Origin: Bradyrhizobium arachidis
GTDB lineage: Bacteria; Pseudomonadota; Alphaproteobacteria; Rhizobiales; Xanthobacteraceae
Direction: 5' to 3'
Length of the DNA stretch: 64,000 nucleotides
Assembly: GCF_024758505.1 (NCBI RefSeq)
Contig: NZ_CP077970.1
Span: 2,790,001-2,854,000 of the forward strand
The notes beneath the pieces were generated by a model. That model had not been told where the DNA came from, ran no database searches, and worked only from the letters and a program-made list of their open reading frames with translations. The first letter of the stretch is position 1. The number at the start of each line of letters is the position of its first letter. Below are positions 1-64,000 of the stretch, piece after piece. Made by a program: the position numbers and the translations under genes.

Positions 1-78
1 CACGATCAGGTTCAGCGATACGACCGCTATCCCGGGCCAGGGGCTTTCCGGTGCGAGGGTCAAGAACAGGCTTGACAT
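1..78 (-). CDS. Unidentified protein, N-terminal 26 residues only
   Basis: A minus-strand gene starts with ATG at 78-76 and runs off the left edge of the window. An AGGAG ribosome binding site lies at 86-90 (+ strand CTCCT), about 7 bases before the start. The visible N-terminus begins MSSLFLTLAPESPWPG and continues with a hydrophobic run (IAVVSLNLIV), which may open a membrane segment. Too little is present to name a family. Its promoter region carries the 17-bp palindrome at 96-112, which also occurs beside tetR/RND and before the exported protein at 17047. The gene is therefore probably under the same repressor. Confidence 0.6.
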   Translation of the reverse strand, partial: MSSLFLTLAPESPWPGIAVVSLNLIV

Positions 79-95
79 ATTTGATCTCCTAAATA

Positions 96-112
96 AACTA
101 TACCGTATAGTT
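96..112. promoter_or_regulatory. TetR-type operator, copy 1
   Basis: AACTATAC-C-GTATAGTT is a perfect 8-bp inverted repeat around one central base. It lies 18 bases upstream of the minus-strand start at 78 and about 140 bases upstream of the plus-strand gene at 254. The same sequence recurs at 2425-2441 (one mismatch) and 16904-16920 (exact). This 17-bp, AT-rich perfect palindrome is typical of TetR-family operators. Copy 2 lies in the promoter region of the tetR gene at 1684-2346, so that protein is the most likely binder. Confidence 0.75.
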
Positions 113-253
113 CATATACAGCGCGGATCGCGGCGTGTGTCAAGCGCGGAAGCTCACAAGCCGGTGTTCTTCCGGGGCTGATGATGGGACTTCGGCGTGA
201 GGCTCCGCTTCCCGTTCGAAATGCCAATGCTTCAACGGAGAAGGGAATTCGAT

Positions 254-541
254 ATGTTCAAGTACACGACGGCCGTGATGCTGGTGGCTCTGTCTGCCAA
301 TGGCATTGTCCTGGCGCAGGAGAATCGCGGGACCGCCGAGCAGAGGGCCGCGTGCGCACCCGACGCATTTCGCCTCTGCGCAAGCTACATTCCTGACGCC
401 ACGAATGTGGAAGCGTGTCTCAGGCAAAGAAAGTCAGACCTGAGCGATGCTTGCAGAGCCGTCTTCGAGCAGGCCGCGGCCATTGCTTCGGTCAAGACCA
501 CAGGATCGCACCGGTATCAGGGCACAAGGGATGAGGAATGA
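254..541 (+). CDS. Small exported cysteine-containing protein
   Basis: This 95-residue protein starts at ATG 254, preceded by a GGAG-type ribosome binding site near 236-239. A longer frame from 197 would put a charged stretch before the signal peptide and is less likely. Residues 1-22 form a signal peptide (MFKYTTAVMLVALSANG then LAQ). The mature part has four spaced cysteines, including CAPDAFRLC, a later ACLRQRK and a DACRAVF motif. This pattern matches small periplasmic proteins common in bradyrhizobia, of unknown function. The stop codon TGA (539-541) lies just before the next gene, so the two are probably co-transcribed. Confidence 0.65.
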   Translation: MFKYTTAVMLVALSANGIVLAQENRGTAEQRAACAPDAFRLCASYIPDATNVEACLRQRKSDLSDACRAVFEQAAAIASVKTTGSHRYQGTRDEE

Positions 542-545
542 TCGG

Positions 546-983
546 ATGAATACGATCTATTTTCCCGCCTTCGCGGCGTTCGGGGGCTCGGCCTTCGGCG
601 CGATTTCCACGATCGTGACGGGATGGGTGACCCGCCGCCGCAGGCTCCGCGAGCGCCATCATGCCCACGCGGTCTCAAAGCGCGAAAAGCTGTATCGAAG
701 CTTCATCGAGGAGGCGTCCCGGCTTTACGCGGACGCGCTGACAAGCGACAAATCCGAGATCCCGGCGCTGGTGAATTTGTATGCGCTCATCGGGCGCATG
801 CGAATTCTGTCCAGCGATGAGGTCGTCCATGCCGCGGAGCGGGCCGGCCGGCTGATCATCGAAACCTACCTTGCACCGAACACGTCGTTCGTCGACCTGC
901 CGGGCTTCATGGAAGAGATGGACCCGTTACGGGAGTTCGGCGAGGCCTGCCGACGCGAAATGCAGACGACTCCGTCGCGCTGA
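546..983 (+). CDS. Hypothetical membrane-anchored protein
   Basis: A 145-residue protein starting at ATG 546, chosen because a GAGG ribosome binding site at 534-537 is well placed; an in-frame ATG at 531 is possible. The N-terminus (about residues 5-25, FPAFAAFGGSAFGAISTIVT) is one hydrophobic segment. It is followed by a very basic stretch (TRRRRLRERHH), the classic stop-transfer signal, and then an amphipathic helical cytoplasmic part. No family is recognised with certainty. It sits 4 bases after the small exported protein and 8 bases before the tetR gene at 992, so these three look like one transcription unit. Confidence 0.6.
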   Translation: MNTIYFPAFAAFGGSAFGAISTIVTGWVTRRRRLRERHHAHAVSKREKLYRSFIEEASRLYADALTSDKSEIPALVNLYALIGRMRILSSDEVVHAAERAGRLIIETYLAPNTSFVDLPGFMEEMDPLREFGEACRREMQTTPSR

Positions 984-991
984 GGCCGAAC

Positions 992-1660
992 ATGAGCGAG
1001 GTCGCCTGGACGCTCCCGGTCGAAGCATCGTGCACCCACGAAAGAATCGTGCAGGCGGCGATCCGGCTGTACCGCGAGATCGGCCACCGGAAGACCACGG
1101 TTGCCGACATCGCTCGCGGTGCGTCAATGTCTCCGGCAAATCTTTATCGGTTCTATTCGTCCCGGCAAGCGCTGGACGAAGTTGTCGTCGCGGGGCTGCT
1201 AGGGGAGGTGTCTGCGGCAGCCACAGATGCAGCGCGAAGCAGTCGCTCAGGCCTGGAGCGGTTGAATGCGACCCTTCAGGCGATCTCCCGGCTGCATGAA
1301 AATCGACTGGCAAACGATGTCCGATTGCACGAACTGGTGGTTGCTGCGGGACGAGAGAACTGGTGGGCCAGCTTATCTCACGCGGACCGGCTTCGCGACG
1401 TTGTGCGGTCGATCATCGCGGCGGGACAGGCCAGCGGCGAATTTCGGCCAGGAAGCCCGATAGCGCTGGCTTGCTGTCTGCTTGACGCGATGGATGCATA
1501 TCTCAATCCATCGCGCATCAAGGTGGCCGCTCTCGGGCCGACATTCAACGAGATGATGAGCTTTTGCGCGGGCGCGCTCAGCAACGCACCGTTCCGGAAC
1601 GCGGCGCCGCGGCAAGTCACCGGCGTGCGGTCTGATTTGCGCGACCGGCTGACCAATTGA
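992..1660 (+). CDS. TetR/AcrR family transcriptional regulator
   Basis: A 222-residue protein with an N-terminal TetR-type helix-turn-helix at about residues 17-63. The recognisable core is RIVQAAIRLYREIGHRKTTV followed by ADIARGASMSPANLYRFYSS. The C-terminal ligand/dimer domain is divergent, so no inducer can be predicted. A GAGG ribosome binding site precedes the ATG. It follows the hypothetical membrane protein by 8 bases. It is convergent with a second tetR gene (1684-2346), with only 23 bases between their stops. No palindrome of its own was found close upstream, so it is the weaker candidate for binding the 96-112 operator. Confidence 0.85.
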   Translation: MSEVAWTLPVEASCTHERIVQAAIRLYREIGHRKTTVADIARGASMSPANLYRFYSSRQALDEVVVAGLLGEVSAAATDAARSSRSGLERLNATLQAISRLHENRLANDVRLHELVVAAGRENWWASLSHADRLRDVVRSIIAAGQASGEFRPGSPIALACCLLDAMDAYLNPSRIKVAALGPTFNEMMSFCAGALSNAPFRNAAPRQVTGVRSDLRDRLTN

Positions 1661-1683
1661 ACTTAGCCAGGCGGATTGCCCGC

Positions 1684-2346
1684 TCATGGCGTCCAGTCTG
1701 CCTCACAAGCCGCAAGGAAGAAGCCGACTCGTTCACGCATGAAATTTGACAACTCCCGTCTTAGTTCCTTCGGCGGTTCTCCCACCAGAGAACGAAACAG
1801 CATCGGCAGCAGGATCAAATCGAGGAAGATCTGAGCGGTGGCGAGGCTTCGTTTGCCGCGGAAGGGACCCTTTGGCGCCCGCGCAAGCTTCTGCGTCGTT
1901 TCGTTCAAAAGCAGGGAAATGGCACTAACGGAGCGGTCGCGAGCCGCATCGTGGACGTTGCGGCTCAACTCGGGAAAACGCTGGGCTTCGGCAATCGTGG
2001 CGCGAACCATGCCCAGCGATTCTTCCATGACCTTTTCCACGATCGCGGTGCCGAGGCTCGTGAGCTTATCGTGCAGGGTACGGCCCTCGGGCTCGAAGCC
2101 TTCGAAATCCGTCAGTCCGCTGATGGTGCGGGCCACCACAGCGGCGAAGAGGGCCTCCTTGCCAGGAAAATGGGCATAGATGGTTGGCTTGCTCGCGGGT
2201 GCCATTTCCGAGATGTCGTCGATGCTGGCGCTGCGATAGCCCTTTTCGAGAAAGAGCTGCTGAGCTGCGTCGAGAATTCGGGCCTGCACGTCACCGGCAA
2301 GGTCTTTGGGTGGTCTGCCCCGTTTGGGGCCGCTCTTCTTGGTCAT
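1684..2346 (-). CDS. TetR family repressor of the adjacent RND efflux operon
   Basis: A 220-residue protein starting at ATG 2346 with GGGAG about 8 bases upstream; a TTG at 2361 is an alternative. A lysine/proline-rich leader (TKKSGPKRGRPPK) precedes the TetR DNA-binding domain at about residues 20-65 (ILDAAQQLFLEKGYRSASID then ISEMAPASKPTIYAHFPGKE). The C-terminal half resembles the AefR-like ligand domain found in repressors of RND pumps. The gene is divergent from the efflux operon. The 17-bp palindrome at 2425-2441 lies about 80 bases upstream, which fits autorepression and control of the pump. The binding assignment is inferred from position. Confidence 0.88.
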   Translation of the reverse strand: MTKKSGPKRGRPPKDLAGDVQARILDAAQQLFLEKGYRSASIDDISEMAPASKPTIYAHFPGKEALFAAVVARTISGLTDFEGFEPEGRTLHDKLTSLGTAIVEKVMEESLGMVRATIAEAQRFPELSRNVHDAARDRSVSAISLLLNETTQKLARAPKGPFRGKRSLATAQIFLDLILLPMLFRSLVGEPPKELRRELSNFMRERVGFFLAACEADWTP

Positions 2347-2424
2347 CCGTCTGTCTCCCAATCACGAGTCTGTGCGCATCTGAATCGCACTTGACACGGC
2401 TATTAGGAAAAGGCAAGAAAAAGA

Positions 2425-2441
2425 AAATATACGGTATAGTT
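2425..2441. promoter_or_regulatory. TetR-type operator, copy 2, in the tetR/RND divergent region
   Basis: This is the same palindrome as at 96-112, read on the other strand, with a single mismatch in the left arm (AAATATAC-G-GTATAGTT). The flanking TTTATTT on the right also matches copy 1, so similarity extends to more than 20 bases. It lies between tetR (start 2346, minus) and the kinase-like/RND operon (start 2550, plus), where a repressor could control both directions. A TTGACA hexamer lies nearby at 2391-2396, but I see no good -10 at standard spacing. Confidence 0.75.
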
Positions 2442-2549
2442 TATTTAGAGGGTTGCTGAGGTCTGTCAGGACCGGCGACAGCCTTCTGGATCGTCGGCGG
2501 CCGCAGGGTTGCGGCGTTGGCCGCCGATCATCCGATTCACCCTAGGAGA

Positions 2550-3407
2550 ATGACTTTGACGAGGAAGGACCCGCACCATCAGCAAGACGGCGTCCTGTTG
2601 CGCGAATTGCGTCACAGAGTCGACCAGGGAATCGTCTCGGCGATCGGTCTGGTCTCGGCTGCGGCCGTCCGGGCCGACGGGGCAGAAGCCAAGACTGCCT
2701 TGAGCGAGGTCGTCGAGCTGTTGCACGGCCATGCCGAACTGCATCGGGCGCTCGCAATGCCTCAGGGCAAAGCCCTCAATGATGCGGCGACTTACATCCG
2801 CAAACTTGGCTGCGGCTTGCGCCGGTCCCTGCTGGATCCAATGAACATCCGGCTGGCATTCGCAACTGAGTCTCTCCCGCTTCAGTCGGAGCGGTGCTGG
2901 CGGCTTGGCCTGATCGTCCACGACCTCATCGCAAGGGCAGCGAAGCACGCGCATTTCGACGCGCGCTCCGGCGAGATCAAGGTCAAGCTGTCGCGCATCG
3001 GCGCGGTCGTAAACTGCGTCGTGCTGGATAATGGATCACGGTCGACGCGGGCGGACGCCGGCCGCGAACTCCAGATCAGCAATGACCTTGCGAAGGGTCT
3101 CGGCGGACGGATCGAGCATGCCGTCGCCGCCGAGTTCACCTCAGTCGTCCTCTCCTTCTACCTGAACGAACGGGAGCGACAGGCGAGTCGGTCGATGGCG
3201 ACGCGCCGCATGAGGTCGCCACGCAGGCCGTACGCCAAGTCGGCCGTGACGCTTGGCTCAGGCACGGATCAGGCCGGGCGCCCGGCCTCCATCGCCCCGG
3301 ATCCAACCTTGCTACGAGGTCATCCGAACGAATTGGCCTCGCTCTCCCGAGGCTCAGATGCGTTGGGCGGGCTGTTGTCACCATCCCACGGCATGGATGC
3401 ACTATGA
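2550..3407 (+). CDS. Histidine-kinase-like protein (HWE/HisKA_2 type), first gene of the RND operon
   Basis: About 285 residues. The N-terminal helix LLRELRHRVDQGIVSAIGLV resembles the phospho-acceptor H-box of HisKA_2/HWE kinases (ELRHRVKN-type), with the candidate phospho-histidine in RHRV. The second half has a degenerate HATPase fold, with VVLDNGS as a possible G1 box and GLGGRIEHAVAAEFTSVVLS near the end. The N-box and a full G2 box are not obvious, so activity is doubtful. The last 75 residues are basic and low complexity. AGGAG lies one base before ATG 2550, so TTG 2556 may be the real start. Its stop overlaps the adaptor start (ATGA), so it is co-translated with the pump. No sensor domain or response regulator is adjacent. 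Confidence 0.7.
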   Translation: MTLTRKDPHHQQDGVLLRELRHRVDQGIVSAIGLVSAAAVRADGAEAKTALSEVVELLHGHAELHRALAMPQGKALNDAATYIRKLGCGLRRSLLDPMNIRLAFATESLPLQSERCWRLGLIVHDLIARAAKHAHFDARSGEIKVKLSRIGAVVNCVVLDNGSRSTRADAGRELQISNDLAKGLGGRIEHAVAAEFTSVVLSFYLNERERQASRSMATRRMRSPRRPYAKSAVTLGSGTDQAGRPASIAPDPTLLRGHPNELASLSRGSDALGGLLSPSHGMDAL

Positions 3408-4531
3408 AAATCCACATTTCGAACCACACCATAACCGTTCGGTCCCAGCGCTCGCTGAGGTCTCTCGGCGGGCTTGCCGCGGCGCTTTTCGCGGCGGCGC
3501 TCGGCGGCTGCGATGATCAAGCCGCCGCTCCCGGTCCTCGCGCTGCGTTCGTGCGCACGGAGATCGTGCAGCCGAAGGACCGGCGATCCTCGATCACCCT
3601 GACCGGCGAAGTCCAGGCCCGCTTCCGCGCCGATCTCTCGTTCCGCGTCAGTGGTCGCGTTCTCGCGCGCTATGCCGATGTCGGCACCTACGTCAAAGCC
3701 GGCGAGGTGCTGGCGGTGCTCGATCCCGCCGAACAGCAGGCCGATGTCGATGCCGCCCATGCGGCAGTGTTATCTGCGGAATCGCAGTTGCGCGTTGCGA
3801 GAGTCACTTTCGAGCGGCAGACGGCGCTAATCGCGGGTGGCTTCACCACTCGCCCGGTCTACGAGCAGGCGCAGGAAGGATTGCGAACTGCGGAAGGCGT
3901 GCTTGAGGCGGCAAAAGCGCAGCTCGGAACGGCGAAGGACGCCCTTGGCTTTACCGCGTTGCGCGCTGAAGCGGATGGCGTGATCACCGCGCGCAATCTC
4001 GAGGTGGGGCAGGTCGTACAGGCTGCGCAACCCGCGTTCTCGCTGGCGCAGGATGGCGAGCGGGATGCCGTTTTTGACGTCTATGAATCGATCTTCCTTG
4101 GCGAGCCCGATGGGCACCGCGTTGCGCTTGCATTGGTCTCCGACGCCGGCGTGACGGCGGCCGGCCACATCAGGGAAGTCTCGCCGGCGATCGATCCGAA
4201 GAGCTCGACGATCCGCGTCAAGGTATCGATCCAGGATCCGCCGACCGAAATGACGCTCGGAAGCGCCGTTGCAGGAACCGTGACGGCAAAGCCGCAACAG
4301 CTGATCGCATTGCCCTGGAGTGCATTGATGGCGGCGGGCACCAAGCCCGCAGTCTGGACCGTCGATCAGGCGACCCGGACGGCGTCGCTAAAGCCCGTCA
4401 TCGTCGGGGGCTACGAGGCAGGCGAGGTGTTGATCAAGGCAGGTCTCGAGCCTGGCGAGCGCGTCGTGACTGACGGCGGCAAGCTGCTGAGCGTTGGCCA
4501 GCCAGTGACGTACGAGGGAGATCGGTCATGA
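3404..4531 (+). CDS. RND efflux periplasmic adaptor (membrane fusion protein) 1
   Basis: A 375-residue adaptor that would link the inner-membrane RND pump to an outer-membrane channel. The N-terminus is hydrophobic and ends in a lipobox-like LGGC, so it is probably a lipoprotein. The body has the usual order: barrel-sandwich/lipoyl half (SFRVSGRVLARYADVGTYVK, about residues 75-95), an alpha-helical hairpin rich in Ala/Gln/Glu (about 105-165), the second lipoyl half (ADGVITARNLEVGQVVQAAQ), then beta-barrel and membrane-proximal domains. It overlaps both neighbours by four bases, which implies translational coupling. The operon encodes no outer-membrane TolC-type protein. Confidence 0.92.
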   Translation: MKIHISNHTITVRSQRSLRSLGGLAAALFAAALGGCDDQAAAPGPRAAFVRTEIVQPKDRRSSITLTGEVQARFRADLSFRVSGRVLARYADVGTYVKAGEVLAVLDPAEQQADVDAAHAAVLSAESQLRVARVTFERQTALIAGGFTTRPVYEQAQEGLRTAEGVLEAAKAQLGTAKDALGFTALRAEADGVITARNLEVGQVVQAAQPAFSLAQDGERDAVFDVYESIFLGEPDGHRVALALVSDAGVTAAGHIREVSPAIDPKSSTIRVKVSIQDPPTEMTLGSAVAGTVTAKPQQLIALPWSALMAAGTKPAVWTVDQATRTASLKPVIVGGYEAGEVLIKAGLEPGERVVTDGGKLLSVGQPVTYEGDRS

Positions 4532-5601
4532 AGAGCCGCGCAATGATTGTCGCCGGCACGCTCGCGTCAGCTCTCGCGGTTGCCGGGTGTCAGCAGGAGA
4601 CGAAGGCACCGGAGGCCGTGCGGCCCGTGCTCTCCACAGTCCTCGAATCGAAACAGGGGGACGGCACGATCGCTGTGGGCGTCGTTGAGCCCCGCTACAA
4701 GACGAATCTCGGCTTCCGCGTGCTTGGACGCTTGACCGCGCGTCCCGCTTATGTCGGCGACCTCGTCAGAGAAGGGCAGATCGTGGGCACGATCGATTCG
4801 ACGGCCCTCGAGCTTGCCGTGCGCTCCGCCAAGGCAGAGGTTGCGAAGGCTGAGGCGCAGCTTGCGACCGCCAGAGCGAAGGAGGAGCGGCAGCGAACGC
4901 TCATCACGAGCGATGCGACCACAAAGCAGACGCTGGATAATGCCGAGCAGGCGCGCGCAGGGGCGGAAGCTTCGCTCGCGCATGCTCAGGCAAACCTGAC
5001 CAAGGCGATCGAGCAGTTCGGCTATGCGCAGATCAAGGCCGACTTCGACGGCGTGGTTACCGCAGTCGGCGCGGAGGTCGGCCAAGTGGTCTCGCCCGGT
5101 CAAAGCGTGGTGACGCTCGCAAGGCCGGACGTCCGAGAGGCCGTCGTCGATATAGGGGAGGAATTCCCGGTCCCGCTCGAAATCGGTCTGCCATTCACGG
5201 TGAGCCTGCAACTCCTTCCCGCCGTTCAGGTCGACGGCAAAATTCGCGAGATTGCGCCGCAGGCCGATCCGGTCACGCGCTTGAGACGGGTCCGCGTTGC
5301 GCTGAGCAATCCACCCTACAGCTTCCGCCTCGGCGCCACCGTCACGGCAAAGCCCAGGGAGCAAGGTCCGATGTTGCGCCTGCCTGCATCCGCAGTGCTC
5401 GCAAAGGATGGCGCCAATTTCGTCTGGGTCGTCGATCAGCCCGCCGGAACCGTGTCGTTGCAGAAAGTCGAGCTCGTCGCTGACCGAGCCGGCGCTCACG
5501 TCACCGGCGGACTTGCTCCCGGTGCGCGCGTCGTCACCGCCGGAATCCACAGCCTCACGCCAGGACAGCAAGTCCGCATCGAACAGGATGAAAAGCCATG
5601 A
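4528..5601 (+). CDS. RND efflux periplasmic adaptor (membrane fusion protein) 2
   Basis: A 357-residue second adaptor with a clear lipoprotein signal (lipobox LAVAGC at about residues 16-21). The lipoyl halves are GFRVLGRLTARPAYVGDLVR and FDGVVTAVGAEVGQVVSPGQ, flanking a long Ala/Glu/Lys helical hairpin. It is homologous to, but diverged from, the adaptor just upstream. Operons with two adaptors and one RND transporter are known, and the pair may form a mixed hexamer. The start overlaps the upstream stop (ATGA) and its stop overlaps the pump start. Confidence 0.92.
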   Translation: MKSRAMIVAGTLASALAVAGCQQETKAPEAVRPVLSTVLESKQGDGTIAVGVVEPRYKTNLGFRVLGRLTARPAYVGDLVREGQIVGTIDSTALELAVRSAKAEVAKAEAQLATARAKEERQRTLITSDATTKQTLDNAEQARAGAEASLAHAQANLTKAIEQFGYAQIKADFDGVVTAVGAEVGQVVSPGQSVVTLARPDVREAVVDIGEEFPVPLEIGLPFTVSLQLLPAVQVDGKIREIAPQADPVTRLRRVRVALSNPPYSFRLGATVTAKPREQGPMLRLPASAVLAKDGANFVWVVDQPAGTVSLQKVELVADRAGAHVTGGLAPGARVVTAGIHSLTPGQQVRIEQDEKP

Positions 5602-8600
5602 AGTCGTTCAACCTTTCCGACTGGGCGCTAGGCCATCGCTCGCTCGTCTGGTATTTCATGATCGCCTTCATGGCGGCTGGACTCTTTGCGTACCTTCAGC
5701 TTGGTCGTCAGGAGGATCCCGACTTCACGATTAAGACCATGGTGATCCAGGCTCAGTGGCCGGGCGCGTCACCCGAGGACATGACGCGCCAGGTCACCGA
5801 CAGGATCGAGAAGAAGCTCGAGGAGCTGGAATCGCTCGACTACACCAAGAGCGTGACGGTTGCGGGCCAGACCACGGTCTTCGTCTATCTGCGTGACAGC
5901 ACCAAGGCTGCCGACGTCAAGCCGACCTGGGCCCGCGTCCGCAACATGATTGCGGATATCAAGGGCGAGTTTCCACAAGGAGTGATCGGGCCCGGCTTCA
6001 ACGACCGCTTTGGCGACGTGTTCGGCAACATCTATGCCTTCACCAGCGACGGCTTGACCCAGCGTCAGCTGCGCGATGAGGTCGAGGACATCCGCGCCAA
6101 GGTCTTGACCGTGCCGGATGTGGGCAAGGTCGACATTCTGGGCGCGCAGGACGAGGTCATCTATCTCGAATTCTCCACCCGCAAGATCGCAGCCTTGGGT
6201 CTCGACATCCACTCCATCATGGCTTCTCTGCAGGGGCAGAATGCGGTTGCGCCCTCCGGCGTATTCCAGGAAGGGCCCGAGCGGATCAGCGTGCGGGTGA
6301 ACGGCCAGTTCACCTCCGAGGCAAGCCTGAAGGCGGTCAATCTGCGGATCAACGATCGGTTCTTTCCGCTGACCGACGTCGCAAACATCACGCGCGGCTA
6401 CGTCGATCCGCCACAAACACTGTTCCGATACAACGGCCAGCCCGCGATCTCGCTCGCGATCGGCATGAAGTCCGGTGCAAATCTGCTTCACTTCGGTGAG
6501 GCACTGAAGGAGGAGATGTCGAAGATCATTGCCGACTTGCCGATCGGCGTCGGCGTGCATCTGGTCGCGGACCAGCCGGTGGTGGTGGAGCATGCGGTGT
6601 CCGGCTTCACGGAGGCCTTGTTCGAGGCGGTGATCATCGTGCTCGGCATCAGCTTTCTCAGCCTCGGCTTGCGCGCCGGCCTCGTCGTCGCGATCGCAAT
6701 CCCCCTCGTGCTTGCCATCACCTTTGTCGTGATGGCCTATGCGGGGATCTCTCTGCAGCGCATTTCGCTTGGTGCCCTGATCATCGCGCTGGGCCTGCTT
6801 GTCGACGACGCCATGATCGCCGTTGAAATGATGGTAGCCCGGCTTGAGGTGGGCGATCCTCTCGAGAAGGCGGCAACCCACGTCTATACTTCGACCGCAT
6901 TTCCGATGCTGACCGGCACGCTGGTCACCGTTGCCGGATTCATCCCGATCGGGCTCAATAGCAGCAATGCCGGCGAGTTCACCTTTACGCTGTTCGTTGT
7001 GATCGCGGTCTCTCTCATCGTCTCCTGGATCGTGGCGGTGCTGTTCACGCCATTGCTGGGTGTCACCATCCTGCCCGCCAAAATGAAGGGTCATCATGGC
7101 GAGAAGGGCCGCTTGGCGCAGCTCTTCGCGCGCCTGCTGCTGTTCTGCATGCATCACCGCTGGGCCACCATCGGCGTGACGGTTGCGGCCTTTCTGCTGG
7201 CGCTGTTTGGCATGAACTTCGTGCAGCAGCAGTTCTTCCCGTCATCGGATCGGGCCGAGCTGGTGATCGACTGGAACCTGCCGCAGAATGCATCGATCGC
7301 CGATTCCAATGCGCAGATGGCACGCTTCGAGACCGAACAGCTTCAGGGCAACGCGTCGGTTGATCACTGGTCGACCTACGTCGGGATCGGCTCGCCGCGC
7401 TTCGTCCTGTCCTTCGACGTGCAGACCGCAAACACCTGGTTCGGTCAGATGGTGGTCGTGACCAAGGGCGGCATCAAGGCGCGCGACCAGCTCAAGGCAC
7501 AATTCGAGGACTATCTCAGGAAGACGTTCCCCGGGACCGACACCTACGTCAAGCTGCTCGAGGTCGGGCCGCCGGTGGGGCGTCCCGTGCAGTATCGCTT
7601 GAGTGGGCCCGACATCGCGAAGGTGCGAGATCTTTCGCAGAAGCTCGCTGGCATCGTACGGAGCAGCCCTGAGCTTAGCAACGTTGTGTTCGACTGGATG
7701 GAGCCGGCGCGCGTCGTCAAGGTCGACGTCCTCCAGGACAAGGCGCGACAGCTTGGTGTGACATCGGAAGACATTGCCACGACCTTGAAGTCCGTGCTCG
7801 AGGGCACGCCGATTACCCAGGTGCGCGACAGCATCTATCTCGTCAATGTCACGGGACGTGCGACCGCACCGGAACGCGCTTCCATCAGCACCTTGCGCGA
7901 CTTGCAATTGACCGGGCTCGGCGGTCAATCCGTGCCGCTCGGGGCCGTGGCCAATCTGCGTTACGAGCTCGAGCAGCCGACGATCTGGCGGCGCGCGCGG
8001 ATCCCCACCATCACGTTGAAGGCCGGTATCGTCGGCAGCGTGCAACCCAAGACCATCGTGGATCAGCTCGCACCGAAGGTTGCGGCATTCACCAAGGAGC
8101 TGCCGGCGGGGTATTCGGTGAACCTCGGCGGCTCCGTCGAGGAGAGCGCCAAGAGCCAGGCGCCGATCGTAGCTGTCGTTCCGCTCATGCTGTTCGTCAT
8201 GGCCACGGTTTTGATGGTTCAGTTGCAGAGCTTCCATCGCTTGTTCCTGGTGTTCGCGGTTGCGCCGCTCGCCGTGATCGGCGTGGTCATGGCCCTGCTG
8301 CCGAGCGGTGCTCCTCTCGGCTTCGTCGCCATCCTCGGCGTGCTCGCCCTGATCGGCATTCTGGTCCGAAACTCGGTGATCCTGATCGTGCAGATCGAGG
8401 ACCTGAAGAAGGAGGGGCGCCCGGCCTGGGAAGCCGTCGTGGAGGCGACCGAGCATCGCATGCGACCGATCCTGCTGACCGCAGCAGCCGCAAGTCTCGC
8501 GCTGATTCCGATCGCGCGCGAGATTTTCTGGGGGCCGATGGCCTACGCGATGATGGGCGGCATCATCGTCGGCACACTGCTGACGCTGTTGTTCCTGCCG

Positions 8601-8747
8601 GCGCTTTATGTGGCCTGGTTCCGGATCCATCCCGATCACGGCGACCAATCATCGGCGCATGAGTCCGCCGCGCCTCTGCACGACACGTCTTCGCCGGAGC
8701 GGATCTCCGCGCCCAAGCCGGTGCCGGTCCTCGAAACGCAATTCTAA
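5598..8747 (+). CDS. RND family inner-membrane efflux transporter (AcrB/HAE-1-like)
   Basis: A 1049-residue proton-driven drug/solvent exporter of the usual RND length. The first membrane helix is at about residues 14-34. A large periplasmic loop follows, then the TM2-TM6 block with the proton-relay pair in LGLLVDDAMIAVEMM. A second periplasmic loop and the TM8-TM12 block follow (VPLMLFVMATVLMVQLQSF onwards, with GILVRNSVILI). The tail after TM12 is short and hydrophilic. It is translationally coupled to the two adaptors. The divergent tetR and its operator at 2425-2441 suggest induction by a ligand of that repressor. The substrate cannot be read from the sequence. Confidence 0.94.
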   Translation: MKSFNLSDWALGHRSLVWYFMIAFMAAGLFAYLQLGRQEDPDFTIKTMVIQAQWPGASPEDMTRQVTDRIEKKLEELESLDYTKSVTVAGQTTVFVYLRDSTKAADVKPTWARVRNMIADIKGEFPQGVIGPGFNDRFGDVFGNIYAFTSDGLTQRQLRDEVEDIRAKVLTVPDVGKVDILGAQDEVIYLEFSTRKIAALGLDIHSIMASLQGQNAVAPSGVFQEGPERISVRVNGQFTSEASLKAVNLRINDRFFPLTDVANITRGYVDPPQTLFRYNGQPAISLAIGMKSGANLLHFGEALKEEMSKIIADLPIGVGVHLVADQPVVVEHAVSGFTEALFEAVIIVLGISFLSLGLRAGLVVAIAIPLVLAITFVVMAYAGISLQRISLGALIIALGLLVDDAMIAVEMMVARLEVGDPLEKAATHVYTSTAFPMLTGTLVTVAGFIPIGLNSSNAGEFTFTLFVVIAVSLIVSWIVAVLFTPLLGVTILPAKMKGHHGEKGRLAQLFARLLLFCMHHRWATIGVTVAAFLLALFGMNFVQQQFFPSSDRAELVIDWNLPQNASIADSNAQMARFETEQLQGNASVDHWSTYVGIGSPRFVLSFDVQTANTWFGQMVVVTKGGIKARDQLKAQFEDYLRKTFPGTDTYVKLLEVGPPVGRPVQYRLSGPDIAKVRDLSQKLAGIVRSSPELSNVVFDWMEPARVVKVDVLQDKARQLGVTSEDIATTLKSVLEGTPITQVRDSIYLVNVTGRATAPERASISTLRDLQLTGLGGQSVPLGAVANLRYELEQPTIWRRARIPTITLKAGIVGSVQPKTIVDQLAPKVAAFTKELPAGYSVNLGGSVEESAKSQAPIVAVVPLMLFVMATVLMVQLQSFHRLFLVFAVAPLAVIGVVMALLPSGAPLGFVAILGVLALIGILVRNSVILIVQIEDLKKEGRPAWEAVVEATEHRMRPILLTAAAASLALIPIAREIFWGPMAYAMMGGIIVGTLLTLLFLPALYVAWFRIHPDHGDQSSAHESAAPLHDTSSPERISAPKPVPVLETQF

Positions 8748-8760
8748 CAAGAGAAAGCAC

Positions 8761-9282
8761 ATGTCTCGCAAAAAACTTCTGATGCTGTCCGTCAGTGCGA
8801 CCATCGCAACGATGACGCTGGCGCCAAATGCAGCATTCGCGCAATTCCCTCCGCCGCCACCCATGGCCGGGCCTCCGCCGATTGCGGCCGGCGGGCTGCC
8901 TCCGCTATCAGCCGGAGGATCTCCAGCGTTCGCGGCGCGCCCTCCGATGGGGCCAGGCGGTCCGCCACGTGCCGGCCTCGGCGGTCCAGCCCCTCGTCTC
9001 GGTGCTGAACCGGCGCCGCGCGGTGCTCTCGCGGCGGCTGGGCGCGGCGGACCGGCAGTGGCGAGTGCGGTTCGCGGCACATCGGTCACCTACAACCGCT
9101 TCGGAGGCTACGGCGGCTATGGCGGATCCCGATATGGCGAGCGCGCCGCCTATGCCGCGGGTGCCTACGCCGCAGGAGCCACTGCCGGCTACGCTTATGG
9201 CGGCTCGCGCTATGGCTATTCCTCGGACAGCGACTGCTACTACGTCTACAGGCGCTATCGGCGCGTTCTGGTTTGCGACTGA
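8761..9282 (+). CDS. Exported Pro/Gly/Ala-rich, then Gly/Tyr-rich protein
   Basis: A 173-residue protein starting 13 bases after the RND gene, so probably the last gene of that operon. Residues 1-28 are a signal peptide (MSRKKLLMLSVSATIATMTL, ending AFAQ). The mature part opens with a proline/glycine-rich segment (PPPPPMAGPPP) and continues into a Gly/Tyr/Arg-rich segment (GGYGGYGGSRYGERA, YAYGGSRYGYSS). It ends in a short motif with two cysteines, DSDCYYVYRRYRRVLVCD. Similar low-complexity exported proteins are frequent in bradyrhizobia, usually of unknown function; a cell-envelope role is a guess. Composition alone makes homology hard to judge. Confidence 0.7.
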   Translation: MSRKKLLMLSVSATIATMTLAPNAAFAQFPPPPPMAGPPPIAAGGLPPLSAGGSPAFAARPPMGPGGPPRAGLGGPAPRLGAEPAPRGALAAAGRGGPAVASAVRGTSVTYNRFGGYGGYGGSRYGERAAYAAGAYAAGATAGYAYGGSRYGYSSDSDCYYVYRRYRRVLVCD

Positions 9283-9526
9283 TGATCGCGACTTCGGCCA
9301 GAAACGATCACATCTCTTGAACACTCTGATGGAAATCGTAAGTGCCTTGGCCTGCGCCGGCAGGCCGATGCGTTCGTCGATCTGAGGCAGCTGGAATCGA
9401 CGATTGGTCGCAAAGTCAGCGAAATGCGCGCAAGCGCTGCGTCGCGGTGAGGGGACAGACAGCATGTTGCTGGACAACGCTGTCAACTTGGATACTTTGC
9501 TGCGGTTGAAAAGATAAGAGCAAGAA

Positions 9527-10525
9527 ATGTTGGACCTCTTGAAGAGGGGGACCGAAGAGACCTTCGGCGTCATCGAGCGTGAACTGCGATGCGGCCTCTG
9601 GAGCTGGAATCTCCGCACGAACGAGATGGAGTGGTCGCGAGGGTACTATGATCTCCTCGGCATCGAGCCAGGAAAGGTAACACCATCCTTTTCGGCAATC
9701 CTCCAGGTGACACATCCCGACGACCGAGGGCCACAAGCCGAGGTCGAACGCGTCATACGAAAGGCCTCCACGATCCGGCGGAAATTTCGGATCATTCGTC
9801 GAGGAGGCAGCGTCGCGTGGATTTATTGCCAAATCATCGTCTTCGTCGATCCGGAGGGTGCTGCCGAGAAGGCGGTCGGAATCTGCACGGACATTACGGC
9901 TCGCGAGGATCAACTCAACCAGTTGCGGGTTGCCGATGAGCGCTACCGCGCACTGGTCAAGGCGACTGGCGCCGTCGTGTGGAGTGCCAAGTCGGATGGT
10001 CGAATTCACGAGGTGACGAATTGCGATGAGAGCGGCAATCTCCAGGCTGTTGCGCTGGAATCCGGCTGGCTGCAGCTCATACATCCAGATGACCGGGACA
10101 AAATCATCAGAGTTCGTGAAGAGGCCAGCCGCGCGAAGCGGAGCTACGACGTCGTGCACCGGGTTCTCCGGACTGACGGCACCTTCAAGTGGAAGCGCTC
10201 AACGGGCCAGCCGTTGCTTGATGACGCGGGCAACGTCAAGGAGTGGCTTGGAGTCAGCTTAGATCTCGAGCGTGACACGACTGTCGGAACCCACCACATC
10301 ACGGGGGCGCAAATCAGAGCCGCGCGGGGGCTGTTGCGATGGTCCGTGTTGGATCTGGCGCACGCCGCCAGGGTTACGCGTGCGACGATCCGTCGTCTGG
10401 AGGAACTTGACGGCGCCTCATCGCACAAGGACCCGGCGCTTCCCTCGATCGAATCGGCGTTGTCGAAAGCTGGCGTCGAATTCCTGTTTCCTGAGGTGGG
10501 CAAACCCGGCGTACGTCCACGCTAA
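9527..10525 (+). CDS. PAS-PAS sensor with C-terminal HTH domain
   Basis: A 332-residue cytoplasmic protein. The first PAS_3-type fold covers about residues 20-130 (GLWSWNLRTNEMEWSRGYYD, then a PAC tail ending CTDITARE). A second is at about 140-250 (ALVKATGAVVWSAKSDGRIH; VHRVLRTDGTFKWKRSTGQP). Instead of a kinase or GGDEF output, the protein ends in a helix-turn-helix like the short XRE-type domains seen alone in rhizobia (ITGAQIRAARGLLRWSVLDL followed by AHAARVTRATIRRLE). It would therefore be a one-component DNA-binding sensor. No transmembrane segment is visible. It is alone, with 244 bases upstream and 218 downstream to the next recognisable feature. Confidence 0.8.
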   Translation: MLDLLKRGTEETFGVIERELRCGLWSWNLRTNEMEWSRGYYDLLGIEPGKVTPSFSAILQVTHPDDRGPQAEVERVIRKASTIRRKFRIIRRGGSVAWIYCQIIVFVDPEGAAEKAVGICTDITAREDQLNQLRVADERYRALVKATGAVVWSAKSDGRIHEVTNCDESGNLQAVALESGWLQLIHPDDRDKIIRVREEASRAKRSYDVVHRVLRTDGTFKWKRSTGQPLLDDAGNVKEWLGVSLDLERDTTVGTHHITGAQIRAARGLLRWSVLDLAHAARVTRATIRRLEELDGASSHKDPALPSIESALSKAGVEFLFPEVGKPGVRPR

Positions 10526-10743
10526 ATTGGCGGATCGCTTCGACTATCTGAGCAAAGTTGGCTCGAATATTTTGCCACTGAAGTGCAATCCGTCAAATCT
10601 TGCGCCCAACTATCGCACTTGGGAGCCTTTCGTTACGGAATGGCAGGAGCGCTCCGCGGCAACGACCAATTTTGCCTAACAGAAGGTTAGTCGCGCGGCA
10701 TTATTGTTCTGCACGTCGGGTCCAATCACTGCGTGCGGGTACT

Positions 10744-10937
10744 ATGAAGGACATCATTCGATACCTGGGAATCGACACACGCGCTCAGATCCTTGCCGAG
10801 CGGTTGTCGCGGTTGCTCGAAGAGCGAAGCGCCGAAATCATCGGAGCGTTCTACCGGAACACCCGGCAGCCGGCGTGTTGTTGGACGACAAAGTCATCAA
10901 GACAATCCTGCTCAAGTCATCGTGGCTGGTCAACTAA
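10744..10937 (+). pseudogene. Degenerate protoglobin-domain fragment (frameshifted)
   Basis: From ATG 10744 the protein reads MKDIIRYLGIDTRAQ, ending IIGAFYRNT, then becomes nonsense. Moving one base at about 10855-10860 restores EHPAAGVLLDDKVIKTILLK and SSWLVN before a TAA at 10935. The first 35 in-frame residues align without gaps to the start of the globin domain of the gene that follows (GID-TRAQIL / [16 protein letters not shown] / ILDGFYR). The fragment therefore looks like the remains of a second globin-coupled sensor, lost by frameshift and truncation before the haem-binding histidine. A sequencing error could explain the frameshift but not the early stop. Confidence 0.6.
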
Positions 10938-10998
10938 GGAGCCCACCCGCGAGCTCCAATGAATTTTACAACCAACGAACTATTTGAAAGGTCGCATC

Positions 10999-12360
10999 AT
11001 GATTTCTTCGTCAACGGCATGCCCCGACAACACGGAGCAGAACCGCCAAGCCAGGATGCAATTCATGGGCATCACCCCGCGAACCGGCGAGCTGTTGCGT
11101 GAATTCTGGACCATCGCCGAGCCAACAGTGCCAAAGATTCTGGACGGCTTCTACCGGCACGTCACGAGCGAACCTAAGCTTGCCAGCATGATCGGCAAAG
11201 ACATTCCCAGGCTGAAAACGGCTCAGGGCACTCACTGGGCGCGGTTGTTCAACGGGCGGTTCGATGACGAATACCTGCACGGAGTGCGCGCCATCGGCCT
11301 GGTTCACAACAAGATCGGCTTGGAGCCGCGCTGGTACATCGGGGGATATAATTTTGTCCTGAACCAGCTCGTCTCGCTCGCGGTCCGGCGATATCGCTGG
11401 CGACCGGCCCACCTCTCAGAACTACTAACTGCGGTGAATTGCGCCGTGATGCTTGACATGGAGATCGCCATTTCCGTCTACCAGGAGGCAATGCTGGCCG
11501 AGCGGGAAGAGCGTCAGGCGAGGGTTCATGCCGCCATCCATGACTTCGACAGTCGGATGAAGGCCGTGTTGGACACCGTCGGTGGATCGGCCACTAACCT
11601 CCAAAGTGCCGCCAATACCTTGGCCGCCAGCGCTTCGCAATCGACCGAGCAGTCAACGGCCGTGGCCGCGGCATCAGAGGAGGCTTCCACGAATGTGCAG
11701 GCAGTAGCTGCGTCGACGGAGCAGCTGACCTCGTCGATTAGGGAGATCGGCCGGCAGGTTTCCGAATCGACTCGAATTGCACGGACCGCGGCTGACCAGG
11801 CCGCCCGATCCGGCGAAACCGTCCAGGGACTTGCTAAGGCGGCTCAACGCATCGGAGACGTGGTGGATTTGATCAGTACCATAGCGGGGCAGACCAACCT
11901 ACTTGCCCTCAATGCGACGATTGAAGCAGCGCGCGCCGGCGAGGCGGGCCGCGGCTTTGCCGTGGTCGCCTCCGAGGTGAAGGCACTAGCGGAACAGACC
12001 GCCAAAGCAACAGGAGAAATTGGCGAGCAGATTCTTTCGATCCAGGGTGCAACGAAGGAATCGGTCGGCGCTATCCAGGAGATCGGCGGCACGATCGGAT
12101 CCGTCAACGAGATTGCCACCGCCATAGCCGCGGCGGTGGAAGAGCAGGGAATGGCCACGGCCGAGATCGCCCGCAACGTCCAGCAAGCGGCACGCGGTAC
12201 TCATGAAGTATCCAGCAACATTGCCGGGGTGAGCCAAGTGGCTGCTGAAACGCGGCAGACGGCCGGCGCGCTGCTGAGCGCATCCGAGCAGCTTTCCAGC
12301 CAGGCTGCATCTCTTCGCCAGGAAGTGGAGACGTTCTTTGTCGAAATCAGAGCTGCCTGA
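10999..12360 (+). CDS. Globin-coupled chemoreceptor (HemAT-like aerotaxis transducer)
   Basis: A 453-residue soluble protein starting at ATG 10999, with GAAAGG 7 bases upstream. Residues 20-180 are a protoglobin (haem sensor) domain. The proximal haem ligand is His103 in [17 protein letters not shown], matching the HemAT pattern. About 190-450 is a methyl-accepting signalling domain with the conserved hairpin tip [20 protein letters not shown] followed by [18 protein letters not shown], which contacts CheA/CheW. There are no membrane segments, as in HemAT. By family it would sense O2 or a related gas and modulate chemotaxis. No che genes lie nearby, so it must signal to an array encoded elsewhere. 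Confidence 0.92.
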
Positions 12361-12435
12361 GAATCCTAGTCGGACGTCGACGAAAACATCTACAATCACG
12401 GTCAATCCAGTGAGCGATGTCGTGACCGCGAATGA

Positions 12436-14592
12436 GTGAGGGACAGCGTGTTCTCAAACGGTAGCGAGCAAAGGCGCACACCTGATCCGTTAAAAGACGC
12501 GATCGATGTCGAGCGAAAGTGCGAGGTTGACTGGAAACGACTGCTCCACACGGCCATTGAAAGCAGCACGCATGGCTTGTGCGTCTTTGACAGTCACGAA
12601 CGATTGGTGATCGGTAACGAGCAGCATCGCGCAATGTATGCGCTAACACATGCCCAAAGCACGCCGGGTCTATCGGTGGACAGCATCCTGGAGAGCCGTT
12701 GTGCGCACGTGGCGATGGCCAGCACAGGAGCGCGGCCTGCCGACTACCTCGCTGCAATAAAGCGAAGAGAAGCGTTCCGGGCTATCTGGGAACTGGAGAA
12801 TGGCTCCTTTGTCGAGCTCGATATGCACCCGATGCCCGACGGAGGCTTTGTCGAGAGACATCGTGATATCACCGAGCTTCGGCTCGCAGAAATTAGGGCT
12901 CAAGCTGCAACGCAGGAGCTGATCGAGAAGCAATATGCGCTCGACCAGGCGGTGATCGTCGCTATCACCGACGTCCGCGGTACGATAACCTACGCCAACG
13001 ACAGGTTTTGCGAGATCAGCGGTTATTCTCGTGAGGAGCTACTCGGAAACAACCATCGCATCCTGAAGTCCGGGGTTCATTCACGGGAGGTCTTTCGGCA
13101 GATGTACCGCTGCCTTACCTTAGGCGAGGTGTGGCGCGGTGAGCTCTGCAACAAGGCGAAGAGCGGCGAGCTCTATTGGGTCGACACGGTCATCACGCCG
13201 CAGCTCGGTCCGGAAGGAAAACCCGTAGCCTATATGGCTATTCGGATCGATATTACAGCTCGGAAGAAGGCCGAAGCGCAAGTCTACCACGCGGCTCGGC
13301 ACGATGCGTTGACCGGTCTTCCGAACCGGGCCGCCCTGCTGGATGGCCTATCGGAGCGGCTCGAGAAAGCCCCGGCGCAACAGCAAAATCTGATCGTCTA
13401 CTTGCTGGATCTTGACGGGTTCAAATGCGTGAACGACACACTTGGACATGCTGCGGGGGACGCCTTGCTCAAGCAGCTGAGTAGACGTCTCAAGTCGACC
13501 ATCGCAGATGGTGATCTGATCGCCCGGCTTGGAGGGGATGAGTTCGCGATCGTGCAGGTCAGCTCTCACGACGAGCGCGAACAGGCCATAAGGCTGTCTG
13601 TCGCTCTGCTCGAAATCGTGGCGAGACCGTTCTCGGTCGAAGCGCAGGACGTCTCGGTAGGAGTGAGCATAGGGATAGCGTTTGCTCCAATAGATGGCCT
13701 CACCGCTTCCGAGTTGCTTTATCGAGCGGATCTCGCCTTGTACCGCGTCAAATCCGAAGGACGGAACGGGTTTCAGTTCTTCGAGGACGAGATGCACAAG
13801 CGGGCGCAATCTCGGAATCAGCTCGTTAATGAGCTGCGTTCCTCCCTGGCTCGTGGCCAGTTCGAACTGCACTACCAGCCAATCTTTGAGGCAAGAACTT
13901 TGCGGCCGCGCGGCGCGGAGGCGCTCGTGCGGTGGCGCCATCCCTCCCAAGGCTTGCTCTATCCGGATCGTTTCATCGGAATCGCTGAGGAAGCGGGGCT
14001 GATGGAGTCGCTGGGGCAATGGGTCATACAAAAGGCATGCGCAGATGCCGTGTCCTGGCCTGAAGAGATCAAGGTCGCCGTCAATCTGTCGCCGGCGCAG
14101 TTTCGGGGTGCGACACTCTTCGATGTCATACTTTGCGTGTTGGTCGAGACGGGTCTTTCGCCGCATCGACTTGAACTGGAAGTGACGGAATCGATGCTGC
14201 TGCAGGACAGGGAAGAAAATCTTCTCCTGTTTCGACAGCTCAAGAATATCGGCGTCTCCATTGCGCTCGATGATTTCGGCATTGGGTATGCCTCGCTCGG
14301 TTCGGTTGTCTCATTCCCTTTTAGTAAGGTGAAGATAGACCGATCGTTCACGCGAGATCTGTTGCAGAAGCCGGCGAGCAAGGCGGTCGTCGCGTCCATC
14401 ATGACGCTGGCCCGTGGACTTGATGTGCAGGTCACGGCGGAAGGCGTCGAAGCGAGCGAGCAGTTGGAGTACTTGCGCGATCAGGGAGTCGATCTGATTC
14501 AGGGCTACTTGCTCGGCAAGCCCGTCCCATGCAGCGAGTTGAACCTCGCCAGCGCGCCGCATTCCGGATTACGGGAAGTCACATGCATCTGA
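12436..14592 (+). CDS. PAS-PAS-GGDEF-EAL cyclic-di-GMP turnover protein
   Basis: About 718 residues from GTG 12436; GTG 12448 with AGGGA upstream is an equally good start. An N-terminal PAS_7-like domain (about 35-150) is followed by a PAS domain (about 165-280, AITDVRGTITYANDRFCEIS). A GGDEF domain carries an intact RLGGDEFAIV at about residue 366. An EAL domain carries GAEALVRWRHP at about 495, plus DDFGIGYASL and KIDRSF. Both catalytic motifs are complete, so both synthesis and hydrolysis of c-di-GMP are possible. The inhibitory RxxD site before GGDEF is ADGD, lacking the arginine, so product inhibition at that site is unlikely. It follows the globin receptor by 75 bases and overlaps the next gene by 10. 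Confidence 0.92.
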   Translation: MRDSVFSNGSEQRRTPDPLKDAIDVERKCEVDWKRLLHTAIESSTHGLCVFDSHERLVIGNEQHRAMYALTHAQSTPGLSVDSILESRCAHVAMASTGARPADYLAAIKRREAFRAIWELENGSFVELDMHPMPDGGFVERHRDITELRLAEIRAQAATQELIEKQYALDQAVIVAITDVRGTITYANDRFCEISGYSREELLGNNHRILKSGVHSREVFRQMYRCLTLGEVWRGELCNKAKSGELYWVDTVITPQLGPEGKPVAYMAIRIDITARKKAEAQVYHAARHDALTGLPNRAALLDGLSERLEKAPAQQQNLIVYLLDLDGFKCVNDTLGHAAGDALLKQLSRRLKSTIADGDLIARLGGDEFAIVQVSSHDEREQAIRLSVALLEIVARPFSVEAQDVSVGVSIGIAFAPIDGLTASELLYRADLALYRVKSEGRNGFQFFEDEMHKRAQSRNQLVNELRSSLARGQFELHYQPIFEARTLRPRGAEALVRWRHPSQGLLYPDRFIGIAEEAGLMESLGQWVIQKACADAVSWPEEIKVAVNLSPAQFRGATLFDVILCVLVETGLSPHRLELEVTESMLLQDREENLLLFRQLKNIGVSIALDDFGIGYASLGSVVSFPFSKVKIDRSFTRDLLQKPASKAVVASIMTLARGLDVQVTAEGVEASEQLEYLRDQGVDLIQGYLLGKPVPCSELNLASAPHSGLREVTCI

Positions 14593-15716
14593 GTCAAACG
14601 AGTAGTCAGGCGCAAGGCCTGACGAACGTGAATGCTGCTCTCTCTCTGCCGCTCGAGCTGGAGGACGCCATCGCGAGCAGCGACGTTCGTCGTCGGGCGA
14701 CCATGCTAAGGCGGATGGCCGATCTTTTTGTTGGATCGGGAGATTTAACCCCGCAACAGACGTCTTTATTTGACGAAGTCATGAGCCGGCTGCTCGGGGA
14801 GGTCGAATCGTCCGCCCGGGTGCAGCTTTCCGAATATCTGGCCGAATGCCCGCGCGAAGCTCGCAAGACGATCAGAAGCCTGGCCCTGGACGACGTCATC
14901 GAAGTAGCCCGACCGATATTGACGGGTTCAGAACAGCTGGAACAGCGGACCTTGGAGGAGGCGGCGGCAACGAAGAGTCAGGCGCATCTGTTGGCGATCT
15001 CAGGTCGGAAGACGATACCCGAACCGGTGACCGAGATTTTGATAGACCGTGGGGACCGGGATGTCGTGCTCTGTGTCGCGGCGAATCCCGGGGCTCGCTT
15101 TTCGGCATTCGGATTTGCCTCCCTCGTGCTGCGTTCCTCCGGGGACGAAGAACTGGCCGTGGCGGTCTGGATCAGAAGTGACGTTCCTCGGCGACAACTA
15201 TTGAAGCTCTTCTCCGATGCCTCTTTGATTGTGAAGGACAGGCTCTGCAAGGAGGATCCGACGAAAGGGAAGGGGATCGAAAAGGCGATCGCTCAGGCGC
15301 TGGACCGACTTCAGGCCCGAACACGGCAACTCTCCCCTGAATTTGTGTCAGGCTCGGCGCGCGTGAGCTTACTCGAAGAGGCAGGCAGGCTGGACGAAGA
15401 CGCTTTGTACGAGTTTGCGAGCTCGAAGCAGTTTTCTGAAACGGTGCTCGCTCTGGCTTCGATGTGCGATGTTCCGGCAGGCGTTGTCGAAAGAGCCTTG
15501 GTCGACGACCGATCGGAACAGATACTCGTCCTGGCGAAGGCTTCGGGATTGAATTGGGATACTACAAAGGCGCTTTTGGTCCTTAAGAGCTCTCCTCGTG
15601 AAACAAGAGACGACCTGGAGAGACTGTTCGAAACATTTTTGCGGCTCAAACCCCAAACCGCGCGCAAGGCCGTTCGATTCTACAGACTTCGCGAGCGTGC
15701 CCTTGCTCAAAATTGA
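14583..15716 (+). CDS. DUF2336 domain protein
   Basis: A 377-residue protein starting at ATG 14583, inside the end of the GGDEF-EAL gene, with GGGAAG upstream. The helical repeat-like sequence (SSDVRRRATMLRRMADLFVG; DEVMSRLLGEVESSARVQLS; RPILTGSEQLEQRTL) is typical of the DUF2336 family of alphaproteobacteria. Members have HEAT-like helices and often lie beside signalling genes; the biochemical role is not established. The overlap with the c-di-GMP gene suggests translational coupling and a shared pathway. No catalytic motif, membrane segment or signal peptide is visible. Confidence 0.85.
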   Translation: MHLSQTSSQAQGLTNVNAALSLPLELEDAIASSDVRRRATMLRRMADLFVGSGDLTPQQTSLFDEVMSRLLGEVESSARVQLSEYLAECPREARKTIRSLALDDVIEVARPILTGSEQLEQRTLEEAAATKSQAHLLAISGRKTIPEPVTEILIDRGDRDVVLCVAANPGARFSAFGFASLVLRSSGDEELAVAVWIRSDVPRRQLLKLFSDASLIVKDRLCKEDPTKGKGIEKAIAQALDRLQARTRQLSPEFVSGSARVSLLEEAGRLDEDALYEFASSKQFSETVLALASMCDVPAGVVERALVDDRSEQILVLAKASGLNWDTTKALLVLKSSPRETRDDLERLFETFLRLKPQTARKAVRFYRLRERALAQN

Positions 15717-15811
15717 GGGTGCTCAGCGAGCGCGACAACGTGAGCATTCGCCGAAGCGGCCTCCAGGAGCGGGGAACGTGGCAGTTAAGTATGGAGCTTG
15801 GAGCATACAAC

Positions 15812-16150
15812 ATGGGCACTCTTCACCTCTTACCTGCAACTCGCAAGGACAGACCCACTCTGCGTCTCCAGGATCCATGCCAAATCACGCCAGATCTTAC
15901 TGACCAATTTGTATCCTTGCAGACCGCAGTGGAGGTGCAGCTTCCGTTGGCTGTTGGCAGATTTGAGAAGGCGGTCGCGGATGTTGACGCGATCGGTCAT
16001 CAACTGCCGTCAGGGGAATTCAAGGATCGCTTCGACGAGGAGCGAGGCGTTCTCGCCGCACAGCTAAATCAGATCAGACAACTGAAGAGCGATCTCCAGG
16101 GCATCTGGACTTCCATGTGTCGAACCCTGAATGATTGCGACGTAAAATAG
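15812..16150 (+). CDS. Hypothetical protein, possible coiled coil
   Basis: A 112-residue protein. ATG 15812 is chosen because GGAG lies 8 bases upstream at 15800-15803; in-frame ATG 15791 is an alternative. The C-terminal two thirds is a charged, heptad-like helical region (VEVQLPLAVGRFEKAVADVD; FDERGVLAAQLNQIRQLK with an extra acidic residue) that could form a coiled coil. Two cysteines lie near the end (MCRTLNDCDVK). No family recognised. Its TAG stop directly abuts the ATG of the LuxR-type gene at 16151, which suggests that the two proteins act together. Confidence 0.55.
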   Translation: MGTLHLLPATRKDRPTLRLQDPCQITPDLTDQFVSLQTAVEVQLPLAVGRFEKAVADVDAIGHQLPSGEFKDRFDEERGVLAAQLNQIRQLKSDLQGIWTSMCRTLNDCDVK

Positions 16151-16714
16151 ATGACAGTCTGCAGCGATCCCGAAACAGTTCAGCAATCCTGGGAGCATAG
16201 GCGGGCTAGAGATCGGGCTGGAGATCAAGTCGACTATGAGATCGCGCGTCAGCTCAACGGACCCTTGATTGCGCTGCTGCTTTACATGAACGAAATCAAA
16301 CGACACAGCCGACAAATGTCTCCGGTTGTGGGGGATCCGGCTTATCTTCAACAGGTCGTTGAAAACGCTCTTCACCAGACCGAGCGGATCTGGGCGATAG
16401 TCAAGCAGGCCGCCACACGCGGTGCATCGGCCCCAGAGATCGGGCCGGAGGACGATGGGGCTGGCGCCGACAAGGAGGGAGATCGCGGGGCAGACATCAT
16501 GGCCCCTTCAGGCTCTAGCCAGATGTTTCTGACGAAGCGTGAACGCGAGGTTCTGAGCCTCGTCAGCAACGGCTACTCCAACAAGCAAGGTGCCCGACAG
16601 CTGAGTATCAGTCCAAGAACGTTCGAAAGTCATCGCGCCGGACTCATCCGAAAGCTCGGCGCGCGAAACACGGCAGATCTCGTCCGACTGGCGCTCTTGC
16701 ATCACGCCGTCTAG
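16151..16714 (+). CDS. LuxR-type HTH transcriptional regulator
   Basis: A 187-residue protein. The C-terminal LuxR/GerE DNA-binding domain is clear at about residues 125-185: LTKREREVLSLVSNGYSNKQ, then GARQLSISPRTFESHRAGLI and RKLGARNTADLVRLALL. The N-terminal half is not a receiver domain and has no conserved phospho-aspartate. Its helix QLNGPLIALLLYMNEIKRHS recalls a HisKA-like dimerisation helix. It is therefore probably a stand-alone regulator rather than a two-component response regulator. It starts directly after the stop of the hypothetical gene before it, and closes the signalling run that began at 10999. Confidence 0.85.
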   Translation: MTVCSDPETVQQSWEHRRARDRAGDQVDYEIARQLNGPLIALLLYMNEIKRHSRQMSPVVGDPAYLQQVVENALHQTERIWAIVKQAATRGASAPEIGPEDDGAGADKEGDRGADIMAPSGSSQMFLTKREREVLSLVSNGYSNKQGARQLSISPRTFESHRAGLIRKLGARNTADLVRLALLHHAV

Positions 16715-16885
16715 GGCGGGCAGATCGAATGTTAGCCGGTCGCCACCAACGCGTCCTGGTTTGCAACTAACAATCACGAACTCCGGACCTTATCGTTGCG
16801 TCAGCGTGTCCAATTGGCTGGGACCAACAGCGTCTGGCGAACGTGGGCTTAATCATTTCCAGCACCAGCTTGTGAATGCGCTCGC

Positions 16886-16891
16886 TTGACA
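16886..16891 (+). promoter_or_regulatory. Candidate -35 element for the exported-protein gene
   Basis: A perfect TTGACA lies at 16886-16891. A -10 element at 15-17 bases spacing (TATACC at 16907 or TACCGT at 16909) falls inside the palindrome at 16904-16920. A bound repressor would therefore cover the -10 region. The transcript would start near 16920 and include the small upstream reading frame at 16985. Confidence 0.5.
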
Positions 16892-16903
16892 GGATCGTTA
16901 ATA

Positions 16904-16920
16904 AACTATACCGTATAGTT
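16904..16920. promoter_or_regulatory. TetR-type operator, copy 3
   Basis: An exact copy of the 17-bp palindrome at 96-112 (AACTATAC-C-GTATAGTT). One further complementary base on each side gives a 19-bp palindrome. It sits 81 bases before the small reading frame at 16985 and 143 before the exported-protein gene at 17047, overlapping the -10 region of the promoter with TTGACA at 16886. It lies 14.5 kb from the tetR gene that most likely makes its repressor. Confidence 0.75.
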
Positions 16921-16984
16921 TGTTAATGAGCAGCTCGCTACGACCGAGCTCCGGACAGTGGCGATAGACTAGGAGCAGACAACG

Positions 16985-17050
16985 ATGCCCAATACTTGCG
17001 ACTACTGCCTTTCTGAACATCAACCAATTCCTATGGAGAGAACATCATGA
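16985..17050 (+). CDS. 21-residue upstream reading frame (possible leader peptide)
   Basis: ATG 16985 is preceded by AGGAG at 16970-16974, a good ribosome binding site. The frame encodes 21 residues (starts MPNTCDYCLSEHQ, ends ERTS) with a CxxC pair. Its TGA (17048-17050) overlaps the ATG of the next gene in the classic ATGA arrangement. The leader lies between the TetR-operated promoter and the exported-protein gene. It may be a translated leader that couples translation. It could be a chance frame, since 21 codons is short. Confidence 0.4.
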   Translation: MPNTCDYCLSEHQPIPMERTS

Positions 17051-17409
17051 AAAACCGACTGATTGCGAATGTCATTGGGTGTGCCTGCCTTACCCTGGCG
17101 ACGGCTGCCGAAGCCCGAACGTCTTACGACGGTCCCTGGAATCTTGTCTTCGTTACGCAACGCGGAAGCTGCGATCCGACCTACAATTTCTCAGTGAGCA
17201 TCAACGACGGCGTTGTGACGCACCCCAATCTGGTGAAGTTCAGCGGGCATGTCGGAAGATCGGGCGCGGTTCGAGCGTCGGTGACGGTCCACGACAAATA
17301 CGCGTCGGGTTCGGGAAGGTTGACGCGAGACACCGGCCACGGGACATGGAGTGGCCACGCAGGAGGTGCGCGTTGCTCGGGATATTGGACTGCGCAACGA
17401 AACCAGTAG
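17047..17409 (+). CDS. Small exported beta-rich protein of a bradyrhizobial family
   Basis: A 120-residue protein with a signal peptide (about residues 1-23, MKNRLIANVIGCACLTLATA then AEA). The mature part begins YDGPWNLVFVTQRGSCDPTY and continues with beta-strand-like, Gly/Ser-rich sequence (GRLTRDTGHGTWSGHAGGAR, CSGYWTAQRNQ). I recognise the pattern as a conserved small exported family of bradyrhizobia without assigned function. GGAGAG lies upstream at 17035-17040. Expression is probably controlled through the operator at 16904-16920, so it should be induced together with the RND pump. Two conserved cysteines (SCDPTY and RCSGYW) could form a disulfide. Confidence 0.78.
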   Translation: MKNRLIANVIGCACLTLATAAEARTSYDGPWNLVFVTQRGSCDPTYNFSVSINDGVVTHPNLVKFSGHVGRSGAVRASVTVHDKYASGSGRLTRDTGHGTWSGHAGGARCSGYWTAQRNQ

Positions 17410-17760
17410 AACACAATCAACATTGTCATTCTTTGCAGTACGCTCGCGGTGATGGGCGTGACCGGGCTGACCAGACCTCGGTTGTCGAAAGAGTGTCCCG
17501 ACGCATCTGTAGAATGATCCAGTGATTACCGTCGTTCTGGTCGGCGCTGACTGGAGCCGTTGTTGTAACGCCCCTTGTGCTGATCCTTGCAGCGGATAGC
17601 CCTCCACCGTGGCTGGGGTGACGGTCAAAGTCGTTGACCTGTTTGTCGCGGTGGAGGAGGCTCGGTGGTCGTTTCGGCGCCCATCCGCCGTACGTGTGTC
17701 TTCGCTCTGGACGTTCTGGTCAATTTGACTTAATGAGCAGTTGAACCTCGTCGCAAGGGC
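17410..17760. other. Intergenic region with a candidate TetR operator at its end
   Basis: No convincing gene here: open frames on both strands lack ribosome binding sites and known motifs. The final 50 bases hold the likely promoter of the tetR gene at 17761, including a short palindrome GTCAATTTGAC at 17719-17729. The rest shows no clear terminator or repeat. Confidence 0.5.
17718..17730. promoter_or_regulatory. Candidate operator RGTC-N5-GACT, copy 1
   Basis: GGTC-AATTT-GACT lies 31 bases before the tetR gene at 17761. The related AGTC-GTTTT-GACT lies in the hydroxylase promoter at 19551-19563. The 12-base core shared by the two is GTC(A/G)(A/T)TTTGACT. Location before both the regulator and the catabolic operon fits autoregulation plus control of the pathway. 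Confidence 0.5.
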
Positions 17761-18465
17761 ATGGCCAACATCGATCCGATCCGTCGCGCGGAAATCGGCC
17801 GCGAGAAGCGGGCGAGGACCCGTGCTCAACTCCTGGCCGCCGCAAATGCTCTGTTCGCGCGACAGGCGGTTGAGTCGGTCACGGTCGACGACGTGGTGCG
17901 GGAAGCCGGGGTCGCTAAGGGGACGTTCTACGTTCACTTCAAGGATCTGCCTGACCTGACGGCTGCCGTAGCTGACGAACTGGTTAAGGAGATCGACGAT
18001 CTGCTGCAACCGATCCGGCTCACCATCGATGATCCGGCGCTCCGCATTGCCTACGGCTGTAGTTGCTTCCTCGATCGGGCGCTCGCCGATCCTGGTTGGG
18101 CGGGCGTGGCGGCGCGGATGGCTGCAGCTGCTACGAGTGTCGGCACGGTCGCGCGTCGGCGTCTGCTCGAAGACATCAAGCGGAACACGAAGAGCCTGCG
18201 CCAGGGCGGCGCCGTAAGCGCCGAACTCGCTCTGGAGGTCGTGGTCGGCATCATGCTGCAAATGTTCGCCGCCATTGCCGAGGGGCGCTTGTCGTCGCGC
18301 CATCGCGAGGGCGCGATCGCAGCGATTCTCCGGGCGATCGGTCTCGACGCGCGCCAGGTAAAATCCGTGCTGGCGCGCCTGCCGGTGCAAACGGACGCCG
18401 CGCGAACCGGCTTGCCAGGGAAGGCCGCGACGGCGCGGCGGCGTACCATCGGTGGCGCCGTCTAG
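17761..18465 (+). CDS. TetR family regulator of the aromatic catabolic cluster
   Basis: A 234-residue protein with the TetR DNA-binding domain at about residues 18-64 (RAQLLAAANALFARQAVESV then VVREAGVAKGTFYVHFKDLP). The C-terminal ligand domain is divergent, and the last 30 residues are basic. It is convergent with the FAH-family hydrolase (22 bases between stops) and lies beside the ring-cleavage genes. Family and context suggest that it represses them until an aromatic substrate or intermediate binds. Candidate operators are at 17718-17730 and 19551-19563. Confidence 0.85.
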   Translation: MANIDPIRRAEIGREKRARTRAQLLAAANALFARQAVESVTVDDVVREAGVAKGTFYVHFKDLPDLTAAVADELVKEIDDLLQPIRLTIDDPALRIAYGCSCFLDRALADPGWAGVAARMAAAATSVGTVARRRLLEDIKRNTKSLRQGGAVSAELALEVVVGIMLQMFAAIAEGRLSSRHREGAIAAILRAIGLDARQVKSVLARLPVQTDAARTGLPGKAATARRRTIGGAV

Positions 18466-18487
18466 ACTTGGATCCCTCGTGCGACGC

Positions 18488-19453
18488 TCATGAGCCGACG
18501 ATCTCGGTCGCATGTTCGCCGAGATCGACGGCGCCGTCGCGGCTGCGGATCCGTGCTGTGATCCGATCGCCCGGCTTGAGATACTGTGGCCGACGCGCCT
18601 GTCCGTTGAGGAACAGCTTCCACAGCACGCGCTCCGGTAGCACCTGGAGCAGCCGGCGCACTGGCGGCGGCGGCACCCGTAACGCGCAGCCGTTCGGCGT
18701 GCCAGTCAAGAGCACGTCGCCGGGAACAATGTTCGCGAAAGTCGACAGCTCTGAGATCGTCTCGGCGGGCTTGAACACCAGGTTGGCGGTGGTGTCGCGC
18801 TGCCGGGGCGTACCGTTGACATCAAGCTCGAGCGCGAGGTTGTCAATACGGGGAAACTCGTCGCGTTCCAGCACCGTGAGCCACGGGCCGATCGGGCAGA
18901 AGCCGCGGTAACTCTTGCCCTTGAAGAACTGGGTTTGCGGCAGCTGCACGTCGCGCGCGCTGAGATCGTTGGCGATGGTGATTGCGAAGACGTAGTCGGG
19001 CAGCGTCTCGCGCGTTACCGTGACTGCGGACGAGATCGGCCGGCGGAATACCAGCGCGAGCTCGATCTCGTAGTCCAGCAATTTCACATGTGCGGGACGT
19101 GTCACCCTCTCGCCGCTCGAGCAGATTGAGGCGTCGGCTTTGGTGAAGAACATGTTGAACAGCTTGGCGTCGGGATCCATTCCGGATTCGACCATGTGCT
19201 GGCGGTAGTTGGCGCCCTGGCAATACAGCCGGCACGGCGTCGTTATCGGTGCCAGGATCTTCACCGAAGCGATGGCGATGCGCGCGCCGCGGCTGCAGGC
19301 CGCACGCCAATCGGCCTCGCCCTGTTCGATCAGCGCTGCCGTGGTCGGATAGTCGTCCGATAGAGGAGCGATCTCCGCCCCAGTCATCACGCCCCAACGT
19401 GGGCCGTTACCTGCTTCGAAACGTACCAGATTGATCGCCACTCGTTCCTCCAT
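18488..19453 (-). CDS. Fumarylacetoacetate hydrolase (FAH) family enzyme
   Basis: A 321-residue protein starting at ATG 19453; GTG 19441 with GGAGGA upstream is an alternative. FAH-family enzymes cleave or isomerise dicarboxylic keto acids using a divalent metal. Metal-ligand motifs are visible: LLDYEIELALVF (two Glu) and ANDLSARDVQ (Asp). The N-terminal motif CQGANYRQHM corresponds to the family's GLNYxDH. GDVLLTGTPNG closes the active-site part, followed by a longer C-terminus with KPGDRITARI. In this cluster it would act on the ring-fission product of the extradiol dioxygenase, where other pathways use an alpha/beta hydrolase. It is divergent from the hydroxylase and shares its regulatory region. 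Confidence 0.85.
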   Translation of the reverse strand: MEERVAINLVRFEAGNGPRWGVMTGAEIAPLSDDYPTTAALIEQGEADWRAACSRGARIAIASVKILAPITTPCRLYCQGANYRQHMVESGMDPDAKLFNMFFTKADASICSSGERVTRPAHVKLLDYEIELALVFRRPISSAVTVTRETLPDYVFAITIANDLSARDVQLPQTQFFKGKSYRGFCPIGPWLTVLERDEFPRIDNLALELDVNGTPRQRDTTANLVFKPAETISELSTFANIVPGDVLLTGTPNGCALRVPPPPVRRLLQVLPERVLWKLFLNGQARRPQYLKPGDRITARIRSRDGAVDLGEHATEIVGS

Positions 19454-19540
19454 TGCCCTTGTGTTGCCCGATCCCGGATCGCGATTTTGCTGTCCCAACA
19501 GCTGCTTGGCGCGCATTCCGGACCTTGCCAAAATCTCGGA

Positions 19541-19568
19541 TTGACGATTTAGTCGTTTTGACTATCAT
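19541..19568 (+). promoter_or_regulatory. Sigma-70-type promoter of the hydroxylase operon
   Basis: TTGACG at 19541-19546 and TATCAT at 19563-19568 are separated by 16 bases, a good housekeeping-type promoter. Transcription would begin near 19575, so the ATG at 19567 cannot be the start of the hydroxylase and the ATG at 19618 is favoured. The candidate TetR operator at 19551-19563 fills the spacer. Confidence 0.6.
19551..19563. promoter_or_regulatory. Candidate operator RGTC-N5-GACT, copy 2
   Basis: AGTC-GTTTT-GACT, extended by one complementary base on each side (TAGTC...GACTA, 19550-19564). It lies between the -35 and -10 of the hydroxylase promoter and within the region shared with the divergent FAH gene. 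It resembles the site before the tetR gene at 17718-17730. Confidence 0.5.
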
Positions 19569-19617
19569 GTTCAAAAATATTTGTCGACCCCGGTCGACGG
19601 TCAGGCGGGGAAGTCTC

Positions 19618-21234
19618 ATGGGTGTGGAAAGCATCGCGGCACGAGCGCCGTTTCGTGAAGTTGAGGTTGTCGTTGTCGGCGCCGGCCCGGTTGGGCTGAT
19701 GGTGGCGAACTTGCTCGGCATCGCCGGGGTGCAGGTCGCGGTGCTGGACGCCAATGAGGGGCTGCTCGGTCTGCCGCGGGCCATCGCCTACGATGCGGAA
19801 ACGCTCCGCCTCTTCTCACAGATTGGGCTACTCAACGACATCACGCCCGGACTCATCCGGAACCCTCGTGTCCGCCACCTCGATGCGCGCGGCCGCGTGC
19901 TGATGCAGGCGGACCCTCCGGCTTACGGGCCGTACGGCCACTCCTCGCTGGGCACCTTCTACCAACCGGAATTTGAGCGAGTTCTGCTCAGGGGGTTGGC
20001 GCGCTTCGACAACGTCACGGTGCTGTTTGGGCACACCGCCACCAATCTGGTGCAGAGCCAGGACGAAGCCGTGCTGTCGATAGCAACTCGCCAGGGCGCG
20101 AGCACGTTGCGGGCGAAATTCGTCGTTGGGTGTGACGGCGGCACGAGTCGGGTCCGCGATTTGCTCGGCGTCAAGCTCATCGGCTCGACCTATTCCCAGC
20201 GCTGGTTGGTGGTTGATGCCATTGTCAAGGGCCACACGGTCAATCAGATCAGCTTCTACTGCGACCCGAGCCGTCCACGCGTGGAACTGCCGGCGATAGG
20301 CGATCGCGTGCGCTGGGAATTCATGCAGCTTCCGGGCGAGACCGAGGAGCAGTTGAAGAACGACGGGCGGGTCATGGCGTTGATCGCCGACAACACGCGC
20401 TATCGCGAGGTCCGGATCGAACGCAAGGCGGTGTACACTTTCCACGCTCGAGTCGCCGATCGCTGGCGCAACAAGCGCGGATTTCTCGCCGGCGACGCGG
20501 CGCACCTGATGCCGCCATTCGCCGGCCAAGGCATGAACGGCGGCATGAAGGACGCCGTCAATCTCGCTTGGAAGTTGGCGTCCGTGCTCAAGGGGCTCGC
20601 TGCGGAGACGATCCTCGATAGCTACGAGCTCGAACGCGCGCCGGTAGTACGCAAGATGGTCGAGGTGTCGCGCCGGCTCGGCTCGGTGATCATGCCAACC
20701 AGCCGAAGCACTGCCGCGCTGCGCGATGCAGTCTTCGTCTGCCTGAACATGTCGCGTGCCTTCCGCAACTTCATCGGCCGCGGCGGCGTGGTGCCTCCGC
20801 CGGCGGTCGGCCGCAGTGCGTTGACCGGGGCAGGGGGCGATGCCCTGGTCGGCCAGATGCTGCCACAGCCCGGCGTCAAAACGCCGGACGGCTCTTTCCC
20901 CCTCGACACGTTTCAGGCGTGCCATCAGTGGCTGGTGCTCGGCATCGGTGTCGATCCGGCGACGATGCTCTCCGCGCGCGACCTCGGCATCCTCGATGCG
21001 CTCGATGTCAGCTTTGTTTGCGTCAACGGCCGCAGCGAGAGACCGCGGACGCTCGAACTGCGGTGTGACGACCCCACTTTCGATGCCTGGGTGAAGCGCC
21101 ACGCTGTGCACGCGGTGCTCGTACGCCCCGACCGTTTCATCGCCGATCGGCTCGATCCGAATGGACGCGATCTGCCGGTTCTCACCCCGTTCGCGCGGGC
21201 GCGCGGCATCACCGCGCCGCCGATCGCGGCCTGA
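19618..21234 (+). CDS. FAD-dependent aromatic hydroxylase (MhpA/PheA-like monooxygenase)
   Basis: A 538-residue flavin monooxygenase of the p-hydroxybenzoate hydroxylase superfamily, adding one oxygen to a phenolic ring with NAD(P)H. Start 19618 has GGGGAAG upstream. The FAD dinucleotide motif is VVVVGAGPVGLMVANLLG near residue 15. The DG motif is FVVGCDGGTSRVRDLLG at about 165. The GD motif is GFLAGDAAHLMPPFAGQGMN at about 290. The C-terminal thioredoxin-like domain is present, as in MhpA-type enzymes. It is followed 16 bases later by an extradiol dioxygenase, so its product is expected to be a catechol that is then meta-cleaved. The exact substrate is not readable. Confidence 0.9.
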   Translation: MGVESIAARAPFREVEVVVVGAGPVGLMVANLLGIAGVQVAVLDANEGLLGLPRAIAYDAETLRLFSQIGLLNDITPGLIRNPRVRHLDARGRVLMQADPPAYGPYGHSSLGTFYQPEFERVLLRGLARFDNVTVLFGHTATNLVQSQDEAVLSIATRQGASTLRAKFVVGCDGGTSRVRDLLGVKLIGSTYSQRWLVVDAIVKGHTVNQISFYCDPSRPRVELPAIGDRVRWEFMQLPGETEEQLKNDGRVMALIADNTRYREVRIERKAVYTFHARVADRWRNKRGFLAGDAAHLMPPFAGQGMNGGMKDAVNLAWKLASVLKGLAAETILDSYELERAPVVRKMVEVSRRLGSVIMPTSRSTAALRDAVFVCLNMSRAFRNFIGRGGVVPPPAVGRSALTGAGGDALVGQMLPQPGVKTPDGSFPLDTFQACHQWLVLGIGVDPATMLSARDLGILDALDVSFVCVNGRSERPRTLELRCDDPTFDAWVKRHAVHAVLVRPDRFIADRLDPNGRDLPVLTPFARARGITAPPIAA

Positions 21235-21250
21235 GTTCGAGGAGGCCTAC

Positions 21251-22363
21251 ATGTCCACCAACCCGTTGCTCAAGAATGGTCCCGGCAGCATCGAACTGCC
21301 GCGCAGCGCCTCGCCCGTCGTGAAGGCGAACCAGCTTCTGTACGCGCACTTCGAGCGCCCCGATCTCGAAAAAGCGGAGCGCTACCTCATCGACTTCGGT
21401 CTCGAAGTTGCCGCGCGGACCGAGAGTGAACTGTTCATGCGTGGAACCGGGTCGGCGCCCTATATCTACCGTGCCACTCGGGGGCGCAACGCCCGCTTCC
21501 TCGGGATCGGGCTCTCGGTCCCGAAGGCCGAGGATCTCGAGACGCTGGCCGGGAAGCTCGGCAGCCGTGTCGAGGGCGCCGACGGGCCGGGAGGCGGCTC
21601 GGTCGTGCATCTGCGGGATCCGGAAGGCGTCGCGGTGCACGTTCATCACGGCTTCATCCCGAGCGAACCGTTGCCGGTCCGCCCGCAGATCCTGCACAAC
21701 GCGCCCAGCCAGACTGTGCGCGTCAACGACACCCAGCGGCCGAAGCTCGAACCGCCACAGGTCACCAAGCTCGGCCATCTCGTGCTGGAGACGCCCGATT
21801 TCAATCGCAGTGTCCGCTGGTATATGGACGCGTTCGGCTTCATCCCGTCGGACGTGATGTGCCTTGCCGACGGCACGCCAGTGGGCTCGTTCACCCGCCT
21901 CGATCGCGGCAATGAGCCGAGCGATCACCACACGATCTTCGTTGCCATGGGGATGGAATCGAACGTCGACCATGTGGCGTTCGAGGTCGTGGATCTCGAC
22001 GCCGTGGAGATGGGGCAGCAAGTGCTGATGGCCAAGCGCTATCGTCATGCTTGGGGCGTCGGTCGCCATCTGCTCGGTAGCCAGATCTTCGACTATTGGC
22101 GGGACCCCTGGGGCCAGAAGCACGAGCACTACGCCGACGGCGATCTGTTCGACGCGGCACAGCCGGCAGGCTATCACCTGATGGACCGAGGCGGCCTCTA
22201 TCAGTGGGGGCCGGACCTGCCCGACGACTTCATCGACACCCGCATGACACCGGGACGGCTTTGGCGGGTGCTGAAGCTCGCGATCAAGGACAAGGCGCGG
22301 GTGAAGCTGCTGGTGGCGCTCAAGAACAGCATGACGAACCCGGGCCGCCATTGGCAGCGCTGA
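21251..22363 (+). CDS. Type I extradiol dioxygenase (VOC fold, BphC-like)
   Basis: A 370-residue ring-cleavage enzyme with a strong AGGAGG site. It has two VOC modules; the C-terminal one carries the active site. Expected Fe(II) ligands are His176 (KLGHLVLET), His241 (NVDHVAFEV) and Glu292 (QKHEHYADGD). The spacings of 65 and 51 residues match BphC-type enzymes (His146, His210, Glu260). A histidine pair at 226-227 sits where the catalytic His195 of BphC is found. The protein is about 60-70 residues longer than usual at the C-terminus, beyond the VOC fold. It should open the catechol made by the hydroxylase upstream. Confidence 0.9.
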   Translation: MSTNPLLKNGPGSIELPRSASPVVKANQLLYAHFERPDLEKAERYLIDFGLEVAARTESELFMRGTGSAPYIYRATRGRNARFLGIGLSVPKAEDLETLAGKLGSRVEGADGPGGGSVVHLRDPEGVAVHVHHGFIPSEPLPVRPQILHNAPSQTVRVNDTQRPKLEPPQVTKLGHLVLETPDFNRSVRWYMDAFGFIPSDVMCLADGTPVGSFTRLDRGNEPSDHHTIFVAMGMESNVDHVAFEVVDLDAVEMGQQVLMAKRYRHAWGVGRHLLGSQIFDYWRDPWGQKHEHYADGDLFDAAQPAGYHLMDRGGLYQWGPDLPDDFIDTRMTPGRLWRVLKLAIKDKARVKLLVALKNSMTNPGRHWQR

Positions 22364-22416
22364 GTGCCAGCTTGCCCTTCCGCAATTTCATCACGACTAC
22401 ACGCGAAAGGCATCCC

Positions 22417-24312
22417 ATGGCGGTGCGAGATCTCAGCGATATTCAGAGGATCGAGGCGGAGCCTCTTGCCTCGCGAGGCTTGCCGCGGACGACCTATGAG
22501 GTGTTCGCGGCGAGCGCGAAACGCTGGCCCGATCGGAAGGCGCTGTCGTTCTTCCTGACCGCTGACACCTATCAGCGCGCTTCGACATGGACCTATGCGG
22601 AGCTCCTGGCGGAGATCACCCGCGCCGCGAACGCGCTTCACGACTTCGGCGTCAGCGCAGATCATCCGGTCGCTTATGTGCTGCCGAACCTTCCCGAAAC
22701 CCACTTCACGATCTGGGGCGGGGAGGCGGCCGGGGTGGTGCTCGCGGTCAATCCGCTGCTCGAGCCTGATCTGATCGTCGAGATCCTTCGCGCGGCCAAA
22801 GTGCGGGTACTGGTAACGCTCGCGCCGTTTCCGGGCGCCGAGCTATGGAGCAAGCTTGCGCCGCACCTTTCGTCGCTCTCCGAGCTACGTGTGGTCGCGT
22901 TGGTCGACGCCATGACTTATCTTGGGGGCGCCGGGGGGACGGCGGTCGAGGTCGCAGCGGCGAGCGTGCCTGACGCCAAATTCGAAATCGTAGATTTCCG
23001 CGCGGCGATGCAGGGCCAGCCCGCCGATCACCTGGTCGCGCCGCGGACGATCACGGAACATTCCGTCTCGTCCTACTTCTGCACCGGTGGCACGACAGGC
23101 GCGCCGAAGATCGCGGTGCGCACACACGGCAACGAGATCTTCGATGCCTGGGCCGCGGCGCAAGTGTTCGGAGAGCGCGAGGAGCCGCGGACCTATTTAT
23201 GCGGCCTGCCGCTGTTTCACGTCAACGCGCAGCTCGCCACCGGCCTATTGCCGTGGATGCACGGCCACCACGTACTGCTCGCGACTCCGGAAGGCTACCG
23301 CGGCAAGAACCTGATCGCGCGCTTCTGGGAGATAGCGGCGCACTATCACATTGCAACATTCTCCGGTGTGCCGACGATCTATGCCGCCTTGCTCGAGGCG
23401 CCGATCGGGGACAACGACATCTCCAGCCTCGAATACGCGATCTGCGGCGCGGCGCCGATGCCGGCCAGGCTGATCGAGGCGTTCGAAGCCGAGACGGGCC
23501 TCAAGATCGTCGAGGGTTATGGGCTGACCGAGGGCACTTGCGTCTCCTCTCTCAATCCGCCGGAGGGCAAACGCCACGCCGGGTCGATCGGCTTGCGCCT
23601 GCCACACCAGCAGATGCGTGTTGTCATCCTCAATGATGCCGGGCGCTTCCTGAGAATGGCTGATGTCGACGAGGTCGGAACGATCGCCATTGCCGGGCCC
23701 AACGTGTTCGCGGGTTATCTCGATCCGCGACACAGCAAGGATCTTTGGATCGACATCGAGGGATCACGTTGGCTCAACACCGGCGATCTCGGGCGACAGG
23801 ATGGCCTGGGCTATTTCTGGCTGGCCGGCCGGCGCAAGGAGCTGATCATCAGGGGCGGGCACAACATCGATCCGAAGCTGATCGAAGATGCCCTCCACAA
23901 GCATCCTGCCGTGGCCATGGCGGCAGCGGTTGGCAGCCCCGATGTCTACGCTGGCGAGGTCCCGGTCGCCTATGTCCAGCCGAAGCCCGGTATTGCCGTT
24001 AGCGATCACGAACTGATGAACTTCGCTGAGACCCATATTCCCGAGCGGGCAGCAATCCCCAAACATGTGAGGATCATGCCGTCGCTGCCGCTGACGGGGA
24101 TCGGCAAGATCTTCAAGCCGGCCCTGCAGCAACGCGAGATCGAGGGGGTGGTGCGGGCCCAGGCAGCAAACGCGGGCGCGATCGTCGACGAGCTTTGGTT
24201 CGAACGAGATCCTCGCTTCGGACAGGTCGTTCGAGTTCGTGCCAGCGCGGGTGCAGCGCCCCTGCGGGCGGCGCTGGAGCGTTATGCGTTCAGATCCGAT
24301 GTGCTGGATTGA
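22417..24312 (+). CDS. Acyl/aryl-CoA ligase (AMP-forming)
   Basis: A 631-residue ANL-family ligase starting at ATG 22417 after AAAGG. It makes an acyl-AMP and then an acyl-CoA. Signature motifs are the P-loop FCTGGTTGAPKIAVRTHGN at about residue 225, the GYGLTEGTC motif at about 365, the hinge region TGDLGRQDGLGYFWLAGRRK, and the C-terminal lysine region LTGIGKIFKPAL. About 60 extra residues follow the normal end of the fold. It lies 53 bases after the dioxygenase and on the same strand. It may activate a carboxylic substrate before hydroxylation or a product of ring cleavage. Confidence 0.9.
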   Translation: MAVRDLSDIQRIEAEPLASRGLPRTTYEVFAASAKRWPDRKALSFFLTADTYQRASTWTYAELLAEITRAANALHDFGVSADHPVAYVLPNLPETHFTIWGGEAAGVVLAVNPLLEPDLIVEILRAAKVRVLVTLAPFPGAELWSKLAPHLSSLSELRVVALVDAMTYLGGAGGTAVEVAAASVPDAKFEIVDFRAAMQGQPADHLVAPRTITEHSVSSYFCTGGTTGAPKIAVRTHGNEIFDAWAAAQVFGEREEPRTYLCGLPLFHVNAQLATGLLPWMHGHHVLLATPEGYRGKNLIARFWEIAAHYHIATFSGVPTIYAALLEAPIGDNDISSLEYAICGAAPMPARLIEAFEAETGLKIVEGYGLTEGTCVSSLNPPEGKRHAGSIGLRLPHQQMRVVILNDAGRFLRMADVDEVGTIAIAGPNVFAGYLDPRHSKDLWIDIEGSRWLNTGDLGRQDGLGYFWLAGRRKELIIRGGHNIDPKLIEDALHKHPAVAMAAAVGSPDVYAGEVPVAYVQPKPGIAVSDHELMNFAETHIPERAAIPKHVRIMPSLPLTGIGKIFKPALQQREIEGVVRAQAANAGAIVDELWFERDPRFGQVVRVRASAGAAPLRAALERYAFRSDVLD

Positions 24313-24384
24313 GCGCGTGGTCCGAAATTATCGCGAACTGATCGGACGGTTGTGGCATCCAGGAACTTGGAGACGAGCGGCAAG

Positions 24385-25413
24385 ATGGTAACGAATACGA
24401 TAGGTAGCTCCCTGATGTGTGTCGGGCCGGGTGGTGGCTTCGAGGTCCGACAGCTTCCCCGGCGAAAGCCGGCGACCGGCGAGATCGAGGTCGCCGTCGC
24501 GGCGGCGTCGGTCAATCCCATCGATGTGCGGCGCGCGAAAGGATATGGCCGGCGGCTGTTGTCACTCATGGGAGCCGGCAGGTTTCCGATGGTGCTCGGT
24601 AATGATGTCGCAGGCACCGTGACCGCCGTCGGCAACAATGCCGGGGCGTTCAAGGTTGGTGATCGCGTCTATGGCGTGAAGCCGCCATCGGTCGAGGGGA
24701 CCCATGCCAGCCACGTGCTGGTCAAGGCTGGGCATGTGCTGCCCGCGCCCGCGGGGCGGGATCTTCAGGCTCTCGCGGCTGTCCCCTACAGTTTCGTGAC
24801 GATGTGGCTTGCGGTGCGCGGTTCGGGGTTGACACGGCAGAATGCCGGTGGAAAGCGCGTGCTCGTCCACGGCGCGGCTGGTGGCCTCGGGATACTCGCG
24901 CTGCAGATGCTGTCCAGATGGGGCGCGCAACCGACGGCGATCGCGCGTCCGCCGGATTTCGCGGCCTGCCGGCAGGCGGGGGCGGCTGAAGTGCTCGACG
25001 GCAGCATCAAGCCATTCGCGTCGCTGTCGCGGGCGTTCGATGCGACGCTCAATTTCGCTGCCTGGGAGGACGATCTTGCATTGCTCGGTTGCCTTCGCCG
25101 CGACGCGCTCGGCCATGCCACCACGGTGCACCCGTTGCTCGCGAATTTCGACGAACTCGGCTGGCTGCGTGGCGCCCTGAAGACGTTCTCCGACAAGCGG
25201 CGTCACCGGGCGGCCTTGCCGGAGGGTACGCAAAACTACGCCTGGACCGTCTTTCGGCCCGACGCCTCCGCGCTGCAGGAGTTGCGCCAGTCGGTCGAGC
25301 AGCAATGTGATGGTCTTACCATTGGCCTGCGAACGCCGCTGGCCGGTGCGGCCCAGGCCTTTGATCATGTCAGGAACCGGCAGCGCGGGCGTGCGCTGAT
25401 CCTGCCCGAGTAA
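24385..25413 (+). CDS. MDR family NAD(P)H oxidoreductase (quinone reductase-like, zinc-free)
   Basis: A 342-residue medium-chain dehydrogenase/reductase. ATG 24385 is preferred; GTG 24352 would add 11 residues. The GroES-like half has VNPIDVRRAKGYG and GNDVAGTVTAVG. The Rossmann half has VLVHGAAGGLGILALQML as nucleotide loop. There are no zinc-binding Cys/His sets, as in quinone reductase and reticulon-4-interacting types. It closes the aromatic cluster, 72 bases after the CoA ligase. It could reduce an enone or quinone arising in the pathway, but the substrate is not predictable from sequence. Confidence 0.85.
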   Translation: MVTNTIGSSLMCVGPGGGFEVRQLPRRKPATGEIEVAVAAASVNPIDVRRAKGYGRRLLSLMGAGRFPMVLGNDVAGTVTAVGNNAGAFKVGDRVYGVKPPSVEGTHASHVLVKAGHVLPAPAGRDLQALAAVPYSFVTMWLAVRGSGLTRQNAGGKRVLVHGAAGGLGILALQMLSRWGAQPTAIARPPDFAACRQAGAAEVLDGSIKPFASLSRAFDATLNFAAWEDDLALLGCLRRDALGHATTVHPLLANFDELGWLRGALKTFSDKRRHRAALPEGTQNYAWTVFRPDASALQELRQSVEQQCDGLTIGLRTPLAGAAQAFDHVRNRQRGRALILPE

Positions 25414-25621
25414 CGTGTTAGCAGAATCGAGTGGGCGGATTGGCAAGCGCGTGTCGGCTATGGCTTTTCCACCTACTTTCCGGTCACGGGCCTTGCGATC
25501 TCAAACTGGGGTCGGGATAGAAACTAGCTCGTGAATGTTTTTTACCGAACCGGCTTGCCACTTTCCGCCGTTGCTGATTCAAAGCTCTACGTTGTTCGCC
25601 AATCGTTATAGGGCCAGCTTC

Positions 25622-26020
25622 ATGCGCGGTAGCACCGTCAACCATATCGACGAAGTCCGAAAGTCAATGTTCTCGCGCGCGCCCGACAGGCCCGATGCAC
25701 GCATCATCATGCGCCGCGCGGACGCTGTCGAAGTGCGAAGGGCGAAGCAACGTTTGCGTACGGCAGCTTGGCGAAAAAGCAACGATGAGAACGGGCGTCC
25801 GACTGCTGAGCAGATCGGCAAGGCTCTACTTGTGTCTATTTGCATGAGCCCCGATTTCAAGAAGTTGATGCAGGAGGAGCTTTCGTTGATTCGGGTCGCC
25901 CTCAACAGTCTTGTTGACAGGGGTTTCAGGTCGAAGGAGATCGAGGACGTCATGCGGCGCATTCGTGCTAGGCATGTTGATCGCGATATGGATGAGATCC
26001 TCAGTGATCGAAGGCCTTGA
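25622..26020 (+). CDS. Hypothetical basic helical protein
   Basis: About 132 residues from ATG 25622; ATG 25667 is possible, and the longer frame to 25535 is improbable. The sequence is charged and helical: ARIIMRRADAVEVRRAKQRL, RPTAEQIGKALLVSICMSPD, DFKKLMQEELSLIRVALNSL, IEDVMRRIRARHVDRDMDEI. It has no signal peptide or membrane segment. The even amphipathic pattern and absence of low-complexity artefacts support a real protein. I do not recognise a family. It stands alone between two catabolic clusters, convergent with the SnoaL-like gene. Confidence 0.5.
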   Translation: MRGSTVNHIDEVRKSMFSRAPDRPDARIIMRRADAVEVRRAKQRLRTAAWRKSNDENGRPTAEQIGKALLVSICMSPDFKKLMQEELSLIRVALNSLVDRGFRSKEIEDVMRRIRARHVDRDMDEILSDRRP

Positions 26021-26178
26021 CCTTTTTCGATCGCTCGAAGCCCGTGACGAGGCGATGGTGTCAATCAGCGCTTTGTGCAAATCGAGAAAAGACCCGAGCC
26101 TGCCGCGAACGGCAGAAGCAGTGATTTCTCGCTCTCAATCGAAACCGGCGAGTGGCGGCAAACCCCGAGCTCTGCGAT

Positions 26179-26676
26179 TCAGGTCTGCACTGGCTTCGTA
26201 GCGGCAGCGGCTTCCCAGCCCGGCTCGACCGGAACCATGTACCAGGTGGTCAGGACGACCTTTGAAAACAGCCAACGACCATTCTCTCTGACATATTCAT
26301 CGTCAAAGCGCCCGCCGACCATGATGCTCTTGCCGTTAAGGACAGGCCGCCCGTCAAGATGGCTATAGCCTCTGCCGCGGTCGCCGTCGATTTCGACGAC
26401 ATGCGCGTGGATGAACTGGCGCGCCCACTTGATCGGAAAATTGATGAAGAAGGATCGTATCGCCTCTCGGCCGGTGACGGATGGTCGGCCGGCATAGGAA
26501 ACGGTAGCATTTTCGGAGAAAAGATCTGCCAGTTCAGCTACCCGGTCTTGGTTGACGTATTCGTGATAGGTGCAGCGGAGCGTGCGGATCGCCTCGCGAT
26601 CGTCATGTTCGGCAAGCCGAATCTCCAAGGCCTGAATCCTTGCTCGCAAGTCCGCATCCGTGTCTGGATTGCTCAT
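26179..26676 (-). CDS. SnoaL-like / NTF2-fold protein
   Basis: A 165-residue protein starting at ATG 26676, overlapping the stop of the SDR gene upstream (ATGA). The fold is the NTF2/SnoaL_4 type: ALEIRLAEHDDREAIRTLRC and YVNQDRVAELADLFSENATV are hallmarks, followed by strands with HAHVVEIDGDRGRGYSHLDG. Such proteins act as small dehydratases, isomerases or hydroxylase-like enzymes, and many have unknown function. It is the last gene of the minus-strand run with two SDRs and a CoA ligase, so it probably works on an intermediate of the same catabolic pathway. Confidence 0.82.
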   Translation of the reverse strand: MSNPDTDADLRARIQALEIRLAEHDDREAIRTLRCTYHEYVNQDRVAELADLFSENATVSYAGRPSVTGREAIRSFFINFPIKWARQFIHAHVVEIDGDRGRGYSHLDGRPVLNGKSIMVGGRFDDEYVRENGRWLFSKVVLTTWYMVPVEPGWEAAAATKPVQT

Positions 26677-27527
26677 GGTCCATCCGTTGTCGTAATGATG
26701 TTGTCTGGCTCGTGGTGCCGGTGATCGCCGATGATATCGCGGAGCCGCTCCTCGACACGGAGCCGTACCGCCGGATGCGGAAGGATGTAGAAATCGTCGT
26801 CGCAAATGGCTTGCATTGTTATCCTGGCAACGTCTGCGGCGCTGACAGCGGAGGCCTGCATCCCTGCTCTGACGCGCCGATCGAACGGCGCACTGTTTGG
26901 GTTTGCTGAGGCCAGATGCGCGGGCCGATGCCTGTCAGAGTCGGCGATGGCCGTCTTGACTAGGGATGGGCACAAGACGTTGACCTTCAGCTTCGAACCG
27001 GCATTCTCGAGGTCCTTCAAGAGGACCTCGGATAAAGCGACGACCGCGTGCTTGCTTGCGCAATACACTCCCGACCCCGCTACAGCGGTCAACCCCGCGC
27101 CCGAGGACGTATTGACGATGTGCCCGTCCTGACCCGCCGCCATCATCCGCGGTAGGAAGCTTTGAATACCATAGGCAACTCCCAGCAGATTGACGCCAAG
27201 CACCCATTTCCAGTCTTCGGGAGTTGCGGACCAGACCGGGCCCAACGCTGCGACGCCTGCATTGTTGAAGAGCAGGTGAACGTTTCCGAACTCTCCAAAT
27301 GCGAAGTTGGCGAGATCCTGAACGGCTTCGACGCTCGAGACGTCACACTGCCTCGTGCGCACGGCAACGTTGCTTGGAATCAGGTCTTGCGTGGCCGAAA
27401 GCCCGTCGACATCGACGTCGGCGAGAATCAGTTTCATTCCGCGTTCGGCACAGGCGACCGCCAATTCGCGGCCAATGCCGCTCCCGGCGCCCGTGACGAC
27501 GGCGATCCTTTCCTCGAACTGCTTCAT
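26673..27527 (-). CDS. Short-chain dehydrogenase/reductase 1
   Basis: A 284-residue classical SDR that oxidises or reduces an alcohol/ketone with NAD(P). The cofactor motif is TGAGSGIG near residue 12, the structural motif NNAGVA at about 88, and the catalytic set NTSSGAGLTAVAGSGVYCASK holds the Ser-Tyr-Lys triad. The aspartate after beta-2 (ILADVDVD) suggests NAD preference. The C-terminus is extended, with a variable substrate loop. It overlaps the downstream SnoaL-like gene and the upstream SDR2 gene by four bases each, so all three are translationally coupled. Confidence 0.9.
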   Translation of the reverse strand: MKQFEERIAVVTGAGSGIGRELAVACAERGMKLILADVDVDGLSATQDLIPSNVAVRTRQCDVSSVEAVQDLANFAFGEFGNVHLLFNNAGVAALGPVWSATPEDWKWVLGVNLLGVAYGIQSFLPRMMAAGQDGHIVNTSSGAGLTAVAGSGVYCASKHAVVALSEVLLKDLENAGSKLKVNVLCPSLVKTAIADSDRHRPAHLASANPNSAPFDRRVRAGMQASAVSAADVARITMQAICDDDFYILPHPAVRLRVEERLRDIIGDHRHHEPDNIITTTDGP

Positions 27528-28312
27528 GCCGCAGTGATCCCGCCGTCCACGGTGAAGACCGATCCGGTGATGTAACTTGCGGCCGGGGATGCCAGCAGCA
27601 GGCTAACGCCGGCAATCTCGCGCGGCATCGCAATCCGCTTCATGGGAACCATGGCTTCGAGAGGTTTTGTTGCCGTCTCGTCCAGCAGCCGGCCGCCGCC
27701 GAGTGCCGTCCGGAAGAAGCCGGGGGCGATCGCGTTGACCTGAATGTCGAACGGAGCCAGCTCGAGAGCCGCCTGCCTGACGAGATTCACGACCGCCGCT
27801 TTCGAAGCCGCATAGGAATACCCCGTGGCCCAAGCTCCGCGCAGTCCCCCCACGGACGCGGTGACCACGATCCGGCCCCGGCGCTGCGCCTTCATGTGCC
27901 GGGCCGCAGCCTGCATCGTCGTGAATACGCCGGTCTGGTTGGTGGCGAGAACCTCGTTCCATGCGGCAAGATCGATGTTTTCGATGTGGCCCTTTGGCGA
28001 GACAATTCCCGGCCCTGCGCTGATTCCGGCATTGGCGAACACGACGTCGAGCTTGCCTTTGCGCGCGACGACGTCGTCTATGAGCCGGCGGATGGCTTCT
28101 GGATCGGCAACATCGACCGCTGCGATCTCTGTCCGGGGAAGGACCTCCTCGCCAACCCGCTTCAACTCCTTCTCGTTCCGGTCCACCAGCACGACGTCGG
28201 CACCGTTGGCTGCCATCGTCTCGGCAATGGCCAGACCGAGTCCGCTGGCGGCGCCGGTCACGATGGTGACCAGGCCTTTAACGGCGAAAAGGTGCTCGGC
28301 AGTCAGTGACAT
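27524..28312 (-). CDS. Short-chain dehydrogenase/reductase 2
   Basis: A 262-residue classical SDR. Motifs are TGAASGLG near residue 20, FANAGIS at about 95, and the active site TASVGGLRGAWATGYSYAAS followed by KAAVVNL. It ends in the common FabG-like C-terminus (ASYITGSVFTVDGGITAA). The residue after beta-2 is aspartate (LVDRNEKEL), favouring NAD. A 93-base gap separates it from the CoA ligase, so both are probably on one transcript from the divergent promoter at about 30.2 kb. It may perform the 3-hydroxyacyl-CoA-like or alcohol oxidation step, but this cannot be decided from sequence. Confidence 0.9.
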   Translation of the reverse strand: MSLTAEHLFAVKGLVTIVTGAASGLGLAIAETMAANGADVVLVDRNEKELKRVGEEVLPRTEIAAVDVADPEAIRRLIDDVVARKGKLDVVFANAGISAGPGIVSPKGHIENIDLAAWNEVLATNQTGVFTTMQAAARHMKAQRRGRIVVTASVGGLRGAWATGYSYAASKAAVVNLVRQAALELAPFDIQVNAIAPGFFRTALGGGRLLDETATKPLEAMVPMKRIAMPREIAGVSLLLASPAASYITGSVFTVDGGITAA

Positions 28313-28405
28313 GGAGTTCGTCCTTCGTATGCGGATTTCAGATGCGTCATCTCGATTGTCCCGGACAGAGTTTTGCCATCCAGTACCTGCAACTCGTCGC
28401 GCCGT

Positions 28406-30115
28406 TCAGTTTGGCGGCGCGACTTGTCGCTTCCTGAACTCGTCATCGGCGAGCTCCTTCTTCGACAGCTTGCCGACGGGGGTCTTGGGCAACATCTCGC
28501 GAACTTCAAGCTCGGAGATCATCTCGTGCTTGCCGAGGAGAGGTTTGAGAAAAGCCTTCATCTCGTCGAGAGAGATGGGCGATGCGTCCGGCTTCAGTGC
28601 GACGAAGGCCTTGGGCGACTGGCCTCGGTACGGGTCGGGTATCCCGATCACCCAGACTTCCTTGATCGCCGGATGCTGGTAGATCGCTTCCTCGATGTTG
28701 CGCGGATAGACATTGTAGCCGCCGCACAGAAGCATGTCCTTCAACCGGTCCACGATGAAGACGTAACCGTCCTCATCCATGTAGGCGATGTCCCCGGTGC
28801 GAAAGAAGCCGTCCTTCGTGTATGCCTCGGCCGTTGCCGTCTCGCTCTTCCAATAGCCCAGCATGACGTTCGGGCCGGAGATGCAGAGTTCACCGCGTGA
28901 GCCGAGTGGGACGGTCGTGTCCGGCGCGTCCGGATCGATGATTCTCAGTTCAATTCCAGGAAGCGGAATTCCGCAAGATCCTGGCTTCGGGACACGGCCG
29001 ACGGGATTGAACGTGCCGGCCGGGGACGTTTCCGTCATGCCCCAGCCTTCCGAAAGCAGGCAGCCATATCGCTCGCGAAAGGCGGTGATCAATTCGACCG
29101 GAAGGGGGGCGCCGCCGGAAGCGCAATATTTGATCGAACCGAGATCGGGGGCCGGTGCACCTGCCTGCGTGAGCATCGCCTGAAACATCGTAGGTACGCC
29201 CATGAAGATCGTTACCCGTTTGGCAGCGATCTCCTTGAGCACCGGTTCGAGATCGAACCGCAGGTGGAGAATGAGTTCGCAACCAATGCTGAGACAGAAC
29301 AGCATATTCCCGGTCAGCGCATAGATGTGGAATAGCGGAAGCACGATGAGGGTTCGCTCGTGCCCCTCAGTGAACAGCCGAGCGGCCCCTTGGGTCGGCA
29401 TCAGATATTGCTGACAGGCGACCGTCAGGTTTGCATGCGTCAGCATCGCTCCTTTCGGGAGTCCGGTCGTGCCCCCCGTATACTGAAGAACGGCAATCGA
29501 CTTGGTTGGATCGCCAATCTCGTGGTGAGCGTGCTTCCCGTCGTTTGCGATCAATGTCGCGAACGAAATGTGACGATCGTCTTCCTTAAACGGCACGACT
29601 TGCTTCGCCTGCTTCATATCGGCCCGCACCAGGGCTGGAGCCCGCGACATTTCAGCGAGCGAGCCAATAACCAGAGCCTTCAGCCGGGTGCGATGAAGGA
29701 GGCGTTCCATTTGCGGATAGAGCGATCGGAGATCGAGCGTGATGATGAAATCCGTCTCGCTATCCTCGACCTTGTGTGCAACCACTTGCTCGGCGTCGAG
29801 CGGGGAATAATTGACGACGATAGCCCCAACCTTGAGAACGGCAAAAAAGGCGATCACCATGTGCGGCGTGTTCGGCAGATAGAGGCCGACGTGCATCCCG
29901 GGACGAACGCCGATGTGCTCGAGTCCCGTGGCGGCGCGTGCTACCAGGTCTCCCAGTTCGCGATAGGTGAGTTGGCGGTCCATGAAGCTGATCGCCGGCC
30001 GATCGGGCCATCTTGCAACGGCCTCATCGAGGATGTGCTGGACCGGGGTCGCTGCAATCGACGCATCCCAACGAATTCCATCCGGATAAGATTTTATCCA
30101 GGGATAGTCTGGCAT
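28406..30115 (-). CDS. Long-chain/aryl acyl-CoA ligase (AMP-forming)
   Basis: A 569-residue ANL ligase starting at ATG 30115 with a strong GGAGGAG about 8 bases upstream. Motifs are LQYTGGTTGLPKGAMLTH at about residue 205, GWGMTETSPAG at about 355, FFRTGDIAYMDEDGYVFIVD (the hinge aspartate) at about 440, and TPVGKLSKKEL near the end with the catalytic lysine. The overall pattern is of FadD/DitJ-like medium- or long-chain ligases. It is the first gene of the minus-strand run and would activate the pathway's carboxylic acid. Control is probably by the Crp/Fnr-type protein at the 30211-30228 palindrome. Confidence 0.92.
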   Translation of the reverse strand: MPDYPWIKSYPDGIRWDASIAATPVQHILDEAVARWPDRPAISFMDRQLTYRELGDLVARAATGLEHIGVRPGMHVGLYLPNTPHMVIAFFAVLKVGAIVVNYSPLDAEQVVAHKVEDSETDFIITLDLRSLYPQMERLLHRTRLKALVIGSLAEMSRAPALVRADMKQAKQVVPFKEDDRHISFATLIANDGKHAHHEIGDPTKSIAVLQYTGGTTGLPKGAMLTHANLTVACQQYLMPTQGAARLFTEGHERTLIVLPLFHIYALTGNMLFCLSIGCELILHLRFDLEPVLKEIAAKRVTIFMGVPTMFQAMLTQAGAPAPDLGSIKYCASGGAPLPVELITAFRERYGCLLSEGWGMTETSPAGTFNPVGRVPKPGSCGIPLPGIELRIIDPDAPDTTVPLGSRGELCISGPNVMLGYWKSETATAEAYTKDGFFRTGDIAYMDEDGYVFIVDRLKDMLLCGGYNVYPRNIEEAIYQHPAIKEVWVIGIPDPYRGQSPKAFVALKPDASPISLDEMKAFLKPLLGKHEMISELEVREMLPKTPVGKLSKKELADDEFRKRQVAPPN

Positions 30116-30210
30116 GCCCCGGCTCCTCCTGTCACTTGGTGGCATGTGCACCCGGTTTGACACGGGCGCTCCACTCTCTGGGCCATGTCAAACGCAGTTC
30201 ATGAACGACT

Positions 30211-30228
30211 TTGTCGCAATCGCGACAA
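30211..30228. promoter_or_regulatory. Crp/Fnr-type palindrome, copy 1
   Basis: TTGTCGC-AATC-GCGACAA is a perfect 7-bp inverted repeat with a 4-base spacer, midway between the divergent CoA ligase (start 30115) and MFS transporter (start 30320). It has the length and spacing of Crp/Fnr-family boxes (Fnr: TTGAT-N4-ATCAA). A near-identical copy lies just before the Crp/Fnr-family gene itself, at 33035-33052. Confidence 0.72.
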
Positions 30229-30319
30229 TCAGCCGACAAAATTCCCGTAAGCGTCCCCCGCAAGGTGAGCGGCCGGCTGCAACAGATCGGTCGCCGAACG
30301 GGGAAGCGGGGCGCCTATC

Positions 30320-31651
30320 ATGTCAACCGAGACAACGAATGTTCTGGTCGCGGCTCCAGGTGGCGAGCGAGACGGGATCGTAAGGCTATTTTCCAAGATC
30401 GGCTGGCGGCTACTGCCGTTCCTGATGCTGTGCTACGTCGTCGCCTTCCTGGACCGCATCAATATCGGCTTCGCGCAGCTCCAGATGAAGCAAACGCTGC
30501 CGTTCAGTGACGCTACCTATGGCCTCGGCGCCGGCATCTTCTTCGTCGGCTACATGATTTTCGAGGTCCCCAGCAATCTCCTGCTGGAGCGGATCGGCGT
30601 CCGCAAAACGATGCTGCGGATCATGTTTGCCTGGGGCATCGTGGCCGCGGCGATGGCGTTCGTCCAGACGCCCCTTCAATTCTACGTCGCGCGATTCCTG
30701 CTCGGCATCTTCGAGGCTGGATTCCTCCCCGGCGTCATTCTCTACCTGACGTATTGGTATCCCTCTGCGAAGCGGGGCCAGGTGATGGCAACGTTCATGT
30801 CCGCGACGGCGATTGCGCCGCTTCTGGCCGGCCCCCTCTGCGGAGCGACGTTAAAGTATCTCGACGGCTTCGAAGGGCTCCATGGTTGGCAATGGCTGTT
30901 CATTTCGCAGGGAGTGCCCGCATCCCTTCTGGGCATCGCCGCCTATTTCTACCTCCACGATAGACCTGAGGATGCGTTCTGGCTGACGGCGGAAGAGAAG
31001 TCCGCGCTGCGGATTCAACACGAGCAGGATCATCCAGACGTCGAGACCTCCTCGCATGGCGGATTCTGGCAGATGGCGAGGGATCCCAAGATCTATGGTT
31101 TGATCCTGGTCGACATTTTTCTGCTTGGCGCAACCTACACGATGGTGTTCTCGATTCCGTCGATGATCAAGAGCTGGGGCATATCGGATCTGTTTCATGT
31201 TGGGTTGCTGTCGACCTTGCCTCACCTCGCCGGCGTGATCGGCACGGTCCTGATCGGTCGGCATTCCGACCGGCATCGCGAACGACGGTGGCACTATGCG
31301 TCATGCGTTGCGGTGGCCGCCCTCGGGCTGCTGTTCATGCTCCTTGCGCAAGGCAACATCGTGTTTGCCGTGCTCGGCCTTACCATCGCCGGTGTCGGAT
31401 TCGTCTCCGCCGCTCCGCTGTTCGTCACGACCTGTACCGAGTATCTGTCGAAGGCGAGCATTGCCGGCGGCGTCGCGTTTATCGCAGGTCTGGCTAATCT
31501 TGGACCGGTGGCGGCCCCACCGGTCACCGGCTTCATCACCGCGAGCACCGGCAGTCCGGTCTACAGCATGGTTCTGGTCATGATCCTTTACCTGCTGTCA
31601 GGCGCTACTTTGCTTCTCACCCTGCGCAGCGCTTCGCCACGCGGCCGGTGA
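30320..31651 (+). CDS. MFS transporter of the anion:cation symporter (ACS) family
   Basis: A 443-residue transporter with about 12 membrane helices. It opens with KIGWRLLPFLMLCYVVAFLD RINIGFA split across TM1 and its loop, which is the pattern of ACS/phthalate-type permeases. The TM2-TM3 loop LLERIGVRKTM is the family's conserved motif. ACS members take up organic acids such as phthalate, 4-hydroxyphenylacetate or glucarate with protons. It is divergent from the CoA ligase across the 30211-30228 palindrome, so it most likely imports the acid that the ligase activates. Confidence 0.9.
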   Translation: MSTETTNVLVAAPGGERDGIVRLFSKIGWRLLPFLMLCYVVAFLDRINIGFAQLQMKQTLPFSDATYGLGAGIFFVGYMIFEVPSNLLLERIGVRKTMLRIMFAWGIVAAAMAFVQTPLQFYVARFLLGIFEAGFLPGVILYLTYWYPSAKRGQVMATFMSATAIAPLLAGPLCGATLKYLDGFEGLHGWQWLFISQGVPASLLGIAAYFYLHDRPEDAFWLTAEEKSALRIQHEQDHPDVETSSHGGFWQMARDPKIYGLILVDIFLLGATYTMVFSIPSMIKSWGISDLFHVGLLSTLPHLAGVIGTVLIGRHSDRHRERRWHYASCVAVAALGLLFMLLAQGNIVFAVLGLTIAGVGFVSAAPLFVTTCTEYLSKASIAGGVAFIAGLANLGPVAAPPVTGFITASTGSPVYSMVLVMILYLLSGATLLLTLRSASPRGR

Positions 31652-31694
31652 ATGGGTCCACGGCAGGACGGCCGGACAAGGAAAGGGCAACTTG

Positions 31695-31991
31695 ATGATC
31701 ATCGTCGTTGGATCCGTGGACGGGCGAAACGAAAGCTTCGATCGCCTCGTGAAGATCAGTCTTGAGCACGTGCACCGGTCTCGCGGGGAGGACGGCTGTA
31801 TTGAGCACGTCGTACAGATCGATTGCGAAGATCCCCTCCGGTTGCGGTTTTTCGAGCGTTGGCGCGACGCGGCTGCTCTCAAGACGCATTTTGCACGATC
31901 CGAGTCCCGGGCGTTTGCGCAAGAAGTCGCCAAGCTGTGCACGAAGCCGCCGGTCATGGAAATCTATGAAGCCGAGGCAAAATCGTTCTAG
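31695..31991 (+). CDS. Antibiotic-biosynthesis-monooxygenase (ABM) domain protein
   Basis: A 98-residue single-domain protein with a ferredoxin-like alpha/beta fold of the ABM family. Visible elements are an N-terminal beta strand (MIIVVGSVDGR), the helix FDRLVKISLEHVHRSRGEDG, then CIEHVVQIDCEDPLRLRFFE and the RWRDAAALKTHFARSESRAF helix typical of the family. Members are small quinol monooxygenases or dimeric helper proteins. AAGGAAAGGG provides the ribosome binding site. It follows the MFS gene by 43 bases and so belongs to that transcript. The bradyrhizobial-type palindromic element begins at its stop codon. Confidence 0.82.
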   Translation: MIIVVGSVDGRNESFDRLVKISLEHVHRSRGEDGCIEHVVQIDCEDPLRLRFFERWRDAAALKTHFARSESRAFAQEVAKLCTKPPVMEIYEAEAKSF

Positions 31992-32085
31992 AGCGTTTTC
32001 CAGCGAAGTGGAAATTGGTTCGCCACGAGAAAACGCGTCAGAGAGAGAACCTAGAGCTTGTTCCGATTCCACCGGAGCGGAAAGG
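31986..32085. repeat. Bradyrhizobial-type intergenic palindromic element
   Basis: A non-coding unit of about 100 bases between two genes. It starts TTCTAGAGCGTTTTCCAG and contains an 8-bp inverted repeat GCGTTTTC (31993-32000) / GAAAACGC (32029-32036). A second imperfect palindrome follows in the CTAGAGCTTGTTCCGATTCC part. I recognise the opening and order of segments as the short interspersed element common between genes in Bradyrhizobium and Rhodopseudomonas. Only one copy was noticed in this window. It may end transcripts from both sides, since the ABM and hydrolase genes converge here. Confidence 0.6.
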
Positions 32086-32088
32086 GAC

Positions 32089-32904
32089 CTAGGGGGTGTC
32101 GGTTTGCCCATCGCGTCCTTGAAGTGGATAGCTGAGACGGAAGGGGCCTGTTCTATCGAACGGCTTGAATTCTCCCTCTCGAAGCGCAAGCCGGTCCGCA
32201 ATCGCCCACAGCACGGAGGGGTTGACCCCCAGGCCGATATGGCTGCCCAGCAGGATTTCGATGTTCTCCGATTGATGATTGGGTATCAGCGCGGAGCTTT
32301 TCCAGTTCACGATCCCATCGCTCTTGCTGTAGATCGCGGTCGTCGGAACGGGGAGATCGCCGGCAAGGGCCTCCAGATCGGACGGGGTGGCCGTTGCGGC
32401 TGACTCGCCCGCGACCTGCTTGTAGATCTCGCTCAGATTGGTCGAGCCGCCCCTTGCCCTCGCAAACGGACTGCCCAGCGTGATGACGCAGCGCACATCG
32501 TCGGGGTTTGCCAGCGCCGCGAGGCGTGCGTAGACGCCGCCAAGGCTCCATCCGATGACGCTTACTTTGCGATTGGTTGCTCGCCTGATCTCGGCGATCT
32601 GGAGTTGCACGGCCGAGACCATTTTCCCGACGCCACCCGTGTTGCGTCCGAGCCTCCAGGGATGCACATTGTAGCCCAGCGTCGCGAGGTAACGGCGAAG
32701 GGGCAGGGTCGAGAGGTCACCGGCCAGGAAACCAGGTATGACAAGCACCGGGTGGCCGTCGCCGCGCGGTGCTTGGAGCAACGCTGGCATCGTCATGAGC
32801 GTGGCCGTGAGTTCGGCGACCGCTCGGACCTCGGAGACAAGGAGGAAGAGTGGCGGCCTGCTGCCGCTAACTCCGCGGTCGGGATTGGTCGCACCGGTCG
32901 TCAT
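32089..32904 (-). CDS. Alpha/beta hydrolase (lipase/esterase-like)
   Basis: A 271-residue alpha/beta hydrolase. The nucleophile elbow is VIGWSLGGVYARLAAL (Ser of GWSLGG). An N-terminal VLVIPGFLAGD forms the oxyanion-hole strand. Likely acid and base residues lie in SDGIVNW and the GSHIGLG segment, which matches the histidine loop of PGAP1/lipase-class-2-like hydrolases. There is no signal peptide, so it acts in the cytoplasm. It is divergent from the Crp/Fnr gene across the palindrome at 33035-33052 and may release an acid or alcohol feeding the CoA-ligase pathway. Confidence 0.85.
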   Translation of the reverse strand: MTTGATNPDRGVSGSRPPLFLLVSEVRAVAELTATLMTMPALLQAPRGDGHPVLVIPGFLAGDLSTLPLRRYLATLGYNVHPWRLGRNTGGVGKMVSAVQLQIAEIRRATNRKVSVIGWSLGGVYARLAALANPDDVRCVITLGSPFARARGGSTNLSEIYKQVAGESAATATPSDLEALAGDLPVPTTAIYSKSDGIVNWKSSALIPNHQSENIEILLGSHIGLGVNPSVLWAIADRLALREGEFKPFDRTGPFRLSYPLQGRDGQTDTP

Positions 32905-33034
32905 GCCGTCTCCCTGACGCCAACACAGGCAGGCGCGCGGCCCGAGACGGGCGGCCCGTGAGCCACAGCGCCGGTATCGTCATGAGGTGTCTGCCGTCCG
33001 ATCGTCTTTCGCTAGAGTGACATCTCGATCACGA

Positions 33035-33052
33035 ATGTCGCGAAAGCGACAA
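33035..33052. promoter_or_regulatory. Crp/Fnr-type palindrome, copy 2
   Basis: ATGTCGC-GAAA-GCGACAA matches the site at 30211-30228 in 13 of 14 arm positions with the same 4-base spacer. It is centred about 40 bases before the start of the Crp/Fnr-family gene and about 140 before the divergent hydrolase. A site so close to the regulator start suggests autoregulation. Confidence 0.72.
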
Positions 33053-33083
33053 TTGCTTCTCTCTTTTTGCTCATGGGCTACGA

Positions 33084-33788
33084 ATGAACAAGGCGGACCT
33101 GAAGGCTGTGCTGCGGAAGAACAAATGGTTCGCCGGCCTTCCGCCGTCTCTGGCCGACAGCATTCTGCACCTCGGCCGCGTTCGAACCGTCGAGGGTTCC
33201 CTGATCTATTCGGCAACGGATTGCCGGGACGGACTACTTGCTCTCGTGTCAGGACAGGTGCGTTTGACCAGCTTTTCCCGATCCGGAAATCCCTCCTTTC
33301 TTCTGATCACATCGCCTGGTTCTTGGATCGGCGTGACGTCTGCCCTTGACGGGCGTCCCTATGGCTACGACGCGTTCGCCATAGGCAAGACGGTTCTCTT
33401 CCACTTGAGCCAGGAGCGTTTTGAGGCGCTCGTCGGCGAGAGTAACGATAACTATTCGGCCTTCGTGCGTATGGTCTGCGATCACCTGCGCGTTTCGATT
33501 CAAAACCTGATCATTGTTCGCAATCGCCGCCCGCTTTGCCGGCTCGCGCAGGAGTTGTCGAGACTTGCCGAGCGCCACGGCCGCCAAACCAAGAAGGGAT
33601 TGGTCATCGATCTGCGCTTGTCCCAGGAGGATCTGGCCGTGATGATCGGCGTCGGCCGCCAAACGATCAACCGCCTGCTCAAGAGTCTCGAGCAGGATGG
33701 AATTGCGACGGCAAAGTACACGTCTATAACAATTCACAAACTGGAGACTATTGAGCGTCTCAGCTTGAATGAGGCGGTAGACGGTTAA
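33084..33788 (+). CDS. Crp/Fnr family transcriptional regulator
   Basis: A 234-residue regulator. The N-terminal cyclic-nucleotide-binding-like barrel covers about residues 15-130 (GRVRTVEGSLIYSATDCRDG; LLALVSGQVRLTSFSRSGNP). A long dimerisation helix follows, then the winged HTH at about 170-225 (LSQEDLAVMIGVGRQTINRL then LKSLEQDGI). It has no Fnr-type N-terminal cysteine cluster, and the cAMP-contact motif is not conserved, so the effector is unknown. Matching palindromes upstream of itself and in the CoA-ligase/MFS promoter region point to control of the 26-33 kb catabolic genes. Confidence 0.9.
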   Translation: MNKADLKAVLRKNKWFAGLPPSLADSILHLGRVRTVEGSLIYSATDCRDGLLALVSGQVRLTSFSRSGNPSFLLITSPGSWIGVTSALDGRPYGYDAFAIGKTVLFHLSQERFEALVGESNDNYSAFVRMVCDHLRVSIQNLIIVRNRRPLCRLAQELSRLAERHGRQTKKGLVIDLRLSQEDLAVMIGVGRQTINRLLKSLEQDGIATAKYTSITIHKLETIERLSLNEAVDG

Positions 33789-33915
33789 GCACGGATCAAC
33801 CTTCAAAGGACAATGCGCTTCCCGGCGTTGAGCCCCGGTGCGCCCACCACCGCGAAAGCGTTGTTCTTCAATAGCTTCCGGAAATGTGGCCGAGTCCCAA
33901 ACGGCTCTCGTGCGA

Positions 33916-34896
33916 CTACGACGGCAATCCGCGTGGCCTTCGTTTCTTTGGCTGACCGGACCGATGTAGACCCCGCACTTCCTGCTGTTGAAAAAGCTCC
34001 CCGCAGACGTCACGCAACCATTGGCTTGCCCGGTCGTGATGGAAGCGGGCATGCCAATATTGCTTCACGGTAAAACCGGCGATTGGCAGGGGGCAATTGA
34101 GCACACGCAGTCCGTAATAATGAGCCAGCGTTTCGCCGATGTGCCTTGGAAGAGTGGCGATCAGGTCAGTCGTCCCGACGATTGCGGGTAATCCCAAAAA
34201 GCCCGGTAGCTCAAGTGCGATGTCAAGCACCATCCGCTGCTCCTGGAGCGCGTCCGCGAGCAATTGATGTCCGGTACCGGAGCGAATGAGGACGTGCGCC
34301 TCCCGCCTGAAATCCTTTGCGTTGATGCGGTCGCGGATCCGGGCATGGTTTGCGTTCGCCAGGCAGACCCAATCCTGCGGAAACAGCGCCTGCTGGAAGT
34401 GTCCCGCGTCGAGATCGGAGATGTAGCCGAGCGCCAGATCGGCCTCGCCAGACTGCAGCATTCGCGGAGTATCGCCGCCGATCTGTGCCGCCTGAATGCG
34501 GATGCCCGGAGCAACACGACGAACGTGGGCGAGGATGGCCGGTAGGAGCGTGATGTGGCTCGCGTCCGTCATGCAAATAGTGAAGCGGCGCTTGGCAGTC
34601 GCCGGATCAAACTCGGAGCGAAGCTCCGCCAGACGACGCAGCATCTCCAACGCTTGTCTGGCCGCGCCGATGAGAGCCTCGGCGCGCGGCGTCGGCAGCA
34701 TTCCCTGTGCTGAGCGGATGAAGAGTGGATCGTCCAGTTCCTTTCGCAGGCGTGCCAGCCAGATCGAAATGGTCGGCTGACTCTGGCCGAGCTTCTCGGC
34801 CGCCTTGGTGACGCTGCCCGTGGTGAACAATGCGTCGAAGAGCCTGAGCAGGCGCGGCTCCAGCAGTTTCGTCTCGGTGTGGTCTTGGGCGTTCAT
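33916..34896 (-). CDS. LysR family transcriptional regulator
   Basis: A 326-residue LysR-type regulator with the N-terminal winged HTH at about residues 15-75 (LFDALFTTGSVTKAAEKLGQ then SQPTISIWLARLRKELDDPL). An effector-binding domain of PBP2 type follows, starting KRRFTICMTDASHITLLPAI. The last 20 residues are basic. The gene is divergent from the operon beginning at 35000, the usual LysR arrangement, so it probably activates that operon with a pathway compound as inducer. A LysR-box-like palindrome (34914-34930) lies 18 bases before its start. Confidence 0.9.
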   Translation of the reverse strand: MNAQDHTETKLLEPRLLRLFDALFTTGSVTKAAEKLGQSQPTISIWLARLRKELDDPLFIRSAQGMLPTPRAEALIGAARQALEMLRRLAELRSEFDPATAKRRFTICMTDASHITLLPAILAHVRRVAPGIRIQAAQIGGDTPRMLQSGEADLALGYISDLDAGHFQQALFPQDWVCLANANHARIRDRINAKDFRREAHVLIRSGTGHQLLADALQEQRMVLDIALELPGFLGLPAIVGTTDLIATLPRHIGETLAHYYGLRVLNCPLPIAGFTVKQYWHARFHHDRASQWLRDVCGELFQQQEVRGLHRSGQPKKRRPRGLPS

Positions 34897-34913
34897 TGCA
34901 AATCACAATAACG

Positions 34914-34930
34914 GCTATAAGGTTCATAGC
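34914..34930. promoter_or_regulatory. LysR-box-like site
   Basis: GCTAT-AAGGTTC-ATAGC, a 5-bp inverted repeat containing a T-N11-A core (T34916, A34928). It lies in the 103-base region between the divergent lysR gene and the ketopantoate-reductase-like gene. Confidence 0.5.
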
Positions 34931-34999
34931 ATATCGTAATGTCGAGCAGCCTGCTACCACGCGACCAACGCCGGGAAAGGCGCTGGGAGAAGCGTTCGG

Positions 35000-35944
35000 A
35001 TGAGGATCTGCTTTATCGGAGCGGGGGCCTTAGGCTCGACCATCGGCGGCACGCTGGCGCGCGGGGGAGCCCAGGTCTGGCTGATTGATCCGTTCCAGGC
35101 CCATGTTGACGCAATCAACGCCGCCGGGCTTCGCATGCTCGAAGGTAGCGCCGAAACTGTCGTGAAGGTCACCGCCTGCACGTCCGCGGCCCAAGTCGGC
35201 GTCGAGGCTGACCTCGTCATCGTCCTCGTCAAATCCTACCACACGCGTGAGGCCATCCGGGCGGCAGCGCCGATCATCGGATCGCATACGGTCGTGATGT
35301 CGCTTCAAAATGGTCTTGGCCATGAGGACATCCTGTCGGAGGAAGTTGGTCGTGACCGCGTCATGGCGGGCAAGACCTACGTCGGCGGCGTGCTTCTTGG
35401 CCCCGGTCATGTTCGCTCCGGGGTCGTCGGCAAGGAAACCATCATCGGCGAGCTCGATGGACGCTTAACGGAACGCGCCCAGCGCATCTCCGAGACTTTC
35501 AACCGCGCCGGGATCCTCACGCTGCTCAGCGACAACATCCTAGGTACGATGTGGGACAAGCTCTTTATCAACGTTGCCGGTGGCGGCGTTACCGCCATTA
35601 CCGGCCTGACTTATGGTGGCCTCTATTCGCTCCCCATCCTGGAGGAGTGCGCGCTGGCCGCGATTTCAGAGGGCATCGCCGTCGCGAGAGCTGCCGGCGT
35701 GAAGATCTCGATTGCCGATCCGCGCCGTGCATGGACGATGGCGTCCGCTGGACTCCCTCCCGAATTCAAGACGTCGATGTTGCAGAGCTTGCAGTCCGGC
35801 AGCCTGACAGAGGTCGATTACATCCACGGCTCCGTCGTGCGTTGGGGCGCCAAGCTCAGCGTGCCGACCCCCGTCAACTCGACCCTCGTCGCGCTGGTCA
35901 AAGGGCTCGAATACGCCCGCAGCGACTATCCGGGAAAGGCCTGA
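35000..35944 (+). CDS. Ketopantoate reductase family (PanE/ApbA-like) dehydrogenase
   Basis: A 314-residue protein with GGGAGAAG before the ATG. The N-terminal Rossmann motif is ICFIGAGALGSTIGGTLARG, followed by the family's VKSYHTREA (catalytic-lysine region) and SLQNGLGHEDIL. The C-terminal helical domain contains WDKLFINVAGGGVTAITGLT, with the conserved lysine and asparagine, and a late EVDYIHGSVV motif. Typical PanE proteins make pantoate for CoA synthesis. Here the gene heads a catabolic run, so it more likely reduces or oxidises a 2-keto/2-hydroxy acid of that pathway. Its actual substrate is unknown. Confidence 0.87.
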   Translation: MRICFIGAGALGSTIGGTLARGGAQVWLIDPFQAHVDAINAAGLRMLEGSAETVVKVTACTSAAQVGVEADLVIVLVKSYHTREAIRAAAPIIGSHTVVMSLQNGLGHEDILSEEVGRDRVMAGKTYVGGVLLGPGHVRSGVVGKETIIGELDGRLTERAQRISETFNRAGILTLLSDNILGTMWDKLFINVAGGGVTAITGLTYGGLYSLPILEECALAAISEGIAVARAAGVKISIADPRRAWTMASAGLPPEFKTSMLQSLQSGSLTEVDYIHGSVVRWGAKLSVPTPVNSTLVALVKGLEYARSDYPGKA

Positions 35945-35948
35945 GGCG

Positions 35949-36335
35949 ATGTCGTTGCCCCGCGCCTATGTCGAACACGTCGCGATCCGTGTGCCGGACG
36001 TTGATCGTCACGTCGACTTCTTTCGTGAGGTGCTCGGTCTTGCCATTCGCGACGAGCAACCTGCCGATGGCCCGCGGCCGCGCCAGGTGTGGGTGCTCGG
36101 AAGCGTGCAACTCATCGAGGACCCGAACTTCGTCGGACCGGAGGGGCGTCTCGCCCATCTCGGCATCATGGTCGACGATTACGAAGGCGTGCTCGCCCGA
36201 GCCGCCGCCTGGGGCGCCAAGGCGCTGCCTGCGGGGCCGAACTGGCTCGAGCTGCCGGGCGGGCTGAACGTCGAAATCTTGCAAGCGAGCGCAGGCGCCG
36301 TGGAAGCGGCGCTGGCGATCAATCCACGGGCCTAA
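35949..36335 (+). CDS. VOC (glyoxalase/bleomycin-resistance fold) family protein
   Basis: A 128-residue protein with a VOC metalloenzyme fold: VEHVAIRVPDVDRHVDFFRE followed by VLGLAIRDEQP, and in the second half HLGIMVDDYEGVLARAAAWG and ELPGGLNVEILQ. Candidate metal ligands are His10 (YVEHVAI), the histidine of LAHLGIM and the glutamate in VEIL. VOC enzymes include dioxygenases, lyases, isomerases and epimerases. It starts 4 bases after the ketopantoate-reductase-like gene and 12 bases before the MaoC gene, so it belongs to the operon. Length fits a single-module isomerase or lyase; the reaction is not known. Confidence 0.82.
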   Translation: MSLPRAYVEHVAIRVPDVDRHVDFFREVLGLAIRDEQPADGPRPRQVWVLGSVQLIEDPNFVGPEGRLAHLGIMVDDYEGVLARAAAWGAKALPAGPNWLELPGGLNVEILQASAGAVEAALAINPRA

Positions 36336-36347
36336 GGACGACGCGAC

Positions 36348-36818
36348 ATGATCGACGAGCGCTACTGGGACGATGCCAAGGTCGGTGACGAATGCGTCAC
36401 CCCCGCAGTGACGGTCACCGAAGCGATGGTGAATGCCTATGCCGAACTGACGGGTGATTTTACGCCGGTCCACGTCGACGAGGAATACGCCAGGACCACT
36501 CCCTTCGGCACGCGTGTCGCGCACGGGTTGTTTGGTCTGTCGTTGGCCGACGGCTTGAAGACCCGTGCCGACTACCGCTTCCTTCCGGGAATGTCGCTGG
36601 GCTGGACCTGGGATTTCAAGTTGCCGATCAAGCTCGGCGACACCGTGCATGTGAAGTTTCGTGTCGGCTCGATGCGCTCCACGAAACGGGAAGGGTGGGG
36701 CATCGTGGTGCTGCCCTCGGAGCTGATCAATCAACGCGGTGAAGTGGTGCAGCTCGGTGAGCACCGGCTGATGATTCCAATGCGCCCAAAGAGCAGTGCC
36801 GCAGGAGAGCACGCATGA
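36348..36818 (+). CDS. MaoC-like hot-dog-fold dehydratase/hydratase
   Basis: A 156-residue R-specific enoyl-CoA hydratase-like protein. The hydratase motif is GDFTPVHVDEEYARTTPFGT, with the catalytic Asp and His pair, followed by RVAHGLFGLSLADGL. It presumably hydrates an unsaturated CoA thioester, or performs the reverse dehydration. It overlaps the next gene, a family III CoA-transferase, by four bases (ATGA), so the two are made together: the transferase forms the CoA ester and the hydratase works on it. Confidence 0.9.
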   Translation: MIDERYWDDAKVGDECVTPAVTVTEAMVNAYAELTGDFTPVHVDEEYARTTPFGTRVAHGLFGLSLADGLKTRADYRFLPGMSLGWTWDFKLPIKLGDTVHVKFRVGSMRSTKREGWGIVVLPSELINQRGEVVQLGEHRLMIPMRPKSSAAGEHA

Positions 36819-38041
36819 CCGCGCAGGATCTGCCGCTCAACGGCGTTCGCGTCATCGACTACAGCCATTTCCTGGCAGGCCCGTTCATGGGCCGCTGCCT
36901 CGCGGCGATGGGCGCGGACGTCATCAAGGTGGAGCGTCCGAAGCAAGGCGATGCGGGCCGCGCCCACGGCTATTTCAAGGACGGCCAATCCGGCTATTTC
37001 CTGCAGCAGAACATGGGCAAGCTGGGCCTGTGCATCGATCTGCGCGACGAACGTGGTCTCGACATGATGATGAAGCTGGTCGACACGGCCGATGTCTTCA
37101 TCGAGAACTATCGCCCCGGCGCACTCGAGCGACTCGGGCTCGGTTACAAGGCGCTGTCGGCGCGCAATCCCAAACTGATCTACTGTTCGGTCTCTGCCTA
37201 TGGCCACACCGGTCCCTATGCTGACCGTCCGGGTTTTGGCCTGATCGCAGAGGCGATGTCGGGCGCCTTGGCACAGTTGGGCACTCCCGGCGAAGCGCCG
37301 CCGCTGCTGCGCATGCCACTGGCCGACATGTATACCGGCATTCATGGCGTTGCGGCCATCAATGCGGCTCTCGTTGGCCGCGGATCGTCCGGGCGCGGTC
37401 AGCACATCGATCTGGCGCTGTACGACTGCATGGTCTCGATGCACGACTATGCGGTTCAGCGTTACTTCCTCTCCGGCGGTGCCGACCTGCCGAAGCAGAC
37501 CGGCAGCGGACAGCCGGACTCGACCGTTTACGGGGTTTTTCCAGCCAAGGACGGCAATCTTGTCATCGCTGCGCAAGTCGATGATGCGTGGCGGCGATTG
37601 GCGACGCTGATTGGGGGAAGCAGCTTGTCATCCGACGAACGCTTCACCACGCCTGCGGCGCGGAACGCCCATTATGCCGAAGCCATGGAGATCGTGCGCA
37701 ACTGGACGCTGTCGCAGCCGTCCCGGAATGCTTGTCTTGCCGCGCTCGATGAAGCAGGTGTGCCGTCCGCTCCCGTGCAAACCATCGAAGAGGTCGTGAA
37801 GGATCCGCAGATCCATGCGCGCGGCATGCTGGTCGAGCAGGAGCATCCTGTGCTCGGCAAAGTGACGTTGCCGAACCTGCCTTTCCGCTTCTCCAACTGC
37901 GACACCACGGTGCGTACTCCGGCGCCACTGCTCGGCCAGGACAATCGCCGCATTGCAGAGTCGCTGGGACTGTCTGCTGAGGCCGTCGATGCGATGGTGC
38001 GAGACGGCGTGCTGTACAACGAAGCCGCAGTGCAGGAGTAA
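36815..38041 (+). CDS. Family III CoA-transferase (CaiB/BaiF)
   Basis: A 408-residue CoA-transferase that moves CoA between carboxylic acids. The N-terminal motif is LNGVRVIDYSHFLAGPFMGR and GADVIKVERPKQGDAG. The catalytic aspartate is in PLADMYTGIHGVAAINAAL at about residue 170. The C-terminal part (QTIEEVVKDPQIHARGMLVE) is also typical. The acyl donor and acceptor cannot be told. Translational coupling with the MaoC gene and the neighbouring shikimate/quinate dehydrogenases suggest that a ring or open-chain acid of this pathway is converted to a CoA thioester. Confidence 0.92.
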   Translation: MTAQDLPLNGVRVIDYSHFLAGPFMGRCLAAMGADVIKVERPKQGDAGRAHGYFKDGQSGYFLQQNMGKLGLCIDLRDERGLDMMMKLVDTADVFIENYRPGALERLGLGYKALSARNPKLIYCSVSAYGHTGPYADRPGFGLIAEAMSGALAQLGTPGEAPPLLRMPLADMYTGIHGVAAINAALVGRGSSGRGQHIDLALYDCMVSMHDYAVQRYFLSGGADLPKQTGSGQPDSTVYGVFPAKDGNLVIAAQVDDAWRRLATLIGGSSLSSDERFTTPAARNAHYAEAMEIVRNWTLSQPSRNACLAALDEAGVPSAPVQTIEEVVKDPQIHARGMLVEQEHPVLGKVTLPNLPFRFSNCDTTVRTPAPLLGQDNRRIAESLGLSAEAVDAMVRDGVLYNEAAVQE

Positions 38042-38044
38042 GCC

Positions 38045-38872
38045 ATGAGCGATCGTTATGCGGTGATTGGCAATCCGATCGGCTTCAGCAAATCACCGCT
38101 CATCCATGGCACTTTCGCCAAGATGACGGGACAGGACCTTGTCTATGAGGCGATCGAGGGACCACTCCATGGTTTCAACGAACGGGTTGATCAATTCCGG
38201 ACAGAGGGCGCCAAGGGGCTGAACATCACCGCCCCGTTCAAGCTCGATGCCTTCGCCTACGCAAACGAGCTTTCCGAGAGCGCCGACCGGGCAGGCGCCG
38301 CTAACTGCCTGAAGTTCGACGGCGATCGGATCATTGCCGAGAATTTCGACGGGATTGGCCTCGTGCGTGACATCACTGTTAATCTCGGCGTGAAAATGGC
38401 GGGCCGGCGCGTTCTGATGCTCGGGGCTGGCGGGGCTGCACGTGGCGCGCTGCTGCCGTTCCTGCGCCAGGAGCCTTCCGAGCTGGTTCTCGTCAATCGA
38501 ACGCTGTCGAAGGCGGTCGCATTGGCGGAAGAGTTTGCCGGCTGCGGCCCCCTGATCGTCAGCGGCTACGCCGAGCTGGCCGATCTTGCCGAAGGCTATG
38601 ACGTCGTCGTCAACGCGACGTCGGCCAGCCTGCGCGGTGAGAGGCCGCCGCTTCCGGGCAATGTCTTCCGTGGTGCGGAGCTGGCGTACGAACTCGCCTA
38701 CGGCAAAGGGCTGACCCCCTTTCTGCGAGCGGCCCGCGCCGAAGGCGCGGCCAAGCTTGCCGATGGCGTCGGCATGCTGGTCGAGCAGGCGGCCGAAGCT
38801 TTTGCCTGGTGGCGCGGTGTTCGACCGAGCACGGCTCAGGTCATCGCCGAGCTGACCGTCCCCTTGAGCTGA
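38045..38872 (+). CDS. aroE: Shikimate dehydrogenase-type enzyme (AroE family)
   Basis: A 275-residue NADP-type shikimate dehydrogenase. The substrate-binding SxS motif is intact (VIGNPIGFSKSPLIH). The catalytic lysine is in GLNITAPFKLDAF and the catalytic aspartate in AENFDGIGLVRD, where most AroE have NTDG. The cofactor loop is MLGAGGAARGAL and the following VNRTLSKA suggests NADP. The enzyme interconverts 3-dehydroshikimate and shikimate. Because a second, different family member follows directly and aroQ lies downstream, I infer a catabolic copy rather than the housekeeping aroE, though this is not proven. Confidence 0.88.
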   Translation: MSDRYAVIGNPIGFSKSPLIHGTFAKMTGQDLVYEAIEGPLHGFNERVDQFRTEGAKGLNITAPFKLDAFAYANELSESADRAGAANCLKFDGDRIIAENFDGIGLVRDITVNLGVKMAGRRVLMLGAGGAARGALLPFLRQEPSELVLVNRTLSKAVALAEEFAGCGPLIVSGYAELADLAEGYDVVVNATSASLRGERPPLPGNVFRGAELAYELAYGKGLTPFLRAARAEGAAKLADGVGMLVEQAAEAFAWWRGVRPSTAQVIAELTVPLS

Positions 38873-38878
38873 CGGGCG

Positions 38879-39742
38879 ATGCCGAACATGCATCCGAAGT
38901 CCAGCTTTCTCGTCGGCCTGATCGGCAACGGCATCGCTGCGTCGCGCACGCCGCCCATGCACGAAGCAGCCGCTGACGCCGCCGGCATCCGCTATCTCTA
39001 CAAGAAGATCGATCTGACGGAGCTGAAGCTCGGTGTGGAGGCGTTGCCGGAATTGCTGACGGCAGCAAGGCGGATGGGCTTCGATGGGTTGAACGTGACC
39101 CATCCCTGCAAGCAGGCGATCCTGCCCCTCTTGGACAAGCTTTCGCCTGACGCGGAGGCGCTTGGCGCCGTGAACACCGTGGTCATCAGGGACGGTCGAA
39201 TGACCGGCCACAACACCGATTGGTTCGGCTTCGCCGAGAACTTTCGCCGCAACATGCAAGGTGCCCCGCTCGGTCGCGTCGTCCAATTCGGGGCGGGCGG
39301 CGCAGGTGCGGCGGTCGCTTTCGCACTCATGAAGCTCGGCGTGCAGGACTTGACGATTATTGACGTCGATGTGGCCAAGGCACAGAGCGTGGTCGATAGT
39401 TTGTCGCCTCGGTTCGCAGAGACACGTGTGAAGGTCGGCCAGGACGCGGCCGCGGCCGTGGCTACCGCCCAGGGAATCGTAAACGCGACACCGATCGGCA
39501 TGGACAGATATCCAGGCACGCCGCTGCCGACAGCCTTGCTGCGTCCCGATCTGTGGGTCGCCGAGATCGTCTACTTCCCGCTCGAAACCGCGCTGCTGCG
39601 CGCGGCACGTGCCCTCGGCTGCCGCACCGTCGATGGCGGCGGCATGGCGATCTTCCAGGGCACCGAAGCGTTCCGCCTGTTCACGGGCATCTCACCTGAT
39701 CCGGACGTCTTCTTCGCCACTTTTGCATCCCTGGGAGGGTGA
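38879..39742 (+). CDS. Quinate/shikimate dehydrogenase-like enzyme
   Basis: A 287-residue AroE-superfamily enzyme. In place of SxS it has SRT (GNGIAASRTPPMHEAAADAA), the form seen in NAD-linked quinate/shikimate dehydrogenases of actinobacteria (LSRTPAMHEAEG-type). The catalytic lysine (GLNVTHPCKQAILPLL) and aspartate (GHNTDWFGF) are intact. The cofactor loop is QFGAGGAGAAVAFALM followed by IIDVDVAKA, and an acidic residue there favours NAD. It should oxidise quinate to 3-dehydroquinate and/or shikimate to 3-dehydroshikimate. It begins 6 bases after the first AroE-type gene, giving the pathway two distinct dehydrogenases. Confidence 0.87.
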   Translation: MPNMHPKSSFLVGLIGNGIAASRTPPMHEAAADAAGIRYLYKKIDLTELKLGVEALPELLTAARRMGFDGLNVTHPCKQAILPLLDKLSPDAEALGAVNTVVIRDGRMTGHNTDWFGFAENFRRNMQGAPLGRVVQFGAGGAGAAVAFALMKLGVQDLTIIDVDVAKAQSVVDSLSPRFAETRVKVGQDAAAAVATAQGIVNATPIGMDRYPGTPLPTALLRPDLWVAEIVYFPLETALLRAARALGCRTVDGGGMAIFQGTEAFRLFTGISPDPDVFFATFASLGG

Positions 39743-39793
39743 CGTCAGGCCGATGGGCGAGCGGCACGTACAACGCCCGAGAGGAAACACAAG

Positions 39794-40462
39794 ATGGGCT
39801 ACACGCTCGATTTCTCGGTGGTTTGGCATGCGATGCCCGCGCTGCTGTGGGGGTGCGTGGGTACGCTGGGCCTGGCGCTTGCCGGTATGACGTTCGCGAT
39901 GGTGATCGGTGTCGCCGGCGTCGCGGCACGCGATTCGAAGGCGGCCTGGTTACGTGCTCTCGTGATCGGCTTCGTCGAGATCGTGCGCAATACGCCTTTC
40001 CTGGTGCAGATCTTCTTTCTGTTCTTCGCCCTTCCGCTCATCGGCTTGAAGCTCAATCCGACAGCCACCGCCATCATCGCGCTCGGCGTCAATGGCGGTG
40101 CCTACGCCATCGAGATCATCCGCGGCGGGGTGCAGTCCATTCACAAGGGGCAGGTAGAGGCCGGCTACGCGCTCGGCCTGCACAAGGGGCAGGTGTTCCG
40201 GTTCATCGTGCTCAAGCCCGCGCTGCGCGCGATCTACCCCTCGCTCACGGGCCAGTTCATTATGCTGACGCTGACCTCGTCGATCTGCTCGGCGGTATCG
40301 GCTTACGAATTGACGTCGGTCGCGCAGCGCATCGAAAGCGACACGTTTCGCAGCTTCGAGGTCTATTTCTCCGTCACCTTCCTCTATCTCGCGATCTCCT
40401 GGCTGCTGATGCTGGGCTTCGCGGTCATCTCTCATCGCTTCTTCTCATATCCGACACGCTGA
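39794..40462 (+). CDS. Polar amino-acid-type ABC transporter permease 1
   Basis: A 222-residue HAAT-family permease with GAGG upstream. It has about five membrane helices. The HisM/GlnP-type EAA loop is seen as GQVEAGYALGLHKGQVFRFI, the site that touches the ATPase. The N-terminal VEIVRNTPFLVQIFFLFFAL is the other family hallmark. It forms a heterodimer with permease 2 (starting 12 bases later). Despite the amino-acid-type family, its position between quinate/shikimate dehydrogenases and aroQ suggests that the importer carries the pathway's hydroxy-acid substrate. Confidence 0.93.
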   Translation: MGYTLDFSVVWHAMPALLWGCVGTLGLALAGMTFAMVIGVAGVAARDSKAAWLRALVIGFVEIVRNTPFLVQIFFLFFALPLIGLKLNPTATAIIALGVNGGAYAIEIIRGGVQSIHKGQVEAGYALGLHKGQVFRFIVLKPALRAIYPSLTGQFIMLTLTSSICSAVSAYELTSVAQRIESDTFRSFEVYFSVTFLYLAISWLLMLGFAVISHRFFSYPTR

Positions 40463-40473
40463 GGAGGGCGATC

Positions 40474-41130
40474 ATGACACCGCATTTTGGTCTTCCCGAG
40501 TTTGGCTTCCTGTTGCGGGGGCTGCAATGGACGGTGCTGCTGACGCTGGTCGCGTTTGTAGGCGGCTGCACGGCGGGTCTGGCCGTCGCATTGCTGCGCA
40601 CCTGCGGCCACAAGGGCGTGGAATGGATCACCCGCATCTACATCGGGATATTCCAGGGCACGCCGCTGCTGCTGCAGCTTTTCGTCGTGTATTACGGATT
40701 GGCCCTGACCGGGCTGAAGCTCGACGCCTTCGTCGCAGTGGCGATCGGTTTCACCGTGAATGCCTCCGCCTTCCTTGGTGAGATCTGGCGCGGCTCCATC
40801 CAGGCCGTGCCGCGCGGGCAGACCGAGGCGGCGATGGCGCTTGGACTGCACTATTCGTCCCGCATGCGCGACATCGTGCTGCCGCAGGCGATCCGCATCT
40901 CGCTGCCCGCGACCATTGGCTATCTCGTGCAGCTCATCAAGGGCACTTCGCTCGCCGCCATCGTCGGCTTCATCGAACTCGCCCGCGCCGGTCAAATCGT
41001 ATCGAACCAGACCTTCCAGCCGTTGCTCGTCTTCGGCGTGGTCGGCGCGATGTATTTCATCCTCTGCTGGCCACTGTCGTGGTGGGGCAGCCGGATGGAG
41101 GCCAGGCTCGCCCTGGCCAGTCAAAGGTAG
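40474..41130 (+). CDS. Polar amino-acid-type ABC transporter permease 2
   Basis: A 218-residue HAAT-family permease; ATG 40474 has GAGGAGGG just before it. It has about five membrane helices. Characteristic sequences are GIFQGTPLLLQLFVVYYGLA and the EAA loop RGQTEAAMALGLHYSSRMRD. It pairs with permease 1 to make the membrane channel. Confidence 0.93.
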   Translation: MTPHFGLPEFGFLLRGLQWTVLLTLVAFVGGCTAGLAVALLRTCGHKGVEWITRIYIGIFQGTPLLLQLFVVYYGLALTGLKLDAFVAVAIGFTVNASAFLGEIWRGSIQAVPRGQTEAAMALGLHYSSRMRDIVLPQAIRISLPATIGYLVQLIKGTSLAAIVGFIELARAGQIVSNQTFQPLLVFGVVGAMYFILCWPLSWWGSRMEARLALASQR

Positions 41131-41181
41131 GAACGGCGCACCTACTCAATCACAAACAGCCATCACCAGGAGGAGATACTC

Positions 41182-42009
41182 ATGTTGTTTTCACCCAACC
41201 GTCGCCAGCTCAAGGTCGCACTGCTGGCATTGGCGGCCATCGCCATCGCAGGCAAATCGCAGGCCGGCACTCTGGAAGACGTGAAGAAGAAGGGCGTCGT
41301 CGTCATCGGCATTCAGGGCGACAATCCTCCCTGGGGCTATCTCGATAGCTCGGGAAAGCAGGATGGCATCGACGCCGACATGGGCCGCGCCTTCGCTGAA
41401 TATCTCGGCGTGAAAGCCGAGTTCGTTCCGCTGGCGGTGGCCAATCGTATTCCAGCGCTGACCACAGGCCGCGTCGACATTCTGTTCGCAACCATGGCCA
41501 TGCTGCCCGAGCGCGCCAAGGCGGTGCAGTATTCCAAGCCGTATGTTGCCAATGAGATCACGCTTGTCGCCGCCCAGGCGACGCCGATCAACAGCAATGC
41601 CGATATGGGCAAATTCGTCATCGGCGTTCCGCGGTCTTCCACGCAGGATACCCAGGTCACCAACAACGCCCCGTCCGGGACCGAGATCCGCAGATTCGAC
41701 GATGACGCCGCCACCATCCAGGCGCTGCTCTCTGGCCAAGTCCAGGCAGTCGGTGCGAACCTGTTTTATCCGCAGCGCCTCAACGCTGCAAAGCCGGAAC
41801 TCGGGTTCGAGCCCAAGCTTCACTTCACCGCCCTTTACAACGGCGCTTGCACACGACTGGGCGAGAAGGAGTGGAATGAGACGGCCAACAAGTTCATCGA
41901 CGAGATCAAGTCGAACGGCAAGTTGGTCGCTTTCTACGCCAAATGGATGAAGGTCCCGGTCCCGGTCTTCCCCGCCTCGATCCCCGGCGTTCCCTTCACC
42001 GTTCAATAG
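41182..42009 (+). CDS. Periplasmic substrate-binding protein of the ABC importer
   Basis: A 275-residue SBP_bac_3-type protein with a signal peptide (about residues 1-28, [16 protein letters not shown]) and an AGGAGGAG ribosome binding site. The fold is shown by [40 protein letters not shown] and [20 protein letters not shown], where the usual arginine (ERAK) contacts a carboxylate in this family. The aromatic/acidic ligand residues cannot be assigned from sequence. A strong hairpin follows its stop, at 42019-42047, perhaps stabilising the upstream message so that the binding protein is made in excess. Confidence 0.93.
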
Positions 42010-42018
42010 CCATTGCGA

Positions 42019-42047
42019 GCGGCCGACGCGCCATCCGCGTTGGCCGC
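42019..42047 (+). other. RNA hairpin between binding-protein and ATPase genes
   Basis: A 12-bp stem (one G-U pair) pairs 42019-42030 with 42036-42047 around a CCATC loop. No T tract follows, so it is not a standard terminator. A stem here could protect the binding-protein mRNA end or attenuate expression of the ATPase. Confidence 0.6.
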
Positions 42048-42070
42048 CGTCCGATATTGGAGCCGAATCC

Positions 42071-42817
42071 ATGCAGGACAATATCCTGATCGAAATGAAG
42101 GGCGTGCAGAAGTGGTACGGCGGGTACCAAGCCCTCCGTGACGTCAATCTCACTGTGCGCAAGGGTGAGAAGATCGTGCTCTGCGGCCCGTCCGGCTCAG
42201 GCAAGTCGACACTGATCCGCTGTATCAACCGCCTCGAGCCGATCCAGCAGGGCAGTATCGTAGTGAACGGCCACCGGCTGGACGACAGCATCAAGGCTAT
42301 CGATGTCGTACGTCAGGACGTCGGCATGGTCTTTCAGAGCTTCAATCTCTTTCCGCATATGACGGTCTTACAGAACTGCATGCTCGCGCCCATTCGCGCG
42401 CGCCGCATCAGCAAGACCGACGCGGAAGCGACCGCGCGAAAATACCTCGAGCGCGTGCGCATCGGTGACCAGGCCGAGAAGTATCCGGCTCAGCTTTCGG
42501 GCGGCCAGCAACAGCGCGTCGCGATCGCGCGCGCGCTCTGCATGCAGCCCAAGGTGATGCTGTTTGACGAACCGACCTCGGCTCTCGACCCCGAGATGGT
42601 CAAGGAGGTGCTCGATACGATGATCGGCCTCGCCAACGACGGCATGACCATGATTTGCGTCACCCATGAGATGGGCTTTGCACGCCAGGTTGCCGATCGC
42701 GTCATCTTCATGGCCGAAGGCCAGATCATCGAAGAGGGCGCGCCCGACGCTTTCTTTCGCAATCCACAGCACGCCCGCACCAAGCAGTTCCTTGGCGAGA
42801 TCCTTGCCCATCACTGA
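42071..42817 (+). CDS. Polar amino-acid-type ABC transporter ATPase
   Basis: A 248-residue GlnQ/HisP-like ATPase. Walker A is [14 protein letters not shown], the signature is [15 protein letters not shown], Walker B is [12 protein letters not shown], and the H-loop is [11 protein letters not shown]. It energises the two permeases upstream. The aroQ gene follows 13 bases later, linking transport and dehydroquinase in one transcript. Confidence 0.95.
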
Positions 42818-42830
42818 AGGGAGTTCTTTC

Positions 42831-43280
42831 GTGAATCGTATTGTCTACGTCCTCAACGGCCCAAATCTCAATTTGCTCGGCAAGCGCCAGCCCCACATCT
42901 ACGGTTTCGAGACGCTTGCAGATGTGGAGCGGGACTGTCGAGCGCTAGGCAAGGAGCTTGGCCTGGAGATTCGCTTCCACCAATCCAACAGAGAATACGA
43001 ACTGATCGACTGGATCCACGAGGCACGTGAGATGGCTGCCGGTATCGTGATGAATCCCGCCGCTTTCACCCATACGTCGGTCGCCATCCTGGATGCCTTG
43101 AATACGTTCGAGGGGACGGTGATCGAGGTGCACATTTCCAACGTGCACAAGCGCGAGGAATTCCGCCACCACTCGTTTGTCTCCAAACGGGCTGATGGGG
43201 TCATCGCAGGTTTTGGCACTCAGGGTTATCTGCTCGGCTTGCGTCGCGTGGCAAAGCTTCTTGACGAGAAAGAGACATAG
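42831..43280 (+). CDS. aroQ: Type II 3-dehydroquinate dehydratase
   Basis: A 149-residue dodecameric-type dehydroquinase starting at GTG 42831 with GAAGGGAG upstream. It interconverts 3-dehydroquinate and 3-dehydroshikimate. Core motifs are [19 protein letters not shown] (catalytic Tyr in HIYG), [16 protein letters not shown], and [17 protein letters not shown] (catalytic His). Two substitutions stand out: RQP instead of the usual REP, and [10 protein letters not shown] instead of QSNHEGELID. These lie near the active-site lid. With the SRT-type dehydrogenase upstream, it would pass quinate carbon to 3-dehydroshikimate. It ends the operon. Confidence 0.93.
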
Positions 43281-43362
43281 CGCCGCATTTCTTTGCCGGA
43301 TGATGCTCGGCCGCAGGTCGCTATCGCGGGCAGGGGCAGCTCTCGTCACATGGATCGGACCT

Positions 43363-44241
43363 TCAGCTCAATGCGTGGCCGGCCAGTCCGTACATCCACG
43401 GCTCGTTTTCCTTTCGGTTCAGGAATCGCCGTCCCTTGGACATCGTCGTGACTGTGTCGTTCATCCCGAGGCGGCTCTGTTGAAGAAAATCCGCAAACAG
43501 ACCGGTCTGCTCCCGCGTATCAACGCGGGCGAACTTTCCGGCGAGAGTCTTGAGATGCACGGCCGTAAGATGGATCGCGTCACAATCATTGCTGGCGACG
43601 ATGGGGCCGATCACATGACCGCGTCCGAATTCGCGCTTCATGGAGTAACCAACGGTCTGCCCGCCGCGGCGCAGGACGTAGATTGACGCACCTTCAGAAA
43701 GCAATGTGAGCAGCTTCTGCCGGTTAGCACCGAACGCGCGTTCATCCAGTGCCGCGATCTCTCCAATGTTCGCAGTGGACAGCGAGCTCAATTCACCGGC
43801 CAGAGCCGGCACCGGCGAAGGTGGTGAGACGACCTCTCCTTGCCACAGATAAACGGTGGCTTCCTTCGTGAACCCCAGCGACAGATACAGATGATAGGCG
43901 GCATGAGTTGAGTTGAGGGTCAAATTCCGATCGCCACAGCGCTCGAAAACCTGGTCCATTAGCCAGCGGCCAGTACCTTGTGCCTGGGTTCGGGGCGATG
44001 TGATCACCAGGCCAATCGTCGCGAATTCGTGGCCATAAGGGAACCACATCGCGCTGCCGAAGACGCGCCCTATGCCATCCACGGCAACGATGCCGTGGCC
44101 GGCGCGGCGCAAGAAATCCCAATCTTTGGGGCGATGCGGCCAGCCGACCCCGGTCGAGAGTGCGTGGAGAAGCGTCACATCAACGTCGTTGATGTCTTTC
44201 GCTGCCAGTTCAAAGGACTTCACGCGTACCGTTCGTCCCAT
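43363..44241 (-). CDS. Tandem GNAT family N-acetyltransferase
   Basis: A 292-residue protein with two GNAT modules. The first is complete with the acetyl-CoA loop (TIGLVITSPRTQAQGTGRWL, R/Q-x-x-G-T/G type) and ALSTGVGWPHRPKDWDFLRR before it. The second half (STANIGEIAALDERAFGANR and onward) resembles the GNAT-like C-terminal domain of double-GNAT proteins. ATG 44241 is preferred, since the upstream frame to 44526 lacks conserved features. It converges on aroQ with 82 bases between stops and is divergent from the GhrA-like gene. The acceptor is unknown; an amine or amino acid is plausible given the neighbours. Confidence 0.82.
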   Translation of the reverse strand: MGRTVRVKSFELAAKDINDVDVTLLHALSTGVGWPHRPKDWDFLRRAGHGIVAVDGIGRVFGSAMWFPYGHEFATIGLVITSPRTQAQGTGRWLMDQVFERCGDRNLTLNSTHAAYHLYLSLGFTKEATVYLWQGEVVSPPSPVPALAGELSSLSTANIGEIAALDERAFGANRQKLLTLLSEGASIYVLRRGGQTVGYSMKREFGRGHVIGPIVASNDCDAIHLTAVHLKTLAGKFARVDTREQTGLFADFLQQSRLGMNDTVTTMSKGRRFLNRKENEPWMYGLAGHALS

Positions 44242-44552
44242 CTCGACTCGTCCGTTCCTTCGCGGGATGCCAATCGCTCGTACATCGCGCCTTTTCTCTT
44301 CCGCCACAACAGGGTAGCGGGCGTATTTCGCCGCACTATCGCACGGAAAGCCAGCAGGTTTCCCCTGTTTGGGCTTTCTTTTCGAAATCTTCGGCCTGTA
44401 TTGCAACGTAATTCGGCAGGGAAAGCTCCGGCTTGCAGCTACCCTGTCGATGTTCGGTAAATTGCGCTGGCAGGCGGGGCAAGAAGGTCTTGCGAGGCTA
44501 GTCGCTTTTCCTGGCGTCGTCGACACGCCAAGCTAGGCAGAGGCGTGCAGAA
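44242..44552. other. Divergent intergenic region, no gene seen
   Basis: About 310 bases between the minus-strand GNAT gene and the plus-strand GhrA-like gene. It must hold the promoters of both. I see no clear palindrome, terminator or well-supported reading frame here; open frames across it lack ribosome binding sites. Confidence 0.4.
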
Positions 44553-45476
44553 ATGGCGTTTTTGTTCAATTCCGATGCTGCGAGGGCGGCAGTCTTCCGC
44601 CAGGTCTTTGCGCGCGAGCTCCCCGATCTGGAATTCCATCATTGCAGCGAGAGTTTTGACCCGGAAAAGATACGGTACCTGCTCACCTGGAACGCGCCCG
44701 ACGATCTCTCGGGTTTTTGCAATCTGGAGGTGCTCTTTTCCATCGGGGCTGGGGTCGACCAGTTCAAGCCGGAGACCATACCCGACCACGTGAAGCTCAT
44801 GCGCATGGTTGAGGATGGCATCGTGCGCATGATGCAGGAATACGTCGTCCTCGGGGTGCTGACGCTGCATCGTGAGATGCTGGCCTATCGGGAGCAGCAG
44901 AGAAAGGGCGTTTGGCAAGCGCTGGCAACGTTCCAGGCGCCTGATCGGCGTGTTGGTTTCCTCGGCCTTGGCATGCTGGCGCAAGCCGCGCTCGACCGCT
45001 TGAAACCGTTTCGATTTCCTCTTGCCGCGTGGAGCCGAAGCAAGAAGGTGATCGATGGTGTCACCTGCTTCCATGGCGCAGATCAGCTTGGCAGTTTCCT
45101 GCAAGGAACGGATGTCCTCGTCTGTCTTCTTCCACTGACGGAGCAAACAAGCGGCATCCTGAACGCGAAGCTTTTCTCACTTTTGCCAGCGGGAGCGAGG
45201 CTGCTGCATGTCGGCCGCGGCCCGCAGCTTGACCAGAATGCACTCATCGAGGCGCTGGACGGCGGACACCTGGCAGCGGCCATGCTTGACGTCACCGATC
45301 CCGAGCCGCTGCCGGAAAGCCATCCACTCTGGTCCCATCGGAAGGTGATCATCACGCCGCATATCGCGTCCGTGACGCAACCGCATACGGCAGCACAATC
45401 GGTCATAGAGAACATCCGGCGCCACCGCGCTGGACGAAATCCGATCGGCCTCGTCGATCGAACACTCGGCTACTAA
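44553..45476 (+). CDS. Glyoxylate/hydroxypyruvate reductase-like (GhrA-type) D-2-hydroxyacid dehydrogenase
   Basis: A 307-residue member of the D-isomer 2-hydroxyacid dehydrogenase family, GhrA branch. The Rossmann motif is VGFLGLGMLAQAALDRLKPF at about residue 135. The substrate loop is EVLFSIGAGVDQFKPETIPD, and a catalytic arginine/histidine region includes HVGRGPQLDQNALIEALDGG and HPLWSHRKVIITPHIASVTQ, with the catalytic histidine in TPHIAS. It would reduce a 2-keto acid such as glyoxylate or hydroxypyruvate with NADPH. It is followed 13 bases later by a cupin gene, and the set leads towards an amino-acid catabolic group. Confidence 0.87.
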   Translation: MAFLFNSDAARAAVFRQVFARELPDLEFHHCSESFDPEKIRYLLTWNAPDDLSGFCNLEVLFSIGAGVDQFKPETIPDHVKLMRMVEDGIVRMMQEYVVLGVLTLHREMLAYREQQRKGVWQALATFQAPDRRVGFLGLGMLAQAALDRLKPFRFPLAAWSRSKKVIDGVTCFHGADQLGSFLQGTDVLVCLLPLTEQTSGILNAKLFSLLPAGARLLHVGRGPQLDQNALIEALDGGHLAAAMLDVTDPEPLPESHPLWSHRKVIITPHIASVTQPHTAAQSVIENIRRHRAGRNPIGLVDRTLGY

Positions 45477-45489
45477 CAGGAAAAAAGCC

Positions 45490-45846
45490 ATGTCACTTCT
45501 GGTCACCATCGACACCAATCCGGACTTCGCGCCGAAGAACGCCTTGCCTGCTTCGGAACGGCTTATTTCTGGCAATCCATCGTTCAAGACCTGGGCCCAG
45601 GACGCCTCGAAGGGCGAGAAGGTGCTGACCGGCGTCTGGGAAGCGACACCGGGCGAGACTCATTCCATCAAGGGCACCACCTTCGAGTTCTGCCACATTC
45701 TCTCGGGCCTCATCGAAATCGAGGAAAAGGGGGGTGAGATCAGGAGGTACCGCGCCGGCGACAGCTTTGTCATGAAACCCGGCTTCGTCGGGATCTGGCG
45801 CACGATCGAGACCGTGCGAAAGATCTACGTCTGCCATTATGACTGA
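45490..45846 (+). CDS. Cupin_3 (DUF861-like) protein
   Basis: A 118-residue single cupin. The beta-barrel shows GVWEATPGETHSIKGTTFEF, CHILSGLIEIEEKGGEIRRY, RAGDSFVMKPGFVGIWRTIE and a C-terminal RKIYVCHYD. The usual first-motif HxH is replaced by EFCH, which is normal for the DUF861 group; these are often coded beside amine and D-amino-acid oxidases. The function of the group is mostly unknown, except for ureidoglycine aminohydrolase relatives. It is on the same transcript as the GhrA-like gene and has GGAAAAAA upstream. Confidence 0.82.
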   Translation: MSLLVTIDTNPDFAPKNALPASERLISGNPSFKTWAQDASKGEKVLTGVWEATPGETHSIKGTTFEFCHILSGLIEIEEKGGEIRRYRAGDSFVMKPGFVGIWRTIETVRKIYVCHYD

Positions 45847-45855
45847 GACGATGCA

Positions 45856-45881
45856 GAGGGCCGCACCATCAAGCGGCCCTC
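45856..45881 (+). terminator. Stem-loop after the cupin gene, possible terminator
   Basis: GAGGGCCGC (45856-45864) pairs with GCGGCCCTC (45873-45881) across an 8-base loop, a perfect 9-bp stem 10 bases after the cupin stop. No T run follows, so this is a weak or factor-dependent terminator at best. Confidence 0.45.
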
Positions 45882-46050
45882 AGAACATTCGACCTTTCTG
45901 GCCGCCCCCGACCAGATTCAACGCGGCCAGACACTTCATTCTCGATGAAAAATGCGGCGTGCGGTCCTGTACTGCTCGCATGAGACGGCTTCGTCTCGCC
46001 ACTCGCAGCCAGTGATGGCGGGGTCGGGCCCGAAGGCAAGGAGGGAGCCC

Positions 46051-47508
46051 ATGATTGCATTGAAGGATAAGGATCTGTTTCGCCAGCAAGGGCTGATCGG
46101 CGGCACTTGGCGGGATGCGAGCACGAAAGCCACCGTTGATGTCATTGATCCGTCCAGTCAGAAAGTGCTTGGCACCATCCCCGATATGGGCCGAGACGAG
46201 ACCAGGGCAGCAATCGACGCAGCGGCCGCTGCGTTCGAGCAATGGAAGAACAGGGCTCATGCGGAGCGCGCCGCGCTGCTGGAGCGCTGGTATGAGCTCA
46301 TGCGGCGCCATGAGCAGGATTTGGCGCTTCTGCTGACGCTGGAACAGGGTAAGCCGCTTGCTGAATCGCTTGGAGAAATCCGTTATGGCGCTTCCTTCGT
46401 TAAATGGTTTGCGGAGGAGGCGCGCCGTATCAACGGATCGACGATCCCGTCACCCACGGTCGATCGCCGCATTCTGGTTCTGAAGGAGCCGGTTGGCGTC
46501 TGCGGGATCATCACGCCCTGGAATTTCCCGAACGCAATGATTACCCGTAAAGTGGCACCCGCCCTTGCCGCTGGGTGCACTGTGGTCATCAAGCCCTCCG
46601 AATTTACACCATTCTCGGCCCTTGCCATCGCTGTTTTGGCCGAGCGGGCGGGGATTCCGGGGGGCGTGATCAATGTCGTGACGGGCATGCCGGCGGAAAT
46701 TGGCACGGAGCTGATGGCCAACGAAACCGTGCGCAAGATCTCGTTCACCGGATCGACCCGCGTCGGCGCGTTGCTGATGAAGGGAGCCGCCGACAACATC
46801 AAGAGACTGAGCCTCGAGCTCGGCGGCAACGCCCCGTTCATCGTTTTTGACGATGCCGATATCGACCGGGCGGTGGAGGGGGCGATTGCGTCAAAGTTCC
46901 GCAATGGCGGGCAGACGTGCGTCTGCTGCAATCGCATTCTCGTTCAATCCGGCATTTACGACGCTTTCGCCCAGAAGCTTGCCAGCCGGGTCACGAAAAT
47001 GAAGGTCGGTGCCGGTACGGAAGAGGGGGTCGCAATCGGGCCGATGATCAATGGCGCGGCGATCGAGAAGATCAAGCGGCACGTCATGGACGCCCTGGAT
47101 AAGGGCGCAAAGATCATCTCGCAGAGTGAAACGGTGCCGGAAGGTCGGCAATATGCCCGCCCTCTCGTGCTCGGTGGCGCGACGACTGAGATGCTCCTGG
47201 CTTCTGAAGAAACCTTCGGTCCGGTCGCACCGCTCTTCCGCTTCGAGACCGAGGACGAGGCGATTGCGATCGCAAACGGCACGCCCTTCGGCCTTGCCGC
47301 CTATTTCTACACTGAGAACCTGAAGCGCTCGTGGCGTGTTGCCGAGGCGCTCGAGTTCGGCATGGTCGGTCTGAACACCGGCCTAATCTCGACCGAGGTT
47401 GCGCCGTTCGGCGGCGTCAAGCAGTCGGGCCTCGGACGCGAGGGATCCCAGCTTGGGATAGAAGAATATCTCGAGACCAAGGCGCTCCATATCGGCGGCC
47501 TGGACTGA
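46051..47508 (+). CDS. NAD(P)-dependent aldehyde dehydrogenase (succinate-semialdehyde dehydrogenase-like)
   Basis: A 485-residue ALDH with a strong AGGAGGGAG before ATG 46051. It oxidises an aldehyde to an acid. Motifs are the cofactor site GIITPWNFPNAMITRKVAPA and FTGSTRVGALLM, the catalytic glutamate in LELGGNAPFIVF, and the catalytic cysteine in FRNGGQTCVCCNR, with two adjacent cysteines. The FRNGGQTCVC context is that of GabD-type succinate-semialdehyde dehydrogenases. An aminotransferase, an Lrp regulator and a DAO flavoenzyme nearby fit oxidation of a semialdehyde from an amine or omega-amino acid. A terminator follows at about 47.55 kb. Confidence 0.9.
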   Translation: MIALKDKDLFRQQGLIGGTWRDASTKATVDVIDPSSQKVLGTIPDMGRDETRAAIDAAAAAFEQWKNRAHAERAALLERWYELMRRHEQDLALLLTLEQGKPLAESLGEIRYGASFVKWFAEEARRINGSTIPSPTVDRRILVLKEPVGVCGIITPWNFPNAMITRKVAPALAAGCTVVIKPSEFTPFSALAIAVLAERAGIPGGVINVVTGMPAEIGTELMANETVRKISFTGSTRVGALLMKGAADNIKRLSLELGGNAPFIVFDDADIDRAVEGAIASKFRNGGQTCVCCNRILVQSGIYDAFAQKLASRVTKMKVGAGTEEGVAIGPMINGAAIEKIKRHVMDALDKGAKIISQSETVPEGRQYARPLVLGGATTEMLLASEETFGPVAPLFRFETEDEAIAIANGTPFGLAAYFYTENLKRSWRVAEALEFGMVGLNTGLISTEVAPFGGVKQSGLGREGSQLGIEEYLETKALHIGGLD

Positions 47509-47535
47509 GCGGCCCATCGAATCAGTATCTGAAAC

Positions 47536-47571
47536 AAGAAAGGGGGCGGCTGAACCGCCCCCTTTTTTCTT
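47536..47571 (+). terminator. Rho-independent terminator
   Basis: GGGGGCGG (47542-47549) pairs with CCGCCCCC (47555-47562) around CTGAA, followed by six T (47563-47568). The stem can be extended by flanking A/T pairs, so it may work on both strands. It ends the aldehyde dehydrogenase transcript; the HAD gene converges from the right, so it may also end that one. Confidence 0.93.
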
Positions 47572-47640
47572 CACAGCGCACCGATTTTGATTGAAGCTTT
47601 TGAAGAACTGAAGCGCAACGAGAACCTGAGGGAGCTGCGC

Positions 47641-48330
47641 TCACGCGCTCTTGCGCAGGGGCTCCAGGCCGACTGCCGCGGCGAGCCCGTCGATGCCAGC
47701 GACCTCGGTGTATTCATAGAAGGGATTCGCGGGCTCGTGACCCCGGTTCACCCATACCTTGCTCTTGATGCCAAGGTCGTAGGCGGTCATCAGGTCGTAG
47801 CGGAAGGAGGAGGAGACGTGGGTGATGTCTTCCGGGCGGCAGCCCAGCTTGTCCAGCATATACTCAAAGCCCTTCATGTGCGGCTTGTAGGCGCCGGTCT
47901 CCTCCGCGGTGATGACCATGTGGAAGGGAGCGCCAAGCTTCTCCACATTCGACATGATGAGGTTCTTCATCGAGTTGGATAGGATGACGAGCGGTATTTC
48001 CTTTGCGACCCGGGCGAGGCCGGCCGGAACGTCGGGATGCGCGCCCCATGTCGGAATTTCCTGATAGATGCGCTCGGCATGCTCTGGTCTGAATGCGATG
48101 CCGTTGCGCTTGCAGGCGCGCTCCAGCGCATTGTGCACGACGTCGAGATAGGGCTTCCACGCGCCGAGAACCTCGTCTAGGCGATAGGCCGAAAAATCCT
48201 TGATCAGCTTTGCCATCGCCACGGTCGACAGCTCCGATCCATAGACCCGCGTGGCCGCGCCGGCCATGTCGAAATTGGTAAGCGTGCCGTAGCAGTCGAA
48301 GGCGATGTATTTGGGTCTGAACGTTGCCAT
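47641..48330 (-). CDS. HAD superfamily hydrolase (type II haloacid dehalogenase-like)
   Basis: A 229-residue HAD enzyme starting at ATG 48330. Motif 1 is YIAFDCYGTLTNF (nucleophile Asp in FDCYGTL), motif 2 is VILSNSMKNLI, motif 3 lysine is in GAYKPHMKGFEY, and motif 4 is HVSSSFRYDLMTAYDLGIKS. The FDCYGTL and SNS signatures match haloacid dehalogenases (L-2-haloacid type), but related enzymes are phosphatases, so the reaction stays open. It is divergent from the aminotransferase gene across 343 bases, in a group of amine/amino-acid catabolic genes. Confidence 0.85.
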   Translation of the reverse strand: MATFRPKYIAFDCYGTLTNFDMAGAATRVYGSELSTVAMAKLIKDFSAYRLDEVLGAWKPYLDVVHNALERACKRNGIAFRPEHAERIYQEIPTWGAHPDVPAGLARVAKEIPLVILSNSMKNLIMSNVEKLGAPFHMVITAEETGAYKPHMKGFEYMLDKLGCRPEDITHVSSSFRYDLMTAYDLGIKSKVWVNRGHEPANPFYEYTEVAGIDGLAAAVGLEPLRKSA

Positions 48331-48673
48331 AGCTCCAATCCTTGTGATCACACGCACCGCTTGCCGGTACGACATGCACCATAGCGAGCAGCCGACAAGA
48401 CAAAGCGCCGATCTCGCGGCAGTCGGGAGCAGATTGTGTCGTACCGGATCGGAGCCGTGGCAGAGAGTTGCGTGAAGGGCGCGCTCCGGGTCGAGCGGCC
48501 AATGCCGGGCGCAGGCCCATGCCGGCATAAGATGCGGCGCCGATCGTCCATGAAAGTCAAAATGCCCTTCGTCCACATCCAGTCTGGGAGCAACTGCTGT
48601 CTTGGTCATCCTACGTTGAGCGCGAAAACATCGGGGTGGCCGCACAAGTGTTGCGGTTGATCTGGAGGACGAC
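48331..48673. other. Divergent promoter region, HAD gene / aminotransferase
   Basis: 343 bases with no supported gene. A short inverted repeat CCGCA (48640-48644) / TGCGG (48652-48656) lies about 18 bases before the aminotransferase start and could be a regulator site, perhaps for the Lrp protein nearby. I could not make out -35/-10 elements of good quality. Confidence 0.4.
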
Positions 48674-50050
48674 ATGTTGAGCAACTCGCTGATTGAACTC
48701 GATCGCGCGCATCTGATTCACCCGGTCTCATCCTATCGCAGCCACGAGGCGACTGGCGTCCGCGTGCTGAAGTCAGGCAGGGGCGCGACGCTGACCGATG
48801 TCTCGGGCCGCCAATTGCTGGACGGCTTCGCCGGCCTGTGGTGTGTCAATGCGGGGTACGGACAGGACAGCATCGTTGAAGCGGCTTTGAGGCAGCTCCG
48901 CGAGCTGCCTTACGCGACGGGCTATTTCGGATTGGGCTCCGACCCGGCCATCCGGTTGGCCGCCAGGCTGGCTGAATTGGCTCCTGGCGATCTGAACCAT
49001 GTCTACTTCACGTTAGGTGGCTCCGATGCCGTCGACAGCACGATCCGGTTCATCCGATACTATTATCATGCCAAGGGCACGCCACAGAAGGACCAGTTCA
49101 TTTCCGTCGAATCTGGCTATCACGGATCGTCGACGGCAGGGTCTGGCCTGACTGCGCTGCCCGCCTTTCATGCGGGCTTTGGAGTGCCATACAACTGGCA
49201 GCACAAAATTCCGTCGCACTACGCCTATCGCAATCCCGTCGGTTCGCATCCCCAGGCGATCATCGCGGCATCGGTCGCCGCTCTGCGGGCCAAGATCGCC
49301 GAGCTCGGCGCCGAACGCGTCGCTGCCTTCTATGTCGAACCGATACAGGGCTCCGGAGGCGTCCTCGTTCCGCCGCCGTCCTGGCTGAAGGCGATGCATG
49401 CTGCTTGCAGGGAGCACGATGTTCTGTTCGTTGTCGATGAGGTCATCACCGGTTTCGGCCGAGTCGGTCCGCTCTTCGCCTGCGAAGACGACGACGTCGT
49501 GCCGGATCTCATGACCACGGCCAAAGGCCTGACTTCGGGCTATGTGCCGATGGGGGCCGTTCTGATGTCCGACCGTGTCTACAACACCATTGCAGACGGC
49601 GCCGGCAAGGCGGCCGTCGGCCACGGCTACACCTATTCCGGGCATCCAGTCAGTGCAGCCGTCGGGCTCGCGTGCCTGGATCTTTACGAAAACGGCCTGT
49701 TGGAAAACGGCCGTAAGGCAGGGCATCGTCTGATGGAAGGGCTTCGCGCGCTTGCCGATCATCCGCTTGTCGGCGATGTCCGTGGTCGCGGTATGCTGGG
49801 CGCAATCGAGCTTGTCACCGACAAGGAGCGCAAGACGCCGCTGCCGGCGGAAGCCGACGCGGCGCGCCGCGTTTTCGACCGCGCATGGGACAACGGCCTC
49901 GTCATCCGCGCCTTTGCCCAGGGCGTACTAGGCTATGCGCCGCCGCTCTGCTGCACGGACGCGGATATCGATGGCATCATCGAACGAACACGGACCACGC
50001 TCGACCAAACGCTGGAAGACAGGGACGTCCGCGCAGCGATGAGAGGATAA
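48674..50050 (+). CDS. Class III PLP-dependent aminotransferase (omega-transaminase)
   Basis: A 458-residue class III aminotransferase with GGAGG upstream. The N-terminus (HLIHPVSSYRSHEATGVRVL, DGFAGLWCVNAGYG) is of the omega-amine/beta-alanine:pyruvate type. The PLP aspartate is in VVDEVITGFGRVGPLF, and the Schiff-base lysine in MTTAKGLTSGYVPMGAV. A later GHGYTYSGHPVSAAVGLACL is conserved. It would move an amino group from an amine or omega-amino acid to a keto acid, leaving an aldehyde for the aldehyde dehydrogenase at 46051. It converges with the Lrp-type gene, 15 bases apart. Confidence 0.93.
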   Translation: MLSNSLIELDRAHLIHPVSSYRSHEATGVRVLKSGRGATLTDVSGRQLLDGFAGLWCVNAGYGQDSIVEAALRQLRELPYATGYFGLGSDPAIRLAARLAELAPGDLNHVYFTLGGSDAVDSTIRFIRYYYHAKGTPQKDQFISVESGYHGSSTAGSGLTALPAFHAGFGVPYNWQHKIPSHYAYRNPVGSHPQAIIAASVAALRAKIAELGAERVAAFYVEPIQGSGGVLVPPPSWLKAMHAACREHDVLFVVDEVITGFGRVGPLFACEDDDVVPDLMTTAKGLTSGYVPMGAVLMSDRVYNTIADGAGKAAVGHGYTYSGHPVSAAVGLACLDLYENGLLENGRKAGHRLMEGLRALADHPLVGDVRGRGMLGAIELVTDKERKTPLPAEADAARRVFDRAWDNGLVIRAFAQGVLGYAPPLCCTDADIDGIIERTRTTLDQTLEDRDVRAAMRG

Positions 50051-50065
50051 TCTGCGCCTGTTTCT

Positions 50066-50542
50066 TCAGCCGTTGAAGATGCTTTCGAGCGGCAGATGGG
50101 ACTTCACGATCGGGGACTTCAGCACGACGAAACTGAAATACTTGTCGATGCCGATATCCATCTCGACGAGCCGTTCCATGACTGCTTGGTATTCGCTGAT
50201 CCCCGCCGTGATGAACTTCACGAGATAGTCGTATCCGCCCGAAACGAGATGGCATTCGACGACAGCATCGATCTTTTCGATGGTCGTAAGAAAGCGAGCG
50301 AAATCGATCTGCCGGTGATTCTTCAGGGTGATTTCAGCGAACACGGTTAGAGTTTGTCCGAGCTTGGCAACATCGATCTGGGCGGAATAGCCGGTGATGA
50401 AGCCCTCCGTCTGGAGCCTCTTGACCCGCATCAGGCACGGGCTTGGGGAAAGGTTGATCAGCTCGGCGAGCTCGACGTTGGAAATCCGCCCGTTCTTCTG
50501 CAGTTCGCATAAAATCCTGATGTCGATCTTATCGAGCTTCAT
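50066..50542 (-). CDS. Lrp/AsnC family transcriptional regulator
   Basis: A 158-residue Lrp-type regulator; ATG 50542 is preferred over TTG 50569. The AsnC HTH is at residues 1-60 (LDKIDIRILCELQKNGRISN then LAELINLSPSPCLMRVKRLQ). The RAM effector domain follows (VECHLVSGGYDYLVKFITAG). Such proteins respond to amino acids and often control a neighbouring catabolic operon. Convergent with the aminotransferase and codirectional with the DAO gene behind it, it is a probable local regulator of this amine/amino acid group. Confidence 0.92.
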   Translation of the reverse strand: MKLDKIDIRILCELQKNGRISNVELAELINLSPSPCLMRVKRLQTEGFITGYSAQIDVAKLGQTLTVFAEITLKNHRQIDFARFLTTIEKIDAVVECHLVSGGYDYLVKFITAGISEYQAVMERLVEMDIGIDKYFSFVVLKSPIVKSHLPLESIFNG

Positions 50543-50656
50543 AGCGATGCCATGAGAGGGGGGCGACAAAGGCGTCTAGGCTTTGAGGCTTCTGCGTCAT
50601 ATGCGTTGTCATAGCATCAACCAGCACCTTTTCCCACCGGACGGCGGAAACTGCCT

Positions 50657-51982
50657 TTAGAACTCGCTGACCTTGCCCCAGGCGCTCATTTTCAGCCGCT
50701 CGGGCCTGTAGGGTCGCGGGTCGACGATCGGCGGACTGCCCGTGATGATGTCGGCGATCATATGCCCCGCGCCCGGACCAATTCCAAAACCGTGGCCGCT
50801 GAACCCCGCCGCAAGGATGAAACCCGGAATCGATTCAACTTCACCGATTGCGGGAATGCCGTCCGGCGTGCTGTCGATGTAGCCGGCCCAGACGTTTGAG
50901 ATTGCGACGTGCCGGAGTTCCGGCACGAGCTTACAGGCTCGCCGATGCGTCAGCCGAATCTGCCTCATGTCAGGACGAGGATCGAGCGTCCGGTTCAGCT
51001 CCATCGGGGTCACCGCGTCGAGCCGCCATTTCGCCAAGGATTCATGACCCTGCCTCATGCCTTCGAAGGCCCCGGGGCTAAGACTTCGCCACCGGCGAGC
51101 GAACATGGGCAGGAATTCGCGGCCAAATCTGAACTGCTGCGGCGTGGGATCGACACGCGCGCGCCCGCTGATTGCCAGCGTGTATCCGCCATCGCCACGC
51201 CGGGTGAGCGACACGAGCCCGGCGTATAGGGCATCAGGCAGCCCGGCCGCGCCGGAAGCCAGGGCGAGAATGGAAGAGCGCACGGATGCCTGTGGGAAGC
51301 GGATTCCAAGCTGGTTGCAGAATGAGGAGGCCCACGCGCCTCCTGCCATGACCACCGTCTTCGTCCGGATGGTGCCGGCTTCGGTCACCACCCCGCTGAC
51401 CCGGCCGGCAGTGAGCTCTACGCCGCGAGCCGCGCAAAGCTGGTGCACCGTGCCACCCGCCGCCATGATCCCGCGCGCAGCGACGGGCACGGCCTTTGAA
51501 GTATCTGCCGTCCCGTCTGTCGGCGAGAAGACGCCGCCCTTCCACTTGCGACCGGTCGCCTTGCCTCTCTCGCCCGCTTCCTCCGCACTCAGCATGTGCG
51601 TCGTGACACCGACAGTCCTGGCAAAGTCTCGCCACTTTGCCCAGCCAGCCAGCTCATTTTCGTCGTTCGACAGATACAACAGGCCACAGCGGCGAAAACC
51701 CGTATCTTCACGGGTCTCTCCGGCAACTCGCTCCCAGAGATCCAGGCTCTTGGTCGCAAGCGGCAACTCGCGCGCATCGCGGTTCTGTTGGCGGCACCAT
51801 CCCCAGTTGCGGCTGGACTGCTCGGCGGCGACGCGGCCCTTCTCGAGCAAGGCAACCTTCAGCCCGCGCCGGGCGAGATAGTAGCTTGTGAACACGCCCA
51901 CCACGCCGCCGCCGATCACCACGACGTCGGCCTCACGAGGCAGGGATAGACTGGATTCGATATGCAGGAGCGGCGCGCTCAT
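50657..51982 (-). CDS. FAD-dependent oxidoreductase, DAO family (amine/amino acid oxidase) 1
   Basis: A 441-residue flavoenzyme of the D-amino-acid-oxidase superfamily. The FAD motif is VVVIGGGVVGVFTSYYLARR at about residue 20. SSRNWGWCRQQNRDARELPL follows, a segment typical of the branch. The C-terminus contains the conserved FAD/substrate region SNVWAGYIDSTPDGIPAIGE and ILAAGFSGHGFGIGPGAG. It presumably oxidises an amino acid or secondary amine, yielding an imine or aldehyde. It lies behind the Lrp gene on the minus strand, divergent from the ABC importer. Whether it is covalently flavinylated is not evident. Confidence 0.9.
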   Translation of the reverse strand: MSAPLLHIESSLSLPREADVVVIGGGVVGVFTSYYLARRGLKVALLEKGRVAAEQSSRNWGWCRQQNRDARELPLATKSLDLWERVAGETREDTGFRRCGLLYLSNDENELAGWAKWRDFARTVGVTTHMLSAEEAGERGKATGRKWKGGVFSPTDGTADTSKAVPVAARGIMAAGGTVHQLCAARGVELTAGRVSGVVTEAGTIRTKTVVMAGGAWASSFCNQLGIRFPQASVRSSILALASGAAGLPDALYAGLVSLTRRGDGGYTLAISGRARVDPTPQQFRFGREFLPMFARRWRSLSPGAFEGMRQGHESLAKWRLDAVTPMELNRTLDPRPDMRQIRLTHRRACKLVPELRHVAISNVWAGYIDSTPDGIPAIGEVESIPGFILAAGFSGHGFGIGPGAGHMIADIITGSPPIVDPRPYRPERLKMSAWGKVSEF

Positions 51983-52641
51983 CGGACAGGGAATCTCCGG
52001 TAGTTGCCCGTAGCGTAACCGAGGAATTGCGGCAGGCCCCGCGGACTTTCGCCATGAGACCGAATATCCTGCGGTTTACTGCCTTTGACACAGGCATATA
52101 TTGCGCAAAATACTTTGCTTGCGCCGCAGCTTGCCGGCGGCGAGACCGATTCACGTGCTCCTGCAATCCAAGGCGCGCCTTATGGCAAGCGCCTAGGCAG
52201 GCCTTGCCTCGCAGATTGAAATGCCAAATCGGACTTCGTTTTCAGAAGTTCCTGCTGCTTCGATGCCGGCTTTCGGCGACTCCGGGGTGATTGAAATCGT
52301 CAAGATCGGCAGAACCAACCGATCGATCGGCCAAAGTCCATAGAGGCAACTTGCATGAGCCGTGTCCAGGAGCAGGCCTTCGCGGAAGCGATCAAGCCAT
52401 GACGCGGATGCCATCTGAGCTTCGCTTCGATCGAGATCGCCGATCAGGTGGGCACTGCGCTCTGAGCAACAGCTCTTGCTTCTTGCGCGAAGAGGCCTGA
52501 ATCATGTCGCAGCCTCCAACGAAGGAATGGCAAGTTGAGCGGCGAATTATTGACCTGTCGAAGGAGCGTGGAGGCGCAAGGAGCCGAAGGCGCCGGCCGC
52601 AGCAAGATGACGGCACTGGCTTGAAAATGGAGGATGCTCGC
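51983..52641. other. Divergent intergenic region before the ABC importer operon
   Basis: About 660 bases, or 520 if the importer ATPase starts at 52504. No supported gene: the open frames lack ribosome binding sites and known motifs. The region must hold the promoters of the DAO gene (minus) and the large importer/threonine operon (plus). I see no clear large palindrome or binding site. Confidence 0.4.
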
Positions 52642-54333
52642 ATGGCCTCTGGCATCCAGGTGGCAAGCTCTGACGATGTCGCGCTGTCGGTGCGCGAGTT
52701 GACCGTGAGTCTGCCGGAAGGAATGGAGCGGGCCTACGCCGTCGAGAACATCTCCTTCGATCTGAAACGCGGACAGATTCTCTGTATCATCGGGGAGTCC
52801 GGATCGGGCAAGTCGGTCACCGCGAATGCGATCATGGGGCTTCTACCGAAAGCGATCCGGGTCTCTTCGGGTGCGATCCACCTGGATGGGACGAACATGG
52901 TGGGCCTCTCGTCCGACAAGCTCCGCAGCCTGCGCGGCCGCGTCGTTTCGATGATCTTTCAAGACCCTCTCTCGGCGCTCAACCCGCTGATGACCGTGGG
53001 GGCGCAGATCGAGGAGGTGATGGCGGCGCACGATGTTGGCACGCTCGCCTCCCGTCGCAGCCGGGCCATGGATCTGTTCGTTGAAGTGGGGCTGCCTGAT
53101 CCTCAGCTCATGTATCACCAGTATCCATTCCGCCTGTCGGGCGGACAGCGGCAGCGGGTCATGATTGCCATGGCTCTTGCGCTTGAGCCTGCGATCCTGA
53201 TCGCGGACGAGCCAACCACCGCACTGGACGTGACCACCCAGGCTCAGATCCTCCAATTGATCCGCGATATCCAGCGGCGCAAGGGGATGAGCGTCATGTT
53301 CATCACCCATGACTTCGGCGTCGTGGCGGAGATTGCCGATTCCGTCGTGGTGATGGAGAAAGGTCAATGCGTCGAGCAGGGCACTGCAGAGCAGATTCTG
53401 ACGTCGCCCAATCATCTCTATACGCGCCGCCTGATCGCGGCTGTGCCGCATCTGACCGGCAAAAACCGCATTCCGCTGGAAACTGCGGAAGAGATTTCTA
53501 TCCTGAAGGTTGAAGGTCTCGCCAAGACCTATCGCAGCGGCAGCGCGCTTTTCGGTACGCAGCGCATCGTGCCTGCGGTGAATGGCGTCACGTTCGACCT
53601 CACCTCGGGACGCACGCTTGGCGTTGTCGGGGAAAGCGGCTCGGGCAAATCGTCGCTTGGCCGGCTGCTGATCAAGCTCATGGAGGGCGACGGCGGCTCG
53701 ATCCTGTTCGAAGGCCGCGACATTGCCCGACTTTCCGAAACCGAGTTTCGCTCGCTTCGGCCGAAAATCCAGATGATCTTTCAGGATCCTTTTGCCTCGC
53801 TCAATCCCCGGTCGACGGTAGGGCACATTCTCACGGTCGGCCCGGTCGCGCATGGAATGCCCTACAGCGAGGCCGCCGAGCGGGCGCGGGAGCTTCTGTC
53901 TCACGTCGGCTTGGACGCAGGAGCTTTTGATCGCTATCCCCACGAGTTTTCCGGCGGGCAGCGCCAGCGCATTGGTATCGCGCGGGCGCTCATGTTCAAG
54001 CCAAAGCTGCTGATTGCCGACGAAGCGGTCTCTGCGCTCGACGTATCCATCCAGGCCCAGATTCTGAAGCTGCTGGATCAGATTCATCGCGAGACGGGCG
54101 TCTCGAGGATCTTCATCACCCATGATCTGCGCGTCGCAAGCCAGATCTGCGATGAGATTGCCGTCATGCATCGCGGACAGATCGTTGAACGCGGACCGCC
54201 GTCCCAGATCTTCATCGACCCGAAATCCAGCTACACGCGTGAACTGGTGGCAGCGATCCCCGGCGAGCAGCCAGGCGGCCTGCCTCAAGATGATAGCCGC
54301 GTCGAACACCACAGGCAAGGAGAGACGTTATGA
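52642..54333 (+). CDS. Fused dipeptide/oligopeptide-type ABC transporter ATPase (two nucleotide-binding domains)
   Basis: About 563 residues from ATG 52642, which has GGAGG 8 bases upstream; ATG 52504 would add 46 charged, low-complexity residues. It fuses DppD-like and DppF-like ATPases in one chain. Half 1 has Walker [15 protein letters not shown], signature [19 protein letters not shown] and Walker [13 protein letters not shown]. Half 2 has [29 protein letters not shown] and [12 protein letters not shown]. It drives the two permeases further down. The binding-protein gene overlaps its stop by 4 bases. Confidence 0.93.
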
Positions 54334-56000
54334 CCAAGCGTTCTGCGACGACATCGACCTACTCGCGGCGCGATACCCTGCGCATGGTGGCAATTGGCGG
54401 AGCCGCCGGCCTCTTCGCGCCCAATCTCTTGGGCAAGCCCGCCTATGCTCGCACCTCCTCGGCAAAGCCAACAGGCCGCGTGATCGTCGGGCTTGGACAG
54501 GAGCCGACCGTCTTCAATCCGCTGATGGTCCACATTGAAGTCGACGATGGCGTGCATTTCTCGGTTTTCGACGCGCTCTTCCGCATCGATCCTCAAGGCG
54601 TCATTCAGCCCAACCTGGCCGTGGAAGTGCCGAACCAGAAGAACGGCGGCATTTCGGAAGACGGTCTCAAATGGCGCATTCGCTTGCGCGACGATGTCCG
54701 CTGGCACGACGGCAAGCCTTTCAGCGCCGAGGACGTGAAGTTCACGCTCGAACTGATCACGAATCCCAACTTCCGGAGTTGGCGCACGTCCGGCCATTCT
54801 CTCGTGCGCGACATCACGGTGGTCTCGCCTACGGAGATCTCGTGGCGAATGGAAGAGGCCTTTGCGCCCTATTTGTCGTTCTTGACCGAAACCTTCATCG
54901 TGCCCAAGCACATCCTCGAGAAAGAGGCCAATCCGAACACCGCCGCCTTCAACCAGGCGCCGGTCGGCACCGGCGCGTTCAAGTGGGGCAAGCGGGTTGC
55001 TGGTGATCATCTCGAACTCGTGGCCAACACCGAATATTTCGGTGAAGGCCCTCATATCGAGCGGCTGGTCTTCAAATACATTCCCGATCTCACCGTCCTC
55101 TACACCCAGTTCAAGAGCGGCGACATCGATCTCGTGGGTCAGCCCTACATCACTCCCGATCACTATGGCGAAGCCAAGACCCTGCCGAACCGCGTGGTGA
55201 CGCTGGTTCCGAGGGCCTCGTTCGAATCCTTCTACCTGAACCTCGAGCGCCCGCAGTTCAAGGAACTTGCGGTCCGCGAGGCGCTTTATGCGGCGATCGA
55301 CAAGGAGGCGATTATCCAGGGGCTCTACTACGGCGTGCCGACGCCGACGGAGACCTTCATGCCGCGGCAGTCCTTCTTCTTCAACGCCAATCTGCCGCTG
55401 CACCAATTCGACCTGAATCGCGCGCGCAAGATACTCGATCAGGCCGGCTGGGCGCCGGGTGGCGACGGCATTCGCACCAAGAATGGCGTTCGTCTGTCCT
55501 TTACCAATTCGACCACGTCCGGCGATCCCCTCCGCGAACAGGTGCAGCAGTTCCTGCAGCAGACGTTTGCTCAGCTAGGCGTCGAGATGAAGATATCGAA
55601 CTTGCCCGCCGCCGTGATGTGGGGCGAGTTCTGGATGCAATCGCAATTCGATTCCGTGATCGTCGGCAGCTCGTACCTGATCGGCGCCGATCCGGATGTC
55701 ACCAATCGCATACACTCGCGCTCGATCGGAGTGAAGGGCGGTCGCGGCTCGAACAATGCGCAGTATGCAAATCCGGAGGTCGACGCCCTGCTCGACAAGG
55801 GCGCGCGCACTTTCGATCCTGAAGCCCGGCGCGCGATCTACTCTCGTGTCCAGGAACTTGTTCGTCGCGACCTGCCTTTCCTTCCGTTGTACCAGAGCAA
55901 TGCGGTCGAAGGTCTCAAGAAAGGGATCAACGGCTTCGTGCCGAACGGGAATACGCGCACGGAATCCTGGAATGCGCTGGCCTGGTACTGGGCGAGCTGA
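54330..56000 (+). CDS. Peptide/opine-type substrate-binding protein (SBP_bac_5)
   Basis: A 556-residue periplasmic binding protein of the DppA/OppA family. The signal has a twin-arginine motif (SRRDTLRM) before a short hydrophobic stretch, so export is probably by the Tat route. The family signature appears in KWRIRLRDDVRWHDGKPFSA followed by EDVKFTLELI, and in PVGTGAFKWGKRVAG. These proteins take up peptides, opines, glutathione or similar solutes. Here, with a flavoenzyme and threonine genes downstream, the ligand may be an amino-acid conjugate; this is inference. Confidence 0.92.
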   Translation: MTKRSATTSTYSRRDTLRMVAIGGAAGLFAPNLLGKPAYARTSSAKPTGRVIVGLGQEPTVFNPLMVHIEVDDGVHFSVFDALFRIDPQGVIQPNLAVEVPNQKNGGISEDGLKWRIRLRDDVRWHDGKPFSAEDVKFTLELITNPNFRSWRTSGHSLVRDITVVSPTEISWRMEEAFAPYLSFLTETFIVPKHILEKEANPNTAAFNQAPVGTGAFKWGKRVAGDHLELVANTEYFGEGPHIERLVFKYIPDLTVLYTQFKSGDIDLVGQPYITPDHYGEAKTLPNRVVTLVPRASFESFYLNLERPQFKELAVREALYAAIDKEAIIQGLYYGVPTPTETFMPRQSFFFNANLPLHQFDLNRARKILDQAGWAPGGDGIRTKNGVRLSFTNSTTSGDPLREQVQQFLQQTFAQLGVEMKISNLPAAVMWGEFWMQSQFDSVIVGSSYLIGADPDVTNRIHSRSIGVKGGRGSNNAQYANPEVDALLDKGARTFDPEARRAIYSRVQELVRRDLPFLPLYQSNAVEGLKKGINGFVPNGNTRTESWNALAWYWAS

Positions 56001-56061
56001 TGTCCTGCCGCCGAACCTTGAAGGACGGCGAACGGCATAGTCACGCTAACGGAGGTCTCGG

Positions 56062-57012
56062 ATGTCCGCCTTCCTGCTCAATCGTCTCTCGCAGAGCATC
56101 GTGCTGCTGGTGATCGTCTCGATCATCGGCTTCACGGTTCTCAACTTCATGCCGGGCGGGCCTCTCGCGCAATTCGGTCTCGATCCCGGCATGACGCAGA
56201 AGGATGTTGAGCGACTTGCAGCGCAGCTGGGGCTCAACCGGCCGCTCTGGATTCAATATCTCGATTGGGCCTGGCGGCTAATTCGGGGCGACTGGGGGCA
56301 CTCCTTCCGCGATGGCTCTGCCGTGCTGTCGGTGATTGGTCGACATCTGCTGGCGACGCTGCTGCTGATGGGTACGTCCACCGCATTTGCGATTGCGGTC
56401 GGTGCCTGGATCGGAATCCGCGGCGCCACCCACCGCTATTCCCTGTTTGACTACTGCGCGACCGTCGGCGCCATGGTTGCCCTGTCGGTCCCGACCTTCT
56501 GGTTCGGCCTCATCGGCATCTATATCTTCACGCTGAAGCTCGGGTGGGTTCCTGCAGGTAACATGTACACGATTGGCGACGGCTCGGTGCTGGATTATCT
56601 GCACCATTTGATCCTGCCGAGCCTGGTGCTGTCGTTGGTTCATGTCGCCGTCTGGAGCCGCTACATGCGCACGGCGACGCTCGACGCGCTCAGTCAGGAT
56701 TTCGTCAAGACCGCCCGCGCCAAGGGCGTGAGCGAGCGTCGTATCCTGCTGAAGCACGTCGTCGGCAATGCACTGTTGCCGATGATCACCCTCGCCGGGA
56801 TGCAATTGCCCAGCATTCTGACCGGCGCACTAGTGACCGAGACGGTCTTCACCTGGCCGGGAATGGGGCGGCTGTTTCTCGACAGCCTCGGCTACAGTGA
56901 CTATCCGATGGTGATGGGACTGTTGATCTTCTCGGCCATATTGGTCGTGCTGGGCAACCTGATCGCAGACATCGTCATCGCTACCGTGGATCCGCGCATT
57001 CGGCTGGGCTGA
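56062..57012 (+). CDS. Dipeptide-type ABC transporter permease (DppB-like)
   Basis: A 316-residue permease with about six membrane helices. It begins FLLNRLSQSIVLLVIVSIIG and has the DppB family's FMPGGPLAQFGLDPG loop. The EAA motif is at SQDFVKTARAKGVSERRIL, and VTETVFTWPGMGRLFLDSL is the family hallmark near the C-terminus. Confidence 0.95.
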   Translation: MSAFLLNRLSQSIVLLVIVSIIGFTVLNFMPGGPLAQFGLDPGMTQKDVERLAAQLGLNRPLWIQYLDWAWRLIRGDWGHSFRDGSAVLSVIGRHLLATLLLMGTSTAFAIAVGAWIGIRGATHRYSLFDYCATVGAMVALSVPTFWFGLIGIYIFTLKLGWVPAGNMYTIGDGSVLDYLHHLILPSLVLSLVHVAVWSRYMRTATLDALSQDFVKTARAKGVSERRILLKHVVGNALLPMITLAGMQLPSILTGALVTETVFTWPGMGRLFLDSLGYSDYPMVMGLLIFSAILVVLGNLIADIVIATVDPRIRLG

Positions 57013-57050
57013 GCCCACCGGCTCACCCTTGTTATCAGGAGGCAGCAGAT

Positions 57051-57929
57051 ATGACCGCCATCGTCGTGCACGCAGCTCCTAGCCGCTGGTGGCACAGCCG
57101 TGCGGTGGCGCGCTTCATGCGCCATCATCTGGCACTTGTCGGAATCGCGATGATCACCCTGCTTGTGTTGGCGTGCGTCCTCGGCCCCTATGCCTTGCCC
57201 TATGACACGCTCCAGATCGATCTGCGCGCCCGCTTTGCTCCGCCTCTCAGCGGTCACCACTATCTCGGCACCGATCCTCTGGGACGTGACTTGGCCGCGC
57301 GGCTATTGGTGGCCGGGCGCGTATCGCTGCTGGTGGGATTCTCCGCGATGCTGCTATCGACGCTGATCGGAACCATGATCGGCGTGACGGCGGGCTATCG
57401 CGGTGGTTGGGTCGGGGCGGCACTGATGCGCACGGTGGACGGCTTCCTTTCCTATCCCTCGATCTTCCTCGTGCTGGCGCTGGCCGCGCTGCTGCGGCCG
57501 AGCCCGGTGATGATCACCGTCATCATTGCCGCCACGAGCTGGATGGAGACCGCCAGAATCGTCGAAGCCGAGGTCCGCTCACTGCGCGAGCGCGAGTTTG
57601 TCCAGGCTGCCCGCATGGTGGGGCTGAGCCGCCGGCATATCATGTTCCGCGAGATCCTGCCCAATGCCATGGGCCCGATCATCGTCGCCGCAAGCCTGGC
57701 GGTCGCCCGCGCGATCCTTCTGGAAGCCTATATCAGCTTCCTCGGCTACGGGATCCAGCCGCCACTGCCGAGCTGGGGCAACATGCTCAACGGAGCCCAG
57801 CAGTATCTGGCGAGCGCTCCATGGCTCGCCATCATTCCCGGCGCCGCGATTACGATTGCAGTGACGAGCTTCAACTTCATCGGCGATGGCTTGCGAGATG
57901 CCCTCGACGTTCGAAATGACCACATCTGA
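57051..57929 (+). CDS. Dipeptide-type ABC transporter permease (DppC-like)
   Basis: A 292-residue permease with AGGAGG upstream. The DppC signature GTDPLGRDLAARLLVAGRVS is present, and the EAA motif REREFVQAARMVGLSRRHIM. The C-terminal loop LGYGIQPPLPSWGNMLN is also typical. It pairs with DppB-like to make the importer's channel. The DAO-type gene follows 55 bases later. Confidence 0.95.
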   Translation: MTAIVVHAAPSRWWHSRAVARFMRHHLALVGIAMITLLVLACVLGPYALPYDTLQIDLRARFAPPLSGHHYLGTDPLGRDLAARLLVAGRVSLLVGFSAMLLSTLIGTMIGVTAGYRGGWVGAALMRTVDGFLSYPSIFLVLALAALLRPSPVMITVIIAATSWMETARIVEAEVRSLREREFVQAARMVGLSRRHIMFREILPNAMGPIIVAASLAVARAILLEAYISFLGYGIQPPLPSWGNMLNGAQQYLASAPWLAIIPGAAITIAVTSFNFIGDGLRDALDVRNDHI

Positions 57930-57984
57930 CCAGCTCGAGCCAAGCCTCGGCTGAGCACGACAAGACATAAGAGAAGCAAACGCC

Positions 57985-59295
57985 ATGCATGGGCCCAGAG
58001 TAGACGAGAAGGCGACGCCCTACTGGTGGGAAGCCGCCCCGCTGAAGCCGCCGCCTCCGCAACCCTTGCCCAAGAAGCTCGACGTGCTGATCGTGGGCGC
58101 GGGCTATGCCGGACTTTCCGCTGGTCTGGTGCTCGCGCGCGAGGGGCGCTCGGTTGTTGCCTTTGATGCGATGGATCCGGGTGAAGGGGCCTCGACTCGC
58201 AACGGCGGAATCACTAGCGGAACCATTCGTCCGGATTACGCTGCGCTCACGCGGCGGTTCGGTGAAGAGAAGGCGCTGGCGATCGAGGCGGAAGGCAAGG
58301 CCGCTCGCGAGTTCCTGTACGATTTCATCAAGACGGAAGGGCTCGCCTGCGACTTCCAGCCGGTGGGGCAGTTCAAGGGCGCCTTCGGCTATGAGCAATA
58401 CGAAGCCATGGCGCGTACTGCGGAGAGGCTCGCGAAGAAACTGGGGATCGAGGCTTATGCGGTTCCTTATGCCGAGCAGCGCAAGTACATCGGTACGGAT
58501 GTCTATCGCGGCGGCTCGGTTCGGATGGATATCGGCGGACTGCACCCGGCCAAATTCCACGCCGAACTGCTGCGGGTCGCGCTCGCTTCGGGATTGGCGG
58601 TCCACGCCCGGACGCCCGTGATCTCGATCGAAAGAGATGGCGCCGGATTCCGCGTCGTCACCGCGGCCGGTCCTGTGCGGGCAGGTCAGGTGCTGGTTTG
58701 TACCAACGGTTACACGGATGGTGCCGTGCCCTTCCTGCGCCGCAGGCTGGTCCCGGTCCGGAGCCGGATCATTGCGACCGAGGAACTCGCCTCCGAGGTC
58801 ATGATGCGGCTTATGCCGAAGGGCATGATGATCACCGAGAACCGGGAGGTTGGGTTCTATTACCGGCCGTCACCCGACGGCAGGCGCATCTTGCTGGGTG
58901 GCCGTGACAGCTCCCGCGTCGGCGATCCCATCGCTCCGAAGCTGCTTCTCCGCAAGGGCCTGGTCAATTTGTTTCCGGAACTGGAGAGCGTTCGCCTCTC
59001 ACACAGCTGGTTCGGCAATGTCGCGATGAACCGCGACATGATTCCGCGCATCTTCGAGAAGGACGGCATCGTCTACGCCACCGGCTTTTGCGGCTCGGGC
59101 GTGGTCTGGGCGCCCTGGGTCGGGATGCGTGCAGCCCACAAGCTCATGGGGCATGAGGAGCGGGCACGCACGGCCTTTGACTTCAGACCTCCGGCATTCA
59201 TCCCGTTCTATCGAGGCAATCCCTGGTTCATGCCCGCCTTCATTCAGGGCTACCGGATGCGTGACCGGATCGCGCAGTGGCGGGCCAGCCGCTGA
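57985..59295 (+). CDS. FAD-dependent oxidoreductase, DAO family (OrdL/PuuB-like) 2
   Basis: A 436-residue flavoenzyme of the glycine/D-amino-acid oxidase family. The N-terminus has YWWEAAP, then the FAD motif DVLIVGAGYAGLSAGLVLAR at about residue 32 and GEGASTRNGGITSGTI, a pattern of gamma-glutamylputrescine oxidase-like (PuuB/OrdL) enzymes. The C-terminus has the usual VYATGFCGSGVVWAPWVG region. It lies in the importer/threonine operon, so it is likely to oxidise the imported solute, releasing an amino acid. It is not closely similar to the DAO enzyme at 50657-51982. Confidence 0.88.
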   Translation: MHGPRVDEKATPYWWEAAPLKPPPPQPLPKKLDVLIVGAGYAGLSAGLVLAREGRSVVAFDAMDPGEGASTRNGGITSGTIRPDYAALTRRFGEEKALAIEAEGKAAREFLYDFIKTEGLACDFQPVGQFKGAFGYEQYEAMARTAERLAKKLGIEAYAVPYAEQRKYIGTDVYRGGSVRMDIGGLHPAKFHAELLRVALASGLAVHARTPVISIERDGAGFRVVTAAGPVRAGQVLVCTNGYTDGAVPFLRRRLVPVRSRIIATEELASEVMMRLMPKGMMITENREVGFYYRPSPDGRRILLGGRDSSRVGDPIAPKLLLRKGLVNLFPELESVRLSHSWFGNVAMNRDMIPRIFEKDGIVYATGFCGSGVVWAPWVGMRAAHKLMGHEERARTAFDFRPPAFIPFYRGNPWFMPAFIQGYRMRDRIAQWRASR

Positions 59296-59348
59296 AGGGT
59301 CGGCAGCATAAACCAGCGGCACTGCCGCCTCTCGAAAGAAGAGCATCG

Positions 59349-60770
59349 ATGCACTACGTCTCCACGCGGGGCCACTCAGGTCGAAAGCAATTTTGCGAGA
59401 CATTGCTTGAAGGCCTCGCCCCGGATGGCGGGCTGTACGTACCCGAGACCTACCCTCGTGTGGACGACGCGACGCTGGATGCGTGGCGTGCCTTGTCCTA
59501 CCCGAGCCTGGCCTTCGAGGTTCTGTCGCTCTACATCGGCGATATTCCCTCCGCCGACCTGAAAGCCATCTGTGAAAAGACCTACACTCCGGAGGTCTTT
59601 GGAAGCCCCAAGATTGCGCCGCTGCGACAGCTCGGGAAGGGACTTCACCTCCAGGAATTGTCGAACGGTCCCACGCTGGCGTTCAAAGACATGGCCATGC
59701 AGCTGCTCGGCAATCTGCTCGAGTACGAGTTGGCGCGCCGGCATGAGGACTTGAACATTCTGGGCGCGACCAGTGGCGACACCGGGAGCGCGGCCGAATA
59801 CGCCATGCGCGGCAAGAGAGGGGTGCGGGTCTTCATGTTGTCGCCCCGCGGGAGGATGAGCGCCTTTCAGCAAGCTCAGATGTTCAGCCTCCAGGACAGC
59901 AACATCCATAACATCACGATCGATGGTGTGTTCGACAACTGCCAGGATATCGTCAAACGTGTATCCAGCGATCTGGAATTCAAGCAGCGATACAGGATCG
60001 GTGCGGTTAATTCGATCAATTGGGCGAGGCTGCTGGCGCAGGTCGTCTATTACTTTTATGGGTATCTACAGGCGACCGAGCGGCGGTCGGCAGGTGCAAG
60101 CTTCACCGTGCCGTCAGGAAACTTCGGGAACATCTGCGCTGGTCATGTCGCGCGGATGATGGGATTACCGATATCCCGCCTCGTCCTTGCGACCAACGAG
60201 AACGACGTGCTCGACGAGTTTTTCCGGACCGGCATCTATCGCGTGCGAAGCCGAACCGACACGCTTGAAACATCGAGCCCCTCCATGGACATTTCCAAGG
60301 CCTCCAATCTCGAGCGTTTCGTGTTCGACCTGCTCGGTCGAGACGCTGGTCGGACCAAACTGCTGTTTGAGGATCAACTCAGGGAACGAGGGGCCTTCGA
60401 TCTAAGTGGAGATCCCTGCTTCGCCGATGCGGCAGCCCGCTTCGGCTTCCGCAGCGGCAGGAGCACCCATGCCGATAGGCTGGCGACGATCCGTGATACG
60501 TGGGGGCGCTACGACACCATGATCGACCCGCACACTGCAGATGGTGTGACGGTCGCGCATATGCACGGCTCCCCCGGGGAGCCGATGATCGTGCTCGAAA
60601 CTGCCCTGCCGATCAAATTCGCTGCGACGATCAGGGAAGCGTTGGGCCGCGAGCCGGATCGTCCAGCGCGTTTCGATGGCATCGAAGACTTGCCGAAACG
60701 GGTCGAGGCGCTTCCTGCGGATGCACAGGCAGTCAAGAACTACATCGCGCGCATTGCGCAGACCCACTAA
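59349..60770 (+). CDS. thrC: Threonine synthase
   Basis: A 473-residue PLP enzyme that converts O-phosphohomoserine to threonine. The PLP lysine is in NGPTLAFKDMAMQLLGNL at about residue 110. The phosphate-binding loop is GATSGDTGSAAEYAMRG. The length and the N-terminal STRGHSGRKQFCETLLEGLA fit the long bacterial/fungal class. A housekeeping copy probably exists elsewhere, because this one sits in a transport/catabolic run: it follows the DAO gene by 53 bases and precedes thrB by 26. Confidence 0.93.
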   Translation: MHYVSTRGHSGRKQFCETLLEGLAPDGGLYVPETYPRVDDATLDAWRALSYPSLAFEVLSLYIGDIPSADLKAICEKTYTPEVFGSPKIAPLRQLGKGLHLQELSNGPTLAFKDMAMQLLGNLLEYELARRHEDLNILGATSGDTGSAAEYAMRGKRGVRVFMLSPRGRMSAFQQAQMFSLQDSNIHNITIDGVFDNCQDIVKRVSSDLEFKQRYRIGAVNSINWARLLAQVVYYFYGYLQATERRSAGASFTVPSGNFGNICAGHVARMMGLPISRLVLATNENDVLDEFFRTGIYRVRSRTDTLETSSPSMDISKASNLERFVFDLLGRDAGRTKLLFEDQLRERGAFDLSGDPCFADAAARFGFRSGRSTHADRLATIRDTWGRYDTMIDPHTADGVTVAHMHGSPGEPMIVLETALPIKFAATIREALGREPDRPARFDGIEDLPKRVEALPADAQAVKNYIARIAQTH

Positions 60771-60796
60771 GCGGCTGAACCGGGAACTGCTGCGCC

Positions 60797-61747
60797 ATGG
60801 CTGTTTTTACCGAGTTGTCATTCAACGAGGTCGCCGCGTTCTTTCGAGGACTGGGTCTTGGCGCGCCTCGTTCCGTTCGCGGCGTCACCAGTGGAATTGA
60901 GAACACGAACTATTTCGTGGATACGGATGGCGAGAGTTATGTGCTCACCATGTTCGAGCGCCTCACATTCGAGCAACTGCCGTTTTACCTGCACTTCATG
61001 AAGCATCTTGCGGCGCGGAATATGCCCGTGCCGGATCCGGTTGCCGACGCACATGGCGTGATCCTTCACCCTCTGAGGGAGCGGCCCGCGGTGGTCGTCA
61101 ACAGGCTTCCTGGTGCAAGCGAGGCGGAACCTGCGGCCGCGCATTGCAGTTCCGTCGGGGAGTGCCTGGCGCGCCTGCACCTGGCCGGGAGCGATTACCC
61201 ACGACAACAGGCCAATCCGCGCGGCCTTCAATGGTGGAACGAGGTCGTGTCGGTGCTCGGCCGCTGCGTATCCGCCCGACAGCGCTTGCTGCTCTCGACT
61301 GAATTGAGCTTTCAGAACGAGCTCGCTTTGTCGTCGGACTACAGGCAACTCCCCAAGGGGCCGATCCATGCCGATCTGTTCCGCGACAACGTGTTGTTCG
61401 AGAGGGAGCGCCTGTCCGGCGTCATTGATTTCTATTTTGCCGGATGCGACACGCTTCTGTTCGATATAGCGGTGTGCCTCAACGACTGGTGCGTCGATGG
61501 CCTCACCCGCCGCCACAATGTCGAGCGAGCCGCCGCTTTCCTGGGTGCTTATGAGAGCGCCCGGCCGCTGACTTCCTCCGAACACAAGCTGCTTCCTGCG
61601 ATGCAGCGCGCAGCGGCATTCCGGTTTTGGCTGTCGCGTCTCTGGGATGTGCACCTGCCTCGGCAGGCTGCGCTCCTCAAACCACATGATCCCAGCCACT
61701 TCGAGCGCATCTTGCTCATGCTCCGGGGAGAGTTCGCATTGTCATGA
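60797..61747 (+). CDS. thrB: Homoserine kinase, APH-type
   Basis: A 316-residue homoserine kinase of the aminoglycoside-phosphotransferase fold, the form used by alphaproteobacteria instead of the GHMP type. The N-terminal motif [20 protein letters not shown], the catalytic loop [14 protein letters not shown] (HxDxxxxN), and [20 protein letters not shown] (metal Asp) are complete. It phosphorylates homoserine to O-phosphohomoserine, the substrate of ThrC just upstream. The order thrC-thrB followed by kbl-tdh is unusual for threonine biosynthesis, which normally pairs these with hom. Confidence 0.93.
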
Positions 61748-61781
61748 TCGTCCAATTTGCGGCAGCGAGGATGGGGGTACG

Positions 61782-62984
61782 ATGGCGCCGACCCTAGAAG
61801 GCCGAATTCGCGAGCTTCTTTCGCAGATCCAAGCGGAGGGCCTCTACAAGCACGAGCGGATGATCACTGGCGCGCAGGCGGGCCGCATCCGCGTCGTTTC
61901 GCACTCGTCCGAGCGTGAACTCGTCAATCTTTGCGCCAACAACTATCTGGGCCTCGCCGATCATCCCGAAATCATCGCAGCCGCAAAGCGAGGTCTGGAT
62001 GAGTTCGGGTTTGGCATGGCATCCGTGCGCTTCATCTGCGGTACGCAAACCCTGCACCGCGAACTCGAGCGCACGATCGCTCGCTATCTGGACAAGGATG
62101 ACGCCATCCTGTTCGTGGCCTGCTTCGATGCCAATGGCGGGGTCTTCGAGCCGCTTCTGGAGGCCGACGACGCCATCATTTCTGATTCTCTCAATCACGC
62201 TTCGATTATCGACGGCGTGCGCCTTTGCAAGGCGAGGCGATACCGCTTCGCCAACGGCGACATGAACGAGCTCGAGGATCGGCTCAAGGAGGCGAACAGG
62301 GACGGAGCCCGGTTCAAATTGATCGCCACAGACGGCGTGTTCTCGATGGACGGATACGTGGCCAAGCTCCCCGCCATTTGCGCCTTGGCCGAGAGGTACG
62401 GCGCCGCCGTCATGGTCGATGACTGCCATGCCACCGGTCATATCGGCGAAGCCGGCCGCGGCACGCCGACGCTGACAGGCACAAGCGGGCAGGTCGATAT
62501 CGTCACGGGAACGCTCGGCAAGAGCCTGGGTGGCGCGATGGGCGGCTTTGTTGCGGCGTCGCAACCCATTGTTGATCTGCTTCGACAGCGAGCGCGTCCA
62601 TATCTCTTCTCCAACAGCCTCGCTCCGGCAGTGGCTGCGGGATCGATTAAGGCGATCCAGATCGCGGAAACAGCCGATGACCGGCGGCAGCTTCTTGCTG
62701 CGCATACGCGGCGCTTCCGGTCGGGCTTGGAGAAGGCTGGATTCGAACTCCTTGCGGGAGAGACGCCAATCATTCCAGTCATGCTGCACGACGCGCGCTT
62801 GGCGCAGGACATGGCAGCCGCGCTGGATGAGCGCGGCATCTACGTCGCCGCGTTCTTCTATCCCGTCGTCCCCAAAGGAAAGGCGCGGATCAGGACACAG
62901 ATGTCCGCCGCCCTGACCGAAGAGGACGTTGAACTGGCCGTCGAGGCCTTCGCCGACGCGGGCAAAGCGCTTGGCGTGATTTGA
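61782..62984 (+). CDS. kbl: Glycine C-acetyltransferase (2-amino-3-ketobutyrate CoA ligase)
   Basis: A 400-residue alpha-oxoamine synthase. The PLP lysine is in [20 protein letters not shown] and the aspartate in [18 protein letters not shown]. The N-terminus with [20 protein letters not shown] is the family start. It splits 2-amino-3-ketobutyrate with CoA into glycine and acetyl-CoA, directly after Tdh, encoded 19 bases downstream. Together they form the threonine dehydrogenase pathway. Confidence 0.95.
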
Positions 62985-63003
62985 TGGTTACAAAGGTGCT
63001 CTC

Positions 63004-64000
63004 ATGAAAGCTCTTGTCAAAGCAGCCGCCGAACCCGGGCTCTGGCTCGGTGAACGGGGAATCCCGCAGATCGGGCCGGATGACGTTCTCATCAAGATCA
63101 ACAAGACCGGGATCTGCGGCACGGATATCCATATCTACGCTTGGGATGAGTGGGCGCAACGGACCGTCCCCGTCCCGATGGTCGTCGGTCACGAGTATGC
63201 AGGCGAGATCGCCGAAGTCGGCGCGAACGTCACGAAATTCGCGATTGGGCAGCGCGTTTCGGGTGAGGGCCATGTTGTCGGCATGAGCAGCCGCGCTGCG
63301 CGGGGAGGGCGGTTTCACCTGGATCCTGAAACCAAGGGCATCGGTGTCAATATTCCCGGAGCTTTTGCCGAATATTTGCGTTTGCCCGCCTTTAATGTCG
63401 TGCCGCTGCCTGACGCCATCGACGACGAGATCGGGGCCATCCTCGATCCGCTCGGCAACGCCGTCCACACCGCGTTGTCGTTCGACCTCGTGGGTGAGGA
63501 TGTGCTCATCACCGGGGCAGGTCCCATTGGCATCATGAGCGCTGCAGTTGCCCGACATGTCGGTGCGCGGCACGTCGTGATCACCGATGTCAATCCGCGC
63601 CGCTTGGCATTGGCTTCGGATGTTGCTGACGTTGTTCCCGTCGACGTGACAAGGGAAGATCTTCGGTCTGTGACGCAGCGGCTGGGCATGAAGGAAGGCT
63701 TCGATGTGGGGCTCGAGATGAGTGGTGCTCCCGCTGCCTTCGATCAATTGGTCGAAAATCTGGTGATGGGCGGCAAGATTGCCATGCTCGGCATCCCCGC
63801 TCGGCCCGCGACAGTCGACTGGACCAAGCTTGTCTTCAAGATGCTTACCGTCAAGGGCATCTACGGTCGAGAGATGTTCGAGACCTGGCACAAGATGCTC
63901 GCAATGCTCGAAAGCGGTCTCGACATCCGAAAGATCATCACCCACCGCCTGCCTGCCGCGGAGTTCAAGACCGGATTTGAGATCATGCGGAGTGGCAATT
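63004..64000 (+). CDS. tdh: L-threonine 3-dehydrogenase, partial at window end
   Basis: The first 332 residues are present before the window ends; about 10-15 are missing judging by E. coli Tdh. It oxidises threonine to 2-amino-3-ketobutyrate with NAD. The catalytic zinc region is intact ([24 protein letters not shown]). The NAD loop [20 protein letters not shown] and the [15 protein letters not shown] signature also fit. The structural-zinc loop is altered: E. coli Tdh has four cysteines there, and this protein has [20 protein letters not shown] with none. The rest matches Tdh closely. Its place after kbl supports the assignment. Confidence 0.93.

Follow-up and report, generated by a model that had tools for sequence, protein, structure and literature searches.

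The window, a 64,000-nt stretch of a Bradyrhizobium genome (G000), opens with two small-protein units and two TetR genes, followed by an RND efflux operon and, further right, a small exported protein gene. Three copies of a 17-bp palindrome, AACTATAC-N-GTATAGTT, lie among these genes at 96-112, 2425-2441 and 16904-16920. The features are as follows, with bll and blr names referring to B. diazoefficiens USDA110.

1..78, minus strand: start of a 68-aa protein that reads as membrane-like (whole ORF, G000:2789872-2790078)
96..112, no strand: operator S2, AACTATACCGTATAGTT, flanked by the small-protein operon (leftward) and the orf95/orf145/TetR_A2 unit (rightward)
254..541, plus strand: 95-aa protein (orf95), signal-peptide-like start by reading
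546..983, plus strand: 145-aa protein (orf145), bll7025 orthologue (93%); bll7025 is genistein-induced in USDA110
992..1660, plus strand: TetR_A2, with TetR_C_27; bll7024 orthologue
1684..2346, minus strand: TetR_A1, with TetR_N and TetR_C_7, AefR-like; blr7023 orthologue (91%)
2425..2441, no strand: operator S3, AAATATACGGTATAGTT, in the tetR_A1/efflux intergenic region
2517..3407, plus strand: ORF, bll7022 orthologue, with a weak HATPase_c_2 match under the Pfam cut-off and a tentative start codon
3404..4531, plus strand: RND periplasmic adaptor 1, bll7021 orthologue
4528..5601, plus strand: RND periplasmic adaptor 2, bll7020 orthologue
5598..8747, plus strand: RND efflux permease, bll7019 orthologue (93%), best solved relative 6vej
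8755..9282, plus strand: 175-aa protein, bll7018 orthologue (69%); bll7018 is genistein-induced in USDA110
16904..16920, no strand: operator S4, AACTATACCGTATAGTT, with flanks like the patatin-ADC promoter of relatives that have this operon right of the pump
17047..17409, plus strand: 120-aa small exported protein (orf120), signal peptide by reading; multi-copy family

The 68-aa gene is the first of a leftward operon that begins 17 bp from S2 and ends with a gene for a PepSY protein (blr7026 orthologue). The 95-aa protein gave no match in Pfam and NCBIfam, and a third TetR (17761-18465) has TetR_N as its sole Pfam match. The pump operon encodes two periplasmic adaptors and one permease, as in two-adaptor RND systems; the permease scores 1404.7 bits against 6vej and 936.4 bits against the next solved structure. 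We take 6vej to be TriC and the pump to be of the TriABC-like two-adaptor RND type.

A probable 17-bp operator and its distribution

Scanning the window at up to three mismatches returned exactly the three copies read by the first-pass annotation, with 0, 1 and 0 mismatches in order, and 100 dinucleotide shuffles of the window returned none. The whole genome (9,429,272 bp, one contig) has six sites with at most two mismatches (2788107, 2790096, 2792425, 2806904, 4717571 and 4719779), where about 0.39 would be expected from the base composition of the window. All six are intergenic by our gene calls, and the palindrome did not prove common away from promoters. Allowing three mismatches gave eight places in all; those at 585890 and 1810679 fall within long ORFs, at a level expected by chance, and were set aside. 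The reversed pattern, used as a control, occurred genome-wide at six places with up to three mismatches and at none with up to two. The first of the six sites, S1, is outside the window, 1.9 kb to its left, and two belong to a second cluster at 4.7176-4.7198 Mb, 1.9 Mb from the window locus. S2 was found again in orthologous loci, with TTGACA-type elements on both flanks; a simple scan for a consensus sigma-70 promoter at S3, S4 and S1 found none.

That the recurrence reflects chance or a mobile repeat is vanishingly improbable given these counts; nothing emerged in its favour, and the sites are kept in the orthologous promoters of other species. Comparison across genomes supports the reading of the palindrome as probably a TetR operator and of its copies as candidate sites. 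The promoter placement first proposed holds insofar as the sites are intergenic, but S2 lies between divergent units and does not belong to the left-edge gene alone. Similarly, the idea of a TetR regulon survives with a different extent: instead of three sites over 17 kb there are four in 18.8 kb, together with a two-site paralogous cluster that has its own TetR.

The likely reader of the palindrome

TetR_A1 matches PF00440 (TetR_N) at 58.7 bits (Pfam cut-off 24) and PF14246 (TetR_C_7) at 32.3 bits (Pfam cut-off 22). With both domains and a palindrome in its own divergent promoter region it has the make-up of an AefR-like TetR; its recognition helix is KPTIYAHF and its best solved relative is NalC (8ke8). 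As first suggested, this protein (1684-2346) is very probably the reader of the palindrome, since 46 of 49 distinct orthologues (from 54 loci) have a site with at most three mismatches within 220 bp upstream of tetR_A1 (41 of 49 at two mismatches or fewer). Under the same limits a second set of 17 records gave a site for all 15 distinct orthologues, at least nine of the 17 loci sharing DNA with the first set; the site counts cover part of the 62 TetR_A1 matches listed at E ≤1e-74. A recognisable S3 was absent upstream of three distinct A1 copies, namely L278 plus the second copy in each of L224 and L234. The one-base departure of S3 is common to all 30 A1 loci compared.

Co-occurrence across 195 Bradyrhizobium genomes points the same way. 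A site with at most one mismatch is present in 49 of the 55 genomes with TetR_A1, in 31 of the 106 with only TetR_B, a TetR_A1 paralogue encoded in the second cluster, and in none of the 34 with neither, a comparison weakened because some of these 34 are incomplete. The reversed pattern was matched in one of the 195. This tally scores distant A1-like paralogues (E >1e-74, mostly 38-51% identity) as absent. An order-level search of 249 genomes found A1 relatives in 10, four of the same genus and six others, and the six others had no site.

TetR_A2 (992-1660, bll7024 orthologue) could read the palindrome in place of TetR_A1, being encoded in the same block and adjoining S2, with a USDA110 orthologue that is genistein-induced. 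We rejected it because five genomes that retain sites (G130, G062, G180, G115 and G025) have no orthologue, the best match being 36-42%. Its C-terminal family also differs (TetR_C_27), and the distant proteins with related operators turned up as relatives of A1 and B; a role for TetR_A2 as reader is therefore very improbable, and TetR_A1 is retained as the probable reader.

The patatin operon, the second cluster and residue 59

The patatin-ADC operon occupies two alternative positions in different lineages, and a site of its own is usual. Among 19 left-arranged PepSY-patatin gaps, nine lack a site. In eight of these nine loci the distance from PepSY to patatin is only 40-83 bp, and patatin may be transcribed from S2. 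L064 has a site-less gap of 432 bp, too long for this short-gap explanation.

In relatives, the orf120 gene comes after patatin-ADC, behind an S4-type site. Judged from this arrangement and from its flanks, S4 probably represents the promoter of a patatin-ADC operon since lost, now facing the operon's last gene, rather than a promoter that always belonged to the small exported protein gene, where the first-pass annotation placed the site. S4 might even be a fossil of the deleted operon, with no important regulatory role left. In relatives whose operon stands right of the pump, the patatin-ADC promoter is similar to the flanks of S4 and orf120 lies downstream; among 30 orf120 loci (3 kb each) a site with at most three mismatches occurs in the window's own only. 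The 17-mer and an upstream CTTGACA are, however, both intact, and 126 bp separate S4 from an ORF that is itself intact and begins like a signal peptide; we view complete loss of function with some doubt and favour a promoter that would still face orf120.

The second cluster contains patatin, TetR_B and PepSY genes. TetR_B scores 60.4 bits against TetR_C_7, and the sister operator here is AACGATAC-N-GTATAGTT (the B half-site in L168 is AACGAAAC). The two repressors might cross-bind and form one two-repressor network instead of two parallel copies: in the window genome the patatin_B site has one half that matches the A half-site perfectly (AACTATAC), both loci are reported to respond to genistein in USDA110, and 47 of the 195 genomes have both TetRs. 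On the other hand, the upstream site of the 30 A1 loci has T at position 4 whereas every site at the 30 B loci has G in at least one half, and each TetR exists without the other (8 A1-only and 106 B-only genomes, with 34 having neither). We consider a joint network unlikely and prefer two parallel copies.

The recognition-helix residue tracks the position-4 base, with exceptions and few independent events. We tentatively suggest, at somewhat less than even confidence, that Bradyrhizobium has one flavonoid-stress programme (efflux, patatin and PepSY) in two versions, under paralogous TetRs whose closely similar operators are told apart by residue 59. His or Tyr59 would read T and Arg59 would read G at half-site position 4, and the BjG30 branch would have arisen by an Arg/G to His/T switch. 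L271, an Arg59 relative beside a hybrid T/G site, would be a living intermediate, and cross-talk would therefore be tunable by single changes. The code fits the 30 A1-type and 30 B loci. For distant homologues a blind palindrome search was given up after mixed results in favour of the constrained motif AAC-N3-AC-N-GT-N3-GTT; many of the distant homologues listed in the first set had no such site and were uninformative for the code. In a further set sites occur at 15 of 26 loci, every one with Arg59, and 14 of these 15 are new because L263 duplicates the sites of L067 in the discovery set. Position 4 was G alone in 12, and mixed in L263 (G/A), L269 (a T/T site plus a G/G site) and L271; the distance between site and TetR start is about 1.3 kb in L252, L253 and L271. 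L060, with Arg59 but T/T sites, clearly departs from the code, and several His/Tyr homologues have one T half and one C half. Independent support for the code is thin, as about three changes of residue-59 class suffice on the tree.

Proposed regulation and comparison with known systems

From the sites, with their uniqueness, conservation, co-occurrence and orthology, we infer binding, repression, an inducer and operon limits as follows. Dimers of TetR_A1, an AefR-like repressor, would block RNA polymerase at S1, S2, S3 and S4. Repression would act through S3 on the tetR_A1 and two-adaptor RND pump promoters, through S2 on the unit or units on one or both sides, and elsewhere on the patatin/acetoacetate-decarboxylase (ADC) operon and the small exported protein gene. 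A 5-hydroxyflavonoid such as genistein, predicted by orthology with BjG30, would free the operators of the repressor within minutes and turn on both flavonoid efflux and lipid/PHB-acetone metabolism, while TetR_B would run a smaller copy of the programme (patatin, TetR_B and PepSY) through the sister operator. We regard this scheme as a whole, with its TetR_A1 operator, repression at the A sites, flavonoid inducer and parallel TetR_B copy, as likely.

The window locus is the orthologue of BjG30 (bll7017-bll7033), described in the accessible part of PMC4070704 as a genistein-inducible efflux/PHB locus of USDA110 that forms one induced block. Gene set and order match from ADC through the pump, with identities of 93% for the pump, 79% for the adaptors, 91% for TetR_A1, 93% for patatin and 91% for ADC. 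The joining of efflux with envelope or exported proteins, presented by the first-pass annotation as not obvious from gene order, was thus already published in the orthologue; comparison does support their being wired together, but the partners are not just of unknown role, since acetoacetate decarboxylase, PepSY proteins and a phospholipase of the patatin-like type are among them.

In USDA110 (genome G187), where 25 of the 26 PMC4070704 primers compared match at the locus, there are five sites with at most two mismatches, three at BjG30, with the same operator as here, and two at blr4684-4686. All 12 genistein-induced BjG30 genes sit in site-headed runs (operons inferred from spacing). The genome site scan did not find S4 in USDA110, and the window genome differs in having a sensory/regulatory ORF block and S4-orf120 after the pump. 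According to the accessible part of PMC4070704, deletion of the pump makes USDA110 genistein-sensitive and the regulator is only suspected to be a TetR, with no operator named. Induction by 5-hydroxyflavonoids is known for USDA110 only. PMC4070704 also describes blr7026 (PepSY) as not genistein-induced in USDA110. This gene is the last of the S2-adjacent unit, and its lack of induction counts against the proposed model.

We found no paper in the open-licence literature that names the BjG30 regulator or operator. The patatin gene blr4684 is genistein-expressed and NodW-independent according to the accessible part of a review (PMC5793154), and neither there nor elsewhere in the searchable literature did we find a tie to BjG30 or to an operator. 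Its locus is the orthologue of the second cluster and has an AefR-like TetR as well as two sister operators. New findings here are the operator, the protein likely to read it and the connection with the blr4684 locus. In a soybean symbiont BjG30 responds strongly and fast to flavonoids, and its pump has an effect on nodulation; the 17-bp operator, the candidate repressor and the five-site USDA110 list make its regulation directly testable. They also offer a reason why the otherwise unexplained blr4684 responds to genistein, and the one-residue operator switch, if true, would be a small testable case of duplicated TetR repressors separating.

The system is ordinary in kind. A TetR relative (29%) at 4774797 in USDA110, beside a divergent RND gene, is presumably FrrA (blr4322) of the flavonoid-responsive FrrA/FreCAB TetR/RND system. 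Palindromes of the AACTGAAC type lie 224-271 bp upstream of this presumed FrrA gene; they differ from the window operator in their middle bases, and the pump is a separate one. PmeR of Pseudomonas syringae, which acts on MexAB-OprM, is likewise a TetR repressor in a tetR/RND intergenic region that is released by a plant flavonoid (PMC12421961, accessible part). That part of the source mentions no patatin/PepSY/ADC regulon.

Operator sites and gene arrangement

The first-pass annotation had placed a 17-bp palindrome, proposed as a TetR operator, at three positions, and a search of the window found it there with 0, 1 and 0 mismatches (96, 2425 and 16904), with no further match in the window at up to 3 mismatches and none in 100 shuffles. 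Across the whole genome (G000, a single 9,429,272-base contig in which the window spans 2790001-2854000), six places match with no more than 2 mismatches, where 0.39 are expected from base composition, and two additional places have 3 mismatches; the reversed pattern, searched as a control, matched nowhere within 2 mismatches and at 6 places within 3. Four of the six sites, S1 to S4, lie within 18.8 kb (2788107, 2790096, 2792425 and 2806904) and the other two within 2.2 kb at 4.72 Mb.

Left of the window, leftward operon: a 68-aa membrane-like protein, then a PepSY protein
Left of the window, beyond PepSY: S1, a 100-aa ORF, a patatin-DUF3734 phospholipase and an acetoacetate decarboxylase (ADC)
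96: S2, between the leftward 68-aa to PepSY operon and a rightward 95-aa / 145-aa / TetR_A2 unit
2425: S3, between TetR_A1 (1684-2346) and the rightward pump unit
Pump unit, rightward: HATPase-like ORF, two RND adaptors, RND permease, 175-aa protein
16904: S4, upstream of a 120-aa exported-looking protein
Second cluster, 4.72 Mb, in order: site, patatin gene, TetR_B, site, PepSY

TetR_A1 and its paralogue TetR_B both carry TetR_N and TetR_C_7 domains. By far the nearest solved relative of the RND permease is 6vej (TriC). From the pump operon to S4 (9527-16714) lie a PAS-like ORF, a chemotaxis-receptor-like and a GGDEF/EAL-like protein, all named by sequence reading, an unknown ORF and a LuxR-type regulator, named by domain match; homologues of the first two likewise follow the pump in another Bradyrhizobium locus (L281).

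The patatin-ADC genes lie left of PepSY in one group of genomes (the window, USDA110) and right of the pump in another (e.g. L222, L225, L226, L233), where they have their own site before patatin and are followed by the 120-aa gene. Left-arranged PepSY-patatin gaps, some from the same genome, hold a site in 10 of 19 cases; eight of the nine site-less gaps are just 40-83 bp, across which patatin may be transcribed from S2, and the exception is a gap of 432 bp (L064). Because its surroundings resemble the right-hand patatin promoter by eye, S4 with its 120-aa gene is best read as a putative remainder after loss of patatin-ADC at that place. Among 30 loci of the 120-aa family opened at about 3 kb, the window's own is the only one with a site. 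The family (window 17047-17409) is multi-copy, with 1-8 matches in each of 195/195 genus genomes, and the window's member has no Pfam or NCBIfam match.

The probable TetR reader of the operator

For 46 of 49 distinct orthologues in the genome set, the 220 bp preceding tetR_A1 contain a site with no more than 3 mismatches; the same holds for 15/15 distinct orthologues among 17 database-record loci, of which at least nine share DNA with genome-set loci. Across 195 genus genomes, a site with no more than 1 mismatch is present in 49/55 with TetR_A1, in 31/106 with TetR_B only and in 0/34 with neither, some of the last being incomplete. Five of the six TetR_A1 genomes lacking such a site have S3 at 2 mismatches (L276, L277, L279-L281), and the remaining one (L278) has no recognisable S3. 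The palindrome is a real, conserved operator, and these distributions suggest that it most likely belongs to the AefR-like TetR repressor controlling the BjG30-type locus, named after the genistein-inducible efflux locus of B. diazoefficiens USDA110.

The one-base departure of S3 (AAATA half) is kept in 30/30 TetR_A1 loci of one comparison and so looks tuned; the AAATA half is absent from L231 and L066. TetR_A2 is strongly disfavoured as the reader, five genomes keeping sites without a TetR_A2 orthologue.

A second TetR_A1 copy (71-73%) stands beside PepSY in two loci (L224, 13774-14433; L234, 17751-18410), with only a degenerate upstream site. Orthologues in four genomes contain one in-match stop (TAG in G048, G138 and G153; TGA in G116) with upstream sites present; these stops may reflect genuine loss of function or may come from the alignment.

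A simple promoter scan gave one promoter-like match at S2, rightward and overlapping the operator, and none at S1, S3 or S4. Among 16 S2 regions, all have a rightward TTGACA, which overlaps the start of the 68-aa gene, 15 a leftward TTGACA and 13 a CATATA block beside the operator. By eye, TTGAC-type elements also occur near S3 and in the right-arranged patatin/S4 class, and none was seen in the left-arranged S1 class.

Two operator words and residue 59

In 30 TetR_B loci the recognition helix is KPTVY[AS]RY, and on the PepSY side all 30 have a site in which one half carries G at position 4 (AACGATAC in 29, AACGAAAC in L168); 23 also have a patatin-side site, the rest reaching the locus end or lacking an adjacent patatin gene. 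TetR_A1 combines the helix KPTIYAHF with AACTATAC-type halves. Distant relatives with a site show the same trend, His or Tyr at residue 59, which we take to be equivalent to His44 of TetR, going with at least one T-bearing half and Arg with G. The T-type halves with His/Tyr occur in Rhizobium/Devosia (AACTAGAC), in presumed FrrA and Rhodobacterales (AACTGAAC) and in Streptomyces. A second relative set has a site in 15 of 26 loci, all with Arg59 and at least one G half, three being mixed. In G157, a genome without TetR_A1, the A-type site is 430-445 bp upstream of a relative whose residue 59 is Tyr. The one clear exception is a natural Arg59 variant of TetR_A1 with T/T sites in Bradyrhizobium sp. 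NAS80.1 (L060, 10001-10660). Since the tree can be explained by only about three changes of residue-59 class, we offer the tracking of the position-4 base by residue 59 as a hypothesis with few independent events.

Locus L239 (genome G189) combines a TetR_B-like gene, which has one TGA inside, with four sites that all contain a G-type half; its neighbours are a distant RND pump (23%) and a patatin-DUF3734 gene (67%). Here an efflux locus, too, may be under the control of the B-type word.

The genistein-inducible locus of USDA110

The USDA110 genome (G187) carries an orthologous locus at 7.73-7.75 Mb, where, in the 35 kb examined, 25 of 26 qPCR primers of PMC4070704 (13 of 17 pairs typed) match at the expected genes.

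USDA110 orthologues of the window locus
TetR_A1: blr7023 (91%)
TetR_A2: bll7024 (77%)
145-aa protein: bll7025; 175-aa protein: bll7018
PepSY: blr7026; patatin: blr7027; ADC: blr7028
Pump: bll7019-7021

In the available sections of PMC4070704, 12 of 17 BjG30 genes rise 24.6- to 213.9-fold at 30 min of genistein, four representative genes respond from 5 minutes onward, pump deletion gives genistein-sensitive cells and lighter nodules, and a TetR regulator is suspected, with none identified. A scan of the USDA110 genome found five sites with no more than 2 mismatches, against none for the control pattern, three of the five at BjG30: in the bll7022/blr7023 gap, between bll7025 and the small-protein-PepSY operon, and before blr7027. 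The 12 induced genes all belong to runs, taken as operons from their spacing, with one of these sites at the head, and the non-induced bll7017, blr7031, bll7032 and bll7033 lie outside them. The fifth non-induced gene, blr7026 (PepSY), counts against this pattern, as 17 bp separate S2 from the start of its operon.

The other two sites are at a patatin-TetR-PepSY cluster (5.187-5.190 Mb) followed by the asd orthologue. As asd is named blr4687 in PMC10888616, counting back makes the patatin gene blr4684, which a review (PMC5793154) lists as a patatin-type gene with differential, NodW-independent expression with genistein. All five sites thus fall at two loci, each separately reported as genistein-responsive.

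Open-licence literature searched by BjG30, gene tags, genistein/TetR/efflux and operator stretches yielded no description of this operator; the finding is ordinary in kind and, as far as that literature goes, the operator assignment is new. With it, control of a BjG30-type, known symbiosis-related response becomes directly testable.
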